Source: Allorhodopirellula solitaria (GTDB lineage: Bacteria > Planctomycetota > Planctomycetia > Pirellulales > Pirellulaceae). From it: a stretch of 64,000 nucleotides of DNA. Below the pieces are notes generated by a model. That model ran no database searches. It worked only from the letters and a program-made list of their open reading frames with translations, and was not told the DNA's origin. Where the stretch lies: contig NZ_SJPK01000006.1 of the NCBI RefSeq assembly GCF_007859855.1, positions 215,963 to 279,962 of the forward strand, read 5' to 3'. This document shows positions 1 through 64,000 of this stretch, piece by piece. Numbering within the stretch: the stretch's first letter is position 1; each line of letters opens with the position of its first letter. Position numbers and translations under genes: made by a program.

Positions 1-451
1 CATCGTATTGCCCTTTCATCTGCACGACCGCGGTGTGCAGCGACTCAACATGCATTTTAGCTTTCTCTTCGGCACGGCGATCGACTTGGCTCTCGATGGT
101 GGCTTCGGCGACACGTTGCCCCTCGGCGTACCCAGCCGCATGAGCGTTGGCTTTGATCTCTTCGGCTTGCTCTCTCGCCTGCTCGAGCATTTGCTCGACT
201 TGCTGCTGGCAACGCTCGATTTGTTCGCGTCCCTGAGCAGCGAGATCGGACAGATTGAACTCGGTCGCGCGATGGGAATCGCCAGCCCCCGCTTCGCTGC
301 CCCGTGACGTTGTCTTGATGATCCGAGCCGAGGCACTGCGTTCGGACACACCGCCTTTGGATGGCTGATCGCTGGCGTTTTCACGCGTCGAGCGACTGCT
401 CGTGCTTGTGCTCGAAGCTTTCGCTGCAAAAGATTGAAAGATACCAGCCAT
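1..451 (-). CDS. fliH: FliH-like flagellar export regulator, N-terminal part (runs off the window)
   Basis: An open frame starts at ATG 451 and leaves the window after 150 codons. FliH is the cytoplasmic stator and negative regulator of the flagellar export ATPase FliI. Residues about 1-60 are Ser/Thr-rich and probably disordered. Residues about 70-130 form a Glu/Gln/Arg-rich coiled coil (QIERCQQQVEQMLEQ) followed by AGYAEGQRVAE, the Gly-spaced helix typical of FliH/YscL. It lies 38 bp after the fliG stop on the same strand, the usual fliG-fliH order. The family call rests on the coiled coil, the Gly-spaced helix and this neighbour; the conserved C-terminal domain is outside the window. Confidence 0.72.
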   Translation of the reverse strand, partial: MAGIFQSFAAKASSTSTSSRSTRENASDQPSKGGVSERSASARIIKTTSRGSEAGAGDSHRATEFNLSDLAAQGREQIERCQQQVEQMLEQAREQAEEIKANAHAAGYAEGQRVAEATIESQVDRRAEEKAKMHVESLHTAVVQMKGQYD

Positions 452-489
452 GAGAGGAGTTGCTGAGAGGGGACGCGGAGGGTATGGGT

Positions 490-1710
490 TCACATCGCGG
501 CGGCGACGTGGCGACGATTCAAGGCGGCCGTTTCAGCGGACTCGGTGGCAGAGCCGGTCGCACCGACTGGACGCGACTGTCCAGCCACGCGGGCTGCCGC
601 AGCCACCTCGACCTTCGCTCGGTCTATCTCACGGATCTCCAGACTACCGACGGACATCAAATGCTGCCGCACCTGGTTGGCTTGCGAACGCGGCAAACAG
701 GCAATTGCCGCATCGGCAACGGTGCTGGGTAAACCGCAGAGCGCCAGGATCGCGGTCCGCGTGTCGACGCGACCCAAAGATTCGCAGAGCTTAGCGGGCG
801 ACAAACGCATCAGCTCCTCGTGCGTTTGTTCGACCGACGGTTCGGGCACCGGGGTGACCTCCTCGCGGAGCGGTTCGGACCGTTGGGGAACCTGCTGATC
901 CCGCTGCCCTGCGGTTGTGGAATCGCTCTCATGGTACGAGCGGGTCGGTTTCGAGGTGGCGGGCATCTCGGCAAGGATGGCTTGCAACCGCGAGGACGCT
1001 GCCGCCGACGATTGGTGTTGGTATCGAGCATCCGCGCGGAAATTGGCATCACCGCGAGGCAGCGCCACACCGCCAGCGTCGGATAAGGACGGACTTCCTG
1101 CAGCGGGAATCAACCGATCGACTCGGCTGCGGAAGCTATGGGCGAGCTCACTGAGCATCTCGTCGGGGACATCGGGCAAGCGACCGATCCGCATCAGCAG
1201 GTCTTGGCGTTGGCTCTCGCCGAGTCGCGGTAGCAGTGCTGCTGCTCGCGCGGGAGGAAGATGGGCGAGCACGACGGTTTGGGTTTGAGGGTGCTCATCG
1301 CGAAGGAGGCTTAGCAAACCATCGTCGCCAATTCCCTCGAGAAAATCGAAAGGGGATGATTTGGCGGCCGCCTGTTGAGCCGCCCCTTGTCGCAGCGAAG
1401 CGGAAAATGATTCGATCGCGCGACGATGCTCGACCGGATCCACATCGACGAGCGTTTCCATCTCCCGCCGGACCCGTTGCTGGGTCTCGAGTGGGAGTTC
1501 ACTGAGCAGTTTGGCTGCCGTTCTCTCCGGGAGGTCCCGCAATACAATCGCCACTCGCCGCAGCGACGCTGCGCGTCGCGATCCGAGTTCAGCATGGGCA
1601 GCGATCGACGGCAAGGTAGGCAGCTCCGGCGTGAAGCAGGGAAACGAGTCAGAAAGAAGATTATTTCTGCATTCTTCCCTACTTCTACTCAAGTTGCCGG
1701 GTTGGCGCAA
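490..1710 (-). CDS. fliG: Flagellar motor switch protein FliG
   Basis: FliG is the rotor protein that couples stator units to the C-ring. The N-terminal domain (about residues 50-105) begins LRRVAIVLRDLPERTAAKLL. The middle domain carries the signature EHPQTQTVVLAHLPP near residue 140. A C-terminal domain near residues 300-380 includes SPAKLCESLGRVDTRTAILA, matching the charged rotor face. About 100 low-complexity residues separate the middle and C domains, which explains the 406-residue length against about 330-345 usually. The start is uncertain: the frame opens at TTG 1710, no in-frame ATG precedes the first domain, and an internal TTG about 32 codons later is also possible. No fliF lies upstream; a 318-bp mobile element begins 40 bp away. 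Confidence 0.85.
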   Translation of the reverse strand: MRQPGNLSRSREECRNNLLSDSFPCFTPELPTLPSIAAHAELGSRRAASLRRVAIVLRDLPERTAAKLLSELPLETQQRVRREMETLVDVDPVEHRRAIESFSASLRQGAAQQAAAKSSPFDFLEGIGDDGLLSLLRDEHPQTQTVVLAHLPPARAAALLPRLGESQRQDLLMRIGRLPDVPDEMLSELAHSFRSRVDRLIPAAGSPSLSDAGGVALPRGDANFRADARYQHQSSAAASSRLQAILAEMPATSKPTRSYHESDSTTAGQRDQQVPQRSEPLREEVTPVPEPSVEQTHEELMRLSPAKLCESLGRVDTRTAILALCGLPSTVADAAIACLPRSQANQVRQHLMSVGSLEIREIDRAKVEVAAAARVAGQSRPVGATGSATESAETAALNRRHVAAAM

Positions 1711-1749
1711 AGACTGAAATCGAACCAGTGGTCTGTCACGACTTATTCT

Positions 1750-2067
1750 GGCTCATCCGAGGGAAGCGTGGGCCCGAGGTTTTCAAGGCATGGCTCCCGT
1801 ATCGAAGGATTTATTTGTGGGATGTGATTATCAATGTTAGACTGGCACTGCCGGGAGAAACGGAGCCGAGCTCTGCAGAGGTGCTGGCTTGGCAAGGGAT
1901 ATCTCGGTCGCCAGCGTTTCCCTGCAAAAACGGTACGCCAATGGTGTTGTCGGTCCCTGGCGAGCGTTTGTTCGTCAGGGACGCATTTTTGAACGATCAT
2001 TGGATACGAGAGCCTTGCCTCAAAAAACCTTCCGCTGTGCTCTGCGCACGATTCCGTCGGATGAACC
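1750..2067 (+). mobile_element. 318-bp MITE-like element, copy 1
   Basis: The left end GGCTCATCC and right end GGATGAACC are inverted, and pairing continues inwards for about 24 bases (GAGGGAAGCG against CGATTCCGTC). Length is 318 bp, identical to the copies at 32104 and 35104, with about 14 mismatches to copy 2 by eye. Unlike the other two, this copy has no matching 8-bp flanks (CTTATTCT and AGAAAATA), so it may be older or rearranged. It encodes no transposase; open frames on both strands look incidental. The right end faces the plus-strand gene at 2418 and the left end lies upstream of fliG. Confidence 0.85.
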
Positions 2068-2200
2068 AGAAAATAGCCGGTGGTTTGAGTGCAAGCGAAC
2101 ACCACCGGATACGTCGCGAAGCGCAAAAGCCAACCCCGAATGGGGTTGAAGATCATTCGTGCGGGATCTGCGCCCCTCGTCGGGGCCGACGCTCCATCTT

Positions 2201-2272
2201 CAACGAATCACCGTAGGTGGCGCTGCGCTGACCGGCGGCTATTTTCTATCATCCCTTTCGGGATACTGATGG
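2201..2272 (+). repeat. Intergenic repeat unit shared with 11897-11973
   Basis: About 72 bp matching, in inverse orientation, the sequence at 11897-11973 (roughly 80 % by eye). Shared blocks include AGGTGGCGC, GCGCTGACCG, CGGCTATT and ATCATCCCT. It reads through as a peptide containing RRWRCADRRLFSIIP. My recollection is that similar short peptides are annotated as hypothetical proteins in Rhodopirellula genomes; I regard them as repeat translation. The rest of 2068-2417 holds no gene that I can support. Confidence 0.7.
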
Positions 2273-2417
2273 ATCGAAGACAGCTCGTTACCTGATTCAC
2301 TACGACGCTCGATGGACGCGGGAGGCACGCCGCGAGATCATGACGGCGTGACTCCGTGTCGGCTCGTTGTGTAGACTGGCGAATTCCCGCCCGCCCCTCC
2401 TGCCTACTTCGCCTGCC

Positions 2418-4199
2418 ATGTCTGTCCTCGCTCATCGTGCGCCGTCTCGCTTCCAGTTCGCGGTCGTGGCGACACTGCTTCTCGCTTCGACTGTGGCGGC
2501 CCAAAGCACGCCGCCGCCGGCTTTGTATGGTAGCGACGCTTTGGGGCGCGCGATGCCGACGCCAGCAGAGGTGCGGCCCTTTCGAAGTGATCGTTACGTT
2601 GGGCTGTTCTATTTTGCTTGGTTGCAGGGGATTGCGGCTGAGGACATTTCATTGATCCTCAAGAACAATCCCGACGCGATGTCGACCAATGCGTCTCCGC
2701 CATGGGGGAGCAAAAATTCGTTTCATTTTTGGGGTGAGCCTCTTTTTGGCTACTACCGCAGTGACGATCCGTGGATCATCCGCAGGCATGCCGACCTGCT
2801 CTCCGATGCCGGTGTCGACTTCCTCGTCCTCGACACCACCAATGCGCTGATTTACGAGAACGTCGTCGCTGAGATGCTCAAGGTGTTCGAGCAGAAACGT
2901 GCCGATGGTGATCACGTCCCGCAGCTCGCCTTCATGGTCAATTCTCGTGCTGGGCGAACCGCTCAGCGGATCTATGAAACCTTCTATCGATCCGGGGACC
3001 ACGGCGATTCGTGGTTCTCTTGGCAAGGCAAGCCCTTGTTGATTTGTGACCCCGCGAAAGCGTCTCCTGAGGTGGCCGAGTTCTTCACGTTGCGGTCGGC
3101 CCATTGGCCTTTTGAACTGGTCAACACCCACAATGCTTGGCACTGGGAGGCCACCTATCCGCAGGTCTATTCCTACGACCAGGATCCCGGGCATCCCGAG
3201 CAAATCAGCGTCTCGATCGGTCAAAATCTCGATCAACAGACCGGCCGCGTGGAGATGATGAGTACGGGCCAGGCACGCGGGCGGAGTTTCCATGATGGCG
3301 GAGTCGATCCCCGGCCCCATGCCTTTCAGTACGGATTGAACTTTCAAGAGCAATGGCAGCGAGCCTTGGAACTCGATCCGGAGGTCACCTTTGTTACCGG
3401 GTGGAACGAGTGGGTGGCGATGCAGCTCAATACCGGCGAAGGCGGCCCACCGGTGTTCTGCGACCTGTTTGACGTCGAGAACAGCCGCGATGTGGAAATG
3501 ATGAAGGGTGGTTATGGCGACAACTACTACATGCAGTTGGCTGCCAATATTCGTCGCTTCAAAGGCATGTCGCCGGAGCCAGCGATGGGGCCACACAAAA
3601 CGATCGATATCGATGGAGCGATGGACCAGTGGAGCGACGTCGAACCATCTTACCGCGACCCGACCGGCGACACGCTGCCCCGCGATTTTCCCGGCTGTGG
3701 TGATCACCACTACCGTGTGACAACGGGCCGCAACGATTTTCGTCTGGCGAAGATCTCTGAGGATGCGGCTCACTTGTATTTCTACATGCAGACCCGCGAT
3801 CCGGTCACCGACTCACACGATCCCAACTGGATGGAGCTGTTTCTGGATCTCGATGGCTCGGCGACGGTGGCGACGCACCCGAATTGGGAGGGGTTCGAAG
3901 TGCGGATTCGCGGGAGCGTCGTCGAGGCATCGACAGGCGGCTGGGACTGGCAGCCGATCGGTGATGCTCAGATGCGAGTTGACGGCAATCAGATGCACAT
4001 CGCGGTCGCCAAAAGCCTGTTGCGACCGATCAGGGAGGCCGCTGAATCCGGTTCATCGATTGGTTTCAAGTGGATCGACAACTCACAATCGCCCGGAGAG
4101 ATCATGGATGCCTATCTCAACGGTGACGCGGCTCCCGGCGGCCGGTTTCAATACCGGCACCGGGTGCACGAAGCGCCCGTTCAAAAGAGTGGCGAGTGA
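2418..4199 (+). CDS. Secreted GH71/GH99-like protein with C-terminal CBM9-like domain
   Basis: The 593-residue protein begins at ATG 2418, which gives a clean signal peptide (MSVLAHRAPSR, then a hydrophobic stretch ending STVAAQS). Residues about 45-390 resemble the (beta/alpha) barrel of GH71/GH99-type hydrolases that planctomycetes secrete: YVGLFYFAWLQG near the start, an acidic strand end at GVDFLVLDTTNA, and VTFVTGWNEWVAMQ near the end, whose Asp/Glu are plausible catalytic or binding residues. Residues about 410-590 start with TIDIDGAMDQW and contain MELFLDLDGSATV, the pattern of CBM9/DOMON-like sugar-binding domains. It probably acts on polysaccharide outside the cytoplasm; the substrate is unknown. 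It stands alone, convergent with lpdA. Confidence 0.7.
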   Translation: MSVLAHRAPSRFQFAVVATLLLASTVAAQSTPPPALYGSDALGRAMPTPAEVRPFRSDRYVGLFYFAWLQGIAAEDISLILKNNPDAMSTNASPPWGSKNSFHFWGEPLFGYYRSDDPWIIRRHADLLSDAGVDFLVLDTTNALIYENVVAEMLKVFEQKRADGDHVPQLAFMVNSRAGRTAQRIYETFYRSGDHGDSWFSWQGKPLLICDPAKASPEVAEFFTLRSAHWPFELVNTHNAWHWEATYPQVYSYDQDPGHPEQISVSIGQNLDQQTGRVEMMSTGQARGRSFHDGGVDPRPHAFQYGLNFQEQWQRALELDPEVTFVTGWNEWVAMQLNTGEGGPPVFCDLFDVENSRDVEMMKGGYGDNYYMQLAANIRRFKGMSPEPAMGPHKTIDIDGAMDQWSDVEPSYRDPTGDTLPRDFPGCGDHHYRVTTGRNDFRLAKISEDAAHLYFYMQTRDPVTDSHDPNWMELFLDLDGSATVATHPNWEGFEVRIRGSVVEASTGGWDWQPIGDAQMRVDGNQMHIAVAKSLLRPIREAAESGSSIGFKWIDNSQSPGEIMDAYLNGDAAPGGRFQYRHRVHEAPVQKSGE

Positions 4200-4273
4200 T
4201 CTGGCTGCCAATCGCGGTGGTGTGCGCGAGCCCAGTGGAAGGCTCTCAGCAGCTTGGCGAACCAAGGGCGTTC

Positions 4274-5710
4274 TCAGCTCTTGGCTTTTCGCTTGGGCTT
4301 GTAGATTTCGGTGGCGGTACCGAAGTGGATTTCGCCTGCGTTCATCAGGGTTTCGCTGAGCGTGGGGTGGGGGTGCACGGTTTCGGCGATGTCGCCGACC
4401 TCGCAACCCATTTCGATGGCTAGTGCAGCTTCGCCGATCAATTCACCGGCTCCGGTCCCTACGATGCCGCAGCCGAGCACGCGATTGGTCTCCGGATCGA
4501 TCAGCCATTTTGTCAGGCCGTTGGTGATATTGAGTGCCTGAGCGCGGCCGCTGGCGGCCCATGGGTACGTCGCCACGCTGACCTTGCGGCCATCCCGTTT
4601 CGCTTCCCCTTCGGTGAGGCCAGCCCAGGCGATTTCAGGGTCAGTGAAAACAACCGCTGGGATGGCACGCTTGTCAAATTCGGCTGATTTGCCAGCGATC
4701 ACTTCGGCTGCGACGCGACCTTCGTGAGTCGCTTTGTGGGCGAGCATCGGATCGCCGGCGACGTCGCCAATGGCGAAGATTTTCGGGTCGGCGGTGCGCT
4801 GCTGGGAATTGCAGACGACGAAGCCACGGTCGTTGACGACAACCTGAGTGTTTTCGAGTCCGAGGCCGCGGGTGACCGGGCGGCGGCCGACGCTAACGAG
4901 CACGCGATCGAAACGTTCGTGACCGAACTTGTTGGGCCCTTCGAAGGTCACTTCAATTTGGTCATCGACTTCGCTGACCGAGCCGACCTTCGTATTGAGG
5001 TGGACGCGTCCGTCGCAGATGGCGTCGATGCGTTTTGCCAAGGGCTTGACCAGGTCGCGATCCGCACCGGGGATCAAGCCTTCCGCTAATTCGACGACCG
5101 TCACCTTGGACCCAAGTCCAGCGTAGACTGTCCCCATTTCCAATCCGATGTATCCACCACCGATGACAAGCAGCGTATCGGGGATATCCTTCAACGCGAG
5201 TGCTCCGGTGCTGTCCATGACCCGGTCGCTGCCGATGTCAAAGCTCGGCGGCATGGCGGGGACACTGCCGGTGGCGAGGATGCAGTGATCAAAAGTGATC
5301 GATTTGCCTTCGGGGATTGATTCATGGTCGCCTTCGAGTTTGATTTCACTCGAGCTGGCGAACGATCCCCGGGCTTGGATCACGTTGACGCCGCGGCGCT
5401 TGGCGACTTGGGCCAAGCCGCCGGTCAGGTTGGAGATCACCTGATCCTTGCGACTGCGCACGGTATCGATATCGATCTTCAGGTCGCAGTCATACTTCAC
5501 GCCCCACTCCGTCTCCAATTCGGAGACTTCGCTGATCACTTTGGCAACGTGCAAAAGCGCCTTGCTGGGGATGCAACCACGCAGCAGGCAGGTGCCTCCC
5601 AGGCGGGGTTCGGCTTCGACGATAGTAACGTCGAGGCCTTCATCCGATGCGAGGAAGGCGGCCGCATAGCCACCGGGGCCACCACCGAGAACAACAACGG
5701 GACTGTGCAT
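4274..5710 (-). CDS. lpdA: Dihydrolipoyl dehydrogenase (E3)
   Basis: A flavoprotein disulfide reductase of 478 residues, normal for E3 of 2-oxoacid dehydrogenase complexes, where it reoxidises dihydrolipoamide with NAD+. The N-terminal FAD motif is VVVLGGGPGGYAAA. The redox-active disulfide is GGTCLLRGCIPSK near residue 40. The NAD-binding motif is LLVIGGGYIGLEMG near residue 180. The second FAD contact is FAIGDVAGDPMLAHKA, and the C-terminal catalytic His-Glu motif is VHPHPTLSE. All key residues are present. No E1 or E2 gene is adjacent; it lies 75 bp downstream of rpsD on the same strand, so it may serve several complexes or be read from the rpsD transcript. Confidence 0.95.
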   Translation of the reverse strand: MHSPVVVLGGGPGGYAAAFLASDEGLDVTIVEAEPRLGGTCLLRGCIPSKALLHVAKVISEVSELETEWGVKYDCDLKIDIDTVRSRKDQVISNLTGGLAQVAKRRGVNVIQARGSFASSSEIKLEGDHESIPEGKSITFDHCILATGSVPAMPPSFDIGSDRVMDSTGALALKDIPDTLLVIGGGYIGLEMGTVYAGLGSKVTVVELAEGLIPGADRDLVKPLAKRIDAICDGRVHLNTKVGSVSEVDDQIEVTFEGPNKFGHERFDRVLVSVGRRPVTRGLGLENTQVVVNDRGFVVCNSQQRTADPKIFAIGDVAGDPMLAHKATHEGRVAAEVIAGKSAEFDKRAIPAVVFTDPEIAWAGLTEGEAKRDGRKVSVATYPWAASGRAQALNITNGLTKWLIDPETNRVLGCGIVGTGAGELIGEAALAIEMGCEVGDIAETVHPHPTLSETLMNAGEIHFGTATEIYKPKRKAKS

Positions 5711-5785
5711 GATGTGGAAACAGGTTGCGTGGAATAGAAATGATTATGCGACTCAGGCCCGCATGAGTCCGCGCCGAGTCGTCGC

Positions 5786-6394
5786 TTAGCGCGACAGGAA
5801 TTCGACGACGCTGTTAGCATCGACGGGCAGGCTGATGTCGACGGCCCCAGGCAGGCTGAGGACGGTCGCACGCAACCCTTCGCTGTCGAAGGAGACCCAG
5901 TCTAGTCCGTCTGGCGGCGAGTTGGCGATCACGCCGCGGTACAGATTCTTGAGGTTTTCGCGACCACGGACTTCGATGATGTCGTTGGCTCGCAGCAGGT
6001 ATCCTGGCTTGGTCACTTTAACGCCATTGACGCAGAAGTGTCCGTGGACAATGCCTTGGCGGGCTTGGGGACGTGTTTTCGTGAAGCCGACGCGGCGGAC
6101 GACGTTGTCCAAGCGGCTTTCGCACATCAGGAGCAACAACTCACCGGTGTTGCCGGATTTTCGACCCACGTTTTCGAAGTAGCGGCGTAGTTGACGTTCG
6201 CCCAACCCGTAGTAGTGCTTGATCTTTTGCTTCTCCATCAACGCCAAGCCGTAGACGCTGGGACGGCGGCCCCGAACGTGCATCCCCGGAGGCGTGTTAC
6301 GCCGATCGAGGGCGCGGGCGGCGCCGGATGTTTCGTAGAGCAGCGTGCCCAAACGACGGTTAATGCGGGCTTTGGGACCGGTGTAATGACCCAT
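5786..6394 (-). CDS. rpsD: 30S ribosomal protein S4
   Basis: At 202 residues it has normal S4 length. The N-terminal region contains GPKARINRRLGTLLYE, without the Cys zinc site found in some S4 proteins. The body has KQKIKHYYGLGERQLRRYF, and the S4 RNA-binding domain carries ESRLDNVVRRVGF and ARQGIVHGHFCVNG. It is a primary 16S-binding assembly protein. It is not next to rpsM, rpsK or rpoA here, whereas in many bacteria it sits in that operon. The upstream 166 bp to the end of pheA may hold its promoter; no S4 leader structure was recognised. Confidence 0.96.
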   Translation of the reverse strand: MGHYTGPKARINRRLGTLLYETSGAARALDRRNTPPGMHVRGRRPSVYGLALMEKQKIKHYYGLGERQLRRYFENVGRKSGNTGELLLLMCESRLDNVVRRVGFTKTRPQARQGIVHGHFCVNGVKVTKPGYLLRANDIIEVRGRENLKNLYRGVIANSPPDGLDWVSFDSEGLRATVLSLPGAVDISLPVDANSVVEFLSR

Positions 6395-6560
6395 CTAGGT
6401 GTTCTCGATTCGGGGGTGGGGCGGCGGGATCGGCGTGGTGGAACCCGACAAATGGTCCCAGACGGTCTCGCCTGAATTCAGGAAAAACGAACTTTCAAGA
6501 AAATTCGAGCGGGGATTGTGGATCGACGGCGCAAAATTTTCAAGGGGAAAGGCAAGACTT

Positions 6561-7619
6561 TCAGACCTTTCGTCCCCGGGGGTAGCTACCCAAGACAGCG
6601 AGGTGCTGGGTTTGCTCGGGCAACGCCGCGATCGCGGCGGTGACTGCTGGTTCACTTTGGTGTCCAGGGAACTCGACGATGAAGAAATACTCGTTCGGGC
6701 GGCCCGGTTTAGGGAAGGATTCGATCCAGGTCAAGTTCAGGCCATGATCACGTAAGACCCCCATCACATCGGCGACCGTCCCGGGTCGGTGCTGGACTTC
6801 AAACAGTAGAGTGGTTTTGTCGTCGCCACTCGGTTCGGGTTGTTCCGAGCCCAGGACCGCGAAACGGGTGATATTGTCGCGGTTGTCTTCGATCGAGGGC
6901 TGGACGACGTCGAGCCCGTACCGCCGGGCCGCGGCGAGGCTCGCGACCGCGGCGATACCCGGCGTTTGAGCTGCTGCCTCGGCGGCGGCTGCCGTCGAGG
7001 CGGTCTCGACGAGCTGCACGCCCGGTAGGTGATCTGCCAGCCAACCTCGGCACTGAGACAACGCCTGCGGCTTGCTGTGTACCTGCGTGATCTCAGCAAG
7101 TGGGCTTAGTGAGAGCAGGTTGTGATGGATCGCCAGCAAGATCTCGCCGGTGATATTCACGTTGCCGTGAGTGAGGCGGCCGAGCGTGTCGACGATGCGG
7201 CCATCGGTGCTGTTTTCGATCGGCACGATACCATGTCCGCAATCGCCCCGGCCGACCGCGTCGAACACCGCGCCGATGGACGAGACGGGCGACAATTCGG
7301 TTCCCTCCCCGAAATACCCCAAGGCCGCCAGATGGCTGTAGCTGTCGATCGGACCGAGAAAGGCCACCCGTTCGGGCCGCGAAGCTTGGTAGCACGCCGA
7401 AACAATATGCCGCAGGATGGACCGCCGCGCCGCTGCTGGGATCCCCGCTGGAATTGTCGCCATCGATTCCGTCGCGACCCGTTCGGCCTCAGCCATTCCC
7501 TCAGTAAGATTCGGGCTGTCACCCTGCTGACGCAGTTGAGCTGCCACCCACCGTTGTCGGCGATCGATCAGATCGAGGATTTCTTGATCGAGCTGGCTGA
7601 GGTGGGTGGGGTCATGCAT
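6561..7619 (-). CDS. pheA: Bifunctional chorismate mutase / prephenate dehydratase (P-protein)
   Basis: Two steps of phenylalanine synthesis, chorismate to prephenate to phenylpyruvate. Residues about 1-85 are an AroQ-type chorismate mutase (LSQLDQEILDLIDRRQRWV). Prephenate dehydratase follows, with VAFLGPIDSYSHLAA, GIVPIENSTDGRIVDTL and the catalytic Thr region NITRFAVLG. A C-terminal ACT domain contains the Phe-sensing motifs HRPGTVADVMGVLRDHGLNLTWIES and hence probably feedback control, though the ESFP form of the ESRP motif is slightly altered. ATG 7619 is preferred over the in-frame GTG at 7655 because the extra 12 residues are unlike the family. It is a single gene with no other aromatic genes nearby. 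Confidence 0.93.
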   Translation of the reverse strand: MHDPTHLSQLDQEILDLIDRRQRWVAAQLRQQGDSPNLTEGMAEAERVATESMATIPAGIPAAARRSILRHIVSACYQASRPERVAFLGPIDSYSHLAALGYFGEGTELSPVSSIGAVFDAVGRGDCGHGIVPIENSTDGRIVDTLGRLTHGNVNITGEILLAIHHNLLSLSPLAEITQVHSKPQALSQCRGWLADHLPGVQLVETASTAAAAEAAAQTPGIAAVASLAAARRYGLDVVQPSIEDNRDNITRFAVLGSEQPEPSGDDKTTLLFEVQHRPGTVADVMGVLRDHGLNLTWIESFPKPGRPNEYFFIVEFPGHQSEPAVTAAIAALPEQTQHLAVLGSYPRGRKV

Positions 7620-7901
7620 GGTATCGGTGAAGATTAGCGGGCCGCGTGCTGGCACCCTGGTGGGTGCGGGCGAGAGGAACAGGGAAGGCGAGGAAACAGG
7701 AAGGCTAAGTAGCAGGGAACTGTCGAGCGTCGTTCATCTCATCGTTCGATGTGAACGCTTGGCTGGCCGGAAAACCACCCCAAGAATTCGTCACCGTGGA
7801 ACGAGGACGACTGAGAAGATAACCAACGTCGGTGGCTTTCGCACCCGGCGGGGTGCGGAGGCTTCCGGTCGACTGTTTCTGCACCCGGCGAGCTGCTTTC
7901 A

Positions 7902-8029
7902 AGCCCAGCAGACTATTGGGCTGTCGATTGATTCGATGTTGGCTCCGCAATGGTGAGCCGAGGGCAGTAAGGCCCTGGGTAGCGCCGCTCACCCGGCCAC
8001 TGACGCGTCTCAGCTCAATCACTCGACAG
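7902..8029 (+). repeat. Palindromic intergenic repeat, copy A
   Basis: The unit starts with a stem AGCCCA (7902-7907) pairing TGGGCT (7917-7922). It continues CTGTCGATTGATTCGATG and then the shared core GTGAGCCGAGGGC with its partner CAGCTCA, ending TCGACAG, the reverse complement of its own CTGTCGA. Related copies lie at 11688-11894 and 54845-54972. It occupies the gap between pheA and the minus-strand gene ending at 8034. The rest of 7620-7901 holds short hairpins but no gene that I can support. Confidence 0.7.
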
Positions 8030-8033
8030 CCGG

Positions 8034-8480
8034 CTATGCGGCCCGGCGGGTTTCGCCCGCAGTTTGGTGCTGAGGAGCTTGGTGTTGAGGTTCGGGCGCG
8101 ACCATTGGCAGTGTCGACGGTGCGAGTGGCTCGACGGATTCGGTGGGTTCGACGGGTTCGGTGGGAACCGCCGGCTGCGTTTGCTCGCTGTTTTCCGCTT
8201 GCGCGAGCGCCTGTTTCTGGTGGAGCTCTTGCACCTGCTCGGACATCTCAGCCGCGTTCCAGCTGACCAGGCAGGCTCCATCGGTGTCGTGGATTTTCAG
8301 CTGGTCCTCTTCGGCGAACCAGATCGCAGAGAATTGTTCGCAGCGAAATTTTCGACCGCAGTAGAATCCATTGTTGATGAAGATCGAGTCGTGCAGATCG
8401 ATCGATTCGTCTGGATATTGCCCCTGGCAGTAGGCATGGACACAGTTGCGGACGCGAGCGAGCTGTTGCGACGGAGTCAT
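8034..8480 (-). CDS. Conserved hypothetical protein with Pro/Glu-rich tail
   Basis: A 148-residue protein starting at ATG 8480. Residues about 1-90 look folded, with a pair of cysteines in INNGFYCGRKFRCEQF and an acidic stretch WFAEEDQLKIHDTDG. Residues about 95-148 are a Gln/Pro/Glu-rich low-complexity tail with PTEPVEPTESVEP repeats. There is no signal peptide or membrane segment. I do not recognise the family. The N-terminal half has the composition of a real protein, whereas the opposite-strand frame reads as repetitive Arg/Gly-rich sequence. It is divergent from hpt, with 156 bp between the starts. Confidence 0.6.
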   Translation of the reverse strand: MTPSQQLARVRNCVHAYCQGQYPDESIDLHDSIFINNGFYCGRKFRCEQFSAIWFAEEDQLKIHDTDGACLVSWNAAEMSEQVQELHQKQALAQAENSEQTQPAVPTEPVEPTESVEPLAPSTLPMVAPEPQHQAPQHQTAGETRRAA

Positions 8481-8636
8481 GCGTCTGTTCGACCTGGATC
8501 AAATGCGGCAAAATAAGCGGACGGCGATGCACCATCGGCTGTCGTGATGTATCGGCGGTCGCTGTCGCGCGGGATCGGCTAGACCGTTCCATGTGGCAAA
8601 CTCAACCCAGTTCTCCTATCTTTAAGGCCGGCTCTC

Positions 8637-9176
8637 GTGCGCACGTTGATTACTGAAACGCAGCTTTCCGCTGGCGTTGCGCAGCTCGCCCGCGAAATTG
8701 ACGCGCACTATCGCGGTCGCCCCATCACCGTCGTGGCCGTGTTGACCGGTTCGGTCGTGCTCTTTGCCGACCTGATTCGGCGGCTATCGATGCCCCAGCG
8801 TGTGGGTGTGATCCAAGCGTCGAGTTATCGCGGTGGGACGAAGCCTGGCGAGTTAATCATTGATGCGAAGATGTTGATCGATGTGAAGAATCGAGACGTG
8901 CTGTTGGTGGACGATATTTTTGATACGGGCGCGACGATCGCGAAGCTGCGAGAGGAATTGCTCGCGATGGGGGCGGACAGCGTGGCGACGGCCGTGTTGT
9001 TGCGGAAATCTCGTGAGGATCAGCACAGCATGCGGCCGGACTTCATTGCCTTCGAGATCCCTGACGAGTTTGTCGTTGGCTACGGATTGGACTACCTCGA
9101 CATGTATCGCAACCTGCCCTACATCGCCATCCTCGAGCCGGCTGAGATTGCCGCGACGGCGGCTGAGTTCGGATGA
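8637..9176 (+). CDS. hpt: Hypoxanthine phosphoribosyltransferase
   Basis: A purine salvage enzyme of 179 residues that forms IMP or GMP from the free base and PRPP. The PRPP-binding signature is VLLVDDIFDTGATI near residue 90. The GSVVLFADLIRRL segment and SSYRGGTKPGE loop match the HPRT flexible loop region. The C-terminal VGYGLDYLDMYRNLPYI is diagnostic for hypoxanthine/guanine PRTases. The start is GTG 8637, which gives the expected N-terminus. It overlaps the next gene by 4 bp (ATGA), so the glycosyltransferase is probably translationally coupled to it. Confidence 0.93.
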   Translation: MRTLITETQLSAGVAQLAREIDAHYRGRPITVVAVLTGSVVLFADLIRRLSMPQRVGVIQASSYRGGTKPGELIIDAKMLIDVKNRDVLLVDDIFDTGATIAKLREELLAMGADSVATAVLLRKSREDQHSMRPDFIAFEIPDEFVVGYGLDYLDMYRNLPYIAILEPAEIAATAAEFG

Positions 9177-10459
9177 GTTCCCCGCTCACAGCAGCGTCGC
9201 CGCAGCTCGCGGCGTCCCCCGGCGTCCGTGTGTTGTGGGTGACTCGGAGGTACTGGCCCCACGGGGCCGGGGAGCATCCGCAGGCGGCGGCCTCGGTGGC
9301 CCTGACCCAAGCCTTGGCGGCGATGGGCATGCACATCGAAGTGGTGACGCCGCGATATGGCGCGCACTGGTCGCAGGAGTTTCAGTGCGATCGGGTGCGT
9401 GTTCATCGCATTCTCGCTGCTCCCAAGGGGGACTGGTCGACGCAGAGGTATGTGCGGTATCTCGGGAATTGGATGGCGGAACAGTCGCATCGTTTTGACT
9501 GGATCGTTTGTGAAGGGATCCACGACGATGTTCGCAGCGTTGCCGTTGCGATCGAGCATGCTCGGCGGGATCCAAACCGCGGCTCGCGACCGCCAACCCG
9601 TGGTGTCGTGCTCTGCGACGGATGGGGAGGTGACGGGGATGATGTCACCTGCCGCCAAGCTCGCAGCGGGAAACGCTGCCTACAAGCCGTAGCGGATTTG
9701 GAGTGGGTGGTGACGCGGCACTCAGGCGTGGAGCGATCCCTGGTCGCCAGTGGGATCTCGCCGGAGCGACTCCGTCGGATCTCGCCCGGGTTTGCCCGGC
9801 CCACGCGAGTCAGTCTGGACCAGCGACTTTTGTCTCGACGATCGCTTGCGGGCATCAACCGGGATCTGATTACAGATGCAGATGACCACGTGTTGCTGTG
9901 GTGTGGGCGGATGTCGGGCAGTCCTGATTACGAGGGAGGGCTCGGTGGGGTCGTGGGCAGCGCGCGGTTATTGTGCGGAAGGTACCCGAATCTGAAGATC
10001 TGGATGCTCGGTGACGGTCCACTGCGCGATTGGGTGCACACCGAACTCAAAGCTGAGGGTGTTCGGGACGTTGTCGCCATTCCCGGGACGTTCGCTGATA
10101 TGAGCGATATTTGGAATGCGGTCGAGGGGGTCGTTGTGACCGATGAGGATCAACTTCGCTACACTCTGCCGGCTGCGATTGCACATGCATTGCCCACGAT
10201 CGTGGCCGATCGGGCGCCGCTGCGAGCCTGGATGAACGACAAATTCGACGCCGATCGAGTCGACTCGGTTGCCTGGTACGATGACGGAAAACCGGGGGCG
10301 TTTCGCAAGACATTTCGCAGCGTTTGGGAGAACTTGCCAGCGGCCAACGATCTCGCTTGGGAAACTGCCATGGATGCTGCACGCCGGTTTAACGCTGGCG
10401 AGGAACTTCGTCAGTGGACCTCGGTACTCTCGCCCGTCACGTGGAACACTTCAACGTAG
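9173..10459 (+). CDS. GT4-like glycosyltransferase
   Basis: A 428-residue protein beginning inside the hpt stop. The N-terminal Rossmann domain contains VRVLWVTRRYWPHGAGEHPQ and a Gly-rich acceptor loop. The C-terminal nucleotide-sugar domain contains VLLWCGRMSGSPDYEGG, LKIWMLGDGPLRDWV and a region ending LPAAIAHALPTIVAD. The usual GT4 E-x7-E motif is not clear in the last segment, so donor binding may differ. There is no signal peptide. It is followed after 60 bp by a second GT4 gene in the same direction, suggesting joint work on an envelope or exopolysaccharide glycan; the sugar is unknown. Confidence 0.75.
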   Translation: MSSPLTAASPQLAASPGVRVLWVTRRYWPHGAGEHPQAAASVALTQALAAMGMHIEVVTPRYGAHWSQEFQCDRVRVHRILAAPKGDWSTQRYVRYLGNWMAEQSHRFDWIVCEGIHDDVRSVAVAIEHARRDPNRGSRPPTRGVVLCDGWGGDGDDVTCRQARSGKRCLQAVADLEWVVTRHSGVERSLVASGISPERLRRISPGFARPTRVSLDQRLLSRRSLAGINRDLITDADDHVLLWCGRMSGSPDYEGGLGGVVGSARLLCGRYPNLKIWMLGDGPLRDWVHTELKAEGVRDVVAIPGTFADMSDIWNAVEGVVVTDEDQLRYTLPAAIAHALPTIVADRAPLRAWMNDKFDADRVDSVAWYDDGKPGAFRKTFRSVWENLPAANDLAWETAMDAARRFNAGEELRQWTSVLSPVTWNTST

Positions 10460-10519
10460 GCTCTTCGTCTTCTATCCCTTGGGAACAAATCCTTGCCTCT
10501 CGCTGACCGCTCAACCGCC

Positions 10520-11647
10520 ATGGCACGCTCGCTCAAAATTGCGTTGGTGATCCCCACGATGGACCGGGGAGGCGCTGAAAAACAAGTCGTGTTGTTAGCG
10601 ACAGGATTGGCTCGGCGAGGACACGATGTCCGGGTTGCGTTGTTGACCCGAGACGGGCCGCGCAGCGAGCCGCTGCGTCAAGCAGGGGTCGAGGTCGAAC
10701 TGATCGGCAAGCGATTCAAAGGCGATCTCACGGCCCTCGTGCGGCTGAGGAATTGGTTCGACCGGTGGCGGCCCGACGTGGTGCATACCTGGTTGTTTGC
10801 AGCGAATAGCTTCGGCCGAGTCGCCGCCTATCGGGCCGGTGTCCCCGTGGTCATCGCCAGCGAGCGGTGCGTTGACCCCTGGAAGAGCGAATGGCAGTTT
10901 TGGATCGATCGCCGCTTGCAAGGCTGGACCGATGCGATCACTACCAACAGCGACGGTGTCCGAGATTTCTATGCCGATCACGGGATCTCTCCGGATCGGT
11001 TCGTGGTAATCCCCAATGGCGTCGAGCCCGGCGCGGCCAAGACGGCTTCGCTGCCGCTCAGCCGGGACGCTGTTTTGCGACGGTTGGAGGTCGGTGAAGA
11101 CCGCAAATTGATTTTGGCGGTCGGGCGATTGTGGCCGCAGAAACGGATTCGCGATCTGATTTGGGCGGGCGAGCTGGTGGGAACGCTCCGCCAGGACACC
11201 ACGCTCGTGATCGTGGGGGATGGACCTCAGCGAGATGAAATGCTGCGACATCGCGATGCGGTGTCACGTCTCGATCATGTTCGCTTCGCCGGCAACCGCG
11301 ATGACGTCTCGGAGTTGCTCCCGCATGCCGACGCGTTCTGGATCGCCAGCGAGTACGAGGGCCAGAGCAATGCCGTCATCGAAGCGATGCAGGCAGGGGT
11401 GCCCGTGGTTGCATCGGATATTCCTGGCAACCGTGATTTGGTGCGTGACGGCGAAACCGGCTACCTGTTCGAGCTCGGGAATGCCGCTCAGCTCGTTGAG
11501 AGAACTCAGGAGATTCTCGAAGATCCCGAGCTAGCCTCTCAGCTGGGCTCGGCGGCGAGATCACGTATCGCGAGTGAATTCACGATCGATGCCATGGTCG
11601 ACGCCCACGTGGAGCTGTACCAGCGTTTGCTGGAAGCTGAGGTGTGA
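10520..11647 (+). CDS. GT4 glycosyltransferase
   Basis: A 375-residue protein starting at ATG 10520; an in-frame TTG at 10493 would add nine residues that do not fit. The acceptor domain begins LKIALVIPTMDRGGAEKQ, the GGAE loop of GT4 enzymes. The donor domain has LILAVGRLWPQKRIRDLI, LVIVGDGPQRDEM and the classical motif EYEGQSNAVIEAMQAGVPVV with both glutamates. The fit to retaining GT-B glycosyltransferases of lipopolysaccharide or exopolysaccharide synthesis is good. It is third in the hpt-GT-GT run. A long palindromic repeat region follows the stop. Confidence 0.88.
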   Translation: MARSLKIALVIPTMDRGGAEKQVVLLATGLARRGHDVRVALLTRDGPRSEPLRQAGVEVELIGKRFKGDLTALVRLRNWFDRWRPDVVHTWLFAANSFGRVAAYRAGVPVVIASERCVDPWKSEWQFWIDRRLQGWTDAITTNSDGVRDFYADHGISPDRFVVIPNGVEPGAAKTASLPLSRDAVLRRLEVGEDRKLILAVGRLWPQKRIRDLIWAGELVGTLRQDTTLVIVGDGPQRDEMLRHRDAVSRLDHVRFAGNRDDVSELLPHADAFWIASEYEGQSNAVIEAMQAGVPVVASDIPGNRDLVRDGETGYLFELGNAAQLVERTQEILEDPELASQLGSAARSRIASEFTIDAMVDAHVELYQRLLEAEV

Positions 11648-11687
11648 GTCGATGGGCGAGCCGGCAGTTGCCCTGTGGCAGTCCGGG

Positions 11688-11894
11688 CTGTCGTTTTATT
11701 GAGCCGAGACGCGTCAGCGGCCGGGTGGGCGGCGCTACCTGGGATGCCATCTACTTTCAACCGCGAAGCGGGTTACCATCGTGATGATGCCCCGCACGGG
11801 GGCAAAATAGACGGCATTGGCCTTACGGCCCTCGGCTCACCATGATGAGGCCGACGTCGATTAAATCGACGAACCGAGTCGCCTCCTGCCGGTT
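11688..11894 (-). repeat. Palindromic intergenic repeat, copy B, with a nested 76-bp insert
   Basis: Read on the minus strand, the unit starts with the stem AACCG/CGGTT (11890-11894 with 11872-11876). It continues CGTCGATTTAATCGACG, then ATGGTGAGCCGAGGGCC, and closes with GACGCGTCTCGGCTCA. Copies A and C run straight from AAGGCCC to GGGTAGCGCC. Here that point is split by 76 bp (11743-11818) whose ends are themselves inverted: ATGCCATCTACTTT against ATGCCGTCTATTTT. The insert thus looks like a mini-element placed inside the repeat. Downstream of the GT4 gene and of the phosphatase gene, it could also act as a bidirectional transcription end. Confidence 0.7.
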
Positions 11895-11896
11895 AC

Positions 11897-11973
11897 CCAG
11901 AAGTAGCCCGTCAGGGATGATCGAGAATAGCCGTCGGTCAGCGCCGCGCCACCTGCGGTGGTTCAGCTCGTTG
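11897..11973 (-). repeat. Intergenic repeat unit shared with 2201-2272
   Basis: On the minus strand it starts CAACGAGCTG and contains AGGTGGCGC, GCGCTGACCG and ATCATCCCT, matching 2201-2272. It directly abuts palindromic copy B, so here the two units form one composite repeat. An apparent 63-residue reading frame across it (RRWRGADRRLFSIIPDG) is the repeat peptide rather than a supported gene. Confidence 0.7.
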
Positions 11974-11982
11974 ACTCGCCCG

Positions 11983-12825
11983 CTATGGGGTGAGCAATAG
12001 CACGGCGAGGTCATCGGGCTTGCCCGGTAGGCCCGTGTCGGCGCCCGTCATCCGCTGGCGCGTCAGTGAGACCAGGGCGTTGAGACGATCGAGTGGTGGG
12101 CCGAGTCGAGCCAGTTCACTGATTTCGCGTAAGAGCAAGTTGTCGAACAACCCGTCGCTGGCGAGGACCACGGTGTCGCGTGGTGACAGGGCAATGGCCG
12201 GGCCGATTTCAATATGCATCGCCTTGGATCCGACCAGATTGGAGACGATGTGCCGCTCGTTGTGATGCATTGCTTCCTCTTCGCTGAGTAGGCCCGATTC
12301 GATCGCATAACCAACGGGAGAATGAGCGGTGGATCTCCACTTCACTGCCCCGCGTCCGCCGAGAAATAATGCCATCGAGTCACCGACTTGATAGCCCCGG
12401 GCGATGCGGTTCTGGATTTCGACAATGCAAATGGTCGTGGCTGCGCCGGTGCCCATGTCGAGGATCTCCTCGTTGGCCTTTTCGATCCCGTCCAAGATTG
12501 CTGGCCGCAGGTCTGTTGCCTGTGCCTGCCCCGCAAGACTCTCGGCGAGGCACTGCACGGCGATCGCCGACGCCTTGTATCCGACCGGGGCGCCGCCGAC
12601 ACCATCGGCGACAGCCATCACAACGCCTCCGCCAGCGGTGGGAATGATGGCGGCGCTATCGTCGTTAGGCTCCTCTTTGCCGGGACAGGTCCGAGAGTAG
12701 GCCACTGCATTCCCCGGCCCTACCGAAACTCTTTCTGGCAACGCCATCTCACTCTCGAGATAGAATCGCGGCGCCGCGAGAATGCTCGGTGTCGCGATTG
12801 CGGTGCTGGAGGACGTCGTGGTCAT
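11983..12825 (-). CDS. PP2C-family Ser/Thr protein phosphatase
   Basis: A 280-residue protein from ATG 12825; the frame extends further upstream, but the added residues lack any match. Metal-binding PP2C motifs are in order: EPNDDSAAIIP, VMAVADGVGGAP (the DGxGG motif), VVLASDGLFDNLL and the final DDLAVLLLTP. These aspartates coordinate the Mn/Mg centre. There is no membrane segment, so it is probably cytoplasmic. The start is 88 bp downstream of the kinase stop on the same strand, so the pair probably forms one transcript, with the phosphatase reversing the kinase. About 40 N-terminal residues before the catalytic domain are Ser/Thr-rich. Confidence 0.88.
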   Translation of the reverse strand: MTTTSSSTAIATPSILAAPRFYLESEMALPERVSVGPGNAVAYSRTCPGKEEPNDDSAAIIPTAGGGVVMAVADGVGGAPVGYKASAIAVQCLAESLAGQAQATDLRPAILDGIEKANEEILDMGTGAATTICIVEIQNRIARGYQVGDSMALFLGGRGAVKWRSTAHSPVGYAIESGLLSEEEAMHHNERHIVSNLVGSKAMHIEIGPAIALSPRDTVVLASDGLFDNLLLREISELARLGPPLDRLNALVSLTRQRMTGADTGLPGKPDDLAVLLLTP

Positions 12826-12913
12826 GGAAAGCTGCAATGGTCTCTGGGTTTCTAGACAGAATCTCGGCACTCCTACGACAGGGCCGTCCGGTCGAGAGAC
12901 GTTCTCTTTCAGT

Positions 12914-13762
12914 CTACGCCTGTTTCCGCTGGCGTTTCGCAAATCGGGTGGCTTTTAAACGAGATTTTTCCCAGGCAGCCTCCATTTTTTCGGCGTCGGT
13001 GAAGCGATCGCGAGGGCGGATCGCAACAGATTTTCGGAGGATCGCGATCACGTCGCTGTGAACACGCCGCCGCATCGCCGCTGCACCGGGAAACGGCCAG
13101 TCAAATGGATATTCCGGCCACTTCCCAGACATCATCCGATACGCGATCAATCCGAGCGAGAAGACGTCGCTTCTTTTGGACGGTTTTCCCATCGCTTGTT
13201 CGGGTGGCATGTATCCAAGTGTCCCAGTTCCCGAACCGCTAATCGTGTTCTGCGCGACTTTCGCGATCCCAAAATCTCCCAGTCGCAGATAGTCCTTGTC
13301 AAACAGCATCACGTTTTCCGGTTTGATGTCACAGTGGATGACGCCGTGATGATGGGCGTAGGCAACCGCACTGAGCAGTTGCGATGTGAACTCGAAGGCG
13401 GTCTCAAAACCCATTCGATTTTTCAGTCGATCGTCGAGGGTGCGGTCAGCCAGTGGCGTCACGATGACGAACCGGCCATCAATGAAACTGGCGTCACGAA
13501 TGGGGAGGATATGAGGATGTTCCAAGCCCATGGTCAGCTTGGCTTCGCGTCGGAATGCGGCGATCAGTTCCTCAGAAACCCACTGATGGTTGGGAATTTT
13601 GAGCGCCACCTTGATCGACAGTAGTGTGTCGGTGGCGGCGTAAACATCAGCGAACCCGCCTTGGCCGATGCGGCGATCGAGTCGGTATTTGCCGATTCGG
13701 CCCTTGACCCGCAGCGGCGTCAAGCCCGTGGCAGCACTGGAGGTCGAAGCCGCTTTTCGCAT
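12914..13762 (-). CDS. Soluble Ser/Thr protein kinase (Hanks type, HCD catalytic loop)
   Basis: A 282-residue protein from ATG 13762. The kinase elements are the Gly-rich loop IGQGGFADVYAA, the Lys in KVALKIPNHQ, the C-helix Glu in AFRREAKLTMGLEHPHIL, the catalytic loop VIHCDIKPENVML, the metal motif LGDFGIAK and an activation segment ending GYMPPEQAMG. The catalytic loop reads HCD where most bacterial kinases have HRD, so it is a non-RD kinase and may not need activation-loop phosphorylation. Unlike many PknB-like proteins it has no membrane segment or sensor domain. It is paired with the PP2C gene downstream. Substrates are unknown; the divergent neighbour is a PEP-CTERM gene. Confidence 0.92.
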   Translation of the reverse strand: MRKAASTSSAATGLTPLRVKGRIGKYRLDRRIGQGGFADVYAATDTLLSIKVALKIPNHQWVSEELIAAFRREAKLTMGLEHPHILPIRDASFIDGRFVIVTPLADRTLDDRLKNRMGFETAFEFTSQLLSAVAYAHHHGVIHCDIKPENVMLFDKDYLRLGDFGIAKVAQNTISGSGTGTLGYMPPEQAMGKPSKRSDVFSLGLIAYRMMSGKWPEYPFDWPFPGAAAMRRRVHSDVIAILRKSVAIRPRDRFTDAEKMEAAWEKSRLKATRFAKRQRKQA

Positions 13763-14124
13763 GTTCAGAAGGGCGTGGGAGGGTGCAAGGAAAGGTTCGG
13801 CCGCGATCCAACGGCCCGCCAGGCGAGGTTGCACGCGTTGGCAGACGGGCGATCACGAGCCGGGCAGAACAGGGAACTGTGTTCCCTCCATTCTATGTGC
13901 AAATCTTATCCCGAAGCGTGTCGGAGAGGCACCTTCAGGCACCGCATCGGCTTTTATTTGGCGAAATGGCGCCCAGAACGTTTTCTCGTGCGTTCTTAAA
14001 CATGTGCGACTGCTGTTTTGACTCTCTGTCGCCAATGCCTATTGTTGATTGATTAAGCGTCTTCCCTCTCCAACGCGGCTGACGTTAACAAATCGTCGGC
14101 TCCAGTTCACCAAAGTTCCCCACC
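13763..14124. other. Divergent intergenic region, no gene seen
   Basis: This 362-bp gap lies between the kinase start (minus strand) and the first PEP-CTERM gene (plus strand). It should contain both promoters. I see no convincing coding frame, repeat or operator; the short open frames here overlap one another and have no recognisable content. Confidence 0.5.
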
Positions 14125-15051
14125 ATGTATACGCGTTTTCTCGGAACGTTCAGTTTCCTCTCTTGTCTCATTGTGCTCAGCCCGGGGGCAGCTGCTGGTA
14201 CCTTATTGGTGGGGTTTCATCAGTTTGGTGACGCCAGTCGGGGGAGCAGTATCACGCGAAATCACGGGGACGAAGGTGTTTTCGCCGCCAGTTCGACGAT
14301 CACGTACAACGGCGGCAGCACGAGCACCGGGGGCAGTACCGACAACTACTACGGTGCCGATAATGCGTCGAGTATCGGCTTTCAGACGAACCAAACTCCC
14401 TTTGACCCTGTTGCCGATGTGACCAACGGTCCATACCTGTACGAAGTGTCAGGCGGGAACGCGCGGCAGAACTCGTCGTATGCTGCTAGCGCGCCGCAGC
14501 CTTCCAACACGACTGGAAGCGGCGCTGTCACGACGGCTGATGGACGGGTTCGCAATCTGAACGGAACAGATCTCTACGTCAGAAACGACACCAGTTCTGC
14601 TTATCTTATCGATCGGCTTCTCTTCGATTCGTTTCTCGGGGATGTCTCCGATAATTCGCAGCGTGGGATCCTCGGGCAGTTCCCTGTCACCATCTTTCGC
14701 AATGATGGAACCATTCCTTCCCGGAATTTGAGCGTCACGCAGGGGTTTGCTGGTTACAACATGCAGTCTGGGGAGTCCGTCGATCAGTCGATGACCAATC
14801 CGAATCTCGTCGACAACCTGATCGATTACGGAGTGGGGACGAATTACATGGATTACGTCGTCGAGCTTGGTGGTTTCATTCTGAACCCGGGAGAAGCCTT
14901 CACTGTCGGGTTCAACGTAATCGGTAGCGGTGTGGCGCGGGGAGACAACTTCGCCATTGTGGGGCGACCCGTTCCCGAACCGATGACCGCCCTGGCATTC
15001 GCTGGGATGCTCGGAATGGGCGTCTTGGGACGTCGTCGCAGAAAACGCTAG
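14125..15051 (+). CDS. PEP-CTERM exported protein, copy 1
   Basis: A 308-residue protein with a signal peptide (MYTRFLGTFSFLSCLIVL, cleavage near AAAGTL) and a C-terminal sorting signal: VPEP near residue 283, a hydrophobic segment and a final RRRRKR. Such proteins are exported and processed by an exosortase, often in polysaccharide-producing bacteria; no exosortase is in this window. The mature part is Gly/Ser/Thr/Asn-rich and starts LVGFHQFGDASRG. It is clearly paralogous to the next gene over its whole length (shared STGGSTDN and a related ending). It is probably a surface or matrix protein. Confidence 0.82.
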   Translation: MYTRFLGTFSFLSCLIVLSPGAAAGTLLVGFHQFGDASRGSSITRNHGDEGVFAASSTITYNGGSTSTGGSTDNYYGADNASSIGFQTNQTPFDPVADVTNGPYLYEVSGGNARQNSSYAASAPQPSNTTGSGAVTTADGRVRNLNGTDLYVRNDTSSAYLIDRLLFDSFLGDVSDNSQRGILGQFPVTIFRNDGTIPSRNLSVTQGFAGYNMQSGESVDQSMTNPNLVDNLIDYGVGTNYMDYVVELGGFILNPGEAFTVGFNVIGSGVARGDNFAIVGRPVPEPMTALAFAGMLGMGVLGRRRRKR

Positions 15052-15240
15052 CACATCGAGCGGGTCCGCAGCGGCCCTGGCGAGGGTGAAGGGCGAGGCT
15101 CGCGAGGGCTCGCTGGCGTGTCAATTTTGCGAGCTGGAGGGTTAGCTCTCGGGAAGAGGCCCGTCACGCCGGCACAGACGGTAAATTCCACGGCTGTCCG
15201 AGGTGAAACGGTCTTTCCAGCGGAAATCGCCGAAATAAAC

Positions 15241-15387
15241 CAGGTTAAAAAAACCGAAAAAACCTATAATCTGCTTGGCCTGGTAATCTGGTGAAGTACA
15301 ATTTGCTTACAAGCGGAACCTCCCCCCCCCCTGGAACGTTGCCCGCCTTCGAACGATGCATTGGGCACGACCTGAGAGAGTATATCC
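15241..15387 (+). promoter_or_regulatory. Upstream region of PEP-CTERM copy 2 with TATAAT box and C10 tract
   Basis: A perfect TATAAT lies at 15265-15270, preceded by A-rich GGTTAAAAAAACC; no strong -35 box stands at the right spacing. A run of ten C (15322-15331) lies between this box and the ATG at 15388. If the -10 box is real, the tract lies in the 5' leader. Homopolymers of this length slip during replication, so it could vary expression. The rest of 15052-15240 shows a short GC palindrome (GGCTCGCGAGGGCTCGC) and no gene. Confidence 0.35.
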
Positions 15388-16389
15388 ATGAAAATCCGAC
15401 ATCTTGCTGTTCTGAGTTTAGCTTCTTGCCTTGGTCTTGCGCCGCAGACCGCCTCGGCGGAACTGCTCGCTGGGTTCCATCAATTTGATGAAGTGACGCA
15501 GGTCGGTGTGGGGTATACGAAGGCCGGAGCCGACGAAGGGATCTTCGCCGCACTCTCATCGATCACGTACAACACCGGCAGCACCAATACCGGAGGAAGT
15601 ACGGATAACTGGTACGGTCCGGACGGTTCCTACGTTTATCCAGGTGCCCCGGGGGCTTGGGCTCCCGCGTCTGGCGGAGCGCTCACCGGTCAAACGCCGA
15701 TCGCTGCGAACAGCCCTGGCACTATCAACCCCCCCTATGTCTTCGAGACAACCAACCCGGCCGGACCCCGTTTGGACCCCACATATGGCGGTGGCTCGAT
15801 ACCGGTCCCACCCAACCAGATCGGTGGGAACGATTCCACTGCTGATGGTCGAATTCGGAGTTTTAACGGGACGGATGTCCAGATCGAGAACAATACCTCC
15901 ACAATTTACCGGCTCGACACGTTTGTATTTGACGCATTTGTCGGTGACGTCTCCACGGCCGGTGCCGAGGTGAACATGGAAGACTTCGTGTTGACCTATT
16001 TTGGCGCGGACGGTTCCACGTCGTCTGCTTTTGTGAACGTGACCGAAGGCTATGCTGGTTACAACACTCAGTCGGGCGAGGATGTCAACGAAGCGTTGGG
16101 CGACCCCTTGCTCGTCAACAATGAAATTGATTACGGCTTCGGAACGAACTATCTTGATTTCGTTGTCGATCTCAATGGGTTCATTCTGAATCCCGGCGAC
16201 ATTGTCTCGATTGGCCTCAATTCGACGGCCATCAATGGGACGGCTCGGGGTGATAACTTCGCCTTCTTTGGAACGCCCACCGCTGTCCCAGAGCCTTCCT
16301 CGGCTCTTGCCATTGGTGCATTGGTCAGCTTGGGCGCACTCATCCGCCGCCGCAAACGCAAAGCGGAAAGCAAATTGGCCGCGCTTTAG
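15388..16389 (+). CDS. PEP-CTERM exported protein, copy 2
   Basis: A 333-residue paralogue of the preceding gene. The signal peptide is MKIRHLAVLSLASCLGLA, with cleavage near ASAELLAG. The mature start LLAGFHQFDEV parallels copy 1. Shared internal segments are STNTGGSTDNWYG, TADGRIRSFNGTDV and NEIDYGFGTNYLDFVVDLNG. The C-terminal signal is AVPEPSSALAIGA followed by a hydrophobic stretch and IRRRKRK. The two genes probably arose by tandem duplication; this copy has extra Pro/Gly-rich residues in its middle. It is exported and probably retained at the cell surface after processing. The sigma-factor gene starts 66 bp downstream. Confidence 0.83.
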   Translation: MKIRHLAVLSLASCLGLAPQTASAELLAGFHQFDEVTQVGVGYTKAGADEGIFAALSSITYNTGSTNTGGSTDNWYGPDGSYVYPGAPGAWAPASGGALTGQTPIAANSPGTINPPYVFETTNPAGPRLDPTYGGGSIPVPPNQIGGNDSTADGRIRSFNGTDVQIENNTSTIYRLDTFVFDAFVGDVSTAGAEVNMEDFVLTYFGADGSTSSAFVNVTEGYAGYNTQSGEDVNEALGDPLLVNNEIDYGFGTNYLDFVVDLNGFILNPGDIVSIGLNSTAINGTARGDNFAFFGTPTAVPEPSSALAIGALVSLGALIRRRKRKAESKLAAL

Positions 16390-16455
16390 ACGCAGTCGAG
16401 GGCTTTCTTTTCGCTTTTCTTGTTAACGTTTCCGTTCCTGCCGGCATAAATAGGC

Positions 16456-16998
16456 ATGGAAACGAATGAATATCCCGATTCGCAGGCCGAGTTTGTCGGT
16501 CTGCTGACGAGCAACCAAGCGGCGATCACGCTCGCGGTTCGTTGTTTGATGCCGGGTGATCGTGGTGCGGACGAGGTTGTCCAGCAGACCAACGCCAAGA
16601 TTTGGCAGAAACGTTCCGATTTTGAAGCCGGTACGAATTTCCGAGCGTGGGCGGCAACGATCGCACGCTACGAGGTGCTGAATTACCGCAAGCAGCAAGC
16701 TCGAGACGCTCGGATCAACTTTTCGAGTGAGTTGGAGCAACAGATCGTTGCGGACGCTGCTGAGTTCGAGGACGATTTCTCCGAGCGGCACTCAGCTCTG
16801 CGAGAGTGTCTCGGTGAGCTGAAACCAGACAGCCGCGAGCTCTTGATGTCGCGATACGAAGGCGACGAGACACTCGCCGATTTAGCGAGCCGGGTCGGGC
16901 GATCGGTAGGCGGGATCAAGGTCACGCTGTGTCGTTTGCGGACGACGCTCTCGGCATGCATCCAGCGCCGCTTGCAAGCAAGCGAGGGCACGGTATGA
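16456..16998 (+). CDS. ECF RNA polymerase sigma factor (planctomycete/verrucomicrobial type)
   Basis: A 180-residue protein from ATG 16456. Region 2 includes IWQKRSDFEAGTNFRAWAAT, close to the WLxxIArN-type motif of region 2.4. Region 4 is a helix-turn-helix with LADLASRVGRSVGGIKVTLC. The form matches the Rhodopirellula/Verrucomicrobium ECF family, which usually precedes a FecR-like gene. Here the FecR/LamG gene begins inside its stop codon (ATGA overlap), so both are co-translated. The likely role is transcription of an envelope or polysaccharide-degradation gene set, plausibly the operon that follows. Confidence 0.88.
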   Translation: METNEYPDSQAEFVGLLTSNQAAITLAVRCLMPGDRGADEVVQQTNAKIWQKRSDFEAGTNFRAWAATIARYEVLNYRKQQARDARINFSSELEQQIVADAAEFEDDFSERHSALRECLGELKPDSRELLMSRYEGDETLADLASRVGRSVGGIKVTLCRLRTTLSACIQRRLQASEGTV

Positions 16999-18647
16999 AC
17001 CGAGACGAGCGACTGCTGCTGATTGATGAACTCATCGAGGGGACCATACTTGCTCCCGATCGGCTGAGGATCGAAGCTGAATTGATTATCGACCCGCAGG
17101 TGCGGCAGGAATACTATCGTCGTCTGCAGCTCGATATGCTGCTTCGAAGCGAAGCCTCTCGGGGTGCTGCACCGGAGAATACGTCTGGCGGTACCGTGGC
17201 TGGTGCCGCGGCGAATTCTTTTCGACCAGTCCACTGGGTTTCCGCCGCGCTGTTGGCCGTTGCTGCCATGTTGCTATTGGTGTTGGCAATCGAGTTTGAC
17301 GGCGACCGGTCTGAAACGGTAGCGGGCGGGGACACTCAGCGGCACTTGGCAATGGGGCAGGAAGAGCCTTCGGCGTCTGGATTTGCGGTTGTCGATGGCC
17401 AGGCTGATGCGATTTGGGAGGAAGCTGCGTTTGCCAATGGCGATTTGCTGCCGGGCGGAGAGTTGCACCTCCGGTCGGGTCGCGCTCGCATCGAGTTTTT
17501 CAGCGGTGTTGAGATGGTGTTGGAAGGAGAGTCGCGATTTTCGATCGATTCGTCCATGCAAGTCACTCTGTTTCGTGGCCGTGCTCGTACGCGAGTCCCC
17601 GAACCGGCCCAAGGCTTTCGGGTGAAGACAAGCTCGGGAGATGTGATCGATCTTGGGACGGAGTTCAGTGTCGCGGTCGATGAGCAGGGATCCGATGTGT
17701 ATGTCGTCGATGGAGAAGTGGAGCTGCATCCTACCGACAGTGACGCTCTTCGAATCGATGCCGGGCAGGCCCGACGGTTAGACCGCTCGGGAGGAGTGAC
17801 AGAGGTTAGTGCGTTGGACGAGTCGGTTTTGGGGCCGCACGAGTTTCAAAATTGGTTGCGGCAGCAGCGAGATCAACGCCATGTTCAGTGGCAGGCAGCC
17901 ACGGAGCAACTCCGTGGTGATCAGCGCACCCTCGCCTACTATCAATTCCATCGAGAGAGCCGGCAATCACGTCGCATTGAGAACCTGGCGACGGGGGCAG
18001 CCGACCGAGCTACCGACGGGACTATCGTTGCAACCACCCCGGCGACTGACCGCTGGGGGCGCAGTGACTCGGCATTGGATTTCAGTCGAGTTGGAAGCCG
18101 GGTGCGGGTTCGCATTCCAGGCGAGCACCGAGGGTTGACGCTGATGTGTTGGGTGAAGATCAATAGCCTCGACCGCTGGTACAACTCGCTGTTTTTAACT
18201 GACGGACATGATGAGCGAGAACCGCACTGGCAGATCATGGACGATGGGCGGATTTTCTTTTCGGTCAAAGTGCCTTCGCGTCAGCGTGATGCGGACGGCA
18301 AGGCCGAACAGCCAATCTTTTACTCGCCGAGTATCTGGGACGCGTCGCTAAGTGGACGCTGGATCATGCTCGCGGTGACATACGACGTCGACCGGGCCGA
18401 GGTGACTCACTACCTCAACGGTCAACCGATTAGTAGCGAGCCCATTGCGCCGCAGGCGTTGGTTGAGTCCATTCAGATTGGAACCGCCTCGATTTGCAAC
18501 TGGAGTGAGCCAAAGTACCAGACTGACCCGCGATTTGTGCTCCGTAATCTGAATGGGAGTATGGATGAAATGTCGGTTATGTCAGGTGCCTTATCGGCAA
18601 ATGAAATTATTCATTGGTATCAATTGGGGAGTTCGGATGAACGTTAG
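16995..18647 (+). CDS. FecR-domain membrane protein with C-terminal LamG-like domain
   Basis: A 550-residue protein; ATG 16995 overlaps the sigma stop. Residues about 1-60 are a short anti-sigma-like cytoplasmic region (LLLIDELIEGTILAPDRLRI). A membrane segment follows near residue 80 (WVSAALLAVAAMLLLVLA). The FecR domain is at about 130-260 (FRVKTSSGDVIDLGTEFSV and VYVVDGEVELH). Residues about 350-545 form a concanavalin-like LamG domain with LTLMCWVKINSLDRWYNSLF. In this family the protein sits in the membrane and controls its partner sigma factor, and the LamG part could sense carbohydrate. It overlaps the start of the next gene by 11 bp. Confidence 0.85.
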   Translation: MNRDERLLLIDELIEGTILAPDRLRIEAELIIDPQVRQEYYRRLQLDMLLRSEASRGAAPENTSGGTVAGAAANSFRPVHWVSAALLAVAAMLLLVLAIEFDGDRSETVAGGDTQRHLAMGQEEPSASGFAVVDGQADAIWEEAAFANGDLLPGGELHLRSGRARIEFFSGVEMVLEGESRFSIDSSMQVTLFRGRARTRVPEPAQGFRVKTSSGDVIDLGTEFSVAVDEQGSDVYVVDGEVELHPTDSDALRIDAGQARRLDRSGGVTEVSALDESVLGPHEFQNWLRQQRDQRHVQWQAATEQLRGDQRTLAYYQFHRESRQSRRIENLATGAADRATDGTIVATTPATDRWGRSDSALDFSRVGSRVRVRIPGEHRGLTLMCWVKINSLDRWYNSLFLTDGHDEREPHWQIMDDGRIFFSVKVPSRQRDADGKAEQPIFYSPSIWDASLSGRWIMLAVTYDVDRAEVTHYLNGQPISSEPIAPQALVESIQIGTASICNWSEPKYQTDPRFVLRNLNGSMDEMSVMSGALSANEIIHWYQLGSSDER

Positions 18648-21513
18648 ATGCAATTTCCTCACTGCTGCGGCGCTCGTCGCCGCGGTGATCGGGACCGCCG
18701 TACCAGTGTCGACGGCAGCGGCCGATGACGCTGCCCAACGGCTCTTTACGCTCAAGGTTTTGCCGCTGCTTAAGGACAAATGTCTGGGTTGTCACGGCGG
18801 TGACCCTGCTGACATCAAGGGTGACTTCAGCGTGTTGAGCCGGGAATCGCTGCTCCACGGGGGCGAGTCCGAGGAACCCGCGATGGTTCCCGGGAAACCC
18901 GATGAGGGAACGCTCCTGCCAGCGATCGCTTGGGAGGATTATGAGATGCCACCGAAGGAGAATGATCGCCTAACGGAATCGCAAATTGAGTCGTTCCGTC
19001 AATGGATCGAGCAAGGGGCACCTTGGCCAGACGAATCGACTCAGCAAGCCTACCGCGATGCTGAAGCGAAGCAGCGGGTAACCGACGAAGGCGAGATCGT
19101 CGCGACCAGCGGCGGAACGTCCGATGAATGGTCTTATCGTCGGTACCAGCCTGAAGATCTCTGGGCTTTCGAGCCATTGCCGCCGATGGCTGAGCTGCTC
19201 CCCGATGACCTCGCGGGTGCCGATGCGATCGATCACTTCGTTGATCGAGAGATCGAAGCAAGTGACTTGCAAGCCTCCGGCCGTGCGACGCCGCAGGAGT
19301 TGATCCGGCGAGCCACCTATGATCTCACCGGGCTGCCGCCGACCCCGACAGAACTGGACGCTTTCATTGCCGCCGACGCCGAGAACCCCGAACAGGCCTG
19401 GCGCGATCTCATCGAGCGATTGCTGGCCAGTCCCCGGTATGGCGAACACTGGGCGCGGCACTGGCTCGACGTGACCCGCTACGCGGACACCGGCGGCATG
19501 TCGAACGATTTTGAGCGTTCCAATATGTGGCGATATCGTGACTACGTCATCCGCGCATTCAACGGCGATAAACCTTACGATCGCTTCGTCATCGAGCAAC
19601 TCGCTGGCGATGAGTTGGCCGACGAATCGGTCCGGCAACGTACCGATGCAACCGACGCGGAGGTGTATCGTGTGCAGAAGGAAGGCGACTACACCGCCGA
19701 GGAAGCAGAGTTGTTGGTCGCCACCGGCTTCCTGCGTTTGGGGCCATGGGATAACGCGATGATCGAAGCCGATGAGGCGCGCCAGATCTATCTGGATGAT
19801 CTCGTCAACGTCACCGGCCAGACCTTCCTGTCGCAAACACTGCGTTGTTGCAAGTGCCACGATCATAAATTTGATCCGATCCCCACCCGGGACTACTACC
19901 GGATCTACTCCGCGTTCTCAACGACCCAGATGGCCGAGCGGCGTGTGCCATTCTTGCCGGAGGAGAGTCGCGACCGATTCGATGAAGGCAGGGCGCACGT
20001 TCAGCGAATGCTCGACTATGCCGTCAGCGAAAAGGAAAAGCTCGTCACCAAACGCGAAGCGGCGGCGCGTGAGTGGTTCAATGAGCACGACCTGCCTTAC
20101 AAGAACGAGTCGGAGCGAAAGCAGCTTGCCGATGAATTGAAGCCGCCACGGCACGTTGGGCTCGATCATTCCGAGCAAGGTCAGCTGAAGGTGCGTGAAC
20201 AAGACGAGTGGATCTGGAACCGACGTCTCGAACGCTATCAACCGATGGTGCAAAGCGTCTACAACGCCGCCACGACGCAGTTGGCGTGGAACGGTGCTCG
20301 TCACCTTCGAATTCGCCGGAAAGCGAAGGATGAGGATCCGCCGCAGAACCATATCCTTGTCGGAGGCGCGTTGGCTGCACTGGGCGATCAGGTCGCTCCC
20401 GGTGTGCTCAGTGTGCTTTCGATTGCCTCAGGTACGGATCGTTCCGATCCTTATCTGTTGACACCTTCGGTTGAGGGCCGACGCCTGGGGCTGGCGCGTT
20501 GGATTATCAACCCCGACAATCCTTTGACCTCACGCAGTATTGTCAATCGCATTTGGCAGCACCATTTTGGTGTCGGGTTAGCCGCCAATGCGAACAACTT
20601 CGGTGCCAAGGGTGCCAAGCCGACGCATCCCGAACTATTGAACTACCTCGCACGCGAATTCGTTGATGGCGGCTGGACGATCAAACGGATGCATCGCCTG
20701 ATCATGTATTCCGATGCGTATCGTCGTTCCACCCGCCCTGTGGATGCAGAGGTCGCTGCGGAGTCGGATCCCAATAACGATCTCTTGTCCCACTTTCCGC
20801 GGCGCCGGCTCACTGCCGAAGAACTCCGTGACAGTATGTTGTCGTTCACAGGCGAACTCGTCAGTGCGGACGGCGGTGTTCCTGTCAAACCGGAGATCAA
20901 TATGGAGGTGGCATTGCAGCCTCGGATGATCCAGTTTTCACTGGCGCCGGCCTACCAGCCTTCGCCGCGACCTGATCAACGCAACCGACGCTCGATTTAT
21001 GCCTACCACGTTCGCGGTCAAGCGGATCCGTTTACCGAGCTTTTCAATCAGCCCAATCCGAATGAATCGTGTGAGTTGCGTGAATCTGCTGCCGTGACAC
21101 CGCAGGTGTTCACACTGCTCAACAGCGACATGGTAACTGATCGAGCGATCGCATTTGCTTTGCGATTGGAATCGGAGTCGGATGACCCATCACATCAAAT
21201 CGATCGCGCGTTTCGCCTGGCGCTGTCGCGTCACGCTAGCTCTGACGAAATGGATCAACTCACCCAATACGTCGACGACATGGAAGCGTACCACAGTGGG
21301 ATCCAACCCGAGCCTGTGGACTATCCGAGCACGATCACCCGCTCGCTCGTCGAAGAATTCAGCGGCGAGCCATTTCAGTACACCGAGATTCTTCCGGTGT
21401 TCGAGGGTTATCAACCCGATCCCAAACCTGCTGATGTGTCGCCACGAACGCGCGCTTTGGCGGATATGTGCCTACTGCTGCTCAATACGAACGAACTTAT
21501 GTACGTGCAGTAG
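18637..21513 (+). CDS. Planctomycete cytochrome protein (PSCyt1-PSCyt2/DUF1549-PSD1/DUF1553)
   Basis: A 958-residue protein; ATG 18637 gives a signal peptide (MNVRCNFLTAAALVAAV, cleavage near TAAADD). Residues about 30-110 are the PSCyt1 domain with the haem motif CLGCHGGDP. The DUF1549 domain includes ATYDLTGLPPTPTEL, YGEHWARHWLDVTRYAD and the conserved RCCKCHDHKFDPI. The DUF1553/PSD1 domain includes RLGLARWIINPDNPLTSRS, IWQHHFGVGL and RRRLTAEELRDSML. Together with DUF1501 partners these are hallmark planctomycete periplasmic proteins of unsettled function, possibly redox steps in polysaccharide breakdown. It belongs to the sigma-FecR operon. Confidence 0.9.
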   Translation: MNVRCNFLTAAALVAAVIGTAVPVSTAAADDAAQRLFTLKVLPLLKDKCLGCHGGDPADIKGDFSVLSRESLLHGGESEEPAMVPGKPDEGTLLPAIAWEDYEMPPKENDRLTESQIESFRQWIEQGAPWPDESTQQAYRDAEAKQRVTDEGEIVATSGGTSDEWSYRRYQPEDLWAFEPLPPMAELLPDDLAGADAIDHFVDREIEASDLQASGRATPQELIRRATYDLTGLPPTPTELDAFIAADAENPEQAWRDLIERLLASPRYGEHWARHWLDVTRYADTGGMSNDFERSNMWRYRDYVIRAFNGDKPYDRFVIEQLAGDELADESVRQRTDATDAEVYRVQKEGDYTAEEAELLVATGFLRLGPWDNAMIEADEARQIYLDDLVNVTGQTFLSQTLRCCKCHDHKFDPIPTRDYYRIYSAFSTTQMAERRVPFLPEESRDRFDEGRAHVQRMLDYAVSEKEKLVTKREAAAREWFNEHDLPYKNESERKQLADELKPPRHVGLDHSEQGQLKVREQDEWIWNRRLERYQPMVQSVYNAATTQLAWNGARHLRIRRKAKDEDPPQNHILVGGALAALGDQVAPGVLSVLSIASGTDRSDPYLLTPSVEGRRLGLARWIINPDNPLTSRSIVNRIWQHHFGVGLAANANNFGAKGAKPTHPELLNYLAREFVDGGWTIKRMHRLIMYSDAYRRSTRPVDAEVAAESDPNNDLLSHFPRRRLTAEELRDSMLSFTGELVSADGGVPVKPEINMEVALQPRMIQFSLAPAYQPSPRPDQRNRRSIYAYHVRGQADPFTELFNQPNPNESCELRESAAVTPQVFTLLNSDMVTDRAIAFALRLESESDDPSHQIDRAFRLALSRHASSDEMDQLTQYVDDMEAYHSGIQPEPVDYPSTITRSLVEEFSGEPFQYTEILPVFEGYQPDPKPADVSPRTRALADMCLLLLNTNELMYVQ

Positions 21514-21627
21514 CATTTCGACATTGATTCCTTTGCATTGTCTCCACCGTGGGACATCGTTTCCTAAGCCGCTTCGCGAAGTTCACTGAGAAGTTCGCAA
21601 GCAGCAAACCCCACCCGAGGATTTATT

Positions 21628-23019
21628 ATGCTCGACCCCACTCGCCGATCGTTTTTGTATGGCCTCGGAGCCAGTCTCGGGTCTCTCGCCCTGACCGATC
21701 TATTGGCCGGAGAACAGGCAGCGGCTCCGGGCCCGCTGACGCCGAAGCCGCCGATGCACACTCCGCGAGCTAAGAACGTCATTATGCTGTTCATGGAGGG
21801 AGGTCCTGGCCACATGGATACGTTCGACCCGAAGCCTGAGTTGACGCGACTTCACAAGCAAGAGTCGAAGCTGACCGGTGGTCAGGAAACGGGATTCAAG
21901 TTCTTTGTCGGCAGTCCGTTCCAGTTTCGCAAAGCGGGAAATAATGGCATCGAGATGTGTGACCAGTGGAAACACCTGGCGGATCCGTTTGTTGCCGATG
22001 AACTGTGTAACTACCGTGGCTGTCAAGCGGAATCGCTGAATCATCCCGAAGCCTTGTTCCATATGAACACTGGAAGCCGGCTCGGTGGCGACCCGGCGTT
22101 GGGATCGTGGGCGACCTATGGTCTGGGCACAGAAAACCAGAATCTTCCGGGTTACGTCGTGATGACGGAGTTGGCACTGCCTCAGGGCGGTCCGACGAAT
22201 TGGAGCAACGGGTTTCTGCCTCCTTATTATCAAGGCACGCGGCTACGTCCGGCGGGATCGCCTGTTCTCGATCTTGCGCCCCCGAACTTCAAGTCTCGTG
22301 AACATCAGCGCCGCGCCCTCGATGAACTCGCTATGCTCAATCGATCGCATTTGGATTCACTCGGCGCCGATGATGAGAAGCTGCTAGCGAGAATGGAGAA
22401 CTACGAACTCGCGTTTCGCATGCAGACTGAGGTCCCCAGTGTGGTCGATCTATCGCGTGAATCGGAGCAAACGCATCAAATGTATGGGCTCGACGATCCG
22501 GACACGCAGGGATTCGGGCGACAATGTCTGATGGCGCGCCGACTCGTCGAGAGTGGTGTCCGCTTCGTGCAAATCTTCAGCGGAGGTTGGGATAGCCATG
22601 ACTACCTCGAGCGAGGTCATACGTCGCGAATCAAGAGCGTCGATAAGCCTATCGCTGCCCTGATTCGAGATCTGAAACAGCGTGGGATGCTCGAAGACAC
22701 GCTCGTGATCTGGACCGGCGAGTTTGGCCGAACTCCCGACAACAATAAACGCGGTGGTGTCTACTCGCTCGGTCGCGGGCATAACAACGAAGCGATGAGC
22801 ATGGTCTTTGCTGGCGGCGGGGTGAAACCTGGCGTGGTTGGGGCAACCGATGAAGTCGGTTCGAAGGCTGTCGAGTGCGTTCATCCGATTCGCGATCTGC
22901 ATGTGACCCTGCTACATTTACTTGGATTGGATGACAATAAACTGACTTACTTTCACGCCGGTCGGTACAAACAGCTATCCCAGTTTGGTGGGGAGCTCAT
23001 TCCGGAACTGATTGCTTAA
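21628..23019 (+). CDS. DUF1501 protein with Tat signal
   Basis: A 463-residue protein from ATG 21628. The N-terminus carries a twin-arginine signal (TRRSFLYGLGASLGS), so the protein is exported folded. The domain resembles the alkaline-phosphatase/sulfatase fold: KNVIMLFMEGGPGHMDTFDP near residue 50, RFVQIFSGGWDSHD near 315, and LVIWTGEFGRTPDNN with a later RGHNNEAMSMV. In planctomycetes DUF1501 genes nearly always follow PSCyt/PSD1 genes, as here after 114 bp. No enzyme activity is established. The downstream sulfatase starts 30 bp later, so the three genes are probably one transcript. Confidence 0.9.
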   Translation: MLDPTRRSFLYGLGASLGSLALTDLLAGEQAAAPGPLTPKPPMHTPRAKNVIMLFMEGGPGHMDTFDPKPELTRLHKQESKLTGGQETGFKFFVGSPFQFRKAGNNGIEMCDQWKHLADPFVADELCNYRGCQAESLNHPEALFHMNTGSRLGGDPALGSWATYGLGTENQNLPGYVVMTELALPQGGPTNWSNGFLPPYYQGTRLRPAGSPVLDLAPPNFKSREHQRRALDELAMLNRSHLDSLGADDEKLLARMENYELAFRMQTEVPSVVDLSRESEQTHQMYGLDDPDTQGFGRQCLMARRLVESGVRFVQIFSGGWDSHDYLERGHTSRIKSVDKPIAALIRDLKQRGMLEDTLVIWTGEFGRTPDNNKRGGVYSLGRGHNNEAMSMVFAGGGVKPGVVGATDEVGSKAVECVHPIRDLHVTLLHLLGLDDNKLTYFHAGRYKQLSQFGGELIPELIA

Positions 23020-23049
23020 CCTTTTTCGATGACATTGAGAGAAGGCCTT

Positions 23050-24762
23050 ATGAATTTCGACGCTCACAGGTATCTGAGAACAACGCTGGTTCTCGCCGTA
23101 GTAATGGCAACGTTGTCGGCGATGCCGACGGTCGTGGCGGCAGCGGACCGACCGAACATCTTGTTTATCATGTCGGATGATCATGCAGCGGAAGCAATCT
23201 CTGCATATGGAAGTCGTCTGGCAGAGGTCGCACCCACTCCCCATATCGATCGACTTGCGCGCGAAGGCGCCTTGTTGAACAATGCGTTCTGCACGAACTC
23301 GATCTGCTCACCTTCACGAGCGTGCGTGTTGACCGGCCAGTACGATCACACCAACGGCGCCTTTGATCTGGCGGGCCGTGTCCCTCCGGGCAAGCAGATG
23401 CTCGCAATTGAGATGAAGAAGGCAGGCTACGAGACGGCGATGATCGGCAAGTGGCACCTCAAGGATGAGCCGGCTGATTTTGACTACTACTGCGTACTTC
23501 CGGGACAAGGCAAGTATCATGATCCTGAATTCCGTATTCGCGGCGACCAACCCTGGGGCAAGAACACGATTCGCTTCGGCGGCATGCATGTCACCGATGC
23601 CATCACCGACCTCACCCTGCGTTGGCTAAACAAGGAACGGGACCAAAGCAAGCCGTTTTTCTTAATGCATCATTTCAAGGCGCCGCACGACTACTTTGAC
23701 AACGCGCCGCGATACCAAAGTTACCTACGGGATGTTGAAATCCCCGAACCCGACACGCTATGGGAACGGGATCCTAAATTTGGATCCATCGCTACCCGCG
23801 GCGCCAATGACGAATTGATCCCGCACATTGGGACGTCCATTGGTGGTCGCAATCCGCGACGCTCCTACCTGGGCGATTTGCCCGAACTCTATCCAGAGGA
23901 ATTCCCAGAGAATTTCGATCCCAGTGAGGGTAGTGATGAAAGCAATACGCGTCTGGCCTACAACGCCTACCTGCGGAAGTACCTCCGCTGTGTGAAGGGG
24001 ATTGACGATAACTTAGGCCGTCTTTTTGACTACCTCGAGGAATCGGGCCAAATGGACAATACGCTGATTGTCTACACCGGTGATCAGGGATTCATGTTGG
24101 GCGAGCACGACTACCAAGACAAACGCTGGATGTACGAGGAATCTCAGCGGATGCCGTTTCTCGTGCGTTATCCGAAATCGATCCCCGCAGGTCAGCGACT
24201 TGACGCGATTGTCGAAAACGTCGATTACGGTCCCATGATGCTTGATTTTGCCGGAGCGAACGTCCCGGACACTGTGCAAGGCAAGTCGTTTCGCTCATTG
24301 CTGGAAACTGGTGAAGAGCCCGCCGACTGGAAGCAGGAAGCTTACTATCGCTATTGGATGCATATGGCCCACCACGACAATCCGGCGCACCTAGGCATTC
24401 GTACCAAAACTCACAAACTCATTTACTATTACGGATGCAATTACGACGGTGGCTATCAGACGCCGCCCGGCTGGGAACTCTACGATCTCGAAAACGATCC
24501 GAAGGAAACACGCAACGTTATCGATGATCCGGAGAACGAAACGCTCGTTCAGGATTTGAAACAGCGTTTGGTCGAGCTTCGCAAACGCGTGGATGACCAT
24601 GGTGATCACTTCCCGAAATGTGAAGCCATCGTGCAGGAGTTTTGGGATGACGATCAACAGGATCGAGAGCGAGCTGTCGAGTTGTCACACGAGTTCCTGC
24701 AGAGGCGTCTGTCCGAGCTTAAAGCTGGGAAGCGAAACGTGCGGACGTGGCAAGGCCCCTAG
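23050..24762 (+). CDS. Secreted formylglycine sulfatase
   Basis: A 570-residue protein. ATG 23050 has a purine-rich GAGAGAAGG just upstream and gives a signal peptide ending VVAAADRP. The sulfatase start is PNILFIMSDDHAAEAIS, supplying metal-binding aspartates. The modification site is CSPSRACVLTGQ; its Cys is converted to formylglycine, the catalytic residue. MIGKWHLK and, later, NTLIVYTGDQGFMLGEHDY complete the active site. It hydrolyses sulfate esters, probably on algal polysaccharide; the substrate cannot be told from sequence. It is the last gene of the operon, and its 3' end overlaps the convergent lipoprotein gene by 44 bp. Confidence 0.93.
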   Translation: MNFDAHRYLRTTLVLAVVMATLSAMPTVVAAADRPNILFIMSDDHAAEAISAYGSRLAEVAPTPHIDRLAREGALLNNAFCTNSICSPSRACVLTGQYDHTNGAFDLAGRVPPGKQMLAIEMKKAGYETAMIGKWHLKDEPADFDYYCVLPGQGKYHDPEFRIRGDQPWGKNTIRFGGMHVTDAITDLTLRWLNKERDQSKPFFLMHHFKAPHDYFDNAPRYQSYLRDVEIPEPDTLWERDPKFGSIATRGANDELIPHIGTSIGGRNPRRSYLGDLPELYPEEFPENFDPSEGSDESNTRLAYNAYLRKYLRCVKGIDDNLGRLFDYLEESGQMDNTLIVYTGDQGFMLGEHDYQDKRWMYEESQRMPFLVRYPKSIPAGQRLDAIVENVDYGPMMLDFAGANVPDTVQGKSFRSLLETGEEPADWKQEAYYRYWMHMAHHDNPAHLGIRTKTHKLIYYYGCNYDGGYQTPPGWELYDLENDPKETRNVIDDPENETLVQDLKQRLVELRKRVDDHGDHFPKCEAIVQEFWDDDQQDRERAVELSHEFLQRRLSELKAGKRNVRTWQGP

Positions 24763-25606
24763 CAGAGACAGCCCCCTTAGCCGAGGTGGTCGTTTGCCCG
24801 GCAAGTTCCTGCAAGGCAGATTGCAATGCTTTGCTATCGAGCCCGGACCCCACAGGTCCGGACTCGATCGTTTGGCCGCGGAGATGGATGCCTGCAATCG
24901 CTCCGGAGTCAAACAGCAGGGGAGCGCCATCCGTTGCCCGGAAGGAGACCTTGGGGTTCTCAAACGCGTACCGGATCGAGCCTGATGAGTCGACATCCAC
25001 GACTTTTACCTCGTGACATTTCTGGCTGGGCGAGGCTCCTTCAAATAGCGCCGTCGCCATCCACAGACGCTGGCCGACCTGGATGGTTTCGTTTGAGAAT
25101 TGCAAGGGATTTCCTTTCAACGATTTCCCTTTGTCAAAAACAATGATGTCAAGATCGAGCCACTTCAGCTCGTTCTGTTTTGCGTCCGCTGGAGTCAATG
25201 GGCGACCCAGCTGTTTGACCGCGTCGGTGGCACCGAAAGCATCGCCGACGGAGGCCGATTTGATTGCAGTGCCCCACTCATTCGGACTGATATCTCGAGT
25301 CAGTCCAGTTGTAGGTCCTAGTAGATGCGATGCGGTTACCAAGTAGGAGTTATCGCTATCCGGGAGCTGGGCTAAGAATGCGGTGCCAACAGTCGTTCCG
25401 GATGATACGTCGCCAGCATCGGTGACGAAGAACGGTCGCCAGACCGAGTATTCCGGGACGTCAGGCGATCCCTCGATCTTCGATGGTTTGTTAATGATCA
25501 ACTGGGATCGATCGACACCGGGGGTCGAGTCGCAGCCCATCGTAAGGAACGGGATGATCAGCAAGGCGGTCGGAAGTGCGTAGCCAGTTTTGAATAGAGT
25601 AGTCAT
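24719..25606 (-). CDS. Lipoprotein with trypsin-like fold lacking the catalytic serine
   Basis: A 295-residue protein from ATG 25606. The signal ends in a lipobox (LTMGC), so it is probably lipid-anchored. The body follows a chymotrypsin-like pattern: SYLVTASHLLGP provides the His position, LDLDIIVFD the Asp, but the GDSGGP site reads ATDGAPLLFDSG, with Asp where the nucleophilic Ser belongs. It is probably an inactive binding or scaffold relative of serine proteases; this is inference from pattern only. Its 3' end overlaps the sulfatase by 44 bp in convergent orientation. The start is 118 bp beyond the small lipoprotein's stop on the same strand, so it may be third in the DUF1559 operon. Confidence 0.6.
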   Translation of the reverse strand: MTTLFKTGYALPTALLIIPFLTMGCDSTPGVDRSQLIINKPSKIEGSPDVPEYSVWRPFFVTDAGDVSSGTTVGTAFLAQLPDSDNSYLVTASHLLGPTTGLTRDISPNEWGTAIKSASVGDAFGATDAVKQLGRPLTPADAKQNELKWLDLDIIVFDKGKSLKGNPLQFSNETIQVGQRLWMATALFEGASPSQKCHEVKVVDVDSSGSIRYAFENPKVSFRATDGAPLLFDSGAIAGIHLRGQTIESGPVGSGLDSKALQSALQELAGQTTTSAKGAVSARGLATSARFASQL

Positions 25607-25724
25607 TGAGAGCGTGGTCTCCAGGAGGCGATGGTAAGAGAGATGGGTAGCATTGGAATGCAAATAACGCCACTTCGGTTAAAAGTGGCGTCTTAATGGT
25701 ACGAATATCAAATGGCGATTAGGC

Positions 25725-25895
25725 CTACATACTCGATTCCTGGTCGCTCACCATTTCATCATGCTCTACGATCTCCTGTTGCACGGCATCGTCGAGTGCA
25801 GGAGGTGGCTCGGGCCCGCCGCAGCCGCATGTCACGGCACAGCCGATCGTGAGCAGCAACCAATAGATTCGTCGTTTTTGAGTCGTGGATTTCAT
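25725..25895 (-). CDS. Small lipoprotein (56 residues)
   Basis: A short gene whose ATG at 25895 shares one base with the TAA of the DUF1559 gene (TAATG), so it is translationally coupled. The protein starts [20 protein letters not shown], a positively charged signal with lipobox LTIGC. It continues VTCGCGGPEPPPALDD and ends with an acidic tail (EIVEHDEMVSDQESSM). Small Cys/Gly/Pro-rich lipoproteins commonly follow DUF1559 genes in planctomycetes. It is probably anchored in the outer membrane or periplasm; the function is unknown. Confidence 0.75.
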   Translation of the reverse strand: MKSTTQKRRIYWLLLTIGCAVTCGCGGPEPPPALDDAVQQEIVEHDEMVSDQESSM

Positions 25896-26968
25896 TAGAG
25901 TTTTCCCTCGTCAATGACTTCGCCATCATTGATTAGACAGAGTTGTTTCCAGACGATCGCGTCGACTGAGAACGAGTAGAACCGAACGGAACCGTCGCAA
26001 AACGCTGCGTTCAGACCTCCCGTGTGGGGGCCACCGAAGTAGCGATTCCAATTCGTATGGCTAGGGTCTTCGGCGACATAGGTTTGTTGGTCAGCACGTG
26101 GCGGAAAATGCCACCGGAGGACACATTCATCCCATCCGGCGTTGTTCCAGCGCTCGTTGTCTCCACCATCCAAACCGTGTTGACTTGGGTGTAGCGATTT
26201 CTCGCTAAAAAGGAGCGACATGGTGGTGCCATCGGTCAGATCTGCCAGGGTCCGTTTGTCGCCTTCGCCGGGCCAGATAATTGCTCCGCCTCTTTGCGGA
26301 GCCAGCCCACCGTTGGGAGCTGTTCGTGTTCCCTCGGCTGGCGCACCGAGGGGAGCTTCGGGAATGAAGTCGACCCGTGAATCAGGGCGGCCATGGTAGA
26401 AACCTGCACTGCCGGCGTAGTCAGTACGGCCGAATCGAGAGCTGCCGTAACCCTTCGGCGATCGCCGCGAGGGGCAATAGAAACCGGACACGAGTTGTTG
26501 GGCGACCTCATTTTCATTGCCATTGCCAGATATCGTTCCCCAGAAGGGAGGATCATCTCGACCCATTTCATAGATGTTGTTGCCTTCCATGAAAGGTAAG
26601 ATCTTGTACTGAGCGCTCCACCCGCGTCGGGTCGATGCTCGGCAGCAAACGTCGTTCTTGGGATGACCTTCAGTCGTTGGTGCTTCACTCGGATATTCCA
26701 CCGCGTTGCGATCACCGTCGATCGGGCCTTCAGGGAGTTTTCGATAGGCACTTTCAAAGTTAAGCGTGGCCAGGCCCATCTGTTTCAACTTGTTCGAACA
26801 CTGCATACGGCGTGCTGCCTCCCGGGCCGCCTGAACGGCCGGTAGCAGGAGGCCGACCAGAACTCCAATGATCGCGATCACCACGAGCAGTTCCACCAAC
26901 GTAAAAGCGTTTGGATTGGTTGCCCAACGTCTCCTCTGCGGACGCGCGGCGCTGACATATTTCATCAT
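25895..26968 (-). CDS. DUF1559 prepilin-like protein
   Basis: A 357-residue protein starting at ATG 26968. After a basic leader it carries the type IV prepilin cleavage motif [20 protein letters not shown], followed by [20 protein letters not shown], the exact planctomycete DUF1559 signature. The C-terminal part ends with [18 protein letters not shown], the conserved G-DGSV motif of the family. These proteins are cleaved by prepilin peptidase and form pseudopilus-like or surface structures; planctomycete genomes hold many. It overlaps the small lipoprotein by one base. The region 26969-27325 upstream (357 bp) should contain its promoter; I see no other feature there. Confidence 0.93.
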
Positions 26969-27388
26969 CGATTCTCCTCTGCAACTACTAGAAGATTGAA
27001 GGTCACGTAGCGAGAGAGTTTTCCCGCTATCGTGCCGAGCGAATCAACGTGACGTCGCTCGACGTTGCTGATTGAAACGAGTGGCAAAATGATCGTCCAG
27101 AGCTCTCGAGGCGAAGTACGCCGTTCTTCTTCAAAGCTTCACGAGCACGCCAGGCTCCGTGAAGATTCGGTTACCCGAAGCCTTCTGCTAGTGTGAAGAA
27201 ACTGTGCACACCGTCTTTCGGCAATGCGTTTCCACAGTGAAAGATGTGGGATGATCGGTCACGATCGAGGCAAGGCCGGGGCTAGCGATCAGCGCTGTTG
27301 CGTTCGGAGTTCTCCTCGCGGGTGAACACACCTTGAAAACCAACTGCGAGGGCTGCTGCAATCCAATTGCACACCTGACGAGTGGGTC

Positions 27389-28147
27389 GTGGTCGGAATG
27401 GATCAAGACGTCGATCTTCCCAAGACAACGGCATTCCCTGTTCGCACCGCACGGGTGGATGGTAATGGGACAAGTTTGCCGCTCGCGGAGGCACGCAATC
27501 GCGCGGCGGAGTTCAGCCGCAGTGAGTCAATCGTTTTCTTGGACGTCGATTGTATCCCTTCGGCATCCATGATCGATAGGTTCCAGTCTGCGCTGCGAGA
27601 TGATGATCGTTTATGGATGGGAAGTGCTCGCTATCTACCAGCGAACGCAACCGATGGGCAATGGAAGATGGACGACCTGTCGCTGCTAGCGCGCCCGCAT
27701 CCGCTCCAACCCGATTTGGATGAAGGAGAACGGCAACCGTCAGAGCACTACGAGATGTTCTGGTCGTTGTGTTTCGCGATCAGGAAGTCTACGTTTCAGC
27801 AGATCGGTGGGTTTGATGGCTCGTTCGATGGTTACGGCGGCGAGGATACTGATTTCGCTTTCGCAGCGAGACACGCGGGCGTATCGTTCGGTTTTCTAGG
27901 AGCGGTGGCCTATCACCAGCACCACAAGGTTTGCAAACCACCCCTGAACCACTTTGATGCGATCGTGCGAAACGCGATGCAATTTCGCGAGAAGTGGGGC
28001 GTCTGGCCGATGGAGTCTTGGTTAAACGCCTTTGCGAGGATGGGGCTACTCCAGTTTGATATCCGCGATGACACCCTTTCGATTCTGAGAAAACCGTTGA
28101 GTGAGGAAATCGATGCCGCCGCCGCGGTTGCTCCGTATGGCTTCTGA
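27389..28147 (+). CDS. GT2-type glycosyltransferase, 5'-truncated (possible pseudogene)
   Basis: The frame is open from 27326 and reads THLENQLRGLLQSNCTPDE before the GTG at 27389, which already looks like GT2 sequence. The metal motif region is ESIVFLDVDCIPSAS. The acceptor region is FAIRKSTFQQIGGFDGSFDGYGGEDTDFAFAARH, typical of C-terminal galactosyltransferase-like domains. The normal GT2 N-terminus (first beta strand) is missing in this frame because of a TGA at 27323-27325. The adjacent frame just upstream reads AISAVAFGVLLAGEH, which could be that strand, so an AC-dinucleotide frameshift near 27327-27331 is possible. It may be a decayed gene or use an unusual start. Confidence 0.6.
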   Translation: MVGMDQDVDLPKTTAFPVRTARVDGNGTSLPLAEARNRAAEFSRSESIVFLDVDCIPSASMIDRFQSALRDDDRLWMGSARYLPANATDGQWKMDDLSLLARPHPLQPDLDEGERQPSEHYEMFWSLCFAIRKSTFQQIGGFDGSFDGYGGEDTDFAFAARHAGVSFGFLGAVAYHQHHKVCKPPLNHFDAIVRNAMQFREKWGVWPMESWLNAFARMGLLQFDIRDDTLSILRKPLSEEIDAAAAVAPYGF

Positions 28148-28274
28148 AGCGCGGGCAGCATAGCGTTGTTGTCGTTCTCCATTTGACCGAATGGTTTATT
28201 TCACGAACGCTGGTCGCTAGTATCAGCATATCGCTGGCACTGACGACTGGATCCGACCTGAGAGAGACACCGAC

Positions 28275-29489
28275 ATGAGCGACAATTCGACCGAGCCATC
28301 CTGGCGCAAAGAACTCGCGTCTTTGCTAACTCGCTCCGCGTCGTCAGTAGACGATTTTGCCGATACGCAAATTCGTCGTCTCCGCAAACGCTTCGGACGC
28401 TCAGGCCGCCCTGCGATTCAACCGTACAACGGGTACGCCACCGCAGACACCGTGCATCTTCATGGTCGCGTGCTAACCAATCCATTGTTGGACGCCAGGC
28501 TTCGCGACGATCGCTGGTGGCACGATCTGGCAGCTACTATTCAGCGGTTCGCCAGCGACGAAGTCCCTGGTGTCACTGTGCTTGCCCGCATGGGAAATGC
28601 GACAGGGCACACCGTCAGTGACGCCGAAGGCTATTTTCGCGTGACGCTCGCGCGGGACGAGATCGGTGGGGAATTGCCATTTTGGTCGGAAGCGGCCCTC
28701 TGTCTCGCCGATCATCTGCACAAACCGACGATCGAGTCTGCGACGCAGTGTAATGTGATGACGGCGCCAGAGAGGGCGCGCTTTGCGTTGATCAGTGATG
28801 TCGACGATACGATTATGCACACGGGCGCCACGAGTCTCGGGACGATGGCGAAGCTGACATTCTTCGCGAATGCCCGAACGAGAGCACCTCTGCCCGGCAT
28901 CGCGAGTTGGTACGAGGCATTGCAGCATGTCGGCAGCTGTGGGGATCCAAACCTCTCGCCAGAGTGTGAACGCACGAATCCGATTTTCTATGTGAGCAGC
29001 TCACCCTGGAACCTCTACGACCTTCTCGCGGACTTCATTGAGATCAATGCGATACCGGACGGCCCAATTCTACTGCGAGATTTAGGATTCGAAGAGGACA
29101 AATTCTTCAAGAACGGCCATGATCACAAGCTAGCGAAAGCTCGTCGGCTGTTGCGGCAGTTTCCGGGATTGCCGTTTGTGTTGTCAGGCGATTCGGGTCA
29201 AGAAGACGCGCGTCTGTATGCCGCCGCTGCGGAAGAGTTTGGTTCACAAATAAAGGCCATCTTCATCCGCGATATCGACCCGCTGTCGGATAGCACGCAC
29301 GATGAGGAGGTTGTGCGATACATGAGGCAGGCGGGGGCTGCGGGCGTCCCCATGTTCGCGATCGGTGACAGCGTGGAGGCTGCTCGATACTGCGTGGAGC
29401 TGGATTTGTTGCCGCCTTCTTGCCTGGAGGAAATCAAGGAGGCAACCGACCGCGACGAGCATCGTTTGAGCGGGCCATTGACGCCGTGA
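28275..29489 (+). CDS. DUF2183 (App1-like) phosphatase domain protein
   Basis: A 404-residue protein from ATG 28275. The C-terminal half matches the HAD-like DUF2183 domain of yeast phosphatidate phosphatase App1: FALISDVDDTIMHTGA supplies the DxDxT nucleophile, NPIFYVSSSPWNLYDLL the second motif, and LPFVLSGDSGQEDARLY the acidic third motif. Spacing is as expected. The N-terminal part (HLHGRVLTNPLLDARLRDD and GVTVLARMGN) is the usual beta-rich region of bacterial members. It may remodel membrane lipids; activity is inferred. No signal peptide is seen. It converges on the YihY gene. Confidence 0.87.
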   Translation: MSDNSTEPSWRKELASLLTRSASSVDDFADTQIRRLRKRFGRSGRPAIQPYNGYATADTVHLHGRVLTNPLLDARLRDDRWWHDLAATIQRFASDEVPGVTVLARMGNATGHTVSDAEGYFRVTLARDEIGGELPFWSEAALCLADHLHKPTIESATQCNVMTAPERARFALISDVDDTIMHTGATSLGTMAKLTFFANARTRAPLPGIASWYEALQHVGSCGDPNLSPECERTNPIFYVSSSPWNLYDLLADFIEINAIPDGPILLRDLGFEEDKFFKNGHDHKLAKARRLLRQFPGLPFVLSGDSGQEDARLYAAAAEEFGSQIKAIFIRDIDPLSDSTHDEEVVRYMRQAGAAGVPMFAIGDSVEAARYCVELDLLPPSCLEEIKEATDRDEHRLSGPLTP

Positions 29490-29592
29490 ACTCTACTTTC
29501 GACCGTGCCGATATCACGCCACGAGCGATTCCCGTGCGCCCACCCAGGAAAGACGCGACTTGTCCGGTGCCAATTTAAAACGCGGCGAAGAT

Positions 29593-30522
29593 CTAGTCAT
29601 GCACACGGCCGGATTCGGAACGCCGAATCCGCTCCTCCACCTTCACCGCGTGGTCTTCTGGCCGGATTCCACTTCCGTACAACGATGCATACACCTGTGT
29701 GGCTTCCGCGCCGAGCAGCACGATGATCGCCGTGTAATAGACCCACGCCAGCAGCACGGCCAGGGATGCGGCGGCCGAACCAAGCTGGGCTCCCGGTTCG
29801 CTGATTTGGAAGTAGATTTGCATAGCGAATCGCCCGACCAAAAACAGTGCCGTTGTTATCGCTGCGCCTACCCCAACATCTTTCCACCCGACCTCCGCAT
29901 CGGGCATGAACTTGAAGATCGCAGCAAACACGATGAACACGACGACAGCTTGAACGACGAAGTTGACCAGCGTGGCTGCGAACCCCGACATCCCGACCAT
30001 CGAGCCGACTCGATCTCCGACGCCTGCTAACACCGATGAAACGGCCAGAGAAACCAGCAGCAGAAACGCCAATCCGAGGATCATGCCGAACGAAAAGATT
30101 CGCTTCCAAATGATATCTTTGATTCCTGTTTCCTCCGGATCTGGTTTGACTTCCCAAACGCTATTGAGCGACGCCTGCAATGCAGCGACCACTCCGGTGG
30201 CTCCGATAATGATACCCGCGAAACTGATCAGCGTTTTCCACCATTTGCCGCCCGCCTTGTCGTTGTTCTCCAGGATGGTAGCGATTTCGTCGCTGATCGC
30301 TTCGTTTCCAATCATTTGCGACGCCTGTTCTGTAATCGTTTCCTGTGCTTTTGCTTCCGCTTGCTCGCTCTCATAGACTGTCGACATACCCAAGGTTAAG
30401 AGCGTCAACAGCAGGAAAAGCAGCGGTGGTAGAGCGAAGGCGGTGTAGTAAGCCAACGCTGCGGCCAGCGTGGTGCAGTTGTCGCTTGAAAATTCGGAAA
30501 ACGTCTGCTTGAGGAACTTCAT
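29593..30522 (-). CDS. YihY/BrkB-family inner-membrane protein
   Basis: A 309-residue protein from ATG 30522, with alternatives at 30564 and 30585. The N-terminal MKFLKQTFSEFSSDNCTTLAAALAYYTAFALPP matches the family's start before the first membrane helix. About six hydrophobic helices follow, one with IIIGATGVVAALQASLNSVW and a last with LGSAAASLAVLLAWVYYTAI. A conserved Asn/Trp in NSVWEV is present. The C-terminus is charged and cytoplasmic. The transport substrate of this family is not settled. It is divergent from the DUF892 gene, with 312 bp between them; this gap has a run of eight G (30596-30603) and no gene. Confidence 0.88.
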   Translation of the reverse strand: MKFLKQTFSEFSSDNCTTLAAALAYYTAFALPPLLFLLLTLLTLGMSTVYESEQAEAKAQETITEQASQMIGNEAISDEIATILENNDKAGGKWWKTLISFAGIIIGATGVVAALQASLNSVWEVKPDPEETGIKDIIWKRIFSFGMILGLAFLLLVSLAVSSVLAGVGDRVGSMVGMSGFAATLVNFVVQAVVVFIVFAAIFKFMPDAEVGWKDVGVGAAITTALFLVGRFAMQIYFQISEPGAQLGSAAASLAVLLAWVYYTAIIVLLGAEATQVYASLYGSGIRPEDHAVKVEERIRRSESGRVHD

Positions 30523-30834
30523 GACGGGGATTCGTGTGGGCGGTGGGAGCGAGTTGGCGGCCATCAAATCGAGAGTGAACAGCAAATGACATGCCGGGGG
30601 GGGCGTTTGCCGATCCGGCTAGTTTCTCGTTCGTCTCACCCCACAGCGTACCCACCGTTCTCTGGGCTGGATCACGAGAAGAAGGGGGCAACGCGGCTCC
30701 AGAAACTATGTGGCAGCTTCGGTAGGATGTCGACGCCGACCAGGTGTAGCCGGTTCGCTACTGGTCCTGTGGCATTTCATTTGCACCGAAGCGAGCAGGT
30801 TTACTCGAACGATCCACTACCTAGGAGATTACAG

Positions 30835-31347
30835 ATGGGACTCTTTACCAGTGCCCAGTCTGACTCACTCGAATGCTTGCTCGTTGACCAAATGAAGGAC
30901 CTGTATGACGCAGAGCACCGCTTGATCGATGCGCTTCCAAAGATGGCCGATGCAGCATCATCGCCGCAATTGAAGAAGGCGTTTCAGAGCCATCTGCGAG
31001 AAACCAAAGGACATGTCAATCGTCTGGAGCAGGCGTTTCAGCTTCTCGATGAATCCGCCAAGCGGGAGTCCTGTGAGGCGATGAAGGGATTGATCAAGGA
31101 GGGTGAAGAGATGATCGATTCCAAGGGCGACCCGGCTATCAAGGATGCCGCTTTGATCGCGGCAGCGCAGCGGGTCGAACACTACGAAATGGCCGGCTAC
31201 GGTTCGGCGAGGAACTTCGCACAGCGCTGCGGCCGATCGGACGTCGCGGACCTATTGCAGCAGACGTTGCAAGAGGAAGGCGACGCCGACAAGAAACTCA
31301 CGGAAGTTGCTGAGTCGTCGATCAATACGGCGGCGGCCCGTGTTTGA
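30835..31347 (+). CDS. DUF892 (YciE/YciF) ferritin-like protein
   Basis: A 170-residue protein. ATG 30835 is preferred because CTAGGAG lies 9 bases upstream, a rare good ribosome binding site in this window. The four-helix-bundle pattern is clear: LLVDQMKDLYDAEHRLIDAL contains the first E/H metal ligands, FQSHLRETKGHVNRLEQAF the next, and AAQRVEHYEMAGYGSARNF the third set. YciE/YciF proteins bind a di-iron centre and respond to osmotic and oxidative stress. The ExoD gene follows after 131 bp in the same direction. Confidence 0.9.
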   Translation: MGLFTSAQSDSLECLLVDQMKDLYDAEHRLIDALPKMADAASSPQLKKAFQSHLRETKGHVNRLEQAFQLLDESAKRESCEAMKGLIKEGEEMIDSKGDPAIKDAALIAAAQRVEHYEMAGYGSARNFAQRCGRSDVADLLQQTLQEEGDADKKLTEVAESSINTAAARV

Positions 31348-31478
31348 ATCTTGATTCCAGACCCGAACCGGGGCGTGGTGGGATCCGCGCGCCGGGTCGA
31401 ACCTGGGTCAGAATTCAGAGTATCGAAGCAGGCGTAGCTGCAACGCCGGGAAACAATCGGGTACCGCGGTCAATCAAG

Positions 31479-32075
31479 ATGTCCACTTCAACACAACATC
31501 CTACAGAAAACATTCTCAACGAGATCGACGATGCAGCGGATCAACATGATCCGGTGACACTGGGGGATGTAATGGATTTTCTCGGTCAGGACTCTTTCGC
31601 ACCACTCCTGCTTCTGATTGGCGTGGTTATGTTGGTGCCTGGGCCCGCAGACATTCCGGGTGTGCCAGTAATCCTCGGCTTGCTAGTCATTATCGTAGCG
31701 GGCCAGATCGTGCTACATCGCGAGCATCTGTGGATTCCAAACTGGATCGAACGCAGGAGATTGACGGCGGAACGAGCAAAGACAATGGTGTCCTGGGTAC
31801 GCATGCCTGCGCGTTGGGTTGACCGCATTACCAAACCTAGATATCAGGCGATCATCAATCATGCGGGAGCGTCAATGTTAGCCGTTGCCTGCGTCCTCGT
31901 CGCGATGACGACGCCGATTCTTGAGTTGATTCCTTTCAGCGCCAATGTTGCGGGGGCCGCAATCGTTGCGTTCGCGGTTGCTTTGTTAGCGAAGGACGGC
32001 TTGGTGGCAGGGATAGCAATCTTATTGGCATTAGCGACAGTTGGAATGGTGGCCTACCAACTTGTCGGTAGCTGA
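31479..32075 (+). CDS. ExoD-family membrane protein
   Basis: A 198-residue protein from ATG 31479. The N-terminal soluble part contains DPVTLGDVMDFLGQDSFAPL. Hydrophobic helices follow (LLLLIGVVMLVPGPADIPG, VILGLLVIIVAGQIVL), then a basic loop (IERRRLTAERAKTMVSWV) and two or three more helices. This arrangement matches ExoD, needed for exopolysaccharide synthesis and alkali tolerance in rhizobia; its biochemical role is unknown. A 318-bp element sits just 28 bp after the stop, so its insertion spared the gene. Confidence 0.82.
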   Translation: MSTSTQHPTENILNEIDDAADQHDPVTLGDVMDFLGQDSFAPLLLLIGVVMLVPGPADIPGVPVILGLLVIIVAGQIVLHREHLWIPNWIERRRLTAERAKTMVSWVRMPARWVDRITKPRYQAIINHAGASMLAVACVLVAMTTPILELIPFSANVAGAAIVAFAVALLAKDGLVAGIAILLALATVGMVAYQLVGS

Positions 32076-32103
32076 AGTGTACAATCGTGTTGTCAGGAAA
32101 TCG

Positions 32104-32421
32104 GGTTCATCCGACGGAAGCGTGCGCGCGAGGTTTTCGAGGCATGGCTCCAGTATCGAAGGATTTATTTGTGGGATGTGATTATCAATGTTAGACTGGC
32201 ACTGCCGGGAGAGACGGATCCGAGCTCTGCAGAGGTGCAGGCTTGGCAAGGGATATCTCGGTCGCCAGCGTTTCCCTGCAAAAGCGGTACGCCAATGGTG
32301 TTGTCGGTCCCTGGCGAGCGTTTGTTCGTCAGGGACGCATTTTTGAACGATCATTGGATACGAGAGCCATGCCTCAAAAAACCTTCCGCTGGGCTCTGCG
32401 CACGCTTCCCTCGGATGAACC
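32104..32421 (+). mobile_element. 318-bp MITE-like element, copy 2
   Basis: Ends are GGTTCATCC and GGATGAACC. The inverted repeat extends to GACGGAAGCGTGCGC against GCGCACGCTTCCCTC, about 24 bases with one mismatch. Flanks are GGAAATCG on the left (32096-32103) and GGAAACCG on the right (32422-32429), an 8-bp target duplication with one change. It has no transposase gene. The right end lies 104 bp before ppa, so the element supplies or displaces part of the ppa leader. Confidence 0.9.
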
Positions 32422-32525
32422 GGAAACCGTCGCTTACTGCGGAATCGGATCTCTAACGTCAGCAGGTGAGTTGCAGGCCCGACGCACAACCAGAGTGATA
32501 CCCGCAATTCAGAGCGAGAACGACG

Positions 32526-33068
32526 ATGGATCCGAGAAATACAATTACCTCACATCCGTGGCATGGCGTTTCCCCTGGTGCGAATGCACCGGACGTCGTC
32601 AATGTCATCGTTGAGATTCCGCGAGACGGTAAAGTAAAATATGAACTCGACAAAGACAGCGGTCTGCTGAAGGTCGATCGAGTTTTGTTTTCGGCAGTGC
32701 ACTACCCGGCCAACTATGGGTTCATTCCCCAAACACTCGCCGACGATTCCGACCCGCTTGACGTGCTGGTGCTGTGTCAGGAGCCTGTTGTCCCGCTCGC
32801 CCTCATGCAGACGCGACCTATCGGCCTGATGACGATGGTGGATGAAGGCAAAATCGACCACAAGATCATCGGCGTGGCTGTGGGCGACGCCGAGTTTAAT
32901 GCATTTTCTGATCTGCAGTCTCTGCCCAAACACCGTTTGGAGATGGTGCGTCGGTTTTTTATGGACTACAAAACACTTGAAAAGAAAAATGTCGAGGTCC
33001 GGGACTTTTCTGATGCAACGACGGCGAAAGAAGTGATCAGGAAGGCGATTCGCCAGTACCAAAATTAG
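32526..33068 (+). CDS. ppa: Inorganic pyrophosphatase (family I)
   Basis: A 180-residue soluble enzyme that hydrolyses pyrophosphate to drive biosynthesis. The conserved NVIVEIPRDGKVKYELDKDS provides substrate-binding Glu/Lys. The metal-binding signature is DDSDPLDVLVL, and HYPANYGFIPQTL is the typical strand before it. The MVDEGKIDHKIIGV motif carries further metal ligands. Length agrees with hexameric bacterial enzymes. The start ATG 32526 follows a mobile element that ends 104 bp upstream, so its native promoter was probably separated or replaced. The convergent SHD1 gene ends 6 bp beyond its stop. Confidence 0.95.
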   Translation: MDPRNTITSHPWHGVSPGANAPDVVNVIVEIPRDGKVKYELDKDSGLLKVDRVLFSAVHYPANYGFIPQTLADDSDPLDVLVLCQEPVVPLALMQTRPIGLMTMVDEGKIDHKIIGVAVGDAEFNAFSDLQSLPKHRLEMVRRFFMDYKTLEKKNVEVRDFSDATTAKEVIRKAIRQYQN

Positions 33069-33074
33069 CCATTG

Positions 33075-34985
33075 TCATTTGGAATCGACGAGACCCTGCA
33101 AAGTGAACTGAGACGACATCAGTGCGCTGGAACGGTTTCCGCCGGCTTGATTGTCACTGGGCTTTTGCATGAACTCGGGGAAGCGGAGTGCCGCGAACAT
33201 GGACGTATTGGGAGCCTTGCCTGCTTCATCGAGCGCTTCTTGCATCGTTTGGCCACGTTTTGTCATTAGGACCCCAGGGACATTGGAACGATTGGTCGAC
33301 CAGAGTGCTTTGCCGTTCCACTGTATCTTCACGGACGACGTGAATTTGTTGACGATGTAGGAACCGGCGGCGATATAGCCCACTGCCTCTTGTTTCGGGC
33401 CACTGATCGAGGCAACAATCTGAATCGGCGATGAACTGTCGAGCGTATAACCTGAAGTTGTCACGGACTTCTCGATTCCCTCTCTGGCGACCTCTTGGTA
33501 CTGGCCGGTGACCCCGGAGACGTCAACGGAAACGCCGACTCCGGGATGCAGTAGGAACAGTGAAGGGGCCTCTTGCGCCTGCTCGAGCATCTTGATTGCA
33601 GCGGGGTGCGGGAACTTGGCTGGTGCCAAGACGCCTCCTGCATTGGACTGGAAGGCGATGAACGACGTGCCTCCGATGGTCTCGATCTGGGAAGCACCTC
33701 GGTACTCACAAACCTGGATCTTGCTCTCCAGATCGATCAGCAAGCGGTTGTCCAAAAGTGCAAAGTCTTCGTTGGGGAAACTCAATGCCTTGGTCGCGAT
33801 GGGGCCGCCGGGGAGGGTGAACTCAAATGCCCATTGGCCTGTTTGAGTATCCATGACTCGCACATCTGCGATCGACGTCAACAGGATCTGCTTGCCATTG
33901 GGACTCCAGGCGACCCGGCACCAACCCGTTGCGGTGTTGGGAGGTAAGGCGGTACTGCCAAGAATCTCGGCGGTCTCAGGATTGAGAACCATGAGTGTCT
34001 TCTCGTCAAAAACGGCTAGCAATTTTCGGTCAGCTGAGAGCTTCATCGCAAAGTTGCGTTCACTTAATCGAGCGTGCCAAATCGGTTTACGCTTCGACAG
34101 GTCCCATAGCACCAGGTGGCCTTTGTCGCTGATCGTTAACACTCGACTGCCACTGAGCACCTCGGCTGCGAGCACGTCCGCGTCTGATCGCCCGCCGTCT
34201 TTGTCTTGGGGGTAAGGCGTCCAGCTTGCCGAACGGACAACCTTCTTGCCATTAAACCGCCAGAGCTGCAATTCGCTTTTCTTTTCGTATCCACCCCGGT
34301 CGTCGCTGCAGCCCACCATCAAGACGGAGTTGCCATTGTCGAGCAATGCCAGCGGCCGCATGTGGCCTTCGACCGGGCCGCCGTGGATGGATTTTCCTGA
34401 CACGAGATCGACGAGCGATAGTCTGCTTTGCGGTTTAGGAACACCGAACGAAACGGTATTTCCCACGGCGGCACGTTTGGATTGGGTGTTGATCGCCAGC
34501 GGTTGCAGGTTCTCGTGGAAGGTCGATTTTTTCGTGAGTGCTGCTCGCTTGGGTTCCCATCCCAGACCGCCATCGGACTCCGGGACCTGCCACTGAACGC
34601 CGGCCATGGACGTGAACTGATTCGCGTCGTCCCAGTTCACTGGCTGGGGTGTTGCCCACAACGCCGCGTTCACGTCGGCGTCGGCCGATGTCGGACTGCT
34701 GCTTGTCGGCTCCTCATCGACCATCTCAAAGGGATTGTCGCCTCCGCTCAAGAATGCTTGGTCTTGTTCGCTGAGCCGGGAGATTGGAATACGAATCGTT
34801 TTGCCGTCACTGTTCTTGATCATGGCGTTGCCGCCGGTGACCTCGATCAGCGTTCCGGTAATCTTGAAGCGACCAGTGGAGTCTGTCCACTGCCTCGCGG
34901 CGTCTTGCGAATGGCCGATCGAGACAGCTACGAGCGGCAGGCAAACCATTAGAAAAAGAACGGTACGAACCGATGCAAGCGTCAT
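33075..34985 (-). CDS. Secreted SHD1-domain protein with beta-propeller-like repeats
   Basis: A 636-residue protein. The frame continues upstream through the 318-bp element, but ATG 34985 gives a proper signal peptide (MTLASVRTVLFLMVCLPLVA, cleavage near SIGHSQ), so I take that as the start. Residues about 30-80 form an SHD1 domain (WTDSTGRFKITGTLIEV, IRIPISRLSEQDQAFL), common in planctomycete secreted proteins. Residues about 190-470 contain WD40-like strands (VLTISDKGHLVLWDLSKRK, GRVAWSPNGKQILLTS-type segments). The C-terminal part is unassigned. It probably mediates protein contacts at the envelope. Its upstream region holds element copy 3, 118 bp from the start. Confidence 0.75.
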   Translation of the reverse strand: MTLASVRTVLFLMVCLPLVAVSIGHSQDAARQWTDSTGRFKITGTLIEVTGGNAMIKNSDGKTIRIPISRLSEQDQAFLSGGDNPFEMVDEEPTSSSPTSADADVNAALWATPQPVNWDDANQFTSMAGVQWQVPESDGGLGWEPKRAALTKKSTFHENLQPLAINTQSKRAAVGNTVSFGVPKPQSRLSLVDLVSGKSIHGGPVEGHMRPLALLDNGNSVLMVGCSDDRGGYEKKSELQLWRFNGKKVVRSASWTPYPQDKDGGRSDADVLAAEVLSGSRVLTISDKGHLVLWDLSKRKPIWHARLSERNFAMKLSADRKLLAVFDEKTLMVLNPETAEILGSTALPPNTATGWCRVAWSPNGKQILLTSIADVRVMDTQTGQWAFEFTLPGGPIATKALSFPNEDFALLDNRLLIDLESKIQVCEYRGASQIETIGGTSFIAFQSNAGGVLAPAKFPHPAAIKMLEQAQEAPSLFLLHPGVGVSVDVSGVTGQYQEVAREGIEKSVTTSGYTLDSSSPIQIVASISGPKQEAVGYIAAGSYIVNKFTSSVKIQWNGKALWSTNRSNVPGVLMTKRGQTMQEALDEAGKAPNTSMFAALRFPEFMQKPSDNQAGGNRSSALMSSQFTLQGLVDSK

Positions 34986-35103
34986 GACAAAAGACTCGAT
35001 AAGGAAACACGTAATAGTGGCGGATAGGAACGAATGCAGTTTCAGAACCACAGGAGATGAATGGAACTTGGCGAAAAAGTATGCAGCGTTCGGTGCAAAA
35101 AAT

Positions 35104-35421
35104 GGTTGATCCGACGGAATCGTGCGCAGAGCACAGCGGAAGTTTTTTTGAGGCATGGCTCTCGTATCCAATGATCGTTCAAAAATGCGTCCGTGACGAA
35201 GAAACGCTCGCCAGGGACCGACAACACCATTGGCGTACCGCTTTTGCAGGGAAACGCTGGCGACCGAGATATCCCTTGCCAAGCCCGCACCTCTGCAGAG
35301 CTCGGCTGCGTTTCTCCCGCCAGTGCCAGTCTAACATTGATAATCACATCCCACAAATAAATCCTTCGATACGGGAGCCATGCCTTGAAAACCTCGGGCG
35401 CACGCTTCCGGCGGATGAGCC
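35104..35421 (-). mobile_element. 318-bp MITE-like element, copy 3 (inverted)
   Basis: In window orientation the ends are GGTTGATCC and GGATGAGCC. It is flanked by an exact 8-bp direct repeat, CAAAAAAT at 35096-35103 and 35422-35429, the clearest evidence that the family moves and duplicates its target. Its right end faces the SHD1 gene (start 34985), the same relative orientation as copy 2 to ppa. An open frame through it fuses to the SHD1 gene but is not needed to explain that gene. Confidence 0.92.
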
Positions 35422-35603
35422 CAAAAAATGACAAAGCGATACAACTTAGCAAGTTCTCTCCAAGTGGGCCGTCCGCTGGCTCACTGAGCCACGCCAGTAG
35501 GCTCAGTCGCGTTTTGCGGCCGGGAAACGCTCCTCACGGTTTCTTCCGCTGATGAGTGCTGAATTGGAGAGAAACGATTGGCAAGATCTCGCCTGCAGTC
35601 ATT

Positions 35604-38600
35604 CTAGCTTGTCAATGTTGCTCGATGGTCACGTTGACTTGGCGATGCGTTCTGGTGATCAAGTGCCCCCATGTGCAGCTGAAACTCTTTGAATCCGCAA
35701 TACACCACGGGGACTACGAATAGCGTGACAAGTTCCACGGCCATCCCACCAAATACAGGCAATGCCATCGCTCGGGCAACATCCGCTCCCCTGCCGGTTG
35801 CAATCAGTACCGGCACGAGTGCGACCAGTGTCGTTGCGGTTGTCATGAGGCAGGGGCGAATACGGCGCACACCAGCATCCATGGTCGCTGCACGAATGCC
35901 GGCGACCGTCTGCGGGCGCCGGCGAGTGAAAAGTTGGTCGAGATACGTCGCCATCACGACCCCATCATCCACGGCGATACCAAAGAGTGCAATGAACCCC
36001 ACCCAAATCGCAGTGTTCATCTCCGCGCCCACGATTGCCAGTAAAATCATTCCGCCACCGAACGCCACCGGAATTCCTGCGAACACCGCCAAGGTGATGG
36101 GGACTTGGCGGAACTGCAGATAAATGATCAAGAGGTTGATCCCGATGACAAGTGGGACCAGCCACATCAGTCGGTTATTGGCTTCAATCTGATTGCGGAA
36201 GCTCCCCACGGCTTCGAGCGAATAGCCCGGCGGTAAAGACAAGTGATTGGGATCGTCCTGTGGCAGCGATTGCGCATTCAACAACTCCTCTTCGATAGCC
36301 GAAATCGATTCGATGTCACCTTGGATGCCGGTGGTTGCAAATGAGACATGGGCGACCAAACGTGAGTTCTCGCTATTGATCGCGCCGGGGCCCCAGGTGG
36401 TGGTCAGCTGTGCGAGCTCGCCCAGCGGCACGACCGCGCCGCTGGGGGCGACCACGGGCAATCGGTCGAGTTGATCGATACGCTCTCGCAAGTCGCGGTT
36501 GTAGCGAAGGCGGACAGGGTATCGTTCGCGTTCTTCCACCGTCGTGATCAAATTCACGCCTCCGAGAGCGGACTCGATGACCTGATTGACCCTTTCGGCA
36601 GTCATCCCGTACCGCGAGGCGGCCTCGCGATCCACACTGAACTCGAGATAGGGCTTGCCGAGTACAATGTCCGGATTGACAGAGTTTGATTGAATGAAAG
36701 CCGATTGTTTTAGCTGCTCGGAGACCTGTAGAGCTGCGTCGGCGAGTTCGTGGAGGTCGTCCCCATAGATGCGGATCGCCATGGACGCCTTGATACCGCT
36801 TTGCAGCATCACCACGCGGCCCTCGATCGGTTGAAGTGGCGATGCGGGGGTGACACCTGGCAGGGTCGCGACTTGGTTGATCTCGTCCCAAATGTCCTGC
36901 GATGTCACGCCCGCCCGCCACTCTTGCTTGGGTTTCAGCATCACGTAGGTCTCGACCATCGCAGCGGGTGCGGGATCCAGCGCAGAATCGATCCGTCCAA
37001 TTTTCCCGAGCACGTCTTGGACCTCGGGGATCTCGCCGATCAGGACGTCTTGCGTCTGCAGGATTTGCATCGCCTGGCTGAAGCTGGCCGCTGGGTAGAG
37101 GGTGGGCATGTAGAACCAACTCCCTTCATCCAGTGCGATCCAGTCATCGGATTTCAATCCCGTGAAGGTGTGCTTGAAGTCCACGTAGCCGGGCAGCTCG
37201 TTGGGGCTCACTCCTAGCTTTTGCGCGGCCTTCTCGAGCGGCGCGAGCAATGCTGGGAAACCGACCCAGCCGCCGAACCCAGCCAAGACGATTGCGAGTG
37301 GCAGCGTCAGGAAGGCGGCTTTGTGCTGCAGGACGAGCCGCAGTACGGGGCGATAGCAACTGACAATCCCGCGGCTGACCCAGTTCTGCTCCGGGGGTCG
37401 GATCCGTTCGCGGGTCAGTACCCAGCCGACCACGAAGCCGGCCAGCGAAGCGATCGCGACCGACGGCGCCATCGCCCACTCGCTGGCAACCCGGTGCCCC
37501 CAGACGAAATAGGCGGTCGCACCGAAAAGGAAGCCTCCGGCAACTCCCGCTGTCCATGCCTTTCGCCGGGAGTGTGATGCGCTGCGCAAGAGCAGCCGAC
37601 TGAGTGCGGGGACGATTGTCAAGGTCGCGATCAAGGCGGCCGAGATCGCGAATGTCTTCGTCATCGCAAGTGGCGCGAAAAGTTTGTAGTCGCGACCGGT
37701 CAGAAAGAAAACCGGTAGGAAACTGACAATCGTTGTCGCTACCGCGGTCACGACCGCTGGAGCCACTTCGATGGCTGCCTCGCAGATGATTTCACTGCGT
37801 TCCTTTGGAGCGGTGGAGCGTTCATGTGCATCGGCACTCTCTCGCTCGGCGAGGTGCTGATAGATGTTTTCGCTAACGATAATGGCCATATCCACCATTG
37901 TGCCAATCGCGATCGCAATTCCAGCGAGTGACATAATGTTCGCTCCGACGCCCAACACGTTCATCGCGATAAATGAGAGTAGGACGGCAACCGGGAGCGT
38001 GACAGCTACAATGAAACTGCTCCGCAGGTGCAATAGAAACAACAGAATCACGACAGCTGTGATGAGGATCTCATCCCGCAACGCAGTCGATAGGGTTGCG
38101 ATCGTTTCGTTGATCAGTCCGGTGCGGTCATAGATTCCTTGGATCTTCACGCCATCGAGTGCGGGCTCGATCTGTTGGATCTTCGCTTTGACTCGTTCGA
38201 TTACCTCTCGTGGATTCTCTCCGTGTCGCATCACCACGACTCCACCCACGGCTTCGGCGCCGTTGTAATCGAGTGCACCACGTCGGAAGTCTGGACCGAG
38301 TTGGACCGCAGCGATGTCCTGAATACGGACGGGCACCCCCTCACGCTGCAGGATCACGGCATCTTCAATGTCGGCGATCGCCTGTTGCACGTCACCATCG
38401 CTACCCAAGAAACCCTTGCCGCGAACGATGAACTCCATCCCGCCCGATTCAACTGTTTTGGCACCCACATCAAGATTGCTGCCGCGGACGGCCTGAATGA
38501 CTTCTTCGAGTGAGATGCCATGAAACCGGAGCTTGTCGGGGTCCACCTCGATTTGGTATTGACGAACGTACCCACCGATCGACGCCACCTCACTGACGCC

Positions 38601-39119
38601 TTCGACGGCTTGGAGATCGTACTTGACGACAAAGTCCTGTAGGCTCCGGAGGTCGGCTAGATTCCTGCCTTCCTCGGGTGGAACGAGAACGTAGTAGTAG
38701 ACTTGCCCGAGACCGGTCGCGTCGGGACCAAGACGCGGTGTGACCCCTGCAGGCAACTGCGCCGCTACCGTCCCGAGTTGCTCAGACACCCGGCTCCTCG
38801 CCCAGTAGAAATCGACATCATCGGCAAACGTGACCTGGACGAAACTTGATCCGAACAGACTCTTACCGCGAACCGACTTGGCGTGCGGCACCGCCGATAG
38901 TGAAACGCTCAGCGGATAGGTGATTTGGTCTTCAATGTCTTTCGGTGAACGCCCCGGCCACGGCGTCAACACGATCACTTGGTTCTCACCTACGTTGGGT
39001 ATCGCATCGATCGGCACAGTGTTGTAGCTGTACCAGCCGAACACGGTGACTCCGATGGTCATGAGCATGACCAACCAGGGTTCCTTGACACAAAATCGAA
39101 TGATGAGGTTAAGCATCAA
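35604..39119 (-). CDS. cusA: CusA-type Cu/Ag efflux RND transporter
   Basis: A 1171-residue RND pump of the heavy-metal family, starting at ATG 39119. The N-terminal periplasmic part begins after the first helix (VPIDAIPNVGENQVIVLTPW). Helix 4 has the proton-relay type segment AGIAIAIGTMVDMAIIVSENI. Three methionines matching the copper path of E. coli CusA are in context: WFYMPTLYP, AAMVETYVML (with the Glu) and GRVVMLQSGIKAS. This supports Cu(I)/Ag(I) rather than Zn/Co. It is about 120 residues longer than E. coli CusA, mostly through an extended segment around residues 520-600. It overlaps cusB by 4 bp. Confidence 0.93.
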   Translation of the reverse strand: MMLNLIIRFCVKEPWLVMLMTIGVTVFGWYSYNTVPIDAIPNVGENQVIVLTPWPGRSPKDIEDQITYPLSVSLSAVPHAKSVRGKSLFGSSFVQVTFADDVDFYWARSRVSEQLGTVAAQLPAGVTPRLGPDATGLGQVYYYVLVPPEEGRNLADLRSLQDFVVKYDLQAVEGVSEVASIGGYVRQYQIEVDPDKLRFHGISLEEVIQAVRGSNLDVGAKTVESGGMEFIVRGKGFLGSDGDVQQAIADIEDAVILQREGVPVRIQDIAAVQLGPDFRRGALDYNGAEAVGGVVVMRHGENPREVIERVKAKIQQIEPALDGVKIQGIYDRTGLINETIATLSTALRDEILITAVVILLFLLHLRSSFIVAVTLPVAVLLSFIAMNVLGVGANIMSLAGIAIAIGTMVDMAIIVSENIYQHLAERESADAHERSTAPKERSEIICEAAIEVAPAVVTAVATTIVSFLPVFFLTGRDYKLFAPLAMTKTFAISAALIATLTIVPALSRLLLRSASHSRRKAWTAGVAGGFLFGATAYFVWGHRVASEWAMAPSVAIASLAGFVVGWVLTRERIRPPEQNWVSRGIVSCYRPVLRLVLQHKAAFLTLPLAIVLAGFGGWVGFPALLAPLEKAAQKLGVSPNELPGYVDFKHTFTGLKSDDWIALDEGSWFYMPTLYPAASFSQAMQILQTQDVLIGEIPEVQDVLGKIGRIDSALDPAPAAMVETYVMLKPKQEWRAGVTSQDIWDEINQVATLPGVTPASPLQPIEGRVVMLQSGIKASMAIRIYGDDLHELADAALQVSEQLKQSAFIQSNSVNPDIVLGKPYLEFSVDREAASRYGMTAERVNQVIESALGGVNLITTVEERERYPVRLRYNRDLRERIDQLDRLPVVAPSGAVVPLGELAQLTTTWGPGAINSENSRLVAHVSFATTGIQGDIESISAIEEELLNAQSLPQDDPNHLSLPPGYSLEAVGSFRNQIEANNRLMWLVPLVIGINLLIIYLQFRQVPITLAVFAGIPVAFGGGMILLAIVGAEMNTAIWVGFIALFGIAVDDGVVMATYLDQLFTRRRPQTVAGIRAATMDAGVRRIRPCLMTTATTLVALVPVLIATGRGADVARAMALPVFGGMAVELVTLFVVPVVYCGFKEFQLHMGALDHQNASPSQRDHRATLTS

Positions 39120-40717
39120 TTCTCCTCTGCCTTGCTGGGATCCATCAGAGATGGGTTTCCAGCGAGTTGCATCTGCGAGTCAATTAAGAAGTTCCCGTTG
39201 GTGGCCACCATTTCATCCGCTTCGATTCCGTTCAAGATGACGGCTCGATCATCAGTAATCGGCCCGACGGCCACACGGCGAATCTCAAACCTGCCCGGAT
39301 CCGTTTCAACGTAAACAACGCTGTTTTCCCCCGTCATCAAGACCGCGTTGCGGGGGACGGTGACGACCTCCTGCTCAGGAAGAGGTGTGCTCGCGTAGCC
39401 GAGATCGGATGTCGGAATTAAGTCCATTCCACATAGCGGACACGCGCCGGGTTGATCGCGGATGACCTGCGGATGCATCGGGCTGATGTACTTGTTTGCC
39501 AGGACCGGATCATAAATTTGCTCTTGGCGGATTGCCGGGACGAAAACACGTGCGGTTGCATAGTCTCCTGGCTTCAAACTGCCGTCGGGGTTGAGTATCT
39601 CTACCCGCACCTGAACCGTGCGAGTGGTCGCATCGACCGTCGGGGAGATGAACGCGACTCGACCAACATGCACGTCGCCCACAATCGAATTCACTTCCGT
39701 CTCGACTCTTTGGCCGAAACGGATTCGAGCGGCATCGTCGGGATAGAGATCAAGCATCAACCAGACTGTCGACAAGTCAGCGATCCGGTAGAGCTTGTCA
39801 CCGGTCTCGATATAATCGCCTTCCACCGCGAACTTATCGATCACGGTCCCGCGAATCGGTGAACGGATGCGGATGCGACTGTCGGCTCGTCCCCGTGATC
39901 GCAGCTCGTCAACCTGTTCCTCGGTCAACCCAAGTTCAATGAGTTTGTCTTTGGCAAGTTCGGCGAGATTAGCCGATCGACCCAATCGACTCGGGGCATC
40001 CGTTTCCGTCGCCGATAGATACTCGACCTGGGACGCGTACAGATCCGGGCTATATATCTTGGCGAGGTCATCGTTCTCGGCGACAGGAACGCCGATGTAG
40101 TCCGCGTAGAGTTTCTCGATCCGCCCACTCACATAGGCACTGATCGTTGCCAGTTTACTCTCGTCAAAATCGATCGAACCGACCGTGCGAATCGTTTGCG
40201 AGACCGGACCGAGCTGAGCAGCCTCCGTTCGGATTCCTGCCAAACGTCGGGCGGCGGGTTCCAGGGTGATCGATCTGCCATCACCACCGCCGCCGCCAGT
40301 GGCTTTGACCAACTCCATCGCACATACCGGACAACGACCTGGCTCGGTCGAAGGCGGGGTGCACATCATCGGACAGATATAGCGGCCATTGGATTTCTCG
40401 GGCTCAGATGTCGGTTTCGTCTTCGTCTCACCGCTTGTGGGGACGAGCTTCATCCCGCAGATGGGACATTCGCCAGGTTCATCCTGACGGATCTGCGGGT
40501 GCATGGGGCACGTGAATGCCGACTCGATTGCATGGTCGTGCTCGGCGGATGTAGCGTTCGTTTCGCCAGCGACTTGAATCCAACCGAGACGCTGGGCAGC
40601 GCCCACCAGAACGAGGCATCCGATCACCGATGCGACCAGGATGGCCGCTTGTGCCAGCGATCTGCCGAGCCATGACAGATTGCTCATGCGCGAGCGTAGT
40701 TCATCTCGAGCATTCAT
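39116..40717 (-). CDS. cusB: CusB-type membrane fusion protein with three heavy-metal-binding motifs
   Basis: A 533-residue periplasmic adaptor that links CusA to the outer-membrane channel. A single N-terminal membrane segment is AQAAILVASVIGCLVLVG. Three zinc-ribbon-like heavy-metal domains are present: FTCPMHPQIRQDEPGECPIC, a divergent ICPMMCTPPSTEPGRCPVC, and YISPMHPQVIRDQPGACPLC, the last inserted late in the protein. The adaptor core has GGRSITLEPAARRLAGIRTE, a lipoyl-type GTVIDKFAVEGDYIETGDK and a beta-barrel region. Three such domains suggest strong metal capture before transfer to CusA. The start ATG 40717 lies 316 bp downstream of the Cys-rich gene's stop. Confidence 0.9.
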   Translation of the reverse strand: MNARDELRSRMSNLSWLGRSLAQAAILVASVIGCLVLVGAAQRLGWIQVAGETNATSAEHDHAIESAFTCPMHPQIRQDEPGECPICGMKLVPTSGETKTKPTSEPEKSNGRYICPMMCTPPSTEPGRCPVCAMELVKATGGGGGDGRSITLEPAARRLAGIRTEAAQLGPVSQTIRTVGSIDFDESKLATISAYVSGRIEKLYADYIGVPVAENDDLAKIYSPDLYASQVEYLSATETDAPSRLGRSANLAELAKDKLIELGLTEEQVDELRSRGRADSRIRIRSPIRGTVIDKFAVEGDYIETGDKLYRIADLSTVWLMLDLYPDDAARIRFGQRVETEVNSIVGDVHVGRVAFISPTVDATTRTVQVRVEILNPDGSLKPGDYATARVFVPAIRQEQIYDPVLANKYISPMHPQVIRDQPGACPLCGMDLIPTSDLGYASTPLPEQEVVTVPRNAVLMTGENSVVYVETDPGRFEIRRVAVGPITDDRAVILNGIEADEMVATNGNFLIDSQMQLAGNPSLMDPSKAEEN

Positions 40718-41033
40718 TGTTTCACCGAAATTTGGATAGATGGAAAAGTGTGGGAATCAGATCCCCATCGGCTTGCCCCGCATGAGAGCAAAGTTTGTCG
40801 GCTTGGTTTCCTGTCAAACAAGCTGACGGAGAAACGCATGTCGATGCCGCGGTTTTCTAATTTCAAAACGTAGCTTCCCGTGTGACGCGCACAGGGGAGA
40901 GCAAGCAGATAGACCTGTGCCGACGAAATCACCAGCCAGGAAAGGTCAATTCGCAAACCAGTCAATGCGCCGGGAGCGCCGCGTGGTTCGCCGTGTCAAT
41001 GAGGAGAGCGCGCACGCTCCCCTACCGGGCGCG
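40718..41033. other. Intergenic region between Cys-rich gene and cusB
   Basis: This 316-bp gap may contain a separate cusB promoter. A minus-strand frame (to 40965) overlaps the cusB start, but its composition is not protein-like. I see no repeat or clear operator. A CueR- or CusR-type site was not recognised. Confidence 0.4.
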
Positions 41034-41513
41034 CTAGATCTGCCAGATGCAGAAGAGGCGTTGAGAAAAGTGATGCTGATAGCTCGGGGGCCGCATTTCT
41101 ACGGCAGCCCACCTGCTCGACTTCGGCGCATGGGGGCGAGCAACAATCTCGGTCGAGATCGGCCGCAGTGACGATAGTCGCAACAACGAATCGCTTGGAT
41201 TGGTGTGACTCATCGGTGGGGTGGAGAGACCACAGGTACAGCGCTGCTGCAATCGACTCGCGTTCTCGCCGGTCTCGGATGCATCGGAGGTTGGGTGACA
41301 ACATGCTGTGTCACTTGCTTCTACCTTGCTGTAGCAGCAACCAGCGTCGCCACGCTGCGGCGCCGCGCAGCATCCGCAACCCGTACAGGCCGAAGAATGC
41401 CTGCATTTCTCCACCGAGCAGGGTTGCGCCAACGCGAACGCAGACACCGGCTGAGCCATCGTTGCGATGGCCAGTGAATATATGACGGCAATGCGGATCG
41501 AGCGGTGGATCAT
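41034..41513 (-). CDS. Cys-rich exported protein of the Cus region
   Basis: A 159-residue protein; ATG 41513 is chosen because it gives a signal peptide (MIHRSIRIAVIYSLAIATMA, cleavage near VSAFA). The mature N-terminal half is unusually Cys-rich: CSVEKCRHSSACTGCGCC, then GCCYSKVE, TACCHPT and RCTCGLS, about 13 cysteines in 70 residues. The remaining part is basic and His-containing (SYQHHF). I do not recognise the family. Clustered CxxC/CC pairs next to a Cu/Ag efflux system suggest a periplasmic metal buffer or chaperone; this is inference. It is divergent from the outer-membrane gene, with about 113 bp between starts that should hold both promoters. Confidence 0.6.
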   Translation of the reverse strand: MIHRSIRIAVIYSLAIATMAQPVSAFALAQPCSVEKCRHSSACTGCGCCAAPQRGDAGCCYSKVEASDTACCHPTSDASETGENASRLQQRCTCGLSTPPMSHTNPSDSLLRLSSLRPISTEIVARPHAPKSSRWAAVEMRPPSYQHHFSQRLFCIWQI

Positions 41514-41626
41514 GGGTGGCATTCGGAGGGAAATTACCCCTTGGAGGTATCCCTGATTATGGCTGGATGCCGAAAAGAGTTCAAGACAAATCCTTTGGGA
41601 AGCATAGTTTGATGGGTAGATCCGCG

Positions 41627-43102
41627 ATGGTCCAGTCGAAAACAACGAGCCGATATCGCCGCCGCGGCACGCGTCGATCGCTGCTAGTCGTCGCACTGAT
41701 GTGTGCTGGGTGTCGGGGAGCGGCCAAGCCGGACACCGAATTCAGTCCCTTTCAGAGCAATCCGATTCCGATGACGCGACCGGACCCCGCGACCGTCCGG
41801 ATGTGCGGATTCCAAGATGGCGGAGCGCTCCTTTCTTCGGATTCCCCTCTCCCTGACTCCGACACTGCGACGTCGTTGGCTGAGTTGACGGCGACGGCGC
41901 ACGCCACACACCCGTCGATTCTGGCTGCACGTCAACGCGTCGCGGCCGCTCAGAATCAAATTCCGCAGGCAACCGCGCTCGATGACCCTATCGCGGGAAC
42001 AACGTTCTGGCCGATTCATGATCAGGCGTTGCAAACCGCTGGCGGTCGCTACGGCCAACAATTCTCACTGTCCCAGAAGGTACCGTGGCCGACGAAGCTG
42101 GACGCACGCGGAGTTGTTGCGGCCAGGGAGGTCCAGATGGCGATGGCAGAGGTTGCTCGCGCCGAGCGTGAGATCACTCAATCCGTGCGGTTGGCCTACT
42201 ACGAACTCTGGCTCGCCGATGAGCTGATTCGAATCGTGCAAGAAAACCAAGGGCTTGTCGAAGACCTCGTCAGGGTTTCCTCCGCCCGTTATCAAACGGG
42301 TGGCAACCAAGAAGACGTTCTGCGAGCAGAACTCGAAGATGATCGACTGCGTGAACAGTTCATTGCCCTGCGTCGTCAGAAGGAGCAGGCCCGCGCAGAC
42401 TTGGGCGCGCTCGTGGGCCAGCCCACGACGCTGATGCCGACCGCGTTCACGGAATTGGGGGGTGCCGAGGCGACCCCTCAACTCGATGAACTGATCGCGC
42501 GAGCCGAGCACTGCAACCCTACCCTGCAAGGGCTGGCGGCCGAAATCGCACGAGATCGTGCCAAGGAATCATTGGCATGCTTGCAGCAGTACCCTGACTT
42601 TCAGCTCGGTCTCGGATACGCCATCGTCAGCGATAATGTCGATGCTATCAGTCCGGTTGCGAATGGACGTGATAACATCAACTTCAGTGTCGGCGTGACG
42701 CTGCCGGTATGGCGCGACAAGATCAATTCCGGGATGCGTCAAGCGGCCCATACAAGAAGCAGCACGCTTCATCGCCGCGAAGCTGAACGCGACCGATTGC
42801 GAGGCAAACTGCGCCGTCAAGTCGCTGCCGCTGACGCCGCGATCGAACAACTCGACCTGCTCCATGACCGGTTGATTCCCCGTAGCGAGCAAACGCTCGA
42901 AATCACCTACGCGAACTACCAAGGGGACAACTCCGACTTCGCCGATCTCATCGATACGTACCGCGAACTGCTCGCTTTACAAGTGCAGGTGGCACGAACC
43001 CAAGCTACCCTTGCGAGTACCCTCGCCCAAATTGAAGCTACCGTTGGGTGTCCGTTCTCCGACATCGCGGGACAAGATTCACCGAGCGACCGCCGGATAT
43101 AG
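41627..43102 (+). CDS. CusC/TolC-type outer-membrane efflux lipoprotein
   Basis: A 491-residue protein from ATG 41627 (41612 is also possible). The basic leader and lipobox LVVALMCAGC indicate a lipid-anchored channel, as in CusC. Two OEP repeats are visible: TAHATHPSILAARQRVAAAQ in the first and RAEHCNPTLQGLAAEIARD in the second, each followed by long helices. FSVGVTLPVWRDKINSGMRQ is the family's beta-barrel entry. It completes the tripartite Cu/Ag pump with CusA/CusB but is transcribed divergently from them. A convergent GNAT gene follows. Confidence 0.88.
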   Translation: MVQSKTTSRYRRRGTRRSLLVVALMCAGCRGAAKPDTEFSPFQSNPIPMTRPDPATVRMCGFQDGGALLSSDSPLPDSDTATSLAELTATAHATHPSILAARQRVAAAQNQIPQATALDDPIAGTTFWPIHDQALQTAGGRYGQQFSLSQKVPWPTKLDARGVVAAREVQMAMAEVARAEREITQSVRLAYYELWLADELIRIVQENQGLVEDLVRVSSARYQTGGNQEDVLRAELEDDRLREQFIALRRQKEQARADLGALVGQPTTLMPTAFTELGGAEATPQLDELIARAEHCNPTLQGLAAEIARDRAKESLACLQQYPDFQLGLGYAIVSDNVDAISPVANGRDNINFSVGVTLPVWRDKINSGMRQAAHTRSSTLHRREAERDRLRGKLRRQVAAADAAIEQLDLLHDRLIPRSEQTLEITYANYQGDNSDFADLIDTYRELLALQVQVARTQATLASTLAQIEATVGCPFSDIAGQDSPSDRRI

Positions 43103-43158
43103 CCTGCCACGAAAGTCTGTCGCCGTTCTTGCGGGGATCGATCGCCGCGTGGCGGCTT

Positions 43159-43656
43159 CTACAAGATTTTGTTGAGAAAGATTGTTTCGCCAAGGTCTCG
43201 ATTGGTTGTGGGATCGCGAAAGTCACAGCTGCGGTACAGTCCGGCAGCAGCTTTATTCCCTCGATATACTTCCAGGGTCATTTTGCAGCAACCGCGCTGC
43301 CGGGCCAATTCGGTCGCTGCCGCAATCAATCGTTTGCCCACGCCTTGGCCTCGGCAGTGACTCGTGACCATGACGTCATGCAGATTGAGGACGGGCATCG
43401 CGGTGAAGGTTGAAAACGTTTCGAATCCGTTGATCAAGCCCACCGCTGCGGATTGCCCATCGGCCTGATCGGCGAACGCCAAGATCGAAACCGCGTGCTC
43501 TCGCGCGGCGAGTTCATCCACGACCCTACGCTGCACCGCTGCGGGCAAACCGGGGCCATCGATCGCTGGGTCGGCGGCATACTCGGTAAGCAGTCGAAGA
43601 ATTGCGACCCGGTGGCAACGGCTGTGGTAGTCGGCGATGAGTGTGCGAATGGTCAT
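43159..43656 (-). CDS. GNAT-family N-acetyltransferase
   Basis: A 165-residue protein from ATG 43656. The acetyl-CoA pyrophosphate loop is SHCRGQGVGKRLIAAATELA. Motif B follows as CCKMTLEVYRGNKAAAGLYRSCDF. The strand before the loop, LNLHDVMVTSHCR, fits motif A. Length and order are normal for GNAT. The acceptor (amine, antibiotic or protein) cannot be told. It stands alone, convergent with the Cus outer-membrane gene and divergent from the esterase, 139 bp from that start. Confidence 0.88.
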   Translation of the reverse strand: MTIRTLIADYHSRCHRVAILRLLTEYAADPAIDGPGLPAAVQRRVVDELAAREHAVSILAFADQADGQSAAVGLINGFETFSTFTAMPVLNLHDVMVTSHCRGQGVGKRLIAAATELARQRGCCKMTLEVYRGNKAAAGLYRSCDFRDPTTNRDLGETIFLNKIL

Positions 43657-43795
43657 GCGATTGGGCGGGGTAAGTGATTGGAAAAGACGGCCTCCGCCAG
43701 CCTAACGGATTTCCAGCAGACCACCCACACGACGAGCTGCGGGGCTACAATGCGGCGACGTTCGATTGCCCTTCCTAGCTCAGATTGAAAGCACC

Positions 43796-44890
43796 ATGAG
43801 AATCATCCTGTCTTCGGCCCCCCTGCGAACCCTAACTCACAAAGTCGTTGCTCCGGTACTCAGCGGACTCGTTCTCTGTCTCGCTACGGTCGACGCCGCC
43901 GGCCAGGACGGCAGCGCTGCCCCGGCCGAGTCCACGCCTGAACATCTCGTCGGCGACGGCAATTTTGAGATCGGCCCCGATTACTCCACTGATCCTGATT
44001 TGACAGACCAGGGCAATCCCAAAGGCAAGTCATTTGAATTCAAGATGCCATTGGCCGAGAGCAAAATTTTTCGTGGTGATGATTCCACGCTCGATCCCAA
44101 GAAGAAGGTGCGGGTCGCACGGAGGATTTTTGTTTATATTCCCGCAGCGTACGAGGACGGGACCGAAGCCCCTGTATTGGTGGTTCACGACGGTCCGGCC
44201 CGATTTGACCTCGTCCGCAACGCCCTCGATAATCTCACGATTTCCCAAGACACCAAACGTCAACTCCCGCCGTTCATCGCTGTCGCGGTCGAGAACGGAG
44301 GCGACGACAGCTACGGCAGCCAGCGGGGGCTCGAGTACGACACGATGTCGGACCGTTTGGCTCGGTTCATTGACGAAGAAGTCTTGCCCGCTGTTGTTGA
44401 GCATCCCGACGTGCTCGCGGCGTACCCCAACATCGCGATCACAGACGATCCGGATGGACGGGCGGTGATGGGGTGCAGCAGCGGTGGTGCCGCTGCACTG
44501 ACCATGGGGTGGTTCCGTCCCGACTTATTTCGCCGATTGATCACCTACTCGGGAACGTTCGTTGACCAACAGGACAGCGATGCCGCAGAGGAAGCTGACT
44601 TCCCGCTCGGGGCATGGGAATACCATTCCGGTCAAAAACTCATTGAGAACAGCGACAAGAAACCGCTCCGCATCTTCACGCACGTTTCTGAAAACGACCT
44701 CCGCAACCAAGACCCCGCTGACACCTACCACAACTGGGTCATGGCGAACTACCGGACAGCAGAGGCGCTCGCGGCAAAGGGGTACGACTATCGCTTTGTC
44801 TTCAGCAAAGGAACACGCCACTGTGATAAGAAAGTGTTCAAGCAAACCCTCGCCGATACCCTGGTGTGGGCATGGCAAGGATACCGCTAG
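43796..44890 (+). CDS. Secreted esterase of the enterochelin/feruloyl esterase type
   Basis: A 364-residue protein from ATG 43796, with a signal peptide ending LATVDAAGQ. An alpha/beta-hydrolase of the PF00756 esterase type: RRIFVYIPAAYEDGTEAPVL starts the fold, GRAVMGCSSGGAAALTM is the nucleophile elbow with Ser, and GTRHCDKKVF carries the catalytic His; the Asp is probably in the HVSENDLRNQD region. The protein is exported, so it probably cleaves ester bonds on imported or surface glycans or siderophores. No substrate genes are adjacent. Confidence 0.85.
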   Translation: MRIILSSAPLRTLTHKVVAPVLSGLVLCLATVDAAGQDGSAAPAESTPEHLVGDGNFEIGPDYSTDPDLTDQGNPKGKSFEFKMPLAESKIFRGDDSTLDPKKKVRVARRIFVYIPAAYEDGTEAPVLVVHDGPARFDLVRNALDNLTISQDTKRQLPPFIAVAVENGGDDSYGSQRGLEYDTMSDRLARFIDEEVLPAVVEHPDVLAAYPNIAITDDPDGRAVMGCSSGGAAALTMGWFRPDLFRRLITYSGTFVDQQDSDAAEEADFPLGAWEYHSGQKLIENSDKKPLRIFTHVSENDLRNQDPADTYHNWVMANYRTAEALAAKGYDYRFVFSKGTRHCDKKVFKQTLADTLVWAWQGYR

Positions 44891-44930
44891 TGGTCGTTTG
44901 ATGAATCGGAGAACGAATGAACCATCGCGC

Positions 44931-45947
44931 TCAGGCGGCGCGGCGGAGAGGCAGATCGGAGGATACCGGAATTCGGATGGGTTCCTCTTGCTCGTCGCTT
45001 CGCAGCACATGCTGGCTTCGCAGCGATGCTGCGATGGTGTTTGCAGCCAACGGGGCTGTGGCGCGGGCCACCGCTGAGCCGAAGCCGCCCGAGAGCGTCG
45101 TGGAGATCAACCGTCCAAGGCTCTTGCCCCAACCGCCGCTGCCGAAATGGTCCGCGATCGCTTGCAAGCGGCGATGATTGCGTGTGACCTGGGACGCGTA
45201 ATCATCTCCGGTGGTGGAATCCTCGGAGAGCCGCAGCGTGCACTCGGGATCACAGACGGACTTCCAGCCCGCTTTTCGCGTCAGCAGGCCGAAGACCATC
45301 GAGGCTTCCACGGCATGATCGCTGCGGAAAGACTCCGTGAGACTGCGTAGGAGGTCGCGACGCCAAAAGCTCGCCGACAGAAAACCGCCCTCGACGCTGC
45401 GGAGTTGCTTCGAGGCGAGCGAGTTTGAGCCCGCTCCGATGAGATCGCATGCCGAACGCCCCGTGCGTTGCCATCCGGCGTGCACGATTTCTTCGCTGTC
45501 GGATCGCCGCACGACAGGCACCACCGCGCCCGTTTCATGCTGTTCAAATGCGTCAAACGCCGAACGGGTCCAGTCCTGTGTCGCCTGGTATCCATCGGAG
45601 AGGACGTGTACGAACCGGCCGTGCGCGATAGCCGCCGCCTCACCGATCTGCTTGGTGAAACTAGAGGCTGTTTCGATAAATCGAACTTCATCGCCGAGAT
45701 GGAAAGGGTCATCGTAATTTCCCGCGTGGGGAACGATCACTTCGCAAGCATCAGGGCGATGCTGCAGCACGCTAGCAAGCGTGTTTTCGAAGGATTCGCC
45801 GTCTCCGCGATAGGGAACGACAATGGACAACCGTGGGATCGTGGGGAACTTTGGCACCGCTGCACCTGCATGGGTCAAATTCGAAAGGGTCACTGCGTAT
45901 GGGTTTCGGAATCGCCGGGCCATTGGGTTGAGTCGATTGTCAACCAT
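44931..45947 (-). CDS. GT2-like glycosyltransferase
   Basis: A 338-residue protein from ATG 45947. The GT-A fold starts RLSIVVPYRGDGESFENTLA, and a later YQATQDWTRSAFDAF precedes the acceptor part. The usual DxD is not distinct: the site reads FVHVLSDGYQAT with a single Asp, so metal binding may be unusual or the enzyme may be weak. The region GGFLSASFWRRDLLRSLT resembles GT2 acceptor segments. The C-terminal 80 residues are basic and unassigned. It lies next to the transglutaminase operon on the same strand, 75 bp downstream of it. Confidence 0.7.
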   Translation of the reverse strand: MVDNRLNPMARRFRNPYAVTLSNLTHAGAAVPKFPTIPRLSIVVPYRGDGESFENTLASVLQHRPDACEVIVPHAGNYDDPFHLGDEVRFIETASSFTKQIGEAAAIAHGRFVHVLSDGYQATQDWTRSAFDAFEQHETGAVVPVVRRSDSEEIVHAGWQRTGRSACDLIGAGSNSLASKQLRSVEGGFLSASFWRRDLLRSLTESFRSDHAVEASMVFGLLTRKAGWKSVCDPECTLRLSEDSTTGDDYASQVTRNHRRLQAIADHFGSGGWGKSLGRLISTTLSGGFGSAVARATAPLAANTIAASLRSQHVLRSDEQEEPIRIPVSSDLPLRRAA

Positions 45948-46022
45948 CGACTTGAATTACCAGACTTCGCGGCGTGCCGAGTTTGCATCGGCCCACTAAC
46001 CGGCAAAGTTTACCCGTGCTCG

Positions 46023-48209
46023 CTAACCGGACACGGCGTTGGCGTGTCGCCCATAGAGTGCCACAGCATGTCTCCGATACCACCGCGCTGCTTGGGCCAA
46101 TTCCGCCTTTCGCTGCTGTCCCTCCTCGGACCCGCTGTCGTCTGAAAAGGACTCCAACCGTGCGGCGAATTGGTGCAGTGTTTCGCTGCCGCGTCGCGTC
46201 CAGCCCCAACGTCGCAACCGGCGGTCCATCACCCGCCGAGCATTCGTCAGGGCAGCGGCCTGGGCATCGCCACGGTTGCCACGTCTTCGCCACCCCAGCC
46301 ACAGCACCAAACCAATGAGCAGTGGTAGTTGCAGGGTTCGGAATGTGATCGCCAGAGCGTCCGTTAGCCGCAGTGAAACTAATTTGCCCCATTGCGCCCG
46401 CAGCCAACCCAACGCCGCCGATTGGCCGCCCTCGAGAGAATTGCCCTGGGTGCCCGCGGCCAGCTCGGGATGGATTACGTTGAGTGTTCGGTACAGGCGG
46501 CCGGGCGTGGATTCGAGTGCGACCCAGCGTTCTTGCCCGTCGTCGTAGTACTCCACCCAAGCGTGGGCGTCGCGGTTGCGGGCGAGGTAATCACCCTGTG
46601 ACTCGCTGAGTTCATCCATCACGTAACCAGTCACGTAGCGCGCCGGCACGTCGAGGGTTCGCATCATCAACGTGGATGCCGAAGCGAATAGCTCGCAATG
46701 AGCAGCATGCTTCGTGTTCAAGAAATGAATGATGGGATCAACGCCCCGCGGCGGCCGTGGCGGTTGGAGGCGATAGAGGTAGTTGTTCTGGAAGTGAGCT
46801 GCGATTCGTCGTGCTTTCAACTCCGGGGACTGGGCGTCGCCGCAGACGGATTGGGCGACCCTGGCGATCTCATCGCGAATAGCCGGATCAACCGACAGCA
46901 TCAATGCTCGCGCATCCTCACTGAGAATCTCATGTTCGGTCGACATTGCCACGCCAGCAACCCAGGGCTGGGATGTATCGAGCCCTTTGCTGATCAATCG
47001 GTGGGGCGTCACGCCTATCCGCTCGCCCCGTGCCTCGATCCACATTGTGGCCGAAGGCAGGAATGTTTGAGGCCCTTTTTCAGGGTTCCCCTGGATCTCC
47101 ATGATGCCAGCAAAAATGCGATTGTCACTGCCGGACTCGGCGAGGTTCAGCGGGAATCGCATCCGCCGCGTGTTTCCCGGTTGCCGCAATGGGACGCTCG
47201 CCGGTCCCGAGGGAACGACTAAGCGGGACGGATGGACATCGAGCACTTCGCCCTGATCGTTCCGCTCAATCCAACGGTGGCGGGTGCGCCATCGGCGTTG
47301 ACTATACGAATCGAAGACGTTGCCACGTAGGTATCCGGGAATATTGTCACAGTAACCCCTCAAGACGATTCCTGTCGGATTGGTCAGCATTCGGTGTTGC
47401 ACACTCCCTAGGCGGCCGCCCGAAACGTAGCCACCGCCCGCCAAGGCAATCCCGGTATCAGGACTCTCGAAGCGGTCCTTGAGCTGAGCGAAAACCTCGG
47501 CTTGCACGTTGGGCAATACCGTGTCGGTCACCTGCACGAGCGTGGATGCGACAATCAAAAAAAGTGACAGGGTGAGTAGCAGGTAGGGCCATGTCTCGGA
47601 CCGAAGGATCAATCGCTTGTCGTCTTTGGATGTCGTGCGGGAATGCTGCCGTGCAACGATCACTTGGGCGGCCAGCACGAAGCCAATCACCGTGACGAGC
47701 CCCACTGCGGTTTGAGCCGTGCGTGAACCACTGACTCCCCCGCCCGCGACCGCCATCAAGACGGTGACTAGGGCGATCACCATCATCGTGACGTGGCCCC
47801 GTCGAGGCCACACCGCCCACAGAATGCATAGGAGGGCAATGCCATCGTGAGCGATCATATCGACGGCCAATATCAGCAGGCTCGACGTCTCAGACAGACG
47901 ATCTTCCATCCGCCAGAGAATGACCAGGACGAACGCCCCGATGATCGCGAGCACGAGTGCTGCGCCCCGCCATAGCCCACCCCAGAAGCCATGCGTTGCC
48001 TGCACAGAACCCGTCCGCGCCCGCCGCGACCGAGTCCATTTCTCGCCCAGATATCCAAAGAGGAACGCTGACACAACCATGGCCAAACAGGCGGTCTGTG
48101 TCGCGAACGTACTGCCCACGAACGCGGCCAGTGCCAAGATCACCGCCCCCAAAACGACGCGGTTGTCCAATCGCAACGAGTGCGACGACGACGTCTGCTC
48201 GCTCGTCAT
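46023..48209 (-). CDS. TgpA-like transmembrane transglutaminase-domain protein
   Basis: A 728-residue protein. About seven N-terminal helices (LGAVILALAAFVGSTF, ALVLAIIGAFVLVILW and others) form the DUF3488-like membrane part. The periplasmic transglutaminase core carries Cys in AAHCELFASASTLMMRTLDV, then YVTGYV, His in NRDAHAWVEYYDDG and an Asp/Glu following. A final helix (LPLLIGLVLWLGWRRRG) precedes a C-terminal DUF4129-like region. Related TgpA proteins are essential in some bacteria, perhaps acting on the cell envelope. It overlaps the DUF58 gene by 4 bp. Confidence 0.88.
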   Translation of the reverse strand: MTSEQTSSSHSLRLDNRVVLGAVILALAAFVGSTFATQTACLAMVVSAFLFGYLGEKWTRSRRARTGSVQATHGFWGGLWRGAALVLAIIGAFVLVILWRMEDRLSETSSLLILAVDMIAHDGIALLCILWAVWPRRGHVTMMVIALVTVLMAVAGGGVSGSRTAQTAVGLVTVIGFVLAAQVIVARQHSRTTSKDDKRLILRSETWPYLLLTLSLFLIVASTLVQVTDTVLPNVQAEVFAQLKDRFESPDTGIALAGGGYVSGGRLGSVQHRMLTNPTGIVLRGYCDNIPGYLRGNVFDSYSQRRWRTRHRWIERNDQGEVLDVHPSRLVVPSGPASVPLRQPGNTRRMRFPLNLAESGSDNRIFAGIMEIQGNPEKGPQTFLPSATMWIEARGERIGVTPHRLISKGLDTSQPWVAGVAMSTEHEILSEDARALMLSVDPAIRDEIARVAQSVCGDAQSPELKARRIAAHFQNNYLYRLQPPRPPRGVDPIIHFLNTKHAAHCELFASASTLMMRTLDVPARYVTGYVMDELSESQGDYLARNRDAHAWVEYYDDGQERWVALESTPGRLYRTLNVIHPELAAGTQGNSLEGGQSAALGWLRAQWGKLVSLRLTDALAITFRTLQLPLLIGLVLWLGWRRRGNRGDAQAAALTNARRVMDRRLRRWGWTRRGSETLHQFAARLESFSDDSGSEEGQQRKAELAQAARWYRRHAVALYGRHANAVSG

Positions 48210-49423
48210 GTCGCGCCGTCCTGTGTTTGCGGTTTAGCCGGTGCTTCCCCTGAAATGTCGCCGCATATTTGCATGTCGTAATCGGTGACCCAGCTCGCGG
48301 TTTCCGGCACGTCAACGGTGACGTCGGCGCGCCGCCGGCAGGAAAAAATGAACATTGTTTCGTCCTTGCCCGCTTGCAACGCCTGAGTCCATCGCGATAT
48401 CTGACGGGGCGATTGGGCACTCGGTTGGACACGTTCCACGGTCGCCAGAGCGATTAATAATTCACTCGGGTCGCCCCCCGCTTCACAGCGAAGTGGTACC
48501 CCCGATTCGTCGCTCGTCAACGATAACGTCACCGCAGCCCCGGTCCGGGTGAGCGTTTGGATCGAGGATGCCGCGAGCGCCAGGATTCGTTCAAATGGCT
48601 CGTGGATGACTTCATTGGGACGCCACCACGGCGACGACCGGTGCCAGCGCCGGCGTTGCGGGTGGGGGATCTCCGGAGCCGCATTGTCGATCCAAATACG
48701 TACTGACTGCGCCGCGGGAGTGCTGAATTCACGCAGGATCGGTTTCCCCAGTCGGGCCCAAGATGAGAAGTCCCACCGTCGTACGGGGATGCCCTCGCGG
48801 TACTCCAGAGAGCCGATATAGTGCACTTGTTCGCCCTGCGATATCCGCGTTGCGATCCCCTTCAGCGTGCTCTGCAGCGATCGCCACAACTCATCGTCTT
48901 CACCGTCGATCGCCGCGGGGGTGACAGCGATCTCAGCCTTCGGGTCGACATGTCGGTGAGCGCGGAAGAGGTAAAACGGGAAATAGGATTCCGCCAAAAT
49001 TGTGGGCAGCGGATGAATTCCACGATGTAAAAAACGCACGTCTTTCAAGGTCTGGAACTCGCCTGCGGGTGGCAGCCAGTCACATCGCTCCTGAGCCTCA
49101 AACCAAAGATTCATGCCCGGCCAACGCCCCCGATTGATCAACCGTGCCGACATGGGCAGCGTCGTCCCCGCAGCGATCCAGCGTGGAGCGTTCACCGAAG
49201 TCTCCAGCGCCGGCATGGCGAAATGGTTGATGATCGCGCCGACGACAAACAGCGACGTGCAGGCGGCAAACATCCCCAACCAAGGATACCCCCACACGAT
49301 GTTCAGTGACCCGATGCCAACGATCAGCAACGACACCGATGCGGCGGTCAGCGATCGCCGAAAGGCGAGCAGCCACCGAATTGGATTGAGCGAGCTGAGC
49401 AGTACTCGGAACCTTGATTTCAT
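48206..49423 (-). CDS. DUF58 protein
   Basis: A 405-residue protein from ATG 49423 (the frame begins earlier but without family-like residues). Two adjacent N-terminal helices (SLLIVGIGSLNIVWGYPWLG and MFAACTSLFVVGAIINHF) anchor it. The DUF58 signature is seen in LEYREGIPVRRWDFSSWARL, corresponding to the Y-x-G-D-x-R-x-I-x-W-x-x-S-A-R pattern. A von Willebrand-like fold is expected for the remainder. DUF58 normally works with a MoxR ATPase and a transglutaminase; the latter overlaps it directly here, while no MoxR gene lies upstream. Confidence 0.85.
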   Translation of the reverse strand: MKSRFRVLLSSLNPIRWLLAFRRSLTAASVSLLIVGIGSLNIVWGYPWLGMFAACTSLFVVGAIINHFAMPALETSVNAPRWIAAGTTLPMSARLINRGRWPGMNLWFEAQERCDWLPPAGEFQTLKDVRFLHRGIHPLPTILAESYFPFYLFRAHRHVDPKAEIAVTPAAIDGEDDELWRSLQSTLKGIATRISQGEQVHYIGSLEYREGIPVRRWDFSSWARLGKPILREFSTPAAQSVRIWIDNAAPEIPHPQRRRWHRSSPWWRPNEVIHEPFERILALAASSIQTLTRTGAAVTLSLTSDESGVPLRCEAGGDPSELLIALATVERVQPSAQSPRQISRWTQALQAGKDETMFIFSCRRRADVTVDVPETASWVTDYDMQICGDISGEAPAKPQTQDGAT

Positions 49424-49606
49424 CGTCGCGAAACCCGCCAAGAGCTTCCTGTGAAAAAGATCAACAAGTGGTCCGCGGTCCATCCCGCGGTAACACACAC
49501 CTGTCTGTATCTACACCCGAATGATCATGCCAAACCACGACCGCGTTAACGCGGCCGTATGCAGTCGAGTCAGGGCGACGAACGCCCGCGACAATGAATC
49601 CGAAAC

Positions 49607-52204
49607 TCAGTTCTCCGAACCAGCGGACTCTGTGTAGATCGGACTCTCCGAATTGCCGCCCGACCGTAGATAGGCGACGAGGTCGACAATCTCATCCTTG
49701 GTGAGCGTGTCGAGCAATCCGGTCGGCATCATGCTGACTCGCGCGGTGCTGGTCTCTGCGATATTGTTGCGATCGATATCTGTCAGACTCGATGGATCGA
49801 GCATGTTGGTGAGCACGACGAGAGTCTTGCCACGCATGTTGATCACGCGGCCCGTGATCACCTCGCCATCCTCGGTCAAGAACTGAGTGGCACCGTACTG
49901 GTCGCTGATCACCTTGCTCGGTTCGATCACCGAGACAAGCATATCGTGGATATTGAACTTGCCTCCGGCACTCGTCAGATCGGGGCCGAGGATCCCGCCC
50001 TGCAATCCCATCCGGTGACACTTGAAACACTGAGCCGCTCCGAACAGAGTCCTACCCTTCTCGAAATCGGGCTGCTGTGTCGCGTCACTGACGGTGTCGA
50101 CGAGTTCGTCGACGGTCCATTGTTTCACAAAGGGGCGGGCTTCGGACGGGGCCGCCTCAGCGGACGGAGCAGGCGGCTGGATCGCTGCGGCGAACTGTTG
50201 ACGCTGTTCGTCGCTCAAGCGATCGACGAATGCATTCTTGATGTTCTGAACGAATCCGCCGAAGGACATCCCACCGCGTGCCGTTGCCATGTCGTGGAAC
50301 CAGCCGAGATAGCGACGTCGCAGGTCATCGTCCCATCCTTCACTCGCCTCGCGGAGTGTCATGGCGTAATGAATCTGACTCTCCTGGCTGGGTGAGCTGA
50401 GCAGTTTTTCAAGGACGGCTGCGGTGGATCCCGGGGCCTGGAGGGAAACCAACATGATCGCGAGCTCACGATCGAGCGAATCAACGTCGCTGGGAAATGC
50501 GTCGCTGATCGCATCGATTAGCTCGGCACGCTGTTGATCGTTGGGTTTGCCCAACCGCATTGCGACCAGACCCGCAGCTCGCAGGTAAGCGATCTGGTTG
50601 CTGGTGCTGAGCGAATCAAAATCCAGTTCGAGCAGGCTCGCCATTGCCTCGGATTGATCCGAAGCCTCACCGCAGCGGGCCAAGGCGATCACACCGAGCA
50701 GGCGGGTGCGCGCCGAATCCGACGCCAGCACTTGGGACTTCCACAGATCCAGATCCCGATGTTCGAGTGCAATTCGAGATGCAAAACGGATGGCGGGATC
50801 TTCATGGGAGAGAAACTCCAATGCCATGGATGTGGCGGCTTCGGCATCGATGGGCAAGTCAGCATCGTCAACGTGCAGGGCTTCGATTTGGCCACGCAGC
50901 ACCCGCAGGGAGCTCGCTTGCAGTTTGTCGTCGTCGAGCACAGCGGCTCCACCGGAAGCGGTTTCTGTTTCAGGCTGTTCGCCCGCGTCCTCGGCGCTAT
51001 ACGCATCGAGGGAACCGGTGAAGGCGATACGGTAGAGACCGCTCTGTGTCTCCCGTCCGCCGATCGTCAAGTACATCGCACCTTCATGAATCACCATGTC
51101 CGTGACCGGCAACGGTGCCGCTGTGGCAAAGGTTTCATAATCGCCTGAGTAAGACGCGCCGTCTTCACTGAGGTGGACTGCGTAGATGTTCCCGAAACTC
51201 CAATCGGCAATAAAGAGCGCGTCACGATACCGCTGAGGGAAATCCGCGTTGTAGCCGAAGCAAATGCCGGTGGGAGAACCCGGGCCAATGTCCACTGCGG
51301 CGCCGAAGGAATCCGGGTAGTAGGCAGGCCACTTGCCCGTCCCATTTCGCCAACCAAACTCGGCACCGCTCAACACATGATTGACGCGGGTCGGCCGGTA
51401 CCATGGGGTGCCGACGTCCCATTCCATGTCGGCATCGTAGGTGAACAGTTCACCGTCGTGATTGAGTGCGATGTCGTAGGGGTTGCGAAATCCGGTTGCG
51501 ATCAGTTCGCGGTTCTTGCCGTCGGGATCGAGCGACATGATGAACCCGCCCGGTGCCATGCGGTTGGCATTGTGGCCACGAGCGTCCGGCATGCGGCCGA
51601 GCAAGTGATCTTCGTCCCAGTTCCGTGGCACGCGACTGTGGTCAATCGTGTCAGGCAGCGTGGTGTTGTTGCCCGCGACCATCACGATTCGTTTCCCATC
51701 AGGGGTCAAAATCAATCCGTGTGGCCCGTGTTCGCTACCACCATTGAGCGGCACGATGTGCTCTTTCGTATCGTACTGATCATCACCATTGGTGTCTGTC
51801 AATCGCCAGAGCCCCGAGGGGAAACTTCGAGAGTTCACATTGGCATAGAGAGATCCGAACGCACACAACAAGCCCTGAGCACCGACGAATTCGATGTCCA
51901 GTTTTTCCACCTGCGCGGGACTCGTAGAAACGTCAATGCGGAACAAACCGCCATTTTGATCGCAGGCAATCAACCTCCCCTTGGGATCCACCGTTAGGCT
52001 GACCCACGATCCCTGGTTGCCGCTGTCGACCTGATGGATCAGTTCTACATCAAAACCCGCTGGCACCTTGAATTGCTCTGGAGGTGTCACTCCGAGCCCG
52101 TCGGCGTGGGACGTCGGCATCGGCGCCGCCAGGGAAAACAACAAGAGCGGAAAAGCCCGCAACAACCACTGAGAACAAAACGAACGTAGGTGCATGGACG
52201 GCAT
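49607..52204 (-). CDS. Haem-binding membrane dehydrogenase-like protein (TIGR02604/TIGR02603 type)
   Basis: An 865-residue protein starting at ATG 52204 (52195 also possible), with a signal peptide ending PTSHADG. The N-terminal two thirds are a soluble-glucose-dehydrogenase-like beta propeller (GFDVELIHQVDSGNQGSWVS, FRNPYDIALNHDGELFTYDA, FGWRNGTGKWPAYYPDSFG). HEAT-like helical repeats follow (about 450-640). A C-terminal c-type haem domain has CFKCHRMGLQGGILGPDLT and DEIVDLVAYLRSGG. Such proteins are numerous in Planctomycetes and Verrucomicrobia and probably oxidise sugars in the periplasm. It is transcribed alone, 183 bp from DUF58. Confidence 0.88.
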   Translation of the reverse strand: MPSMHLRSFCSQWLLRAFPLLLFSLAAPMPTSHADGLGVTPPEQFKVPAGFDVELIHQVDSGNQGSWVSLTVDPKGRLIACDQNGGLFRIDVSTSPAQVEKLDIEFVGAQGLLCAFGSLYANVNSRSFPSGLWRLTDTNGDDQYDTKEHIVPLNGGSEHGPHGLILTPDGKRIVMVAGNNTTLPDTIDHSRVPRNWDEDHLLGRMPDARGHNANRMAPGGFIMSLDPDGKNRELIATGFRNPYDIALNHDGELFTYDADMEWDVGTPWYRPTRVNHVLSGAEFGWRNGTGKWPAYYPDSFGAAVDIGPGSPTGICFGYNADFPQRYRDALFIADWSFGNIYAVHLSEDGASYSGDYETFATAAPLPVTDMVIHEGAMYLTIGGRETQSGLYRIAFTGSLDAYSAEDAGEQPETETASGGAAVLDDDKLQASSLRVLRGQIEALHVDDADLPIDAEAATSMALEFLSHEDPAIRFASRIALEHRDLDLWKSQVLASDSARTRLLGVIALARCGEASDQSEAMASLLELDFDSLSTSNQIAYLRAAGLVAMRLGKPNDQQRAELIDAISDAFPSDVDSLDRELAIMLVSLQAPGSTAAVLEKLLSSPSQESQIHYAMTLREASEGWDDDLRRRYLGWFHDMATARGGMSFGGFVQNIKNAFVDRLSDEQRQQFAAAIQPPAPSAEAAPSEARPFVKQWTVDELVDTVSDATQQPDFEKGRTLFGAAQCFKCHRMGLQGGILGPDLTSAGGKFNIHDMLVSVIEPSKVISDQYGATQFLTEDGEVITGRVINMRGKTLVVLTNMLDPSSLTDIDRNNIAETSTARVSMMPTGLLDTLTKDEIVDLVAYLRSGGNSESPIYTESAGSEN

Positions 52205-52656
52205 TGGCGACACAGGAAGGTTAGGAAAGGTAAGTTGAATCTGAAAGTCGAGACCGGTTACCCCACGAGACTAGCCAAGGGGTCGGTCCCGCTTTCGTCA
52301 TGTTTCTTGAAGAGGTGGGAGTTGAGACACTCAATCTAACCACTGCAGTGGAGCATGGCCAACCCTTACGGGAAAAAAGAGCCGATCCGTCAGCACTCTG
52401 CTGTGCGGTGTCGAGGACGCCGGCGGTGTACGCTGCGCCCGGGTTTGCTAAAAAGTCAGCGATCTGGGCCGATTCCAATCGAGACCCTAGGGCGGCGACT
52501 CTCGGGCACCGCGGAAGAATAAAAAACGCCGACCTCGCCCTCCCCACCCAATAAAAAACACTTGCGGGGTACCTCGCCAGAGAACTACGATAGATGAGTT
52601 ATCAGTTGACTGATCTTCTTCTTTCTTATCTCCGTATTGATGAGAGCACTGCTCCA
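52205..52656. other. Divergent intergenic region, no gene seen
   Basis: This 452-bp gap separates the haem-protein gene from the plus-strand small gene. A frame from 52594 runs into that gene but adds residues unlike it. A-rich CCAATAAAAAACAC lies near 52546. I see no repeat of the window families here. Confidence 0.4.
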
Positions 52657-53061
52657 ATGATTCATTACACCTGCGATCGTTGTCAACGTTCGATCGACCT
52701 CGACGAAGGGCCTCGCTATGTCGTCCGCATCGATGTGGAAGTCGTCGCTGAATCACCCGAAGAGGTCGGCGATGCTGAGGCGGTTGATTTTTTGGCCGAG
52801 TTAAATGACTCGCTCGCTCACGATCAGCTATCCGACGATGCCAGCGAACCGCTCGAAGATTTGCACGACGCTCTCTGCCGAGGTGATGATCTGGATCCGA
52901 TTGACGCGTCATGTTCCCACGACGATTCTCTGGACGAGATGCGGCACGAGAATGCGTCCCTGCCGCCTAGCTTTGATCTCTGCCCGACGTGCTATGCACA
53001 GTACACCAAGAACCCTCTGAGTCGCGAACGGGCTCTCAAGCTACACTTCAGCAACAATTAA
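52657..53061 (+). CDS. Conserved hypothetical protein with split zinc-ribbon cysteines
   Basis: A 134-residue protein from ATG 52657; an upstream TTG/ATG extension is possible but starts with non-conserved sequence. It has CDRCQRSIDLDEG near the N-terminus and LCPTCYAQYTKNPLSRERAL near the C-terminus, so two CxxC pairs could bind one zinc. Between them lies an acidic stretch of about 80 residues (EDLHDALCRGDDLDPID). I do not recognise the family beyond similarity in layout to small planctomycete zinc-ribbon proteins. It converges on rdgB, 39 bp away. Confidence 0.6.
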   Translation: MIHYTCDRCQRSIDLDEGPRYVVRIDVEVVAESPEEVGDAEAVDFLAELNDSLAHDQLSDDASEPLEDLHDALCRGDDLDPIDASCSHDDSLDEMRHENASLPPSFDLCPTCYAQYTKNPLSRERALKLHFSNN

Positions 53062-53100
53062 AGCAGCGGGTTTTTTGTTCTCAGTTGCCGAACCCAGACC

Positions 53101-53712
53101 TCACTCGTTAGCACGCAGGATCATCGCGGTGAACGGTGGTAGGAATCGACGTAACGCTCGTGAGCGGTGACTGATTGCTCGTTTGACGCTCAGGTCGAGC
53201 TCGCCAAAGGTGCGGTGATACTCACGGATGATGAACAGCGGGTCGTAGCCAAAACCAGCTGAACCGGAGAGTGATTGGGCAATCCTGCCGCGACAAATTC
53301 CCGATGCGGTCAGCTGAACCTCGCCCTCCGGATCGGCCAGACAGAGATGGCAATTGAACTGGGCCCCCCTTTTTTCATCCGGTACAGCTTGCAGTTCTTT
53401 CAATAGTTTTTCATTGTTGGCAGCGTCGTTGCCATGTTCGCCTGCATAGCGTGCCGAGTACACGCCAGGCCGACCCTGTAGCGCATCGACCAACAGTCCA
53501 CTGTCCTCAGCCAATACCCAGCGGTTGAGATGCAGTGCCTGCTCGGACGCTTTTTTCGCCGCGTTCTCGGCAAAGGTTTCAGCGTCCTCAACGACATCGA
53601 TCGAGCCTTCGATATCGGCCAAAGTGGAAAGCTTCACAAGACTCGTTGGCAGCATCATCTGCAGTTCGACGAGCTTCTTTGCATTATGGGTGCCCAGGAC
53701 GAGATCGAACAT
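53101..53712 (-). CDS. rdgB: Non-canonical purine NTP pyrophosphatase (RdgB/HAM1)
   Basis: A 203-residue house-cleaning enzyme that hydrolyses ITP, dITP and XTP. The N-terminal motif LGTHNAKKLVELQMML matches the family start, VLAEDSGLLVDALQGRPGVYSARYAG is the central signature with the catalytic Asp, and GSAGFGYDPLFI is the C-terminal motif. ISHRSRALRRF also fits. The start ATG 53712 is conserved. It is followed on the same strand by no gene closer than the convergent one; folK lies 48 bp upstream and may share its transcript. Confidence 0.95.
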   Translation of the reverse strand: MFDLVLGTHNAKKLVELQMMLPTSLVKLSTLADIEGSIDVVEDAETFAENAAKKASEQALHLNRWVLAEDSGLLVDALQGRPGVYSARYAGEHGNDAANNEKLLKELQAVPDEKRGAQFNCHLCLADPEGEVQLTASGICRGRIAQSLSGSAGFGYDPLFIIREYHRTFGELDLSVKRAISHRSRALRRFLPPFTAMILRANE

Positions 53713-53760
53713 GATGGATTCAAACGGAAAAGGAGGTAGATCGGATTGGATTTTTGGGGG

Positions 53761-54783
53761 CTAGGTTTGCCACCACTGACCGTCGTCGGTGATTGGACGA
53801 GCCTCACAGCACATAGAATCGAGGGCAGAGGCCATTTCGCCGACCGCCCAATCGAGATCATCGACTTCGAGTCGGTATTCGGGCCACCGCCATCCCGAGG
53901 GCCAGATCTGATGCGGTGCTGGCCAGCGGGTCGCGGCGGTCGTTCGTTCGATTCTCGCGATCAATCGAGGCAGGCTGATTGACTCGGTTGGCTCGAAACT
54001 CTCCGGTGCGGTGGTTTGCTCACGCAGAGCTCGCGGTACGGTTGGCGACACCCATGGCTGTGTGCGGTCCCAAGTGTCCGCCCCAGGTGCAGGCGTCGTC
54101 GACAGCGCGTCGGCATCGATGATTTGAACGCTATGCTCGGCGGCCAGTCGGTCGCAGATGGTTCGCCGCAGCGATTCGTCGCCCCCGGTCAATGCCATCG
54201 ACGGTGACCCTGCTTCCAGGTGCGTGGCCAGGTCGGCGAGTGTCCAGCCAAAACGCGGGTCGCGGTAATCCGCAGCGACGTCACAGGCGGGGACGACCAC
54301 GAACTTGCGAGCTGTGTAGCGTGGATGCGGGACGACTAGCGATTTCGGGCTGCCGAGTGGACCGCGTCCCCCGATGAGCCCGCGCCTTCCCGCGGGAGCG
54401 TCGCCGCACAGATGGCCGTGCAATACCACGTCGAGATCGATCGAACGGGCACCCCAGCGGTTCTCACGTTTGCGGCCGAGTTCCTGTTCGGTCTGCTGGA
54501 GGACGTCGAGCACGTCCGCAGCGGAAGCCTCGGTGGCAAAGGCAGCGACCGCATTGAGAAAAGGCGACTGACCGCCGGGGCCGCCAATGGGAGGCGTTTC
54601 GAACAGCCGGCTGGTCCGCAGACCAGTCTGTGGTTCCAGGCGGGAGCGGCCCTGGGGAGCGGGCGGGCATTGCCGCGTTGGCGCGACGATTCCCGAGCGA
54701 TCGACCAACTGGGCCGCGTGAGCGACCACGGCATCTCGATCGCCCAAGTTGGATCCAAAACTAATCAGGCAATGTGTTGGCAT
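53761..54783 (-). CDS. folK: Dihydropterin pyrophosphokinase (HPPK) with ~150-residue C-terminal extension
   Basis: A 340-residue protein; HPPK alone is about 160-180. The first half has HCLISFGSNLGDRDA, the signature RWGARSIDLDVVLHG and VVPHPRYTARKFVVVPACDV, all catalytic elements for pyrophosphoryl transfer to hydroxymethyl-dihydropterin in folate synthesis. The segment between signatures contains a Gly/Arg-rich insertion. Residues about 190-340 are extra: they start SMALTGGDESLRRTICDRLA and end CCEARPITDDGQWWQT. I do not recognise this domain; it could be a degenerate nucleotide-binding domain. The palindromic repeat copy C lies just upstream. Confidence 0.88.
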   Translation of the reverse strand: MPTHCLISFGSNLGDRDAVVAHAAQLVDRSGIVAPTRQCPPAPQGRSRLEPQTGLRTSRLFETPPIGGPGGQSPFLNAVAAFATEASAADVLDVLQQTEQELGRKRENRWGARSIDLDVVLHGHLCGDAPAGRRGLIGGRGPLGSPKSLVVPHPRYTARKFVVVPACDVAADYRDPRFGWTLADLATHLEAGSPSMALTGGDESLRRTICDRLAAEHSVQIIDADALSTTPAPGADTWDRTQPWVSPTVPRALREQTTAPESFEPTESISLPRLIARIERTTAATRWPAPHQIWPSGWRWPEYRLEVDDLDWAVGEMASALDSMCCEARPITDDGQWWQT

Positions 54784-54844
54784 GCCCAGAGGTTAACGAT
54801 CCCAGCGTCTGCATCACAGAGGTGGTGCGGCCCGATTGCAGACA

Positions 54845-54972
54845 ACCGCCCGGTGACGTTCCGGGCGGTCGATTGGGTCGATGTTGGTGCCGTGATAGTG
54901 AGCCGAGTGCCGTGAGGCCCCGGGGGTCGCCGCCCACCGGGCCGCTTGCGCGTCCCGGCTCACGTCATCGAC
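54845..54972 (+). repeat. Palindromic intergenic repeat, copy C
   Basis: It starts with a perfect 9-bp stem ACCGCCCGG (54845-54853) and CCGGGCGGT (54861-54869), then GGTCGATTGGGTCGATG, core GTGAGCCGAGTGCCGTGAGG and closing CGTCCCGGCTCAC. It corresponds to copy A position by position but with a different stem sequence. It fills the space between the folK start and the clpX stop, so it might end transcription of clpX, whose stop is at 54980. Confidence 0.7.
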
Positions 54973-54979
54973 TTCTCGC

Positions 54980-56260
54980 TCAGGCGCTCTTCGTCGCCGG
55001 CATGGTGAAGAGCTTCCGCGAGCCCATGATCACGGTCTCGTCGATCGTGTAGACGTGCCCATCCTCTTGGTCGGGTAGGTCATACATGATATCGAGCATC
55101 ACGTCTTCGGTGATCCCGCGGAGGCCGCGGGCGCCCACGCCTTTCTCGATCGCCTTCTCGGCGATCGCTCGCAGGGCACCGTCGGTGAAGTTCAGCTCGC
55201 AGTTCTCCATCGCGAACAACGCTTGGTACTGCTTGACGAGCGAGTTCTTCGGCTCGGTCATGACCTGGATCAGACCATCGACATCGAGTGGCTGCAGGTA
55301 GGAGACGACGGGCATCCGACCGACCAGCTCGGGGATCAAGCCGAACTTCAGGATGTCTTCGGTTTGGACCTGGGCCAGCAACTCCGAAACGCTCTGTTCG
55401 TTGCGGAGTGAGCCAGCATCACCGAACCCGAGGGTGCGATGGCCGAGACGTCGACGGATGATGTCCTCGATCCCGACAAAGGTACCACCACAGATGAACA
55501 GGATGTTGCTGGTGTCCATCTGGATGTACTGCTGCTCGGGATGCTTGCGGCCGCCTTGCGGAGGCACGTTAGCAACGGTGCCCTCGAGCATCTTCAACAG
55601 GCTTTGCTGGACCCCTTCACCGGACACATCGCGGGTGATCGAGACGTTCCCGTTGGTGCGTCCAATCTTGTCGACCTCATCAATGTAGAGGATCCCACGC
55701 TGAGCGGCTTCGACGTCGAAGTCGGCTGCGTGCAAGAGCTTGAGAAGCAGGTTCTCGACGTCTTCACCGACATAACCGGCTTCGGTCAAGGTCGTCGCAT
55801 CGCCGATGGCGAAGGGGACGTTGAGCATGCGGGCGAGCGAACGGGCGAGCAATGTCTTGCCGCTACCGGTGGGCCCAGCGAGCAAAATATTGCTCTTCTC
55901 GATTTCGACATCCCCGTCACCTTCCCAGCCACTGCTGAGTCGTTTGTAGTGATTGTGGACAGCTACAGCGAGCACCCGTTTGGCGGCTGTTTGTCCGATC
56001 ACGTAGTTGTCGAGGTGATCGACGATCGAGCGGGGGGCGGGGATCTCACCGAACAGTGATTTCGATGGGCCACGCCGACGTTGTTCTTGATCAAGAATGG
56101 ACTGGCAGAGGTCGATGCACTCGGCACAGATATAGACGTCCCCCGGCCCTTCGACGAGGGGTCCGACATCACGGTAACTCTTGCGACAGAAACTGCAAAA
56201 CGCATTCTTCTTCGTCGACGCGCTACTGCGGCGTGAGTTCGAAGATTCCTTGGTGGGCAT
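54980..56260 (-). CDS. clpX: ATP-dependent Clp protease ATP-binding subunit ClpX
   Basis: A 426-residue AAA+ unfoldase from ATG 56260, with AAGGAGTCG eleven bases before the start, a good ribosome site. The N-terminal zinc domain has [12 protein letters not shown] and [10 protein letters not shown]. Walker A is [17 protein letters not shown], Walker [12 protein letters not shown]. The pore region, the Arg finger segment and [19 protein letters not shown] near the end are typical. It delivers substrates to ClpP; no clpP gene is adjacent. An extended Lys/Ser leader precedes the zinc domain. Confidence 0.96.
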
Positions 56261-56338
56261 ACACGACTCCTTACTAATTGAAGCCCCGTCGCAAGATTTC
56301 AGACGGTTGGCAGGCAACGACTCTCATGAACATGGACG

Positions 56339-56365
56339 CGTTTTCGGATGGGAGATCCGAAAACG
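56339..56365 (-). promoter_or_regulatory. Perfect 11-bp hairpin upstream of clpX
   Basis: CGTTTTCGGAT, a 5-base loop GGGAG, and ATCCGAAAACG form a perfect palindrome about 80 bases before the clpX start. It could be an operator for a dimeric repressor or a leader hairpin. The surrounding 56261-56774 region (514 bp) has no gene that I can support. Confidence 0.4.
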
Positions 56366-56774
56366 TGACTGGGTTCGCGTTGGCCTACGGTTCGTCTGAA
56401 TGCTCGCAATGAGAACTCGACACATCGAATGGTTCAAGCCACGACTCGAATGCTTCTCAGGCGTGCTGCGGTCACTTCGGCCGTCTATTGAGGACGGCCA
56501 TCGCGACTGCAGTTTGCTTGAAGGAACATCCGTGTCCTCAAAGCTCGAGCGATTCGTGGTTTTGGTAATAGTGATTGGTGTCAGTGACTGGTATGCCCGA
56601 CTCAAGCTACTGCGAGATCTGCGTTCACTTGCGTCAACGCCGAGCAGGCTTGCATCTTGAGTCAATTATTGGGAGGGCGAACCACTGACTGGATTGGGTA
56701 TCGGCGGGTCGCTCGCAGGCGAGGACACCGTCTCGCTCGGCCACCGGTCCCCGTTGAAGTTGGCTGGCTCGATT

Positions 56775-57074
56775 CTACCCTTCCAAAGATTCGGAAGGTG
56801 GATCGGGCGAGCGGACTGGTTGGGACGGGACAGAGTTCGACGGCGCCGCTTGAGAGCGGGCCGATGATTGTATATTTCGGAATTCTGCTTCGCTGATGTC
56901 ACCTTTGCGAAGCATTTCTTCCAGGTTTACGAGCCCTTCCTGGGGTGTCGGACGGTCCTGGGTGGTGTAGTCGCGCAATCTTCCCAGCAACCAAACCGCG
57001 CCAATAATCACGACTAGCAAGACCGTCATAGCAAGACCAGCCTGCATGGCCGGTGCTGCGAAAATATTTGTCAT
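56775..57074 (-). CDS. Small membrane protein with SHOCT-like C-terminus
   Basis: A 99-residue protein from ATG 57074; the frame extends upstream but the extra residues are not protein-like. One membrane helix is AGLAMTVLLVVIIGAVWLLG (about 12-31). The segment EEMLRKGDISEAEFRNIQ matches the SHOCT pattern of a short Gly-Asp-Ile-containing helix pair. The Pro/Ser-rich tail is disordered. The function is unknown; SHOCT domains often accompany membrane or phage-related proteins. It is divergent from the MFS gene; the 57075-57477 gap shows no other feature. Confidence 0.6.
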   Translation of the reverse strand: MTNIFAAPAMQAGLAMTVLLVVIIGAVWLLGRLRDYTTQDRPTPQEGLVNLEEMLRKGDISEAEFRNIQSSARSQAAPSNSVPSQPVRSPDPPSESLEG

Positions 57075-57477
57075 AACCCTAGCTGTGATTGGGCACCGAT
57101 GGGTGCGTGGTGTTTGCGAAACTCCGTTGGACGTGAACCGACCGCAAGCGGATCCGTCACCGGTCGGTCGACCGGCAACCCATTCGCCGCTGTCCCCCCT
57201 CGGGGAGACAGTTCTCCCTTCGTGGGAGACACTTCCATGATAGGCGTGTCCGCCCTGACCGGTCCACTCATTTTTACCCGCGAAAGCACGACTTTCCAGT
57301 TTCACGGGCGTTTCTCACGCCGGAAGTCCCGCTTTCTTGGCCGCGGAACACGAAATTTCCGCTCGCCGCGCGGCATCGGCCTGTGCTAAGGCACTATTCT
57401 AAATGCCTCTTTCAAAAAGCGGGCTGGCCCTCTCCGACACGCCCTCATCCACCGCTACCCTGCTCTCGAATTGCACC

Positions 57478-59025
57478 ATGTCCCAACCTGACGCCAATCC
57501 TTCAGACACGCCCGTCGAGATGGGGACCGATGGTAATCCCCGGCCGGCACCCTCAGCCGGTAAAATCAACCGCCTCTCTCATCCCGCCTTCATCGGGTTT
57601 TTGGCGACGCAGTTCTTCGGCGCCTTCAATGACAATTTGTTCAAACAGCTGGTGCTGCTCCTGGCGATTCCCACGGCGGTCGTCGCCGGGGCTTCGGAAG
57701 CCGGTTTGCTCGATTCGGCGGCCGATTCGGCCGTTGTCGAAAACGCTGCCGGGGATCGGGCCGCTGCTGGGGGTGTCGCCACAGACGCGCCCCAGGGCGG
57801 TGGCTCGGACGTGCAGGGTATCGCCACCATCGTCTTCGGTCTCCCCTTTGTGCTCTTCGGCGGCTTGGCAGGCTACCTCGCCGACCGCTTGAGTAAACGC
57901 ACCATCATCGTGTCGAGCAAAGTGGCCGAAATCGCCATCATGGGTTTGGGGGTGGTCGCGTTCCTGGCCACGCCGGTGATCGGATTCACTGGATTGTGGA
58001 TCGTGCTTTTCTTGATGGGACTGCAGAGTACGTTTTTTGGCCCCGGCAAATACGGGATCCTGCCGGAGATGCTGCCGCGTGAACAACTCGGCCGCGCTAA
58101 TGGTTTGGTGTTGATGACGACCTTCATCGCCATCATTATTGGCACCGCGCTCGCCGGGCCGCTGAAGGATTCAATCGTGTCACCGACACTGCCGCCGATG
58201 CAGGGAGCGGCCGGACTGTGGATCGGCTCACTCGTGTGCGTCGGGATCGCGATCATCGGTACGCTCACCAGCCTCACGATCGTTCGCCTGCCCGCTGCGG
58301 ATCCGCAACTCAAGCTCAAAACGGAAAATCTGTGGATCCCTCAAACCATCCGCTCTCTGCTATGGCGCGACAAATCGTTGCTGCTGGCGTTGTTGGCCTC
58401 CTGCGTCTTCTGGCTGATCGCTGGGTTGACGATCCAGTCGGTCAATTCGCTAAGCAAGGTTCAGTTGGGACTGAGCGATACCTGGACCAGCATCCTGGTG
58501 GCGTTGATCAGCGTGGGCATCGCGGTCGGGGGCGTGGTTGCCGGTGCGTTGACCCGCAAGATTTCTGACAACTTCGTCATCCAAATCGGCATGTGGGGCA
58601 CGGTGCTCTTCTGCGCCCTGTTGTCGATCACATTGCCGGGCGATGCTGATCAACCGGGCCAGGGCCACCTGTTGGGATTCGCCGGCTGCATGCCCGTGCT
58701 GATCTTGCTGGGCGCCTCGGCGGCCTTCTTCGCCATTCCCATTCAAGTCTTCTTGCAAGATCGCCCTCCGCAGACGCTCAAGGGACGGATGATTGCCGTG
58801 ATGAATCAAGCCAACTTCTTTGCTATCGTGATGTCGGGTGCCGTTTACATGGTGCTCGATCACTTGATCACCGCCGCCGGTTGGCCGCGCAGCTATCTGT
58901 TCGCGGCAATGGCGATGCTCTTCCTGCCTGTTGCGATTTTCTACAAGTTGGATCCGGCCGAACGCCCGCCGGAGACCGATCCGCTGGAAGTGCCCGAACA
59001 AATGCCTGAGCCCTCGGATGCCTGA
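57478..59025 (+). CDS. LplT-like MFS transporter (lysophospholipid/acyl-carrier type)
   Basis: A 515-residue carrier; ATG 57478 is chosen because it gives a short disordered leader before the first helix (57403 is in frame too). The first helix FIGFLATQFFGAFNDNLFKQL matches the N-terminus of LplT and Aas-associated MFS proteins. A Gly/Ala/Asp-rich loop of about 45 residues (SAADSAVVENAAGDRAAAGG) follows the first helix, longer than usual. Motif-A-like LAGYLADRLSKRTIIV is clear, and about 12 helices follow. It probably flips lysophospholipids for re-acylation. The next gene overlaps its stop. Confidence 0.85.
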   Translation: MSQPDANPSDTPVEMGTDGNPRPAPSAGKINRLSHPAFIGFLATQFFGAFNDNLFKQLVLLLAIPTAVVAGASEAGLLDSAADSAVVENAAGDRAAAGGVATDAPQGGGSDVQGIATIVFGLPFVLFGGLAGYLADRLSKRTIIVSSKVAEIAIMGLGVVAFLATPVIGFTGLWIVLFLMGLQSTFFGPGKYGILPEMLPREQLGRANGLVLMTTFIAIIIGTALAGPLKDSIVSPTLPPMQGAAGLWIGSLVCVGIAIIGTLTSLTIVRLPAADPQLKLKTENLWIPQTIRSLLWRDKSLLLALLASCVFWLIAGLTIQSVNSLSKVQLGLSDTWTSILVALISVGIAVGGVVAGALTRKISDNFVIQIGMWGTVLFCALLSITLPGDADQPGQGHLLGFAGCMPVLILLGASAAFFAIPIQVFLQDRPPQTLKGRMIAVMNQANFFAIVMSGAVYMVLDHLITAAGWPRSYLFAAMAMLFLPVAIFYKLDPAERPPETDPLEVPEQMPEPSDA

Positions 59026-59419
59026 TCCCTCCGATGCATCTGGAATGCTTGAATGCCGATCACGCTGGCAGGCCGCCTCGCTGGTCCTGCTCGCTCTGTG
59101 CTTCGTCGCTGCGGGAATCAACCACTTCCGAGCGCCAGGCCTGTATTTGAAAATCATGCCGGATTACCTGCCGTTTCCAACGGTCCTGGTATTCATCTCA
59201 GGCTTTTTTGAAGTGCTCGGCGGTGTCGGTTTGGCCGTCCCACGTCTCCGCCCGGTCGCTCGCTGGGGGCTGATCGCGTTGTTGATCGCCGTCTTTCCTG
59301 CGAACGTCGAGATGCTGATTCACGCCGATCAGTTCGCCTCGATCCCCTACTGGCTGCTGGTGGTTCGGCTCCCCCTGCAAGGGCTGTTGATCGCCTGGGT
59401 TTGGTGGGCAGGGTCCTAA
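59018..59419 (+). CDS. DoxX-like small membrane protein
   Basis: A 133-residue protein; ATG 59018 overlaps the MFS stop by 8 bp, so it is co-translated. Four helices are visible: AASLVLLALCFVAAGINHF, FPTVLVFISGFFEVLGGVGL, WGLIALLIAVFPANVEMLIH and YWLLVVRLPLQGLLIAWVWW. AGINHF is the conserved DoxX start motif, and PxLRPVARWG a middle motif. DoxX relatives handle quinones or thiosulfate; the role here is unknown. It is last before the hairpin repeats. Confidence 0.8.
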   Translation: MPDPSDASGMLECRSRWQAASLVLLALCFVAAGINHFRAPGLYLKIMPDYLPFPTVLVFISGFFEVLGGVGLAVPRLRPVARWGLIALLIAVFPANVEMLIHADQFASIPYWLLVVRLPLQGLLIAWVWWAGS

Positions 59420-59436
59420 CCTTGTCTTTACCCACT

Positions 59437-59582
59437 TACCCGAGGCTTTTCACCGATGATGATATCAGCCACGAATCTTACGAATTGACACGAATCAAGA
59501 AGTGGATTCTATTCGTGTCGATTCAAGTAATTCGTGGCTAACGGATACTGGAGCACGTAGGGCCGGTTCCCACCGGCCACAC
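59437..59582 (+). repeat. 146-bp double-hairpin direct repeat, copy 1
   Basis: It contains a 73-base hairpin (59467-59539) with arms starting AGCCACGAATCTTACGAATT and ending TAATTCGTGGCT, then a GC-rich hairpin GGCCGGTTCCCACCGGCC. A second copy at 59621-59766 has the same length. It lies between the DoxX gene and the RHS fragment. No gene is in 59420-59804. Confidence 0.88.
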
Positions 59583-59620
59583 CCACCTGGATAAACTGAA
59601 CCCTCCTACGTTCCCGCACC

Positions 59621-59766
59621 TACCCGAGGCCTTTCACCGATGATGATTTCAGCCACGAATCTTACGAATGGACACGAATCAAGAAGTGGATTCTATTCGT
59701 GTCGATTCGAGTAATTCGTGGCTACCTGATACTGCAACACGTAGGGCCGGTTCCCACCGGCCACAC
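59621..59766 (+). repeat. 146-bp double-hairpin direct repeat, copy 2
   Basis: The same structure as 59437-59582, with hairpin 59651-59723 and the GC-rich GGCCGGTTCCCACCGGCC. The few differences lie mostly at stem edges or in the spacer before the second hairpin (CTGATACTGCAACACG). Thirty-eight bases later the RHS reading frame opens, so the repeat may mark the point where the RHS N-terminal part was lost. Confidence 0.88.
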
Positions 59767-59804
59767 GCAACGCCAGCACGTCGGATTTGTAAGTCCACAC
59801 GCGG

Positions 59805-61598
59805 ATGGATTATGACGATGCCGGTCGGCTCAGCAGCCTCACCCATGGAGCGTCGGAAATTTCCTCCGGTGAAAATTGGGACGGCACCTCCACCTTGCCC
59901 GCCTCCCTGGGCAGTTCCGACTTGCTGGCCGCTTACACCTTCGACTACGACGCGGACAATCGCTTGACGCAGTTTTCGACTTATCGTGATGGCACTTCAA
60001 CCGCGTACGGCTATGACCTACGCGATCAGTTGACATCCGCTGCGAGCACTGCGATCAGTGGGTTGTCTCAACCCTTCGGCTTGGCGTCCGCCGAGTCGTA
60101 CGATTTCGATGCCGGAGGCAATCGGAAATCCAGCGGCGGTGCGTCCCAGTCGGCTGCCAACACGCACAACCAGTTGCAGACCGATGGCACGTACAACTAC
60201 ACGTATGACGATGAGGGCAACACGCTCAGCCGGACGGTGATCTCCACCGGTGCGGTGACCCTGTACGAGTGGGACCACCGTAATCGCCTGGAGTCGATCA
60301 CCGAGAAGACCTCGGCGGTCGGTAGCGTGACTCAAAAGATCGAGTACATCTACGATGCGTTGGATCAACGGGTCGGCAAACGCTTGGACAGTGACGGGGA
60401 CGGCGATTTCGATCGCGACGAAGTTTTCCTATGGACGGAAGGTCAAACAGTACTGCGTGCGACCGATTCCGACGGTGAGACGGCAACAGAAACGTTCACG
60501 CTTGCCAGCCGGTACCTGTACGGCGACATGGTCGACCAGTTGCTGGCCGACGAGCAGTACAACGGCGGCACCGGGCCTGACGTTTCCGCGACCACCGCGA
60601 GTGCAACGGCGGGTGATTCTTACTGGGCACTGACCGATCACCTGGGCAGTGTGCGAGACCTGGTCGACAACAGCGGCGTGATTCGCCAGCACGTCGCCTA
60701 CGACAGCTTTGGTAACCGGATCGTCGAGCAAGACTACGACGCGTCAGGAAGTACGATCTCCAGCAGCCACGCCGACGCGATCGACGAGCTATTCGGCTAC
60801 ACCGGCCGCGACTGGGACGCCGATGCGCAATTGCAGAACAACCGCGCCCGCTGGTACGACCCGGCTACAGGCCGTTGGCTGAGCAATGACCCCATCGGAT
60901 TTGCGGCGGGGGATGCGAATCTTTATCGGTACGTGGGCAATCAGACCACGACGTTGACCGATCCGAGTGGGTTGGAACCACCGTCATTAGATGACGCGAC
61001 AATTCCAGAGCGTGGGGTGATCGGAACGATAATTCTTGGTGGAACGCTCGGCTTGGCCGAATCAGGACGCGCGATCAGTTATCCATTGCGTTGGTTTGGC
61101 GTTGACTTTACTGCGCAAGATCTTGCGAGAGAGTCATTGTGGGCGCAGCTGAGAGCACCGGAGGGAACGCAGTTCCAGACGCAATGCTCGGCAAACGTTG
61201 CTGCGTTCGCCGTTCATAGTGTCGTGATAAATGGAGCGACGGTTCGAATATTCAAATATGTACGCGGTGCAACAACAGCGGGAAGCGTCGGCGGTGCTGC
61301 GGGTACCACGGCAGGTGCTTCTGCAACCGAAGGCCGAATCCTAATGCAGAATGGTCAGTCATTGATTGGCTGGGTGAGGAACGGTGAAATCGTTGGTTTG
61401 AGCGCTCCGAATACTTCTCATGCGGCGCTGGGTACGCAACTTGGAGTAGTTTGTGAAGGAGCCGCAGTAAAGGGAGCACAGGCGGTTACTGTGATCAAAG
61501 AGGGTGGAAAGATCACGGTGCTTGGCTCAGCGAACTTTGGTGGAGTTCTCAATGTTTCTGATGAAGCAATCAAAGTTATCACGACCATTATTCATTAG
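59805..61598 (+). CDS. RHS/YD-repeat protein fragment with variable C-terminal tip (putative polymorphic toxin)
   Basis: A 597-residue protein. The frame opens after a TAA just upstream, and residue 1 already lies in YD repeats (MDYDDAGRLSSLTHGA), with no signal peptide or N-terminal RHS cap, so this is a truncated or orphan cassette. YD units include FDYDADNRLTQFSTYRDGTS and WDHRNRLESITEK. The core end is LFGYTGRDWDADAQLQNNRA, RWLSNDPIGFAAGDANLYRY and LTDPSGLEPP near residue 390. After that, about 205 residues of different, less GC-rich composition form the tip (LRWFGVDFTAQDLARESLW, a Gly/Ala/Thr-rich hydrophobic segment GSVGGAAGTTAGASA, then GSANFGGVLNVSDEAIKV). I do not recognise the tip. 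RHS tips are usually toxins; here this is inferred. Confidence 0.75.
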   Translation: MDYDDAGRLSSLTHGASEISSGENWDGTSTLPASLGSSDLLAAYTFDYDADNRLTQFSTYRDGTSTAYGYDLRDQLTSAASTAISGLSQPFGLASAESYDFDAGGNRKSSGGASQSAANTHNQLQTDGTYNYTYDDEGNTLSRTVISTGAVTLYEWDHRNRLESITEKTSAVGSVTQKIEYIYDALDQRVGKRLDSDGDGDFDRDEVFLWTEGQTVLRATDSDGETATETFTLASRYLYGDMVDQLLADEQYNGGTGPDVSATTASATAGDSYWALTDHLGSVRDLVDNSGVIRQHVAYDSFGNRIVEQDYDASGSTISSSHADAIDELFGYTGRDWDADAQLQNNRARWYDPATGRWLSNDPIGFAAGDANLYRYVGNQTTTLTDPSGLEPPSLDDATIPERGVIGTIILGGTLGLAESGRAISYPLRWFGVDFTAQDLARESLWAQLRAPEGTQFQTQCSANVAAFAVHSVVINGATVRIFKYVRGATTAGSVGGAAGTTAGASATEGRILMQNGQSLIGWVRNGEIVGLSAPNTSHAALGTQLGVVCEGAAVKGAQAVTVIKEGGKITVLGSANFGGVLNVSDEAIKVITTIIH

Positions 61599-61614
61599 GT
61601 AAAAGAGTGCCGAT

Positions 61615-61899
61615 ATGAGCCGAACAGTAGAAGCTTGTGCTACTTACGAACTTGAATCGGAGATACTTGAAGCGATTGGACAACCGGATGAGTCTGAGGT
61701 GTTAACAATACCCGTGAAATCTGGTTGGGGATTGCAGGAAGCACTTCGCTACAAAGTGCATCCTGGCGAAAGGGTTCAGCAATGGCTGTATCATGGCACC
61801 GATCAAGATCTCTGCGTTTGGTTTGCTGAGGTTGCAAATACCTGGCGAGTAACACTAGTATTATCGGTGCCCTCGAATGTCGCTCGGAAAATTCATTAA
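61615..61899 (+). CDS. Small protein following the RHS tip (putative immunity protein)
   Basis: A 94-residue protein from ATG 61615, 16 bases after the RHS stop. It is acidic at the N-terminus (ESEILEAIGQPDESEVLTIP) and has GWGLQEALRYKVHPG, then QWLYHGTDQDLCVWFAEV and LVLSVPSNVARKIH. No signal peptide or membrane segment. Base composition is AT-richer than the flanks, as in the RHS tip, suggesting both were acquired together. Position and size fit an immunity protein; I recognise no family, so the role is inference. Confidence 0.6.
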   Translation: MSRTVEACATYELESEILEAIGQPDESEVLTIPVKSGWGLQEALRYKVHPGERVQQWLYHGTDQDLCVWFAEVANTWRVTLVLSVPSNVARKIH

Positions 61900-61914
61900 G
61901 CCGGGTGAGACTAA

Positions 61915-64000
61915 GAACCTATCCGAAAACCCCGTTGTCAGGAAACGCTTCGCGTGGGGTCAGGCTCGGGCTTCGAGAAGATAACGGGACGAAGAAACCT
62001 GAAAAACCTGGGGACATGGAAAACCTGGGGACACGACACTTTGTTGACCGGTGCTTCATATTGGTTCAAGAACAACTCAGGCTCCTCTCCAGGCATCCAG
62101 GACACGCTTTCCGGCGGAGCCCTCACCGACCGATACGGAAACGTGCGTCAGTTCAATGCGACCGGAGACATGATTGCTCGAATTGACTCAGCGGGAAATA
62201 CCACGTCCTATGCCTACAACAGCGATGGGACGCTCGCAGAAATAACGGACCCTCGTGGTCAAGTCACTGCCTATACCTATGGAGTTAATGCGTCCACGGG
62301 CAACCACACGGTCACGATTGAAACTATCAATTCGCTCTCCAATAGTGCATTGAATCAGCAAGTCTACATGGAGTACCTTCCTTACACCGGGAGCACTCCA
62401 GGAGAACTGTCGATCATCTATGACGATCCAGACGATGCCGGGCCCCGAAAATCGCGTGAAGAAGTTTTCATTTACGACGTTCAGGGCAGGCTGTCTGGAT
62501 TTTCAGTGGGCGAAGATGGCGGGTCCGCTTACACAACGAACTTCGCGTATAACTCGCTCGACGGACGGGTGGCTTCGATCAGCTATCCGGACGGATCGAG
62601 CCTTACGTTCGATCTGACACGCCAGCAGAACGGGCTCATCAGCAAAGATTATGTCGGGGGCCCAATTCTCGCTACCGATCCACGCGCCTTGCGAGTTTCC
62701 GCTCCGGGAAGCGGGAATGAGAATGCGTTCCCGAACTATGCTATTTCGACATGGAGGCGTTCATCCTCCAGCGATCCCCAACGCACCATTTCACAATACG
62801 ACCATCGCGGGCGTTTGTTGCGGACCTGGGACCCGAAGCAGGTGGAAGCTCTTGGACTGACCACCGTCGGCACTCTCGGTGACACCGAGATTTTGCTCCT
62901 GGAAGCCAACGTGGATCTGAGCACGGAATTCACTCGCACACCGACCGACTGGGACGACTTTGGCAATGTCACCGGAAATGATTGGGGTGAAATCACCCAG
63001 CAACTTTCGCCTGATCCCGACAAGGTCTTGATCAGCGGCGTTTTACAAAGCAACGGACCGGCGGGGCGACAATCTACCTCGACCACCTATAGCAATAACA
63101 ATCCTGTCAGTTCGTTGATGCCGGAATGCACGACGGCATCATGGACCTGGGATGACACGTTCGACGTGATGACCTCGTCGACCGATGCAACCGGAAACAA
63201 TTATCTCCAACAGGTGGATGCCGCTGGCCGGGTCACCCAGATGCAGTGGAAGCAAAATGCTTCCTTGGGACAAAACCCGACCCGTCCCCTGGATGTCAAC
63301 GACGACTCCTACGTAACCTCAGTCGACGCCCTTCAGATTATCAACTACCTCAATACGAATGGCGAGACGCGCGCGCCTGTTGGCGGAGGTGGGACATCGT
63401 TCTATGACATCGATGGTGATGGATGGGTTACCTCGATCGACGCAGAACTCGTGCTTCGCTACTACGGGAACCCGAATCCTTACAACGAAGTTGATCCTGA
63501 GCCCGAGATCATCGGCCAAGTGGAAGTGAGTTACGTGAGCACCGCCGGGCTGCCGACCTACTTGGTGGCGCAGCGCGTGATCCAGACGGGGCGGTCCTCA
63601 GGCGATACCGTCATCGACTACGAGTACTACAACACACCAAGCGACCCCGCCCGGCACGCCCAACTGAAATCCGTCACCGAGTCAGACGGCACTGCGATCG
63701 CAGCGGTAACGGAATATTTCTACGATGATCGCGGGAATCTGGATGAGATCTCCGATCCGGCGGGACGCGTCACGAAGTTCTACCACGACGCCAGCGACCG
63801 CATGATCGCGCAGCAGTCATCCGATCCCGATGGGGCCGGCGCTCTGCTGCCCGTGCTCGCAAGATATGACTACGACGTGTTTGGAAACGTCATCGCGAGC
63901 GAACAGATCAATTCCTTCGTGGACGGATCGCAACTCCTCGTGACGTCATTGACACAGAGTTCCACCTACGATTCCAGCAACCGCCTGACCGCTCAGTACA
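61915..64000 (+). CDS. Second RHS/YD-repeat frame with internal dockerin (partial, runs off the window)
   Basis: The frame is open from 61915, after a TAA at 61912-61914, to the window end without a stop, about 695 codons. The first 37 codons are not RHS-like. From about 62026 it reads as RHS: GGALTDRYGNVRQFNATGD, IDSAGNTTSYAYNSDGTLAE and ITDPRGQVTAYTYG. At 63292-63480 lies a type I dockerin with two calcium-loop repeats, DVNDDSYVTSVDALQIINYL and DIDGDGWVTSIDAELVLRYY. More YD units follow (YFYDDRGNLDEISDPAGRVT). No signal peptide or start codon is obvious; MIARIDSAG at 62171 is the first plausible ATG inside the repeats. It may be a displaced fragment of a larger RHS gene. Confidence 0.7.

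Follow-up and report, generated by a model that had tools for sequence, protein, structure and literature searches.

The prokaryotic MITEs Correia, ERIC and Chunjie have been reviewed (PMC10969869), and the main text of that review also names two insertions of IS1111 in QMITE2 of Coxiella burnetii. According to the text of another report, the IS1111 group is marked by longer right ends and by a bridge RNA located in the right end (PMC11208160). Here we describe a 318-bp sequence that is present three times in a window of 64,000 nucleotides from Allorhodopirellula solitaria, which is a stretch of contig C6 in the draft genome G000 (62 contigs, 6.8 Mb). The sequence is short and encodes no transposase, it has terminal inverted repeats and a fixed 8-bp target duplication, and it occurs in many dispersed copies. 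Based on the sequence comparisons, we estimate at roughly 90% the probability that it is a MITE that was moved by the ISL3 transposase of an IS that shares its ends, and that this transposase has since been lost. This interpretation builds on the observed ends, target duplications, empty sites and copy number, and on a matching ISL3-type IS in relatives.

Copies of the element in the window

The features of the three copies are listed below, with coordinates counted from the first nucleotide of the window.

1750..2067, + strand: MITE copy 1, 318 bp, without an 8-bp duplication
1750..1773, + strand: 24-nt terminal repeat at the left end of copy 1, of a type also present in the ISL3-type IS of genomes G007 and G005
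1863..1873, + strand: GAGCCGAGCTC, element nt 114-124, empty in this copy and occupied by a second small element elsewhere in the genome
2018..2019, + strand: element nt 269/270, the IS1111-group junction elsewhere in the genome, empty here
2044..2067, - strand: 24-nt terminal repeat at the right end of copy 1
32096..32103, no strand: target duplication on the left side of copy 2, GGAAATCG
32104..32421, + strand: MITE copy 2, 318 bp
32422..32429, no strand: target duplication on the right side of copy 2, GGAAACCG
35096..35103, no strand: target duplication of copy 3, CAAAAAAT
35104..35421, - strand: MITE copy 3, 318 bp
35422..35429, no strand: target duplication of copy 3, CAAAAAAT

The three copies were found at the coordinates and on the strands given in the original prediction, and each is exactly 318 bp long. 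The prediction that they are flanked by 8-bp duplications holds for copy 3 (8/8 positions) and for copy 2 (7/8), but not for copy 1, the flanks of which (CTTATTCT/AGAAAATA) match at only 1/8. The 24-nt ends are part of longer imperfect inverted repeats, with self-matches of 61-73 nt at 72-74% among the 40 of 234 candidates that were scored. The left flank of copy 1 (1727-1749) corresponds to the end sequence of a third insert, which is described below.

Copy number and sequence divergence

A search of the genome with a 30-nt core of the element gave 124 matches with up to three mismatches, and a search with the 24-nt end gave 306 matches with up to two mismatches, as compared to 0 for both of the reversed patterns. 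The copy number is thus far above chance. From 110 loci and the window we extracted 116 matches of at least 100 nt (shorter ones were dropped before counting), 67 of which are complete from end to end; the extraction was guided by 100 listed of the 124 core places, and interrupted copies may count twice. After dropping copies that are shorter than 310 bp or contain N, 65 complete copies were left for the alignment.

The aligned copies differ from their consensus at 7.75 positions on average, ranging from 1 to 24. Substitutions had been suggested to be denser near the ends, in a manner unlike typical decay. The total diversity of the 65 copies agrees with the first part, being 3.1% and 3.7% across the 62 nt at either end and 1.8% in the centre, but singletons are spread evenly along the element (0.42 and 0.50 per site in the outer 62 nt and 0.47 in the centre), and faster mutation of the ends was rejected on this basis. 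The diversity at the ends is carried by common variants, among others at nt 49, 55, 259, 272, 273 and 279, and six or seven copies form a subfamily that is recognised by a linked block of variants spanning nt 243-316. The apparent departure from decay is explained by such shared subfamily variants, and there is no need for a special mutational process.

Elements of other sizes are also present in the genome. Seven representatives of 93, 197, 243, 300 and 317 bp have perfect 8/8 duplications, and one further 300-bp copy has a 7/8 duplication. Other lengths without target duplications would speak against the prediction; the copies examined do not overturn it, the exception being three 299-bp copies (L089, L099, L330), the flanks of which match at 3 to 5 positions only.

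In a search of 60 genomes, in which no more than 12 candidates were scored for each, five genomes, including that of A. solitaria, gave any match to the element, and all five belong to the same genus. A single near relative of the 318-bp type was seen outside the genome itself, in G007, and is 87% identical over nt 47-313. The sister MITE of genome G002 measures about 304-313 bp and has the same left end (43 nt) and right end (24 nt), but a different interior. Among 12 copies of this sister MITE (one of them 204 bp), the duplication is 8/8 in two and 7/8 in one. An exact 37-mer of the MITE core had no match in a contig database from which records close to the A. solitaria genome are possibly absent.

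Target duplications, empty sites and genomic location

The 8-bp duplication is perfect in 26 of the 65 complete copies and matches at 7 or more positions in 42 (shuffled-partner expectation, 0.48). Among lengths from 4 to 12, perfect duplications were found at 8 only. The A+T content of the 42 duplications is 74%, as compared to 46% in their flanks. In 16 of the 65 copies the flanks match at four or fewer of the eight positions, which counts against the interpretation of the element as an ISL3 MITE.

Empty sites, seen as matches that span the joined flanks, were identified for 13 of the 65 copies, nine of which have a duplication of at least 7/8. The identity is at least 83% for six of them: L030 (96.5% over 114 nt), L086 (89.1% over 211), L044 (89.0% over 155), L100 (85.9% over 185), L101 (84.3% over 216) and L050 (83.0% over 100). 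The remaining seven are weaker (71-80%). In the clearest case, L030 has ACTTATTC on both sides of the MITE, and the unoccupied repeat L315 has a single ACTTATTC. The repeat in question (TAAGCAACGCACGATCAATTTCTGTCGTAGTGGACGAGG...) is dispersed and present in L030, L315, L010, L218 and L326, with the MITE inserted into that of L030. For copy 2, an orthologous empty site was sought in the relatives, and only diverged gene matches were obtained.

The MITE copies are mostly intergenic. Copies with a duplication below 7/8 or with flanks that were short or contained N were dropped, which reduced the sample from 65 to 40 insertion sites. Seven of the 40 sites are inside an ORF of at least 200 aa, versus 447 of 525 random positions drawn from the window only; for ORFs of at least 100 aa the numbers are 18 of 40 versus 494 of 525.

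A candidate autonomous partner of the ISL3 type

Among the 13 genomes of the genus, the 24-nt end pattern was found not only in A. solitaria (306 matches) but also in G007 (26), G002 (26), G009 (2) and G005 (1), and there were none in the other eight. At five places examined in G007 and G005, ends of the MITE type bound an IS of 1336 bp. Two of the five copies (L162 and L178) have 8/8 duplications, CGAGAATA and TTATTTAC, while the flanks of L163, L165 and L166 match at only 1 to 3 positions, which counts against the interpretation. The left end of the MITE matches the IS of G005 at 23/24 positions and that of G007 at 23/25; the corresponding values for the right end are 26/29 and 21/24, and the interior is without a match. 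The IS encodes a transposase of about 420 aa that matches PF01610 (252 bits) and NF033550 (310 bits) and contains the ISL3 zinc-ribbon and HTH domains. Relatives of this transposase, at 84-85%, are present in Aporhodopirellula aestuarii ICT_H3.1. These findings support the prediction of a non-autonomous, MITE-like element that makes an 8-bp duplication and depends on a partner in trans.

Of the features that mark an ISL3-mobilised element, the shared ends were found and an intact partner in the same genome was not. The draft assembly of A. solitaria has no intact close ISL3 transposase, which also counts against the interpretation, and the top-scoring ISL3 proteins are about 30% identical. The most similar sequence to the partner transposase is a remnant of 53 aa, which is 57% identical and contains a stop. 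The MITE burst looks orphaned of its partner because the assembly contains only this decayed remnant of the partner lineage. The mover has probably been lost from the genome or is inside an assembly gap.

Elements inserted in the MITE

An element of the IS1111 group is inserted in copies of the MITE elsewhere in the genome. Its left end was found at 22 places and its right end at 26, which are counts of ends and not of whole copies, the left and right halves being mostly on separate contigs. All 22 left ends are in MITE arms, each located directly after the arm core, which is GAGCCATGC in 20 of them and has one mismatch in two. The outer MITE end was found upstream of 20 of the 22. The left ends are in right-arm orientation in 21 cases and in the left arm in one (L209); that of L229 follows another insert in the right arm. 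All 26 right ends are followed by CT and a MITE arm, 25 times the right arm and once the left (L343). The junction in the right arm is at MITE nt 269/270 for 21 left ends and 25 right ends, and CT is present at both junctions.

The only assembled copy of this element is 1977 bp long, collapsed, and contains ambiguous bases. Its transposase, in which some residues are ambiguous, has the DEDD domains PF01548 (69.3 bits) and PF02371 (39.9 bits). A DEDD transposase with a Transposase_20 domain, together with a right noncoding end of 313 nt as compared to 98 nt on the left, places the element in the IS1111 group of the IS110 family. A 54-residue N-terminal piece of the transposase gave no family match by itself. 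The search for a bridge-RNA guide, which had no chance control, yielded target matches of 6-7 nt only, and an Rfam search of L312 gave no match. Relatives of the transposase were identified in G010 (71% and 41%), G003 (62%, L360) and G012 (39%), and in none of the other nine genomes of the genus. The sequences flanking the 71% relative (L359) are unlike the MITE arm, which hints that its target has changed.

The second passenger measures about 305 bp, has GAATGGCGTGGACTTAAGC as its ends, and is inserted at nt 114-124 in nine extracted copies, in both orientations. The sequence GAGCCGAGCTC is repeated on both sides of the insert and represents an 11-bp duplication. The loci include L052, L067, L079, L096, L032, L045 and L078, and two of the nine copies (L045 and L078) contain the IS1111-group element as well. 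In L083, L071, L070, L084 and L088 a longer element begins at the same site, and its first 16 nt are those of the second passenger, with a mismatch in one copy. The third insert, of about 390 bp and with ends TAGTGGTCTGTCAC, is located at TA at nt 261 in L049, L093 and L104.

Assembly breaks within the IS1111-group element

A piece of about 527 bp, consisting of MITE nt 1-269 and about the first 258 nt of the IS1111-group element, was considered as a mobile unit of its own. It was dropped because the right border common to these pieces looks like a collapsed-repeat break, with an ambiguous interior and halves that can be paired. Using the 8-bp duplications, left and right halves matched at 7 or more of 8 positions in 16 of 520 comparisons, as compared to 1 of 520 in the reversed control. 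A right partner was found for 14 of 20 left ends, nine of them at 8/8, while comparison of the left ends with the right flanks of the 65 complete copies gave 9 matches in 1300.

Six left halves (L213, L215, L216, L220, L222 and L223) run without N into other sequence. They are probably misjoins, and an 8/8 right partner is present elsewhere for four of them (L213, L215, L216 and L220). The tail of the ISL3-type IS on contig C34 is joined to the left halves L215 and L222, probably by misassembly. Contigs C2, C5, C9, C13, C14, C31, C38, C40 and C52 start with left halves, and contigs C8, C15, C33, C39 and C46 with right halves, many contig starts falling on either of two fixed positions within the element. 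The IS1111-group insertions account for the break points of many contigs in the assembly, and the pairing of halves by their 8-bp duplications offers a cheap means of ordering contigs.

Alternative explanations

The 318-bp sequence could instead be maintained for a function, as a structured RNA or as a small gene, which we consider extremely unlikely. Copy 1 folds strongly on both strands (z -5.59 and -5.70), but covariation in eight divergent forms was not above that of shuffles (3 cells versus a mean of 2.0, fraction 0.29) and no Rfam family matched the window at the gathering threshold. A structured RNA was rejected on these grounds and on the Rfam result for L312, and the strong fold is probably a consequence of the inverted repeats. 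The consensus also has two frames that are open from end to end, and in the one on the minus strand synonymous changes are mildly in excess (73 of 235 observed versus 212 of 945 possible). However, stops interrupt the two frames in 21 and 23 of the 65 copies and the plus frame has no synonymous excess, and a coding element was rejected despite the mild excess in the minus frame. It is also very unlikely that a different transposase, for which the genome still has a gene, dispersed the copies, for instance one of the IS1595 or IS66 families or of the distant ISL3 elements. Target duplications of 8 bp occur in more than one IS family and are not exclusive to any of them, and distant ISL3 transposases with open frames are encoded on contigs C19 and C34. 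The ISL3-type IS on C34 (L182, 1429-2740; 1312 bp) has an 8-bp duplication, CTCCCTCA, but its ends, GGTTCTTCTCGGAATTTAGTGGCA, are unlike those of the MITE, and the transposase of the sole IS found with MITE ends belongs to another branch of ISL3. An IS1595- or IS66-like partner, which the original prediction had named as a candidate by duplication size only, was rejected because the one IS found to have the same ends belongs to ISL3 according to both PF01610 and NF033550. We retain the interpretation of the element as a MITE moved by the ISL3 transposase of the same-end IS.

The abundance of the IS1111-group element could have a different origin, in that its copies multiplied inside one transposing MITE rather than by repeated insertion. 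The junction is identical in nearly all copies, as this would predict. However, the opposite arm is used by one of the left ends (L209) and by one of the right ends (L343), although L209 lies within a collapsed and possibly chimeric copy. Furthermore, the occupied MITEs are of several subforms, and some hold a further insert (L045, L078 and L229). Multiplication inside one MITE is thus unlikely. It is slightly more likely than not that the 318-bp MITE is the sole landing site of the IS1111-group element here, used exclusively and at a fixed base, with a third element at another fixed site of the MITE, and with the copy number of the IS1111-group element capped by the MITE burst. If true, this would be a "stacked parasite", for which the first transposon spreads safe, mostly intergenic docking sites.

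Discussion

We propose that the 318-bp element consists of a pair of transposon ends that enclose no transposase gene. An ISL3-family transposase from a full IS with matching 24-bp ends would bind the ends of the MITE and move it, and transposition would create an AT-rich 8-bp target duplication. Such a transposase lineage has probably acted in the past of the A. solitaria genome and later been lost, and the mostly intergenic MITE copies would then have come to serve the IS1111-group element as a landing site, at a single fixed base. We infer this order of events and the mechanism by which the IS1111-group element is targeted; the junctions themselves are observed.

As far as the text of the review goes, insertion of IS1111 in a MITE has been reported before, for QMITE2 of Coxiella, where an IS1111 element likewise has a MITE as its target (PMC10969869). 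Two insertions are named for QMITE2, whereas all 22 left ends and 26 right ends detected here are in the MITE. The element resembles the IS110/IS1111 bridge-RNA elements, as these are described in the text of PMC11208160, in its DEDD domains, its CT at both junctions and its longer right noncoding end. As for IS621 in REP repeats (PMC11208160, same text), the target is a dispersed repeat; unlike in that system, it is the arm of a MITE, and the candidate guide pairing is 6-7 nt only. The genome thereby provides about two dozen natural IS1111-group insertions at one base of a dispersed repeat, which are useful for tests of RNA-guided targeting.

No published report of the 318-bp element was found in the literature searched, and the terms ISL3 and planctomycet are not used in the main text of PMC10969869. 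The element represents a large MITE family of the ISL3 type in planctomycetes, with a likely autonomous partner in sister species, and a MITE burst whose partner seems lost. One of the closest systems is the 1336-bp ISL3-type IS of G007 and G005, which has 24-bp ends like those of the MITE and 8-bp duplications in two of five copies; the 318-bp element differs in that it is without a transposase, has only the ends in common with the IS, and has no intact partner in its own genome. As in Correia, ERIC and Chunjie, as these are presented in the main text of the review, the element is short, has terminal inverted repeats and direct repeats, and is present in dozens to hundreds of copies and in several sizes, and it differs from them in its ISL3 partner family (PMC10969869). 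The MITE family is ordinary in kind, and large and clear as an example.
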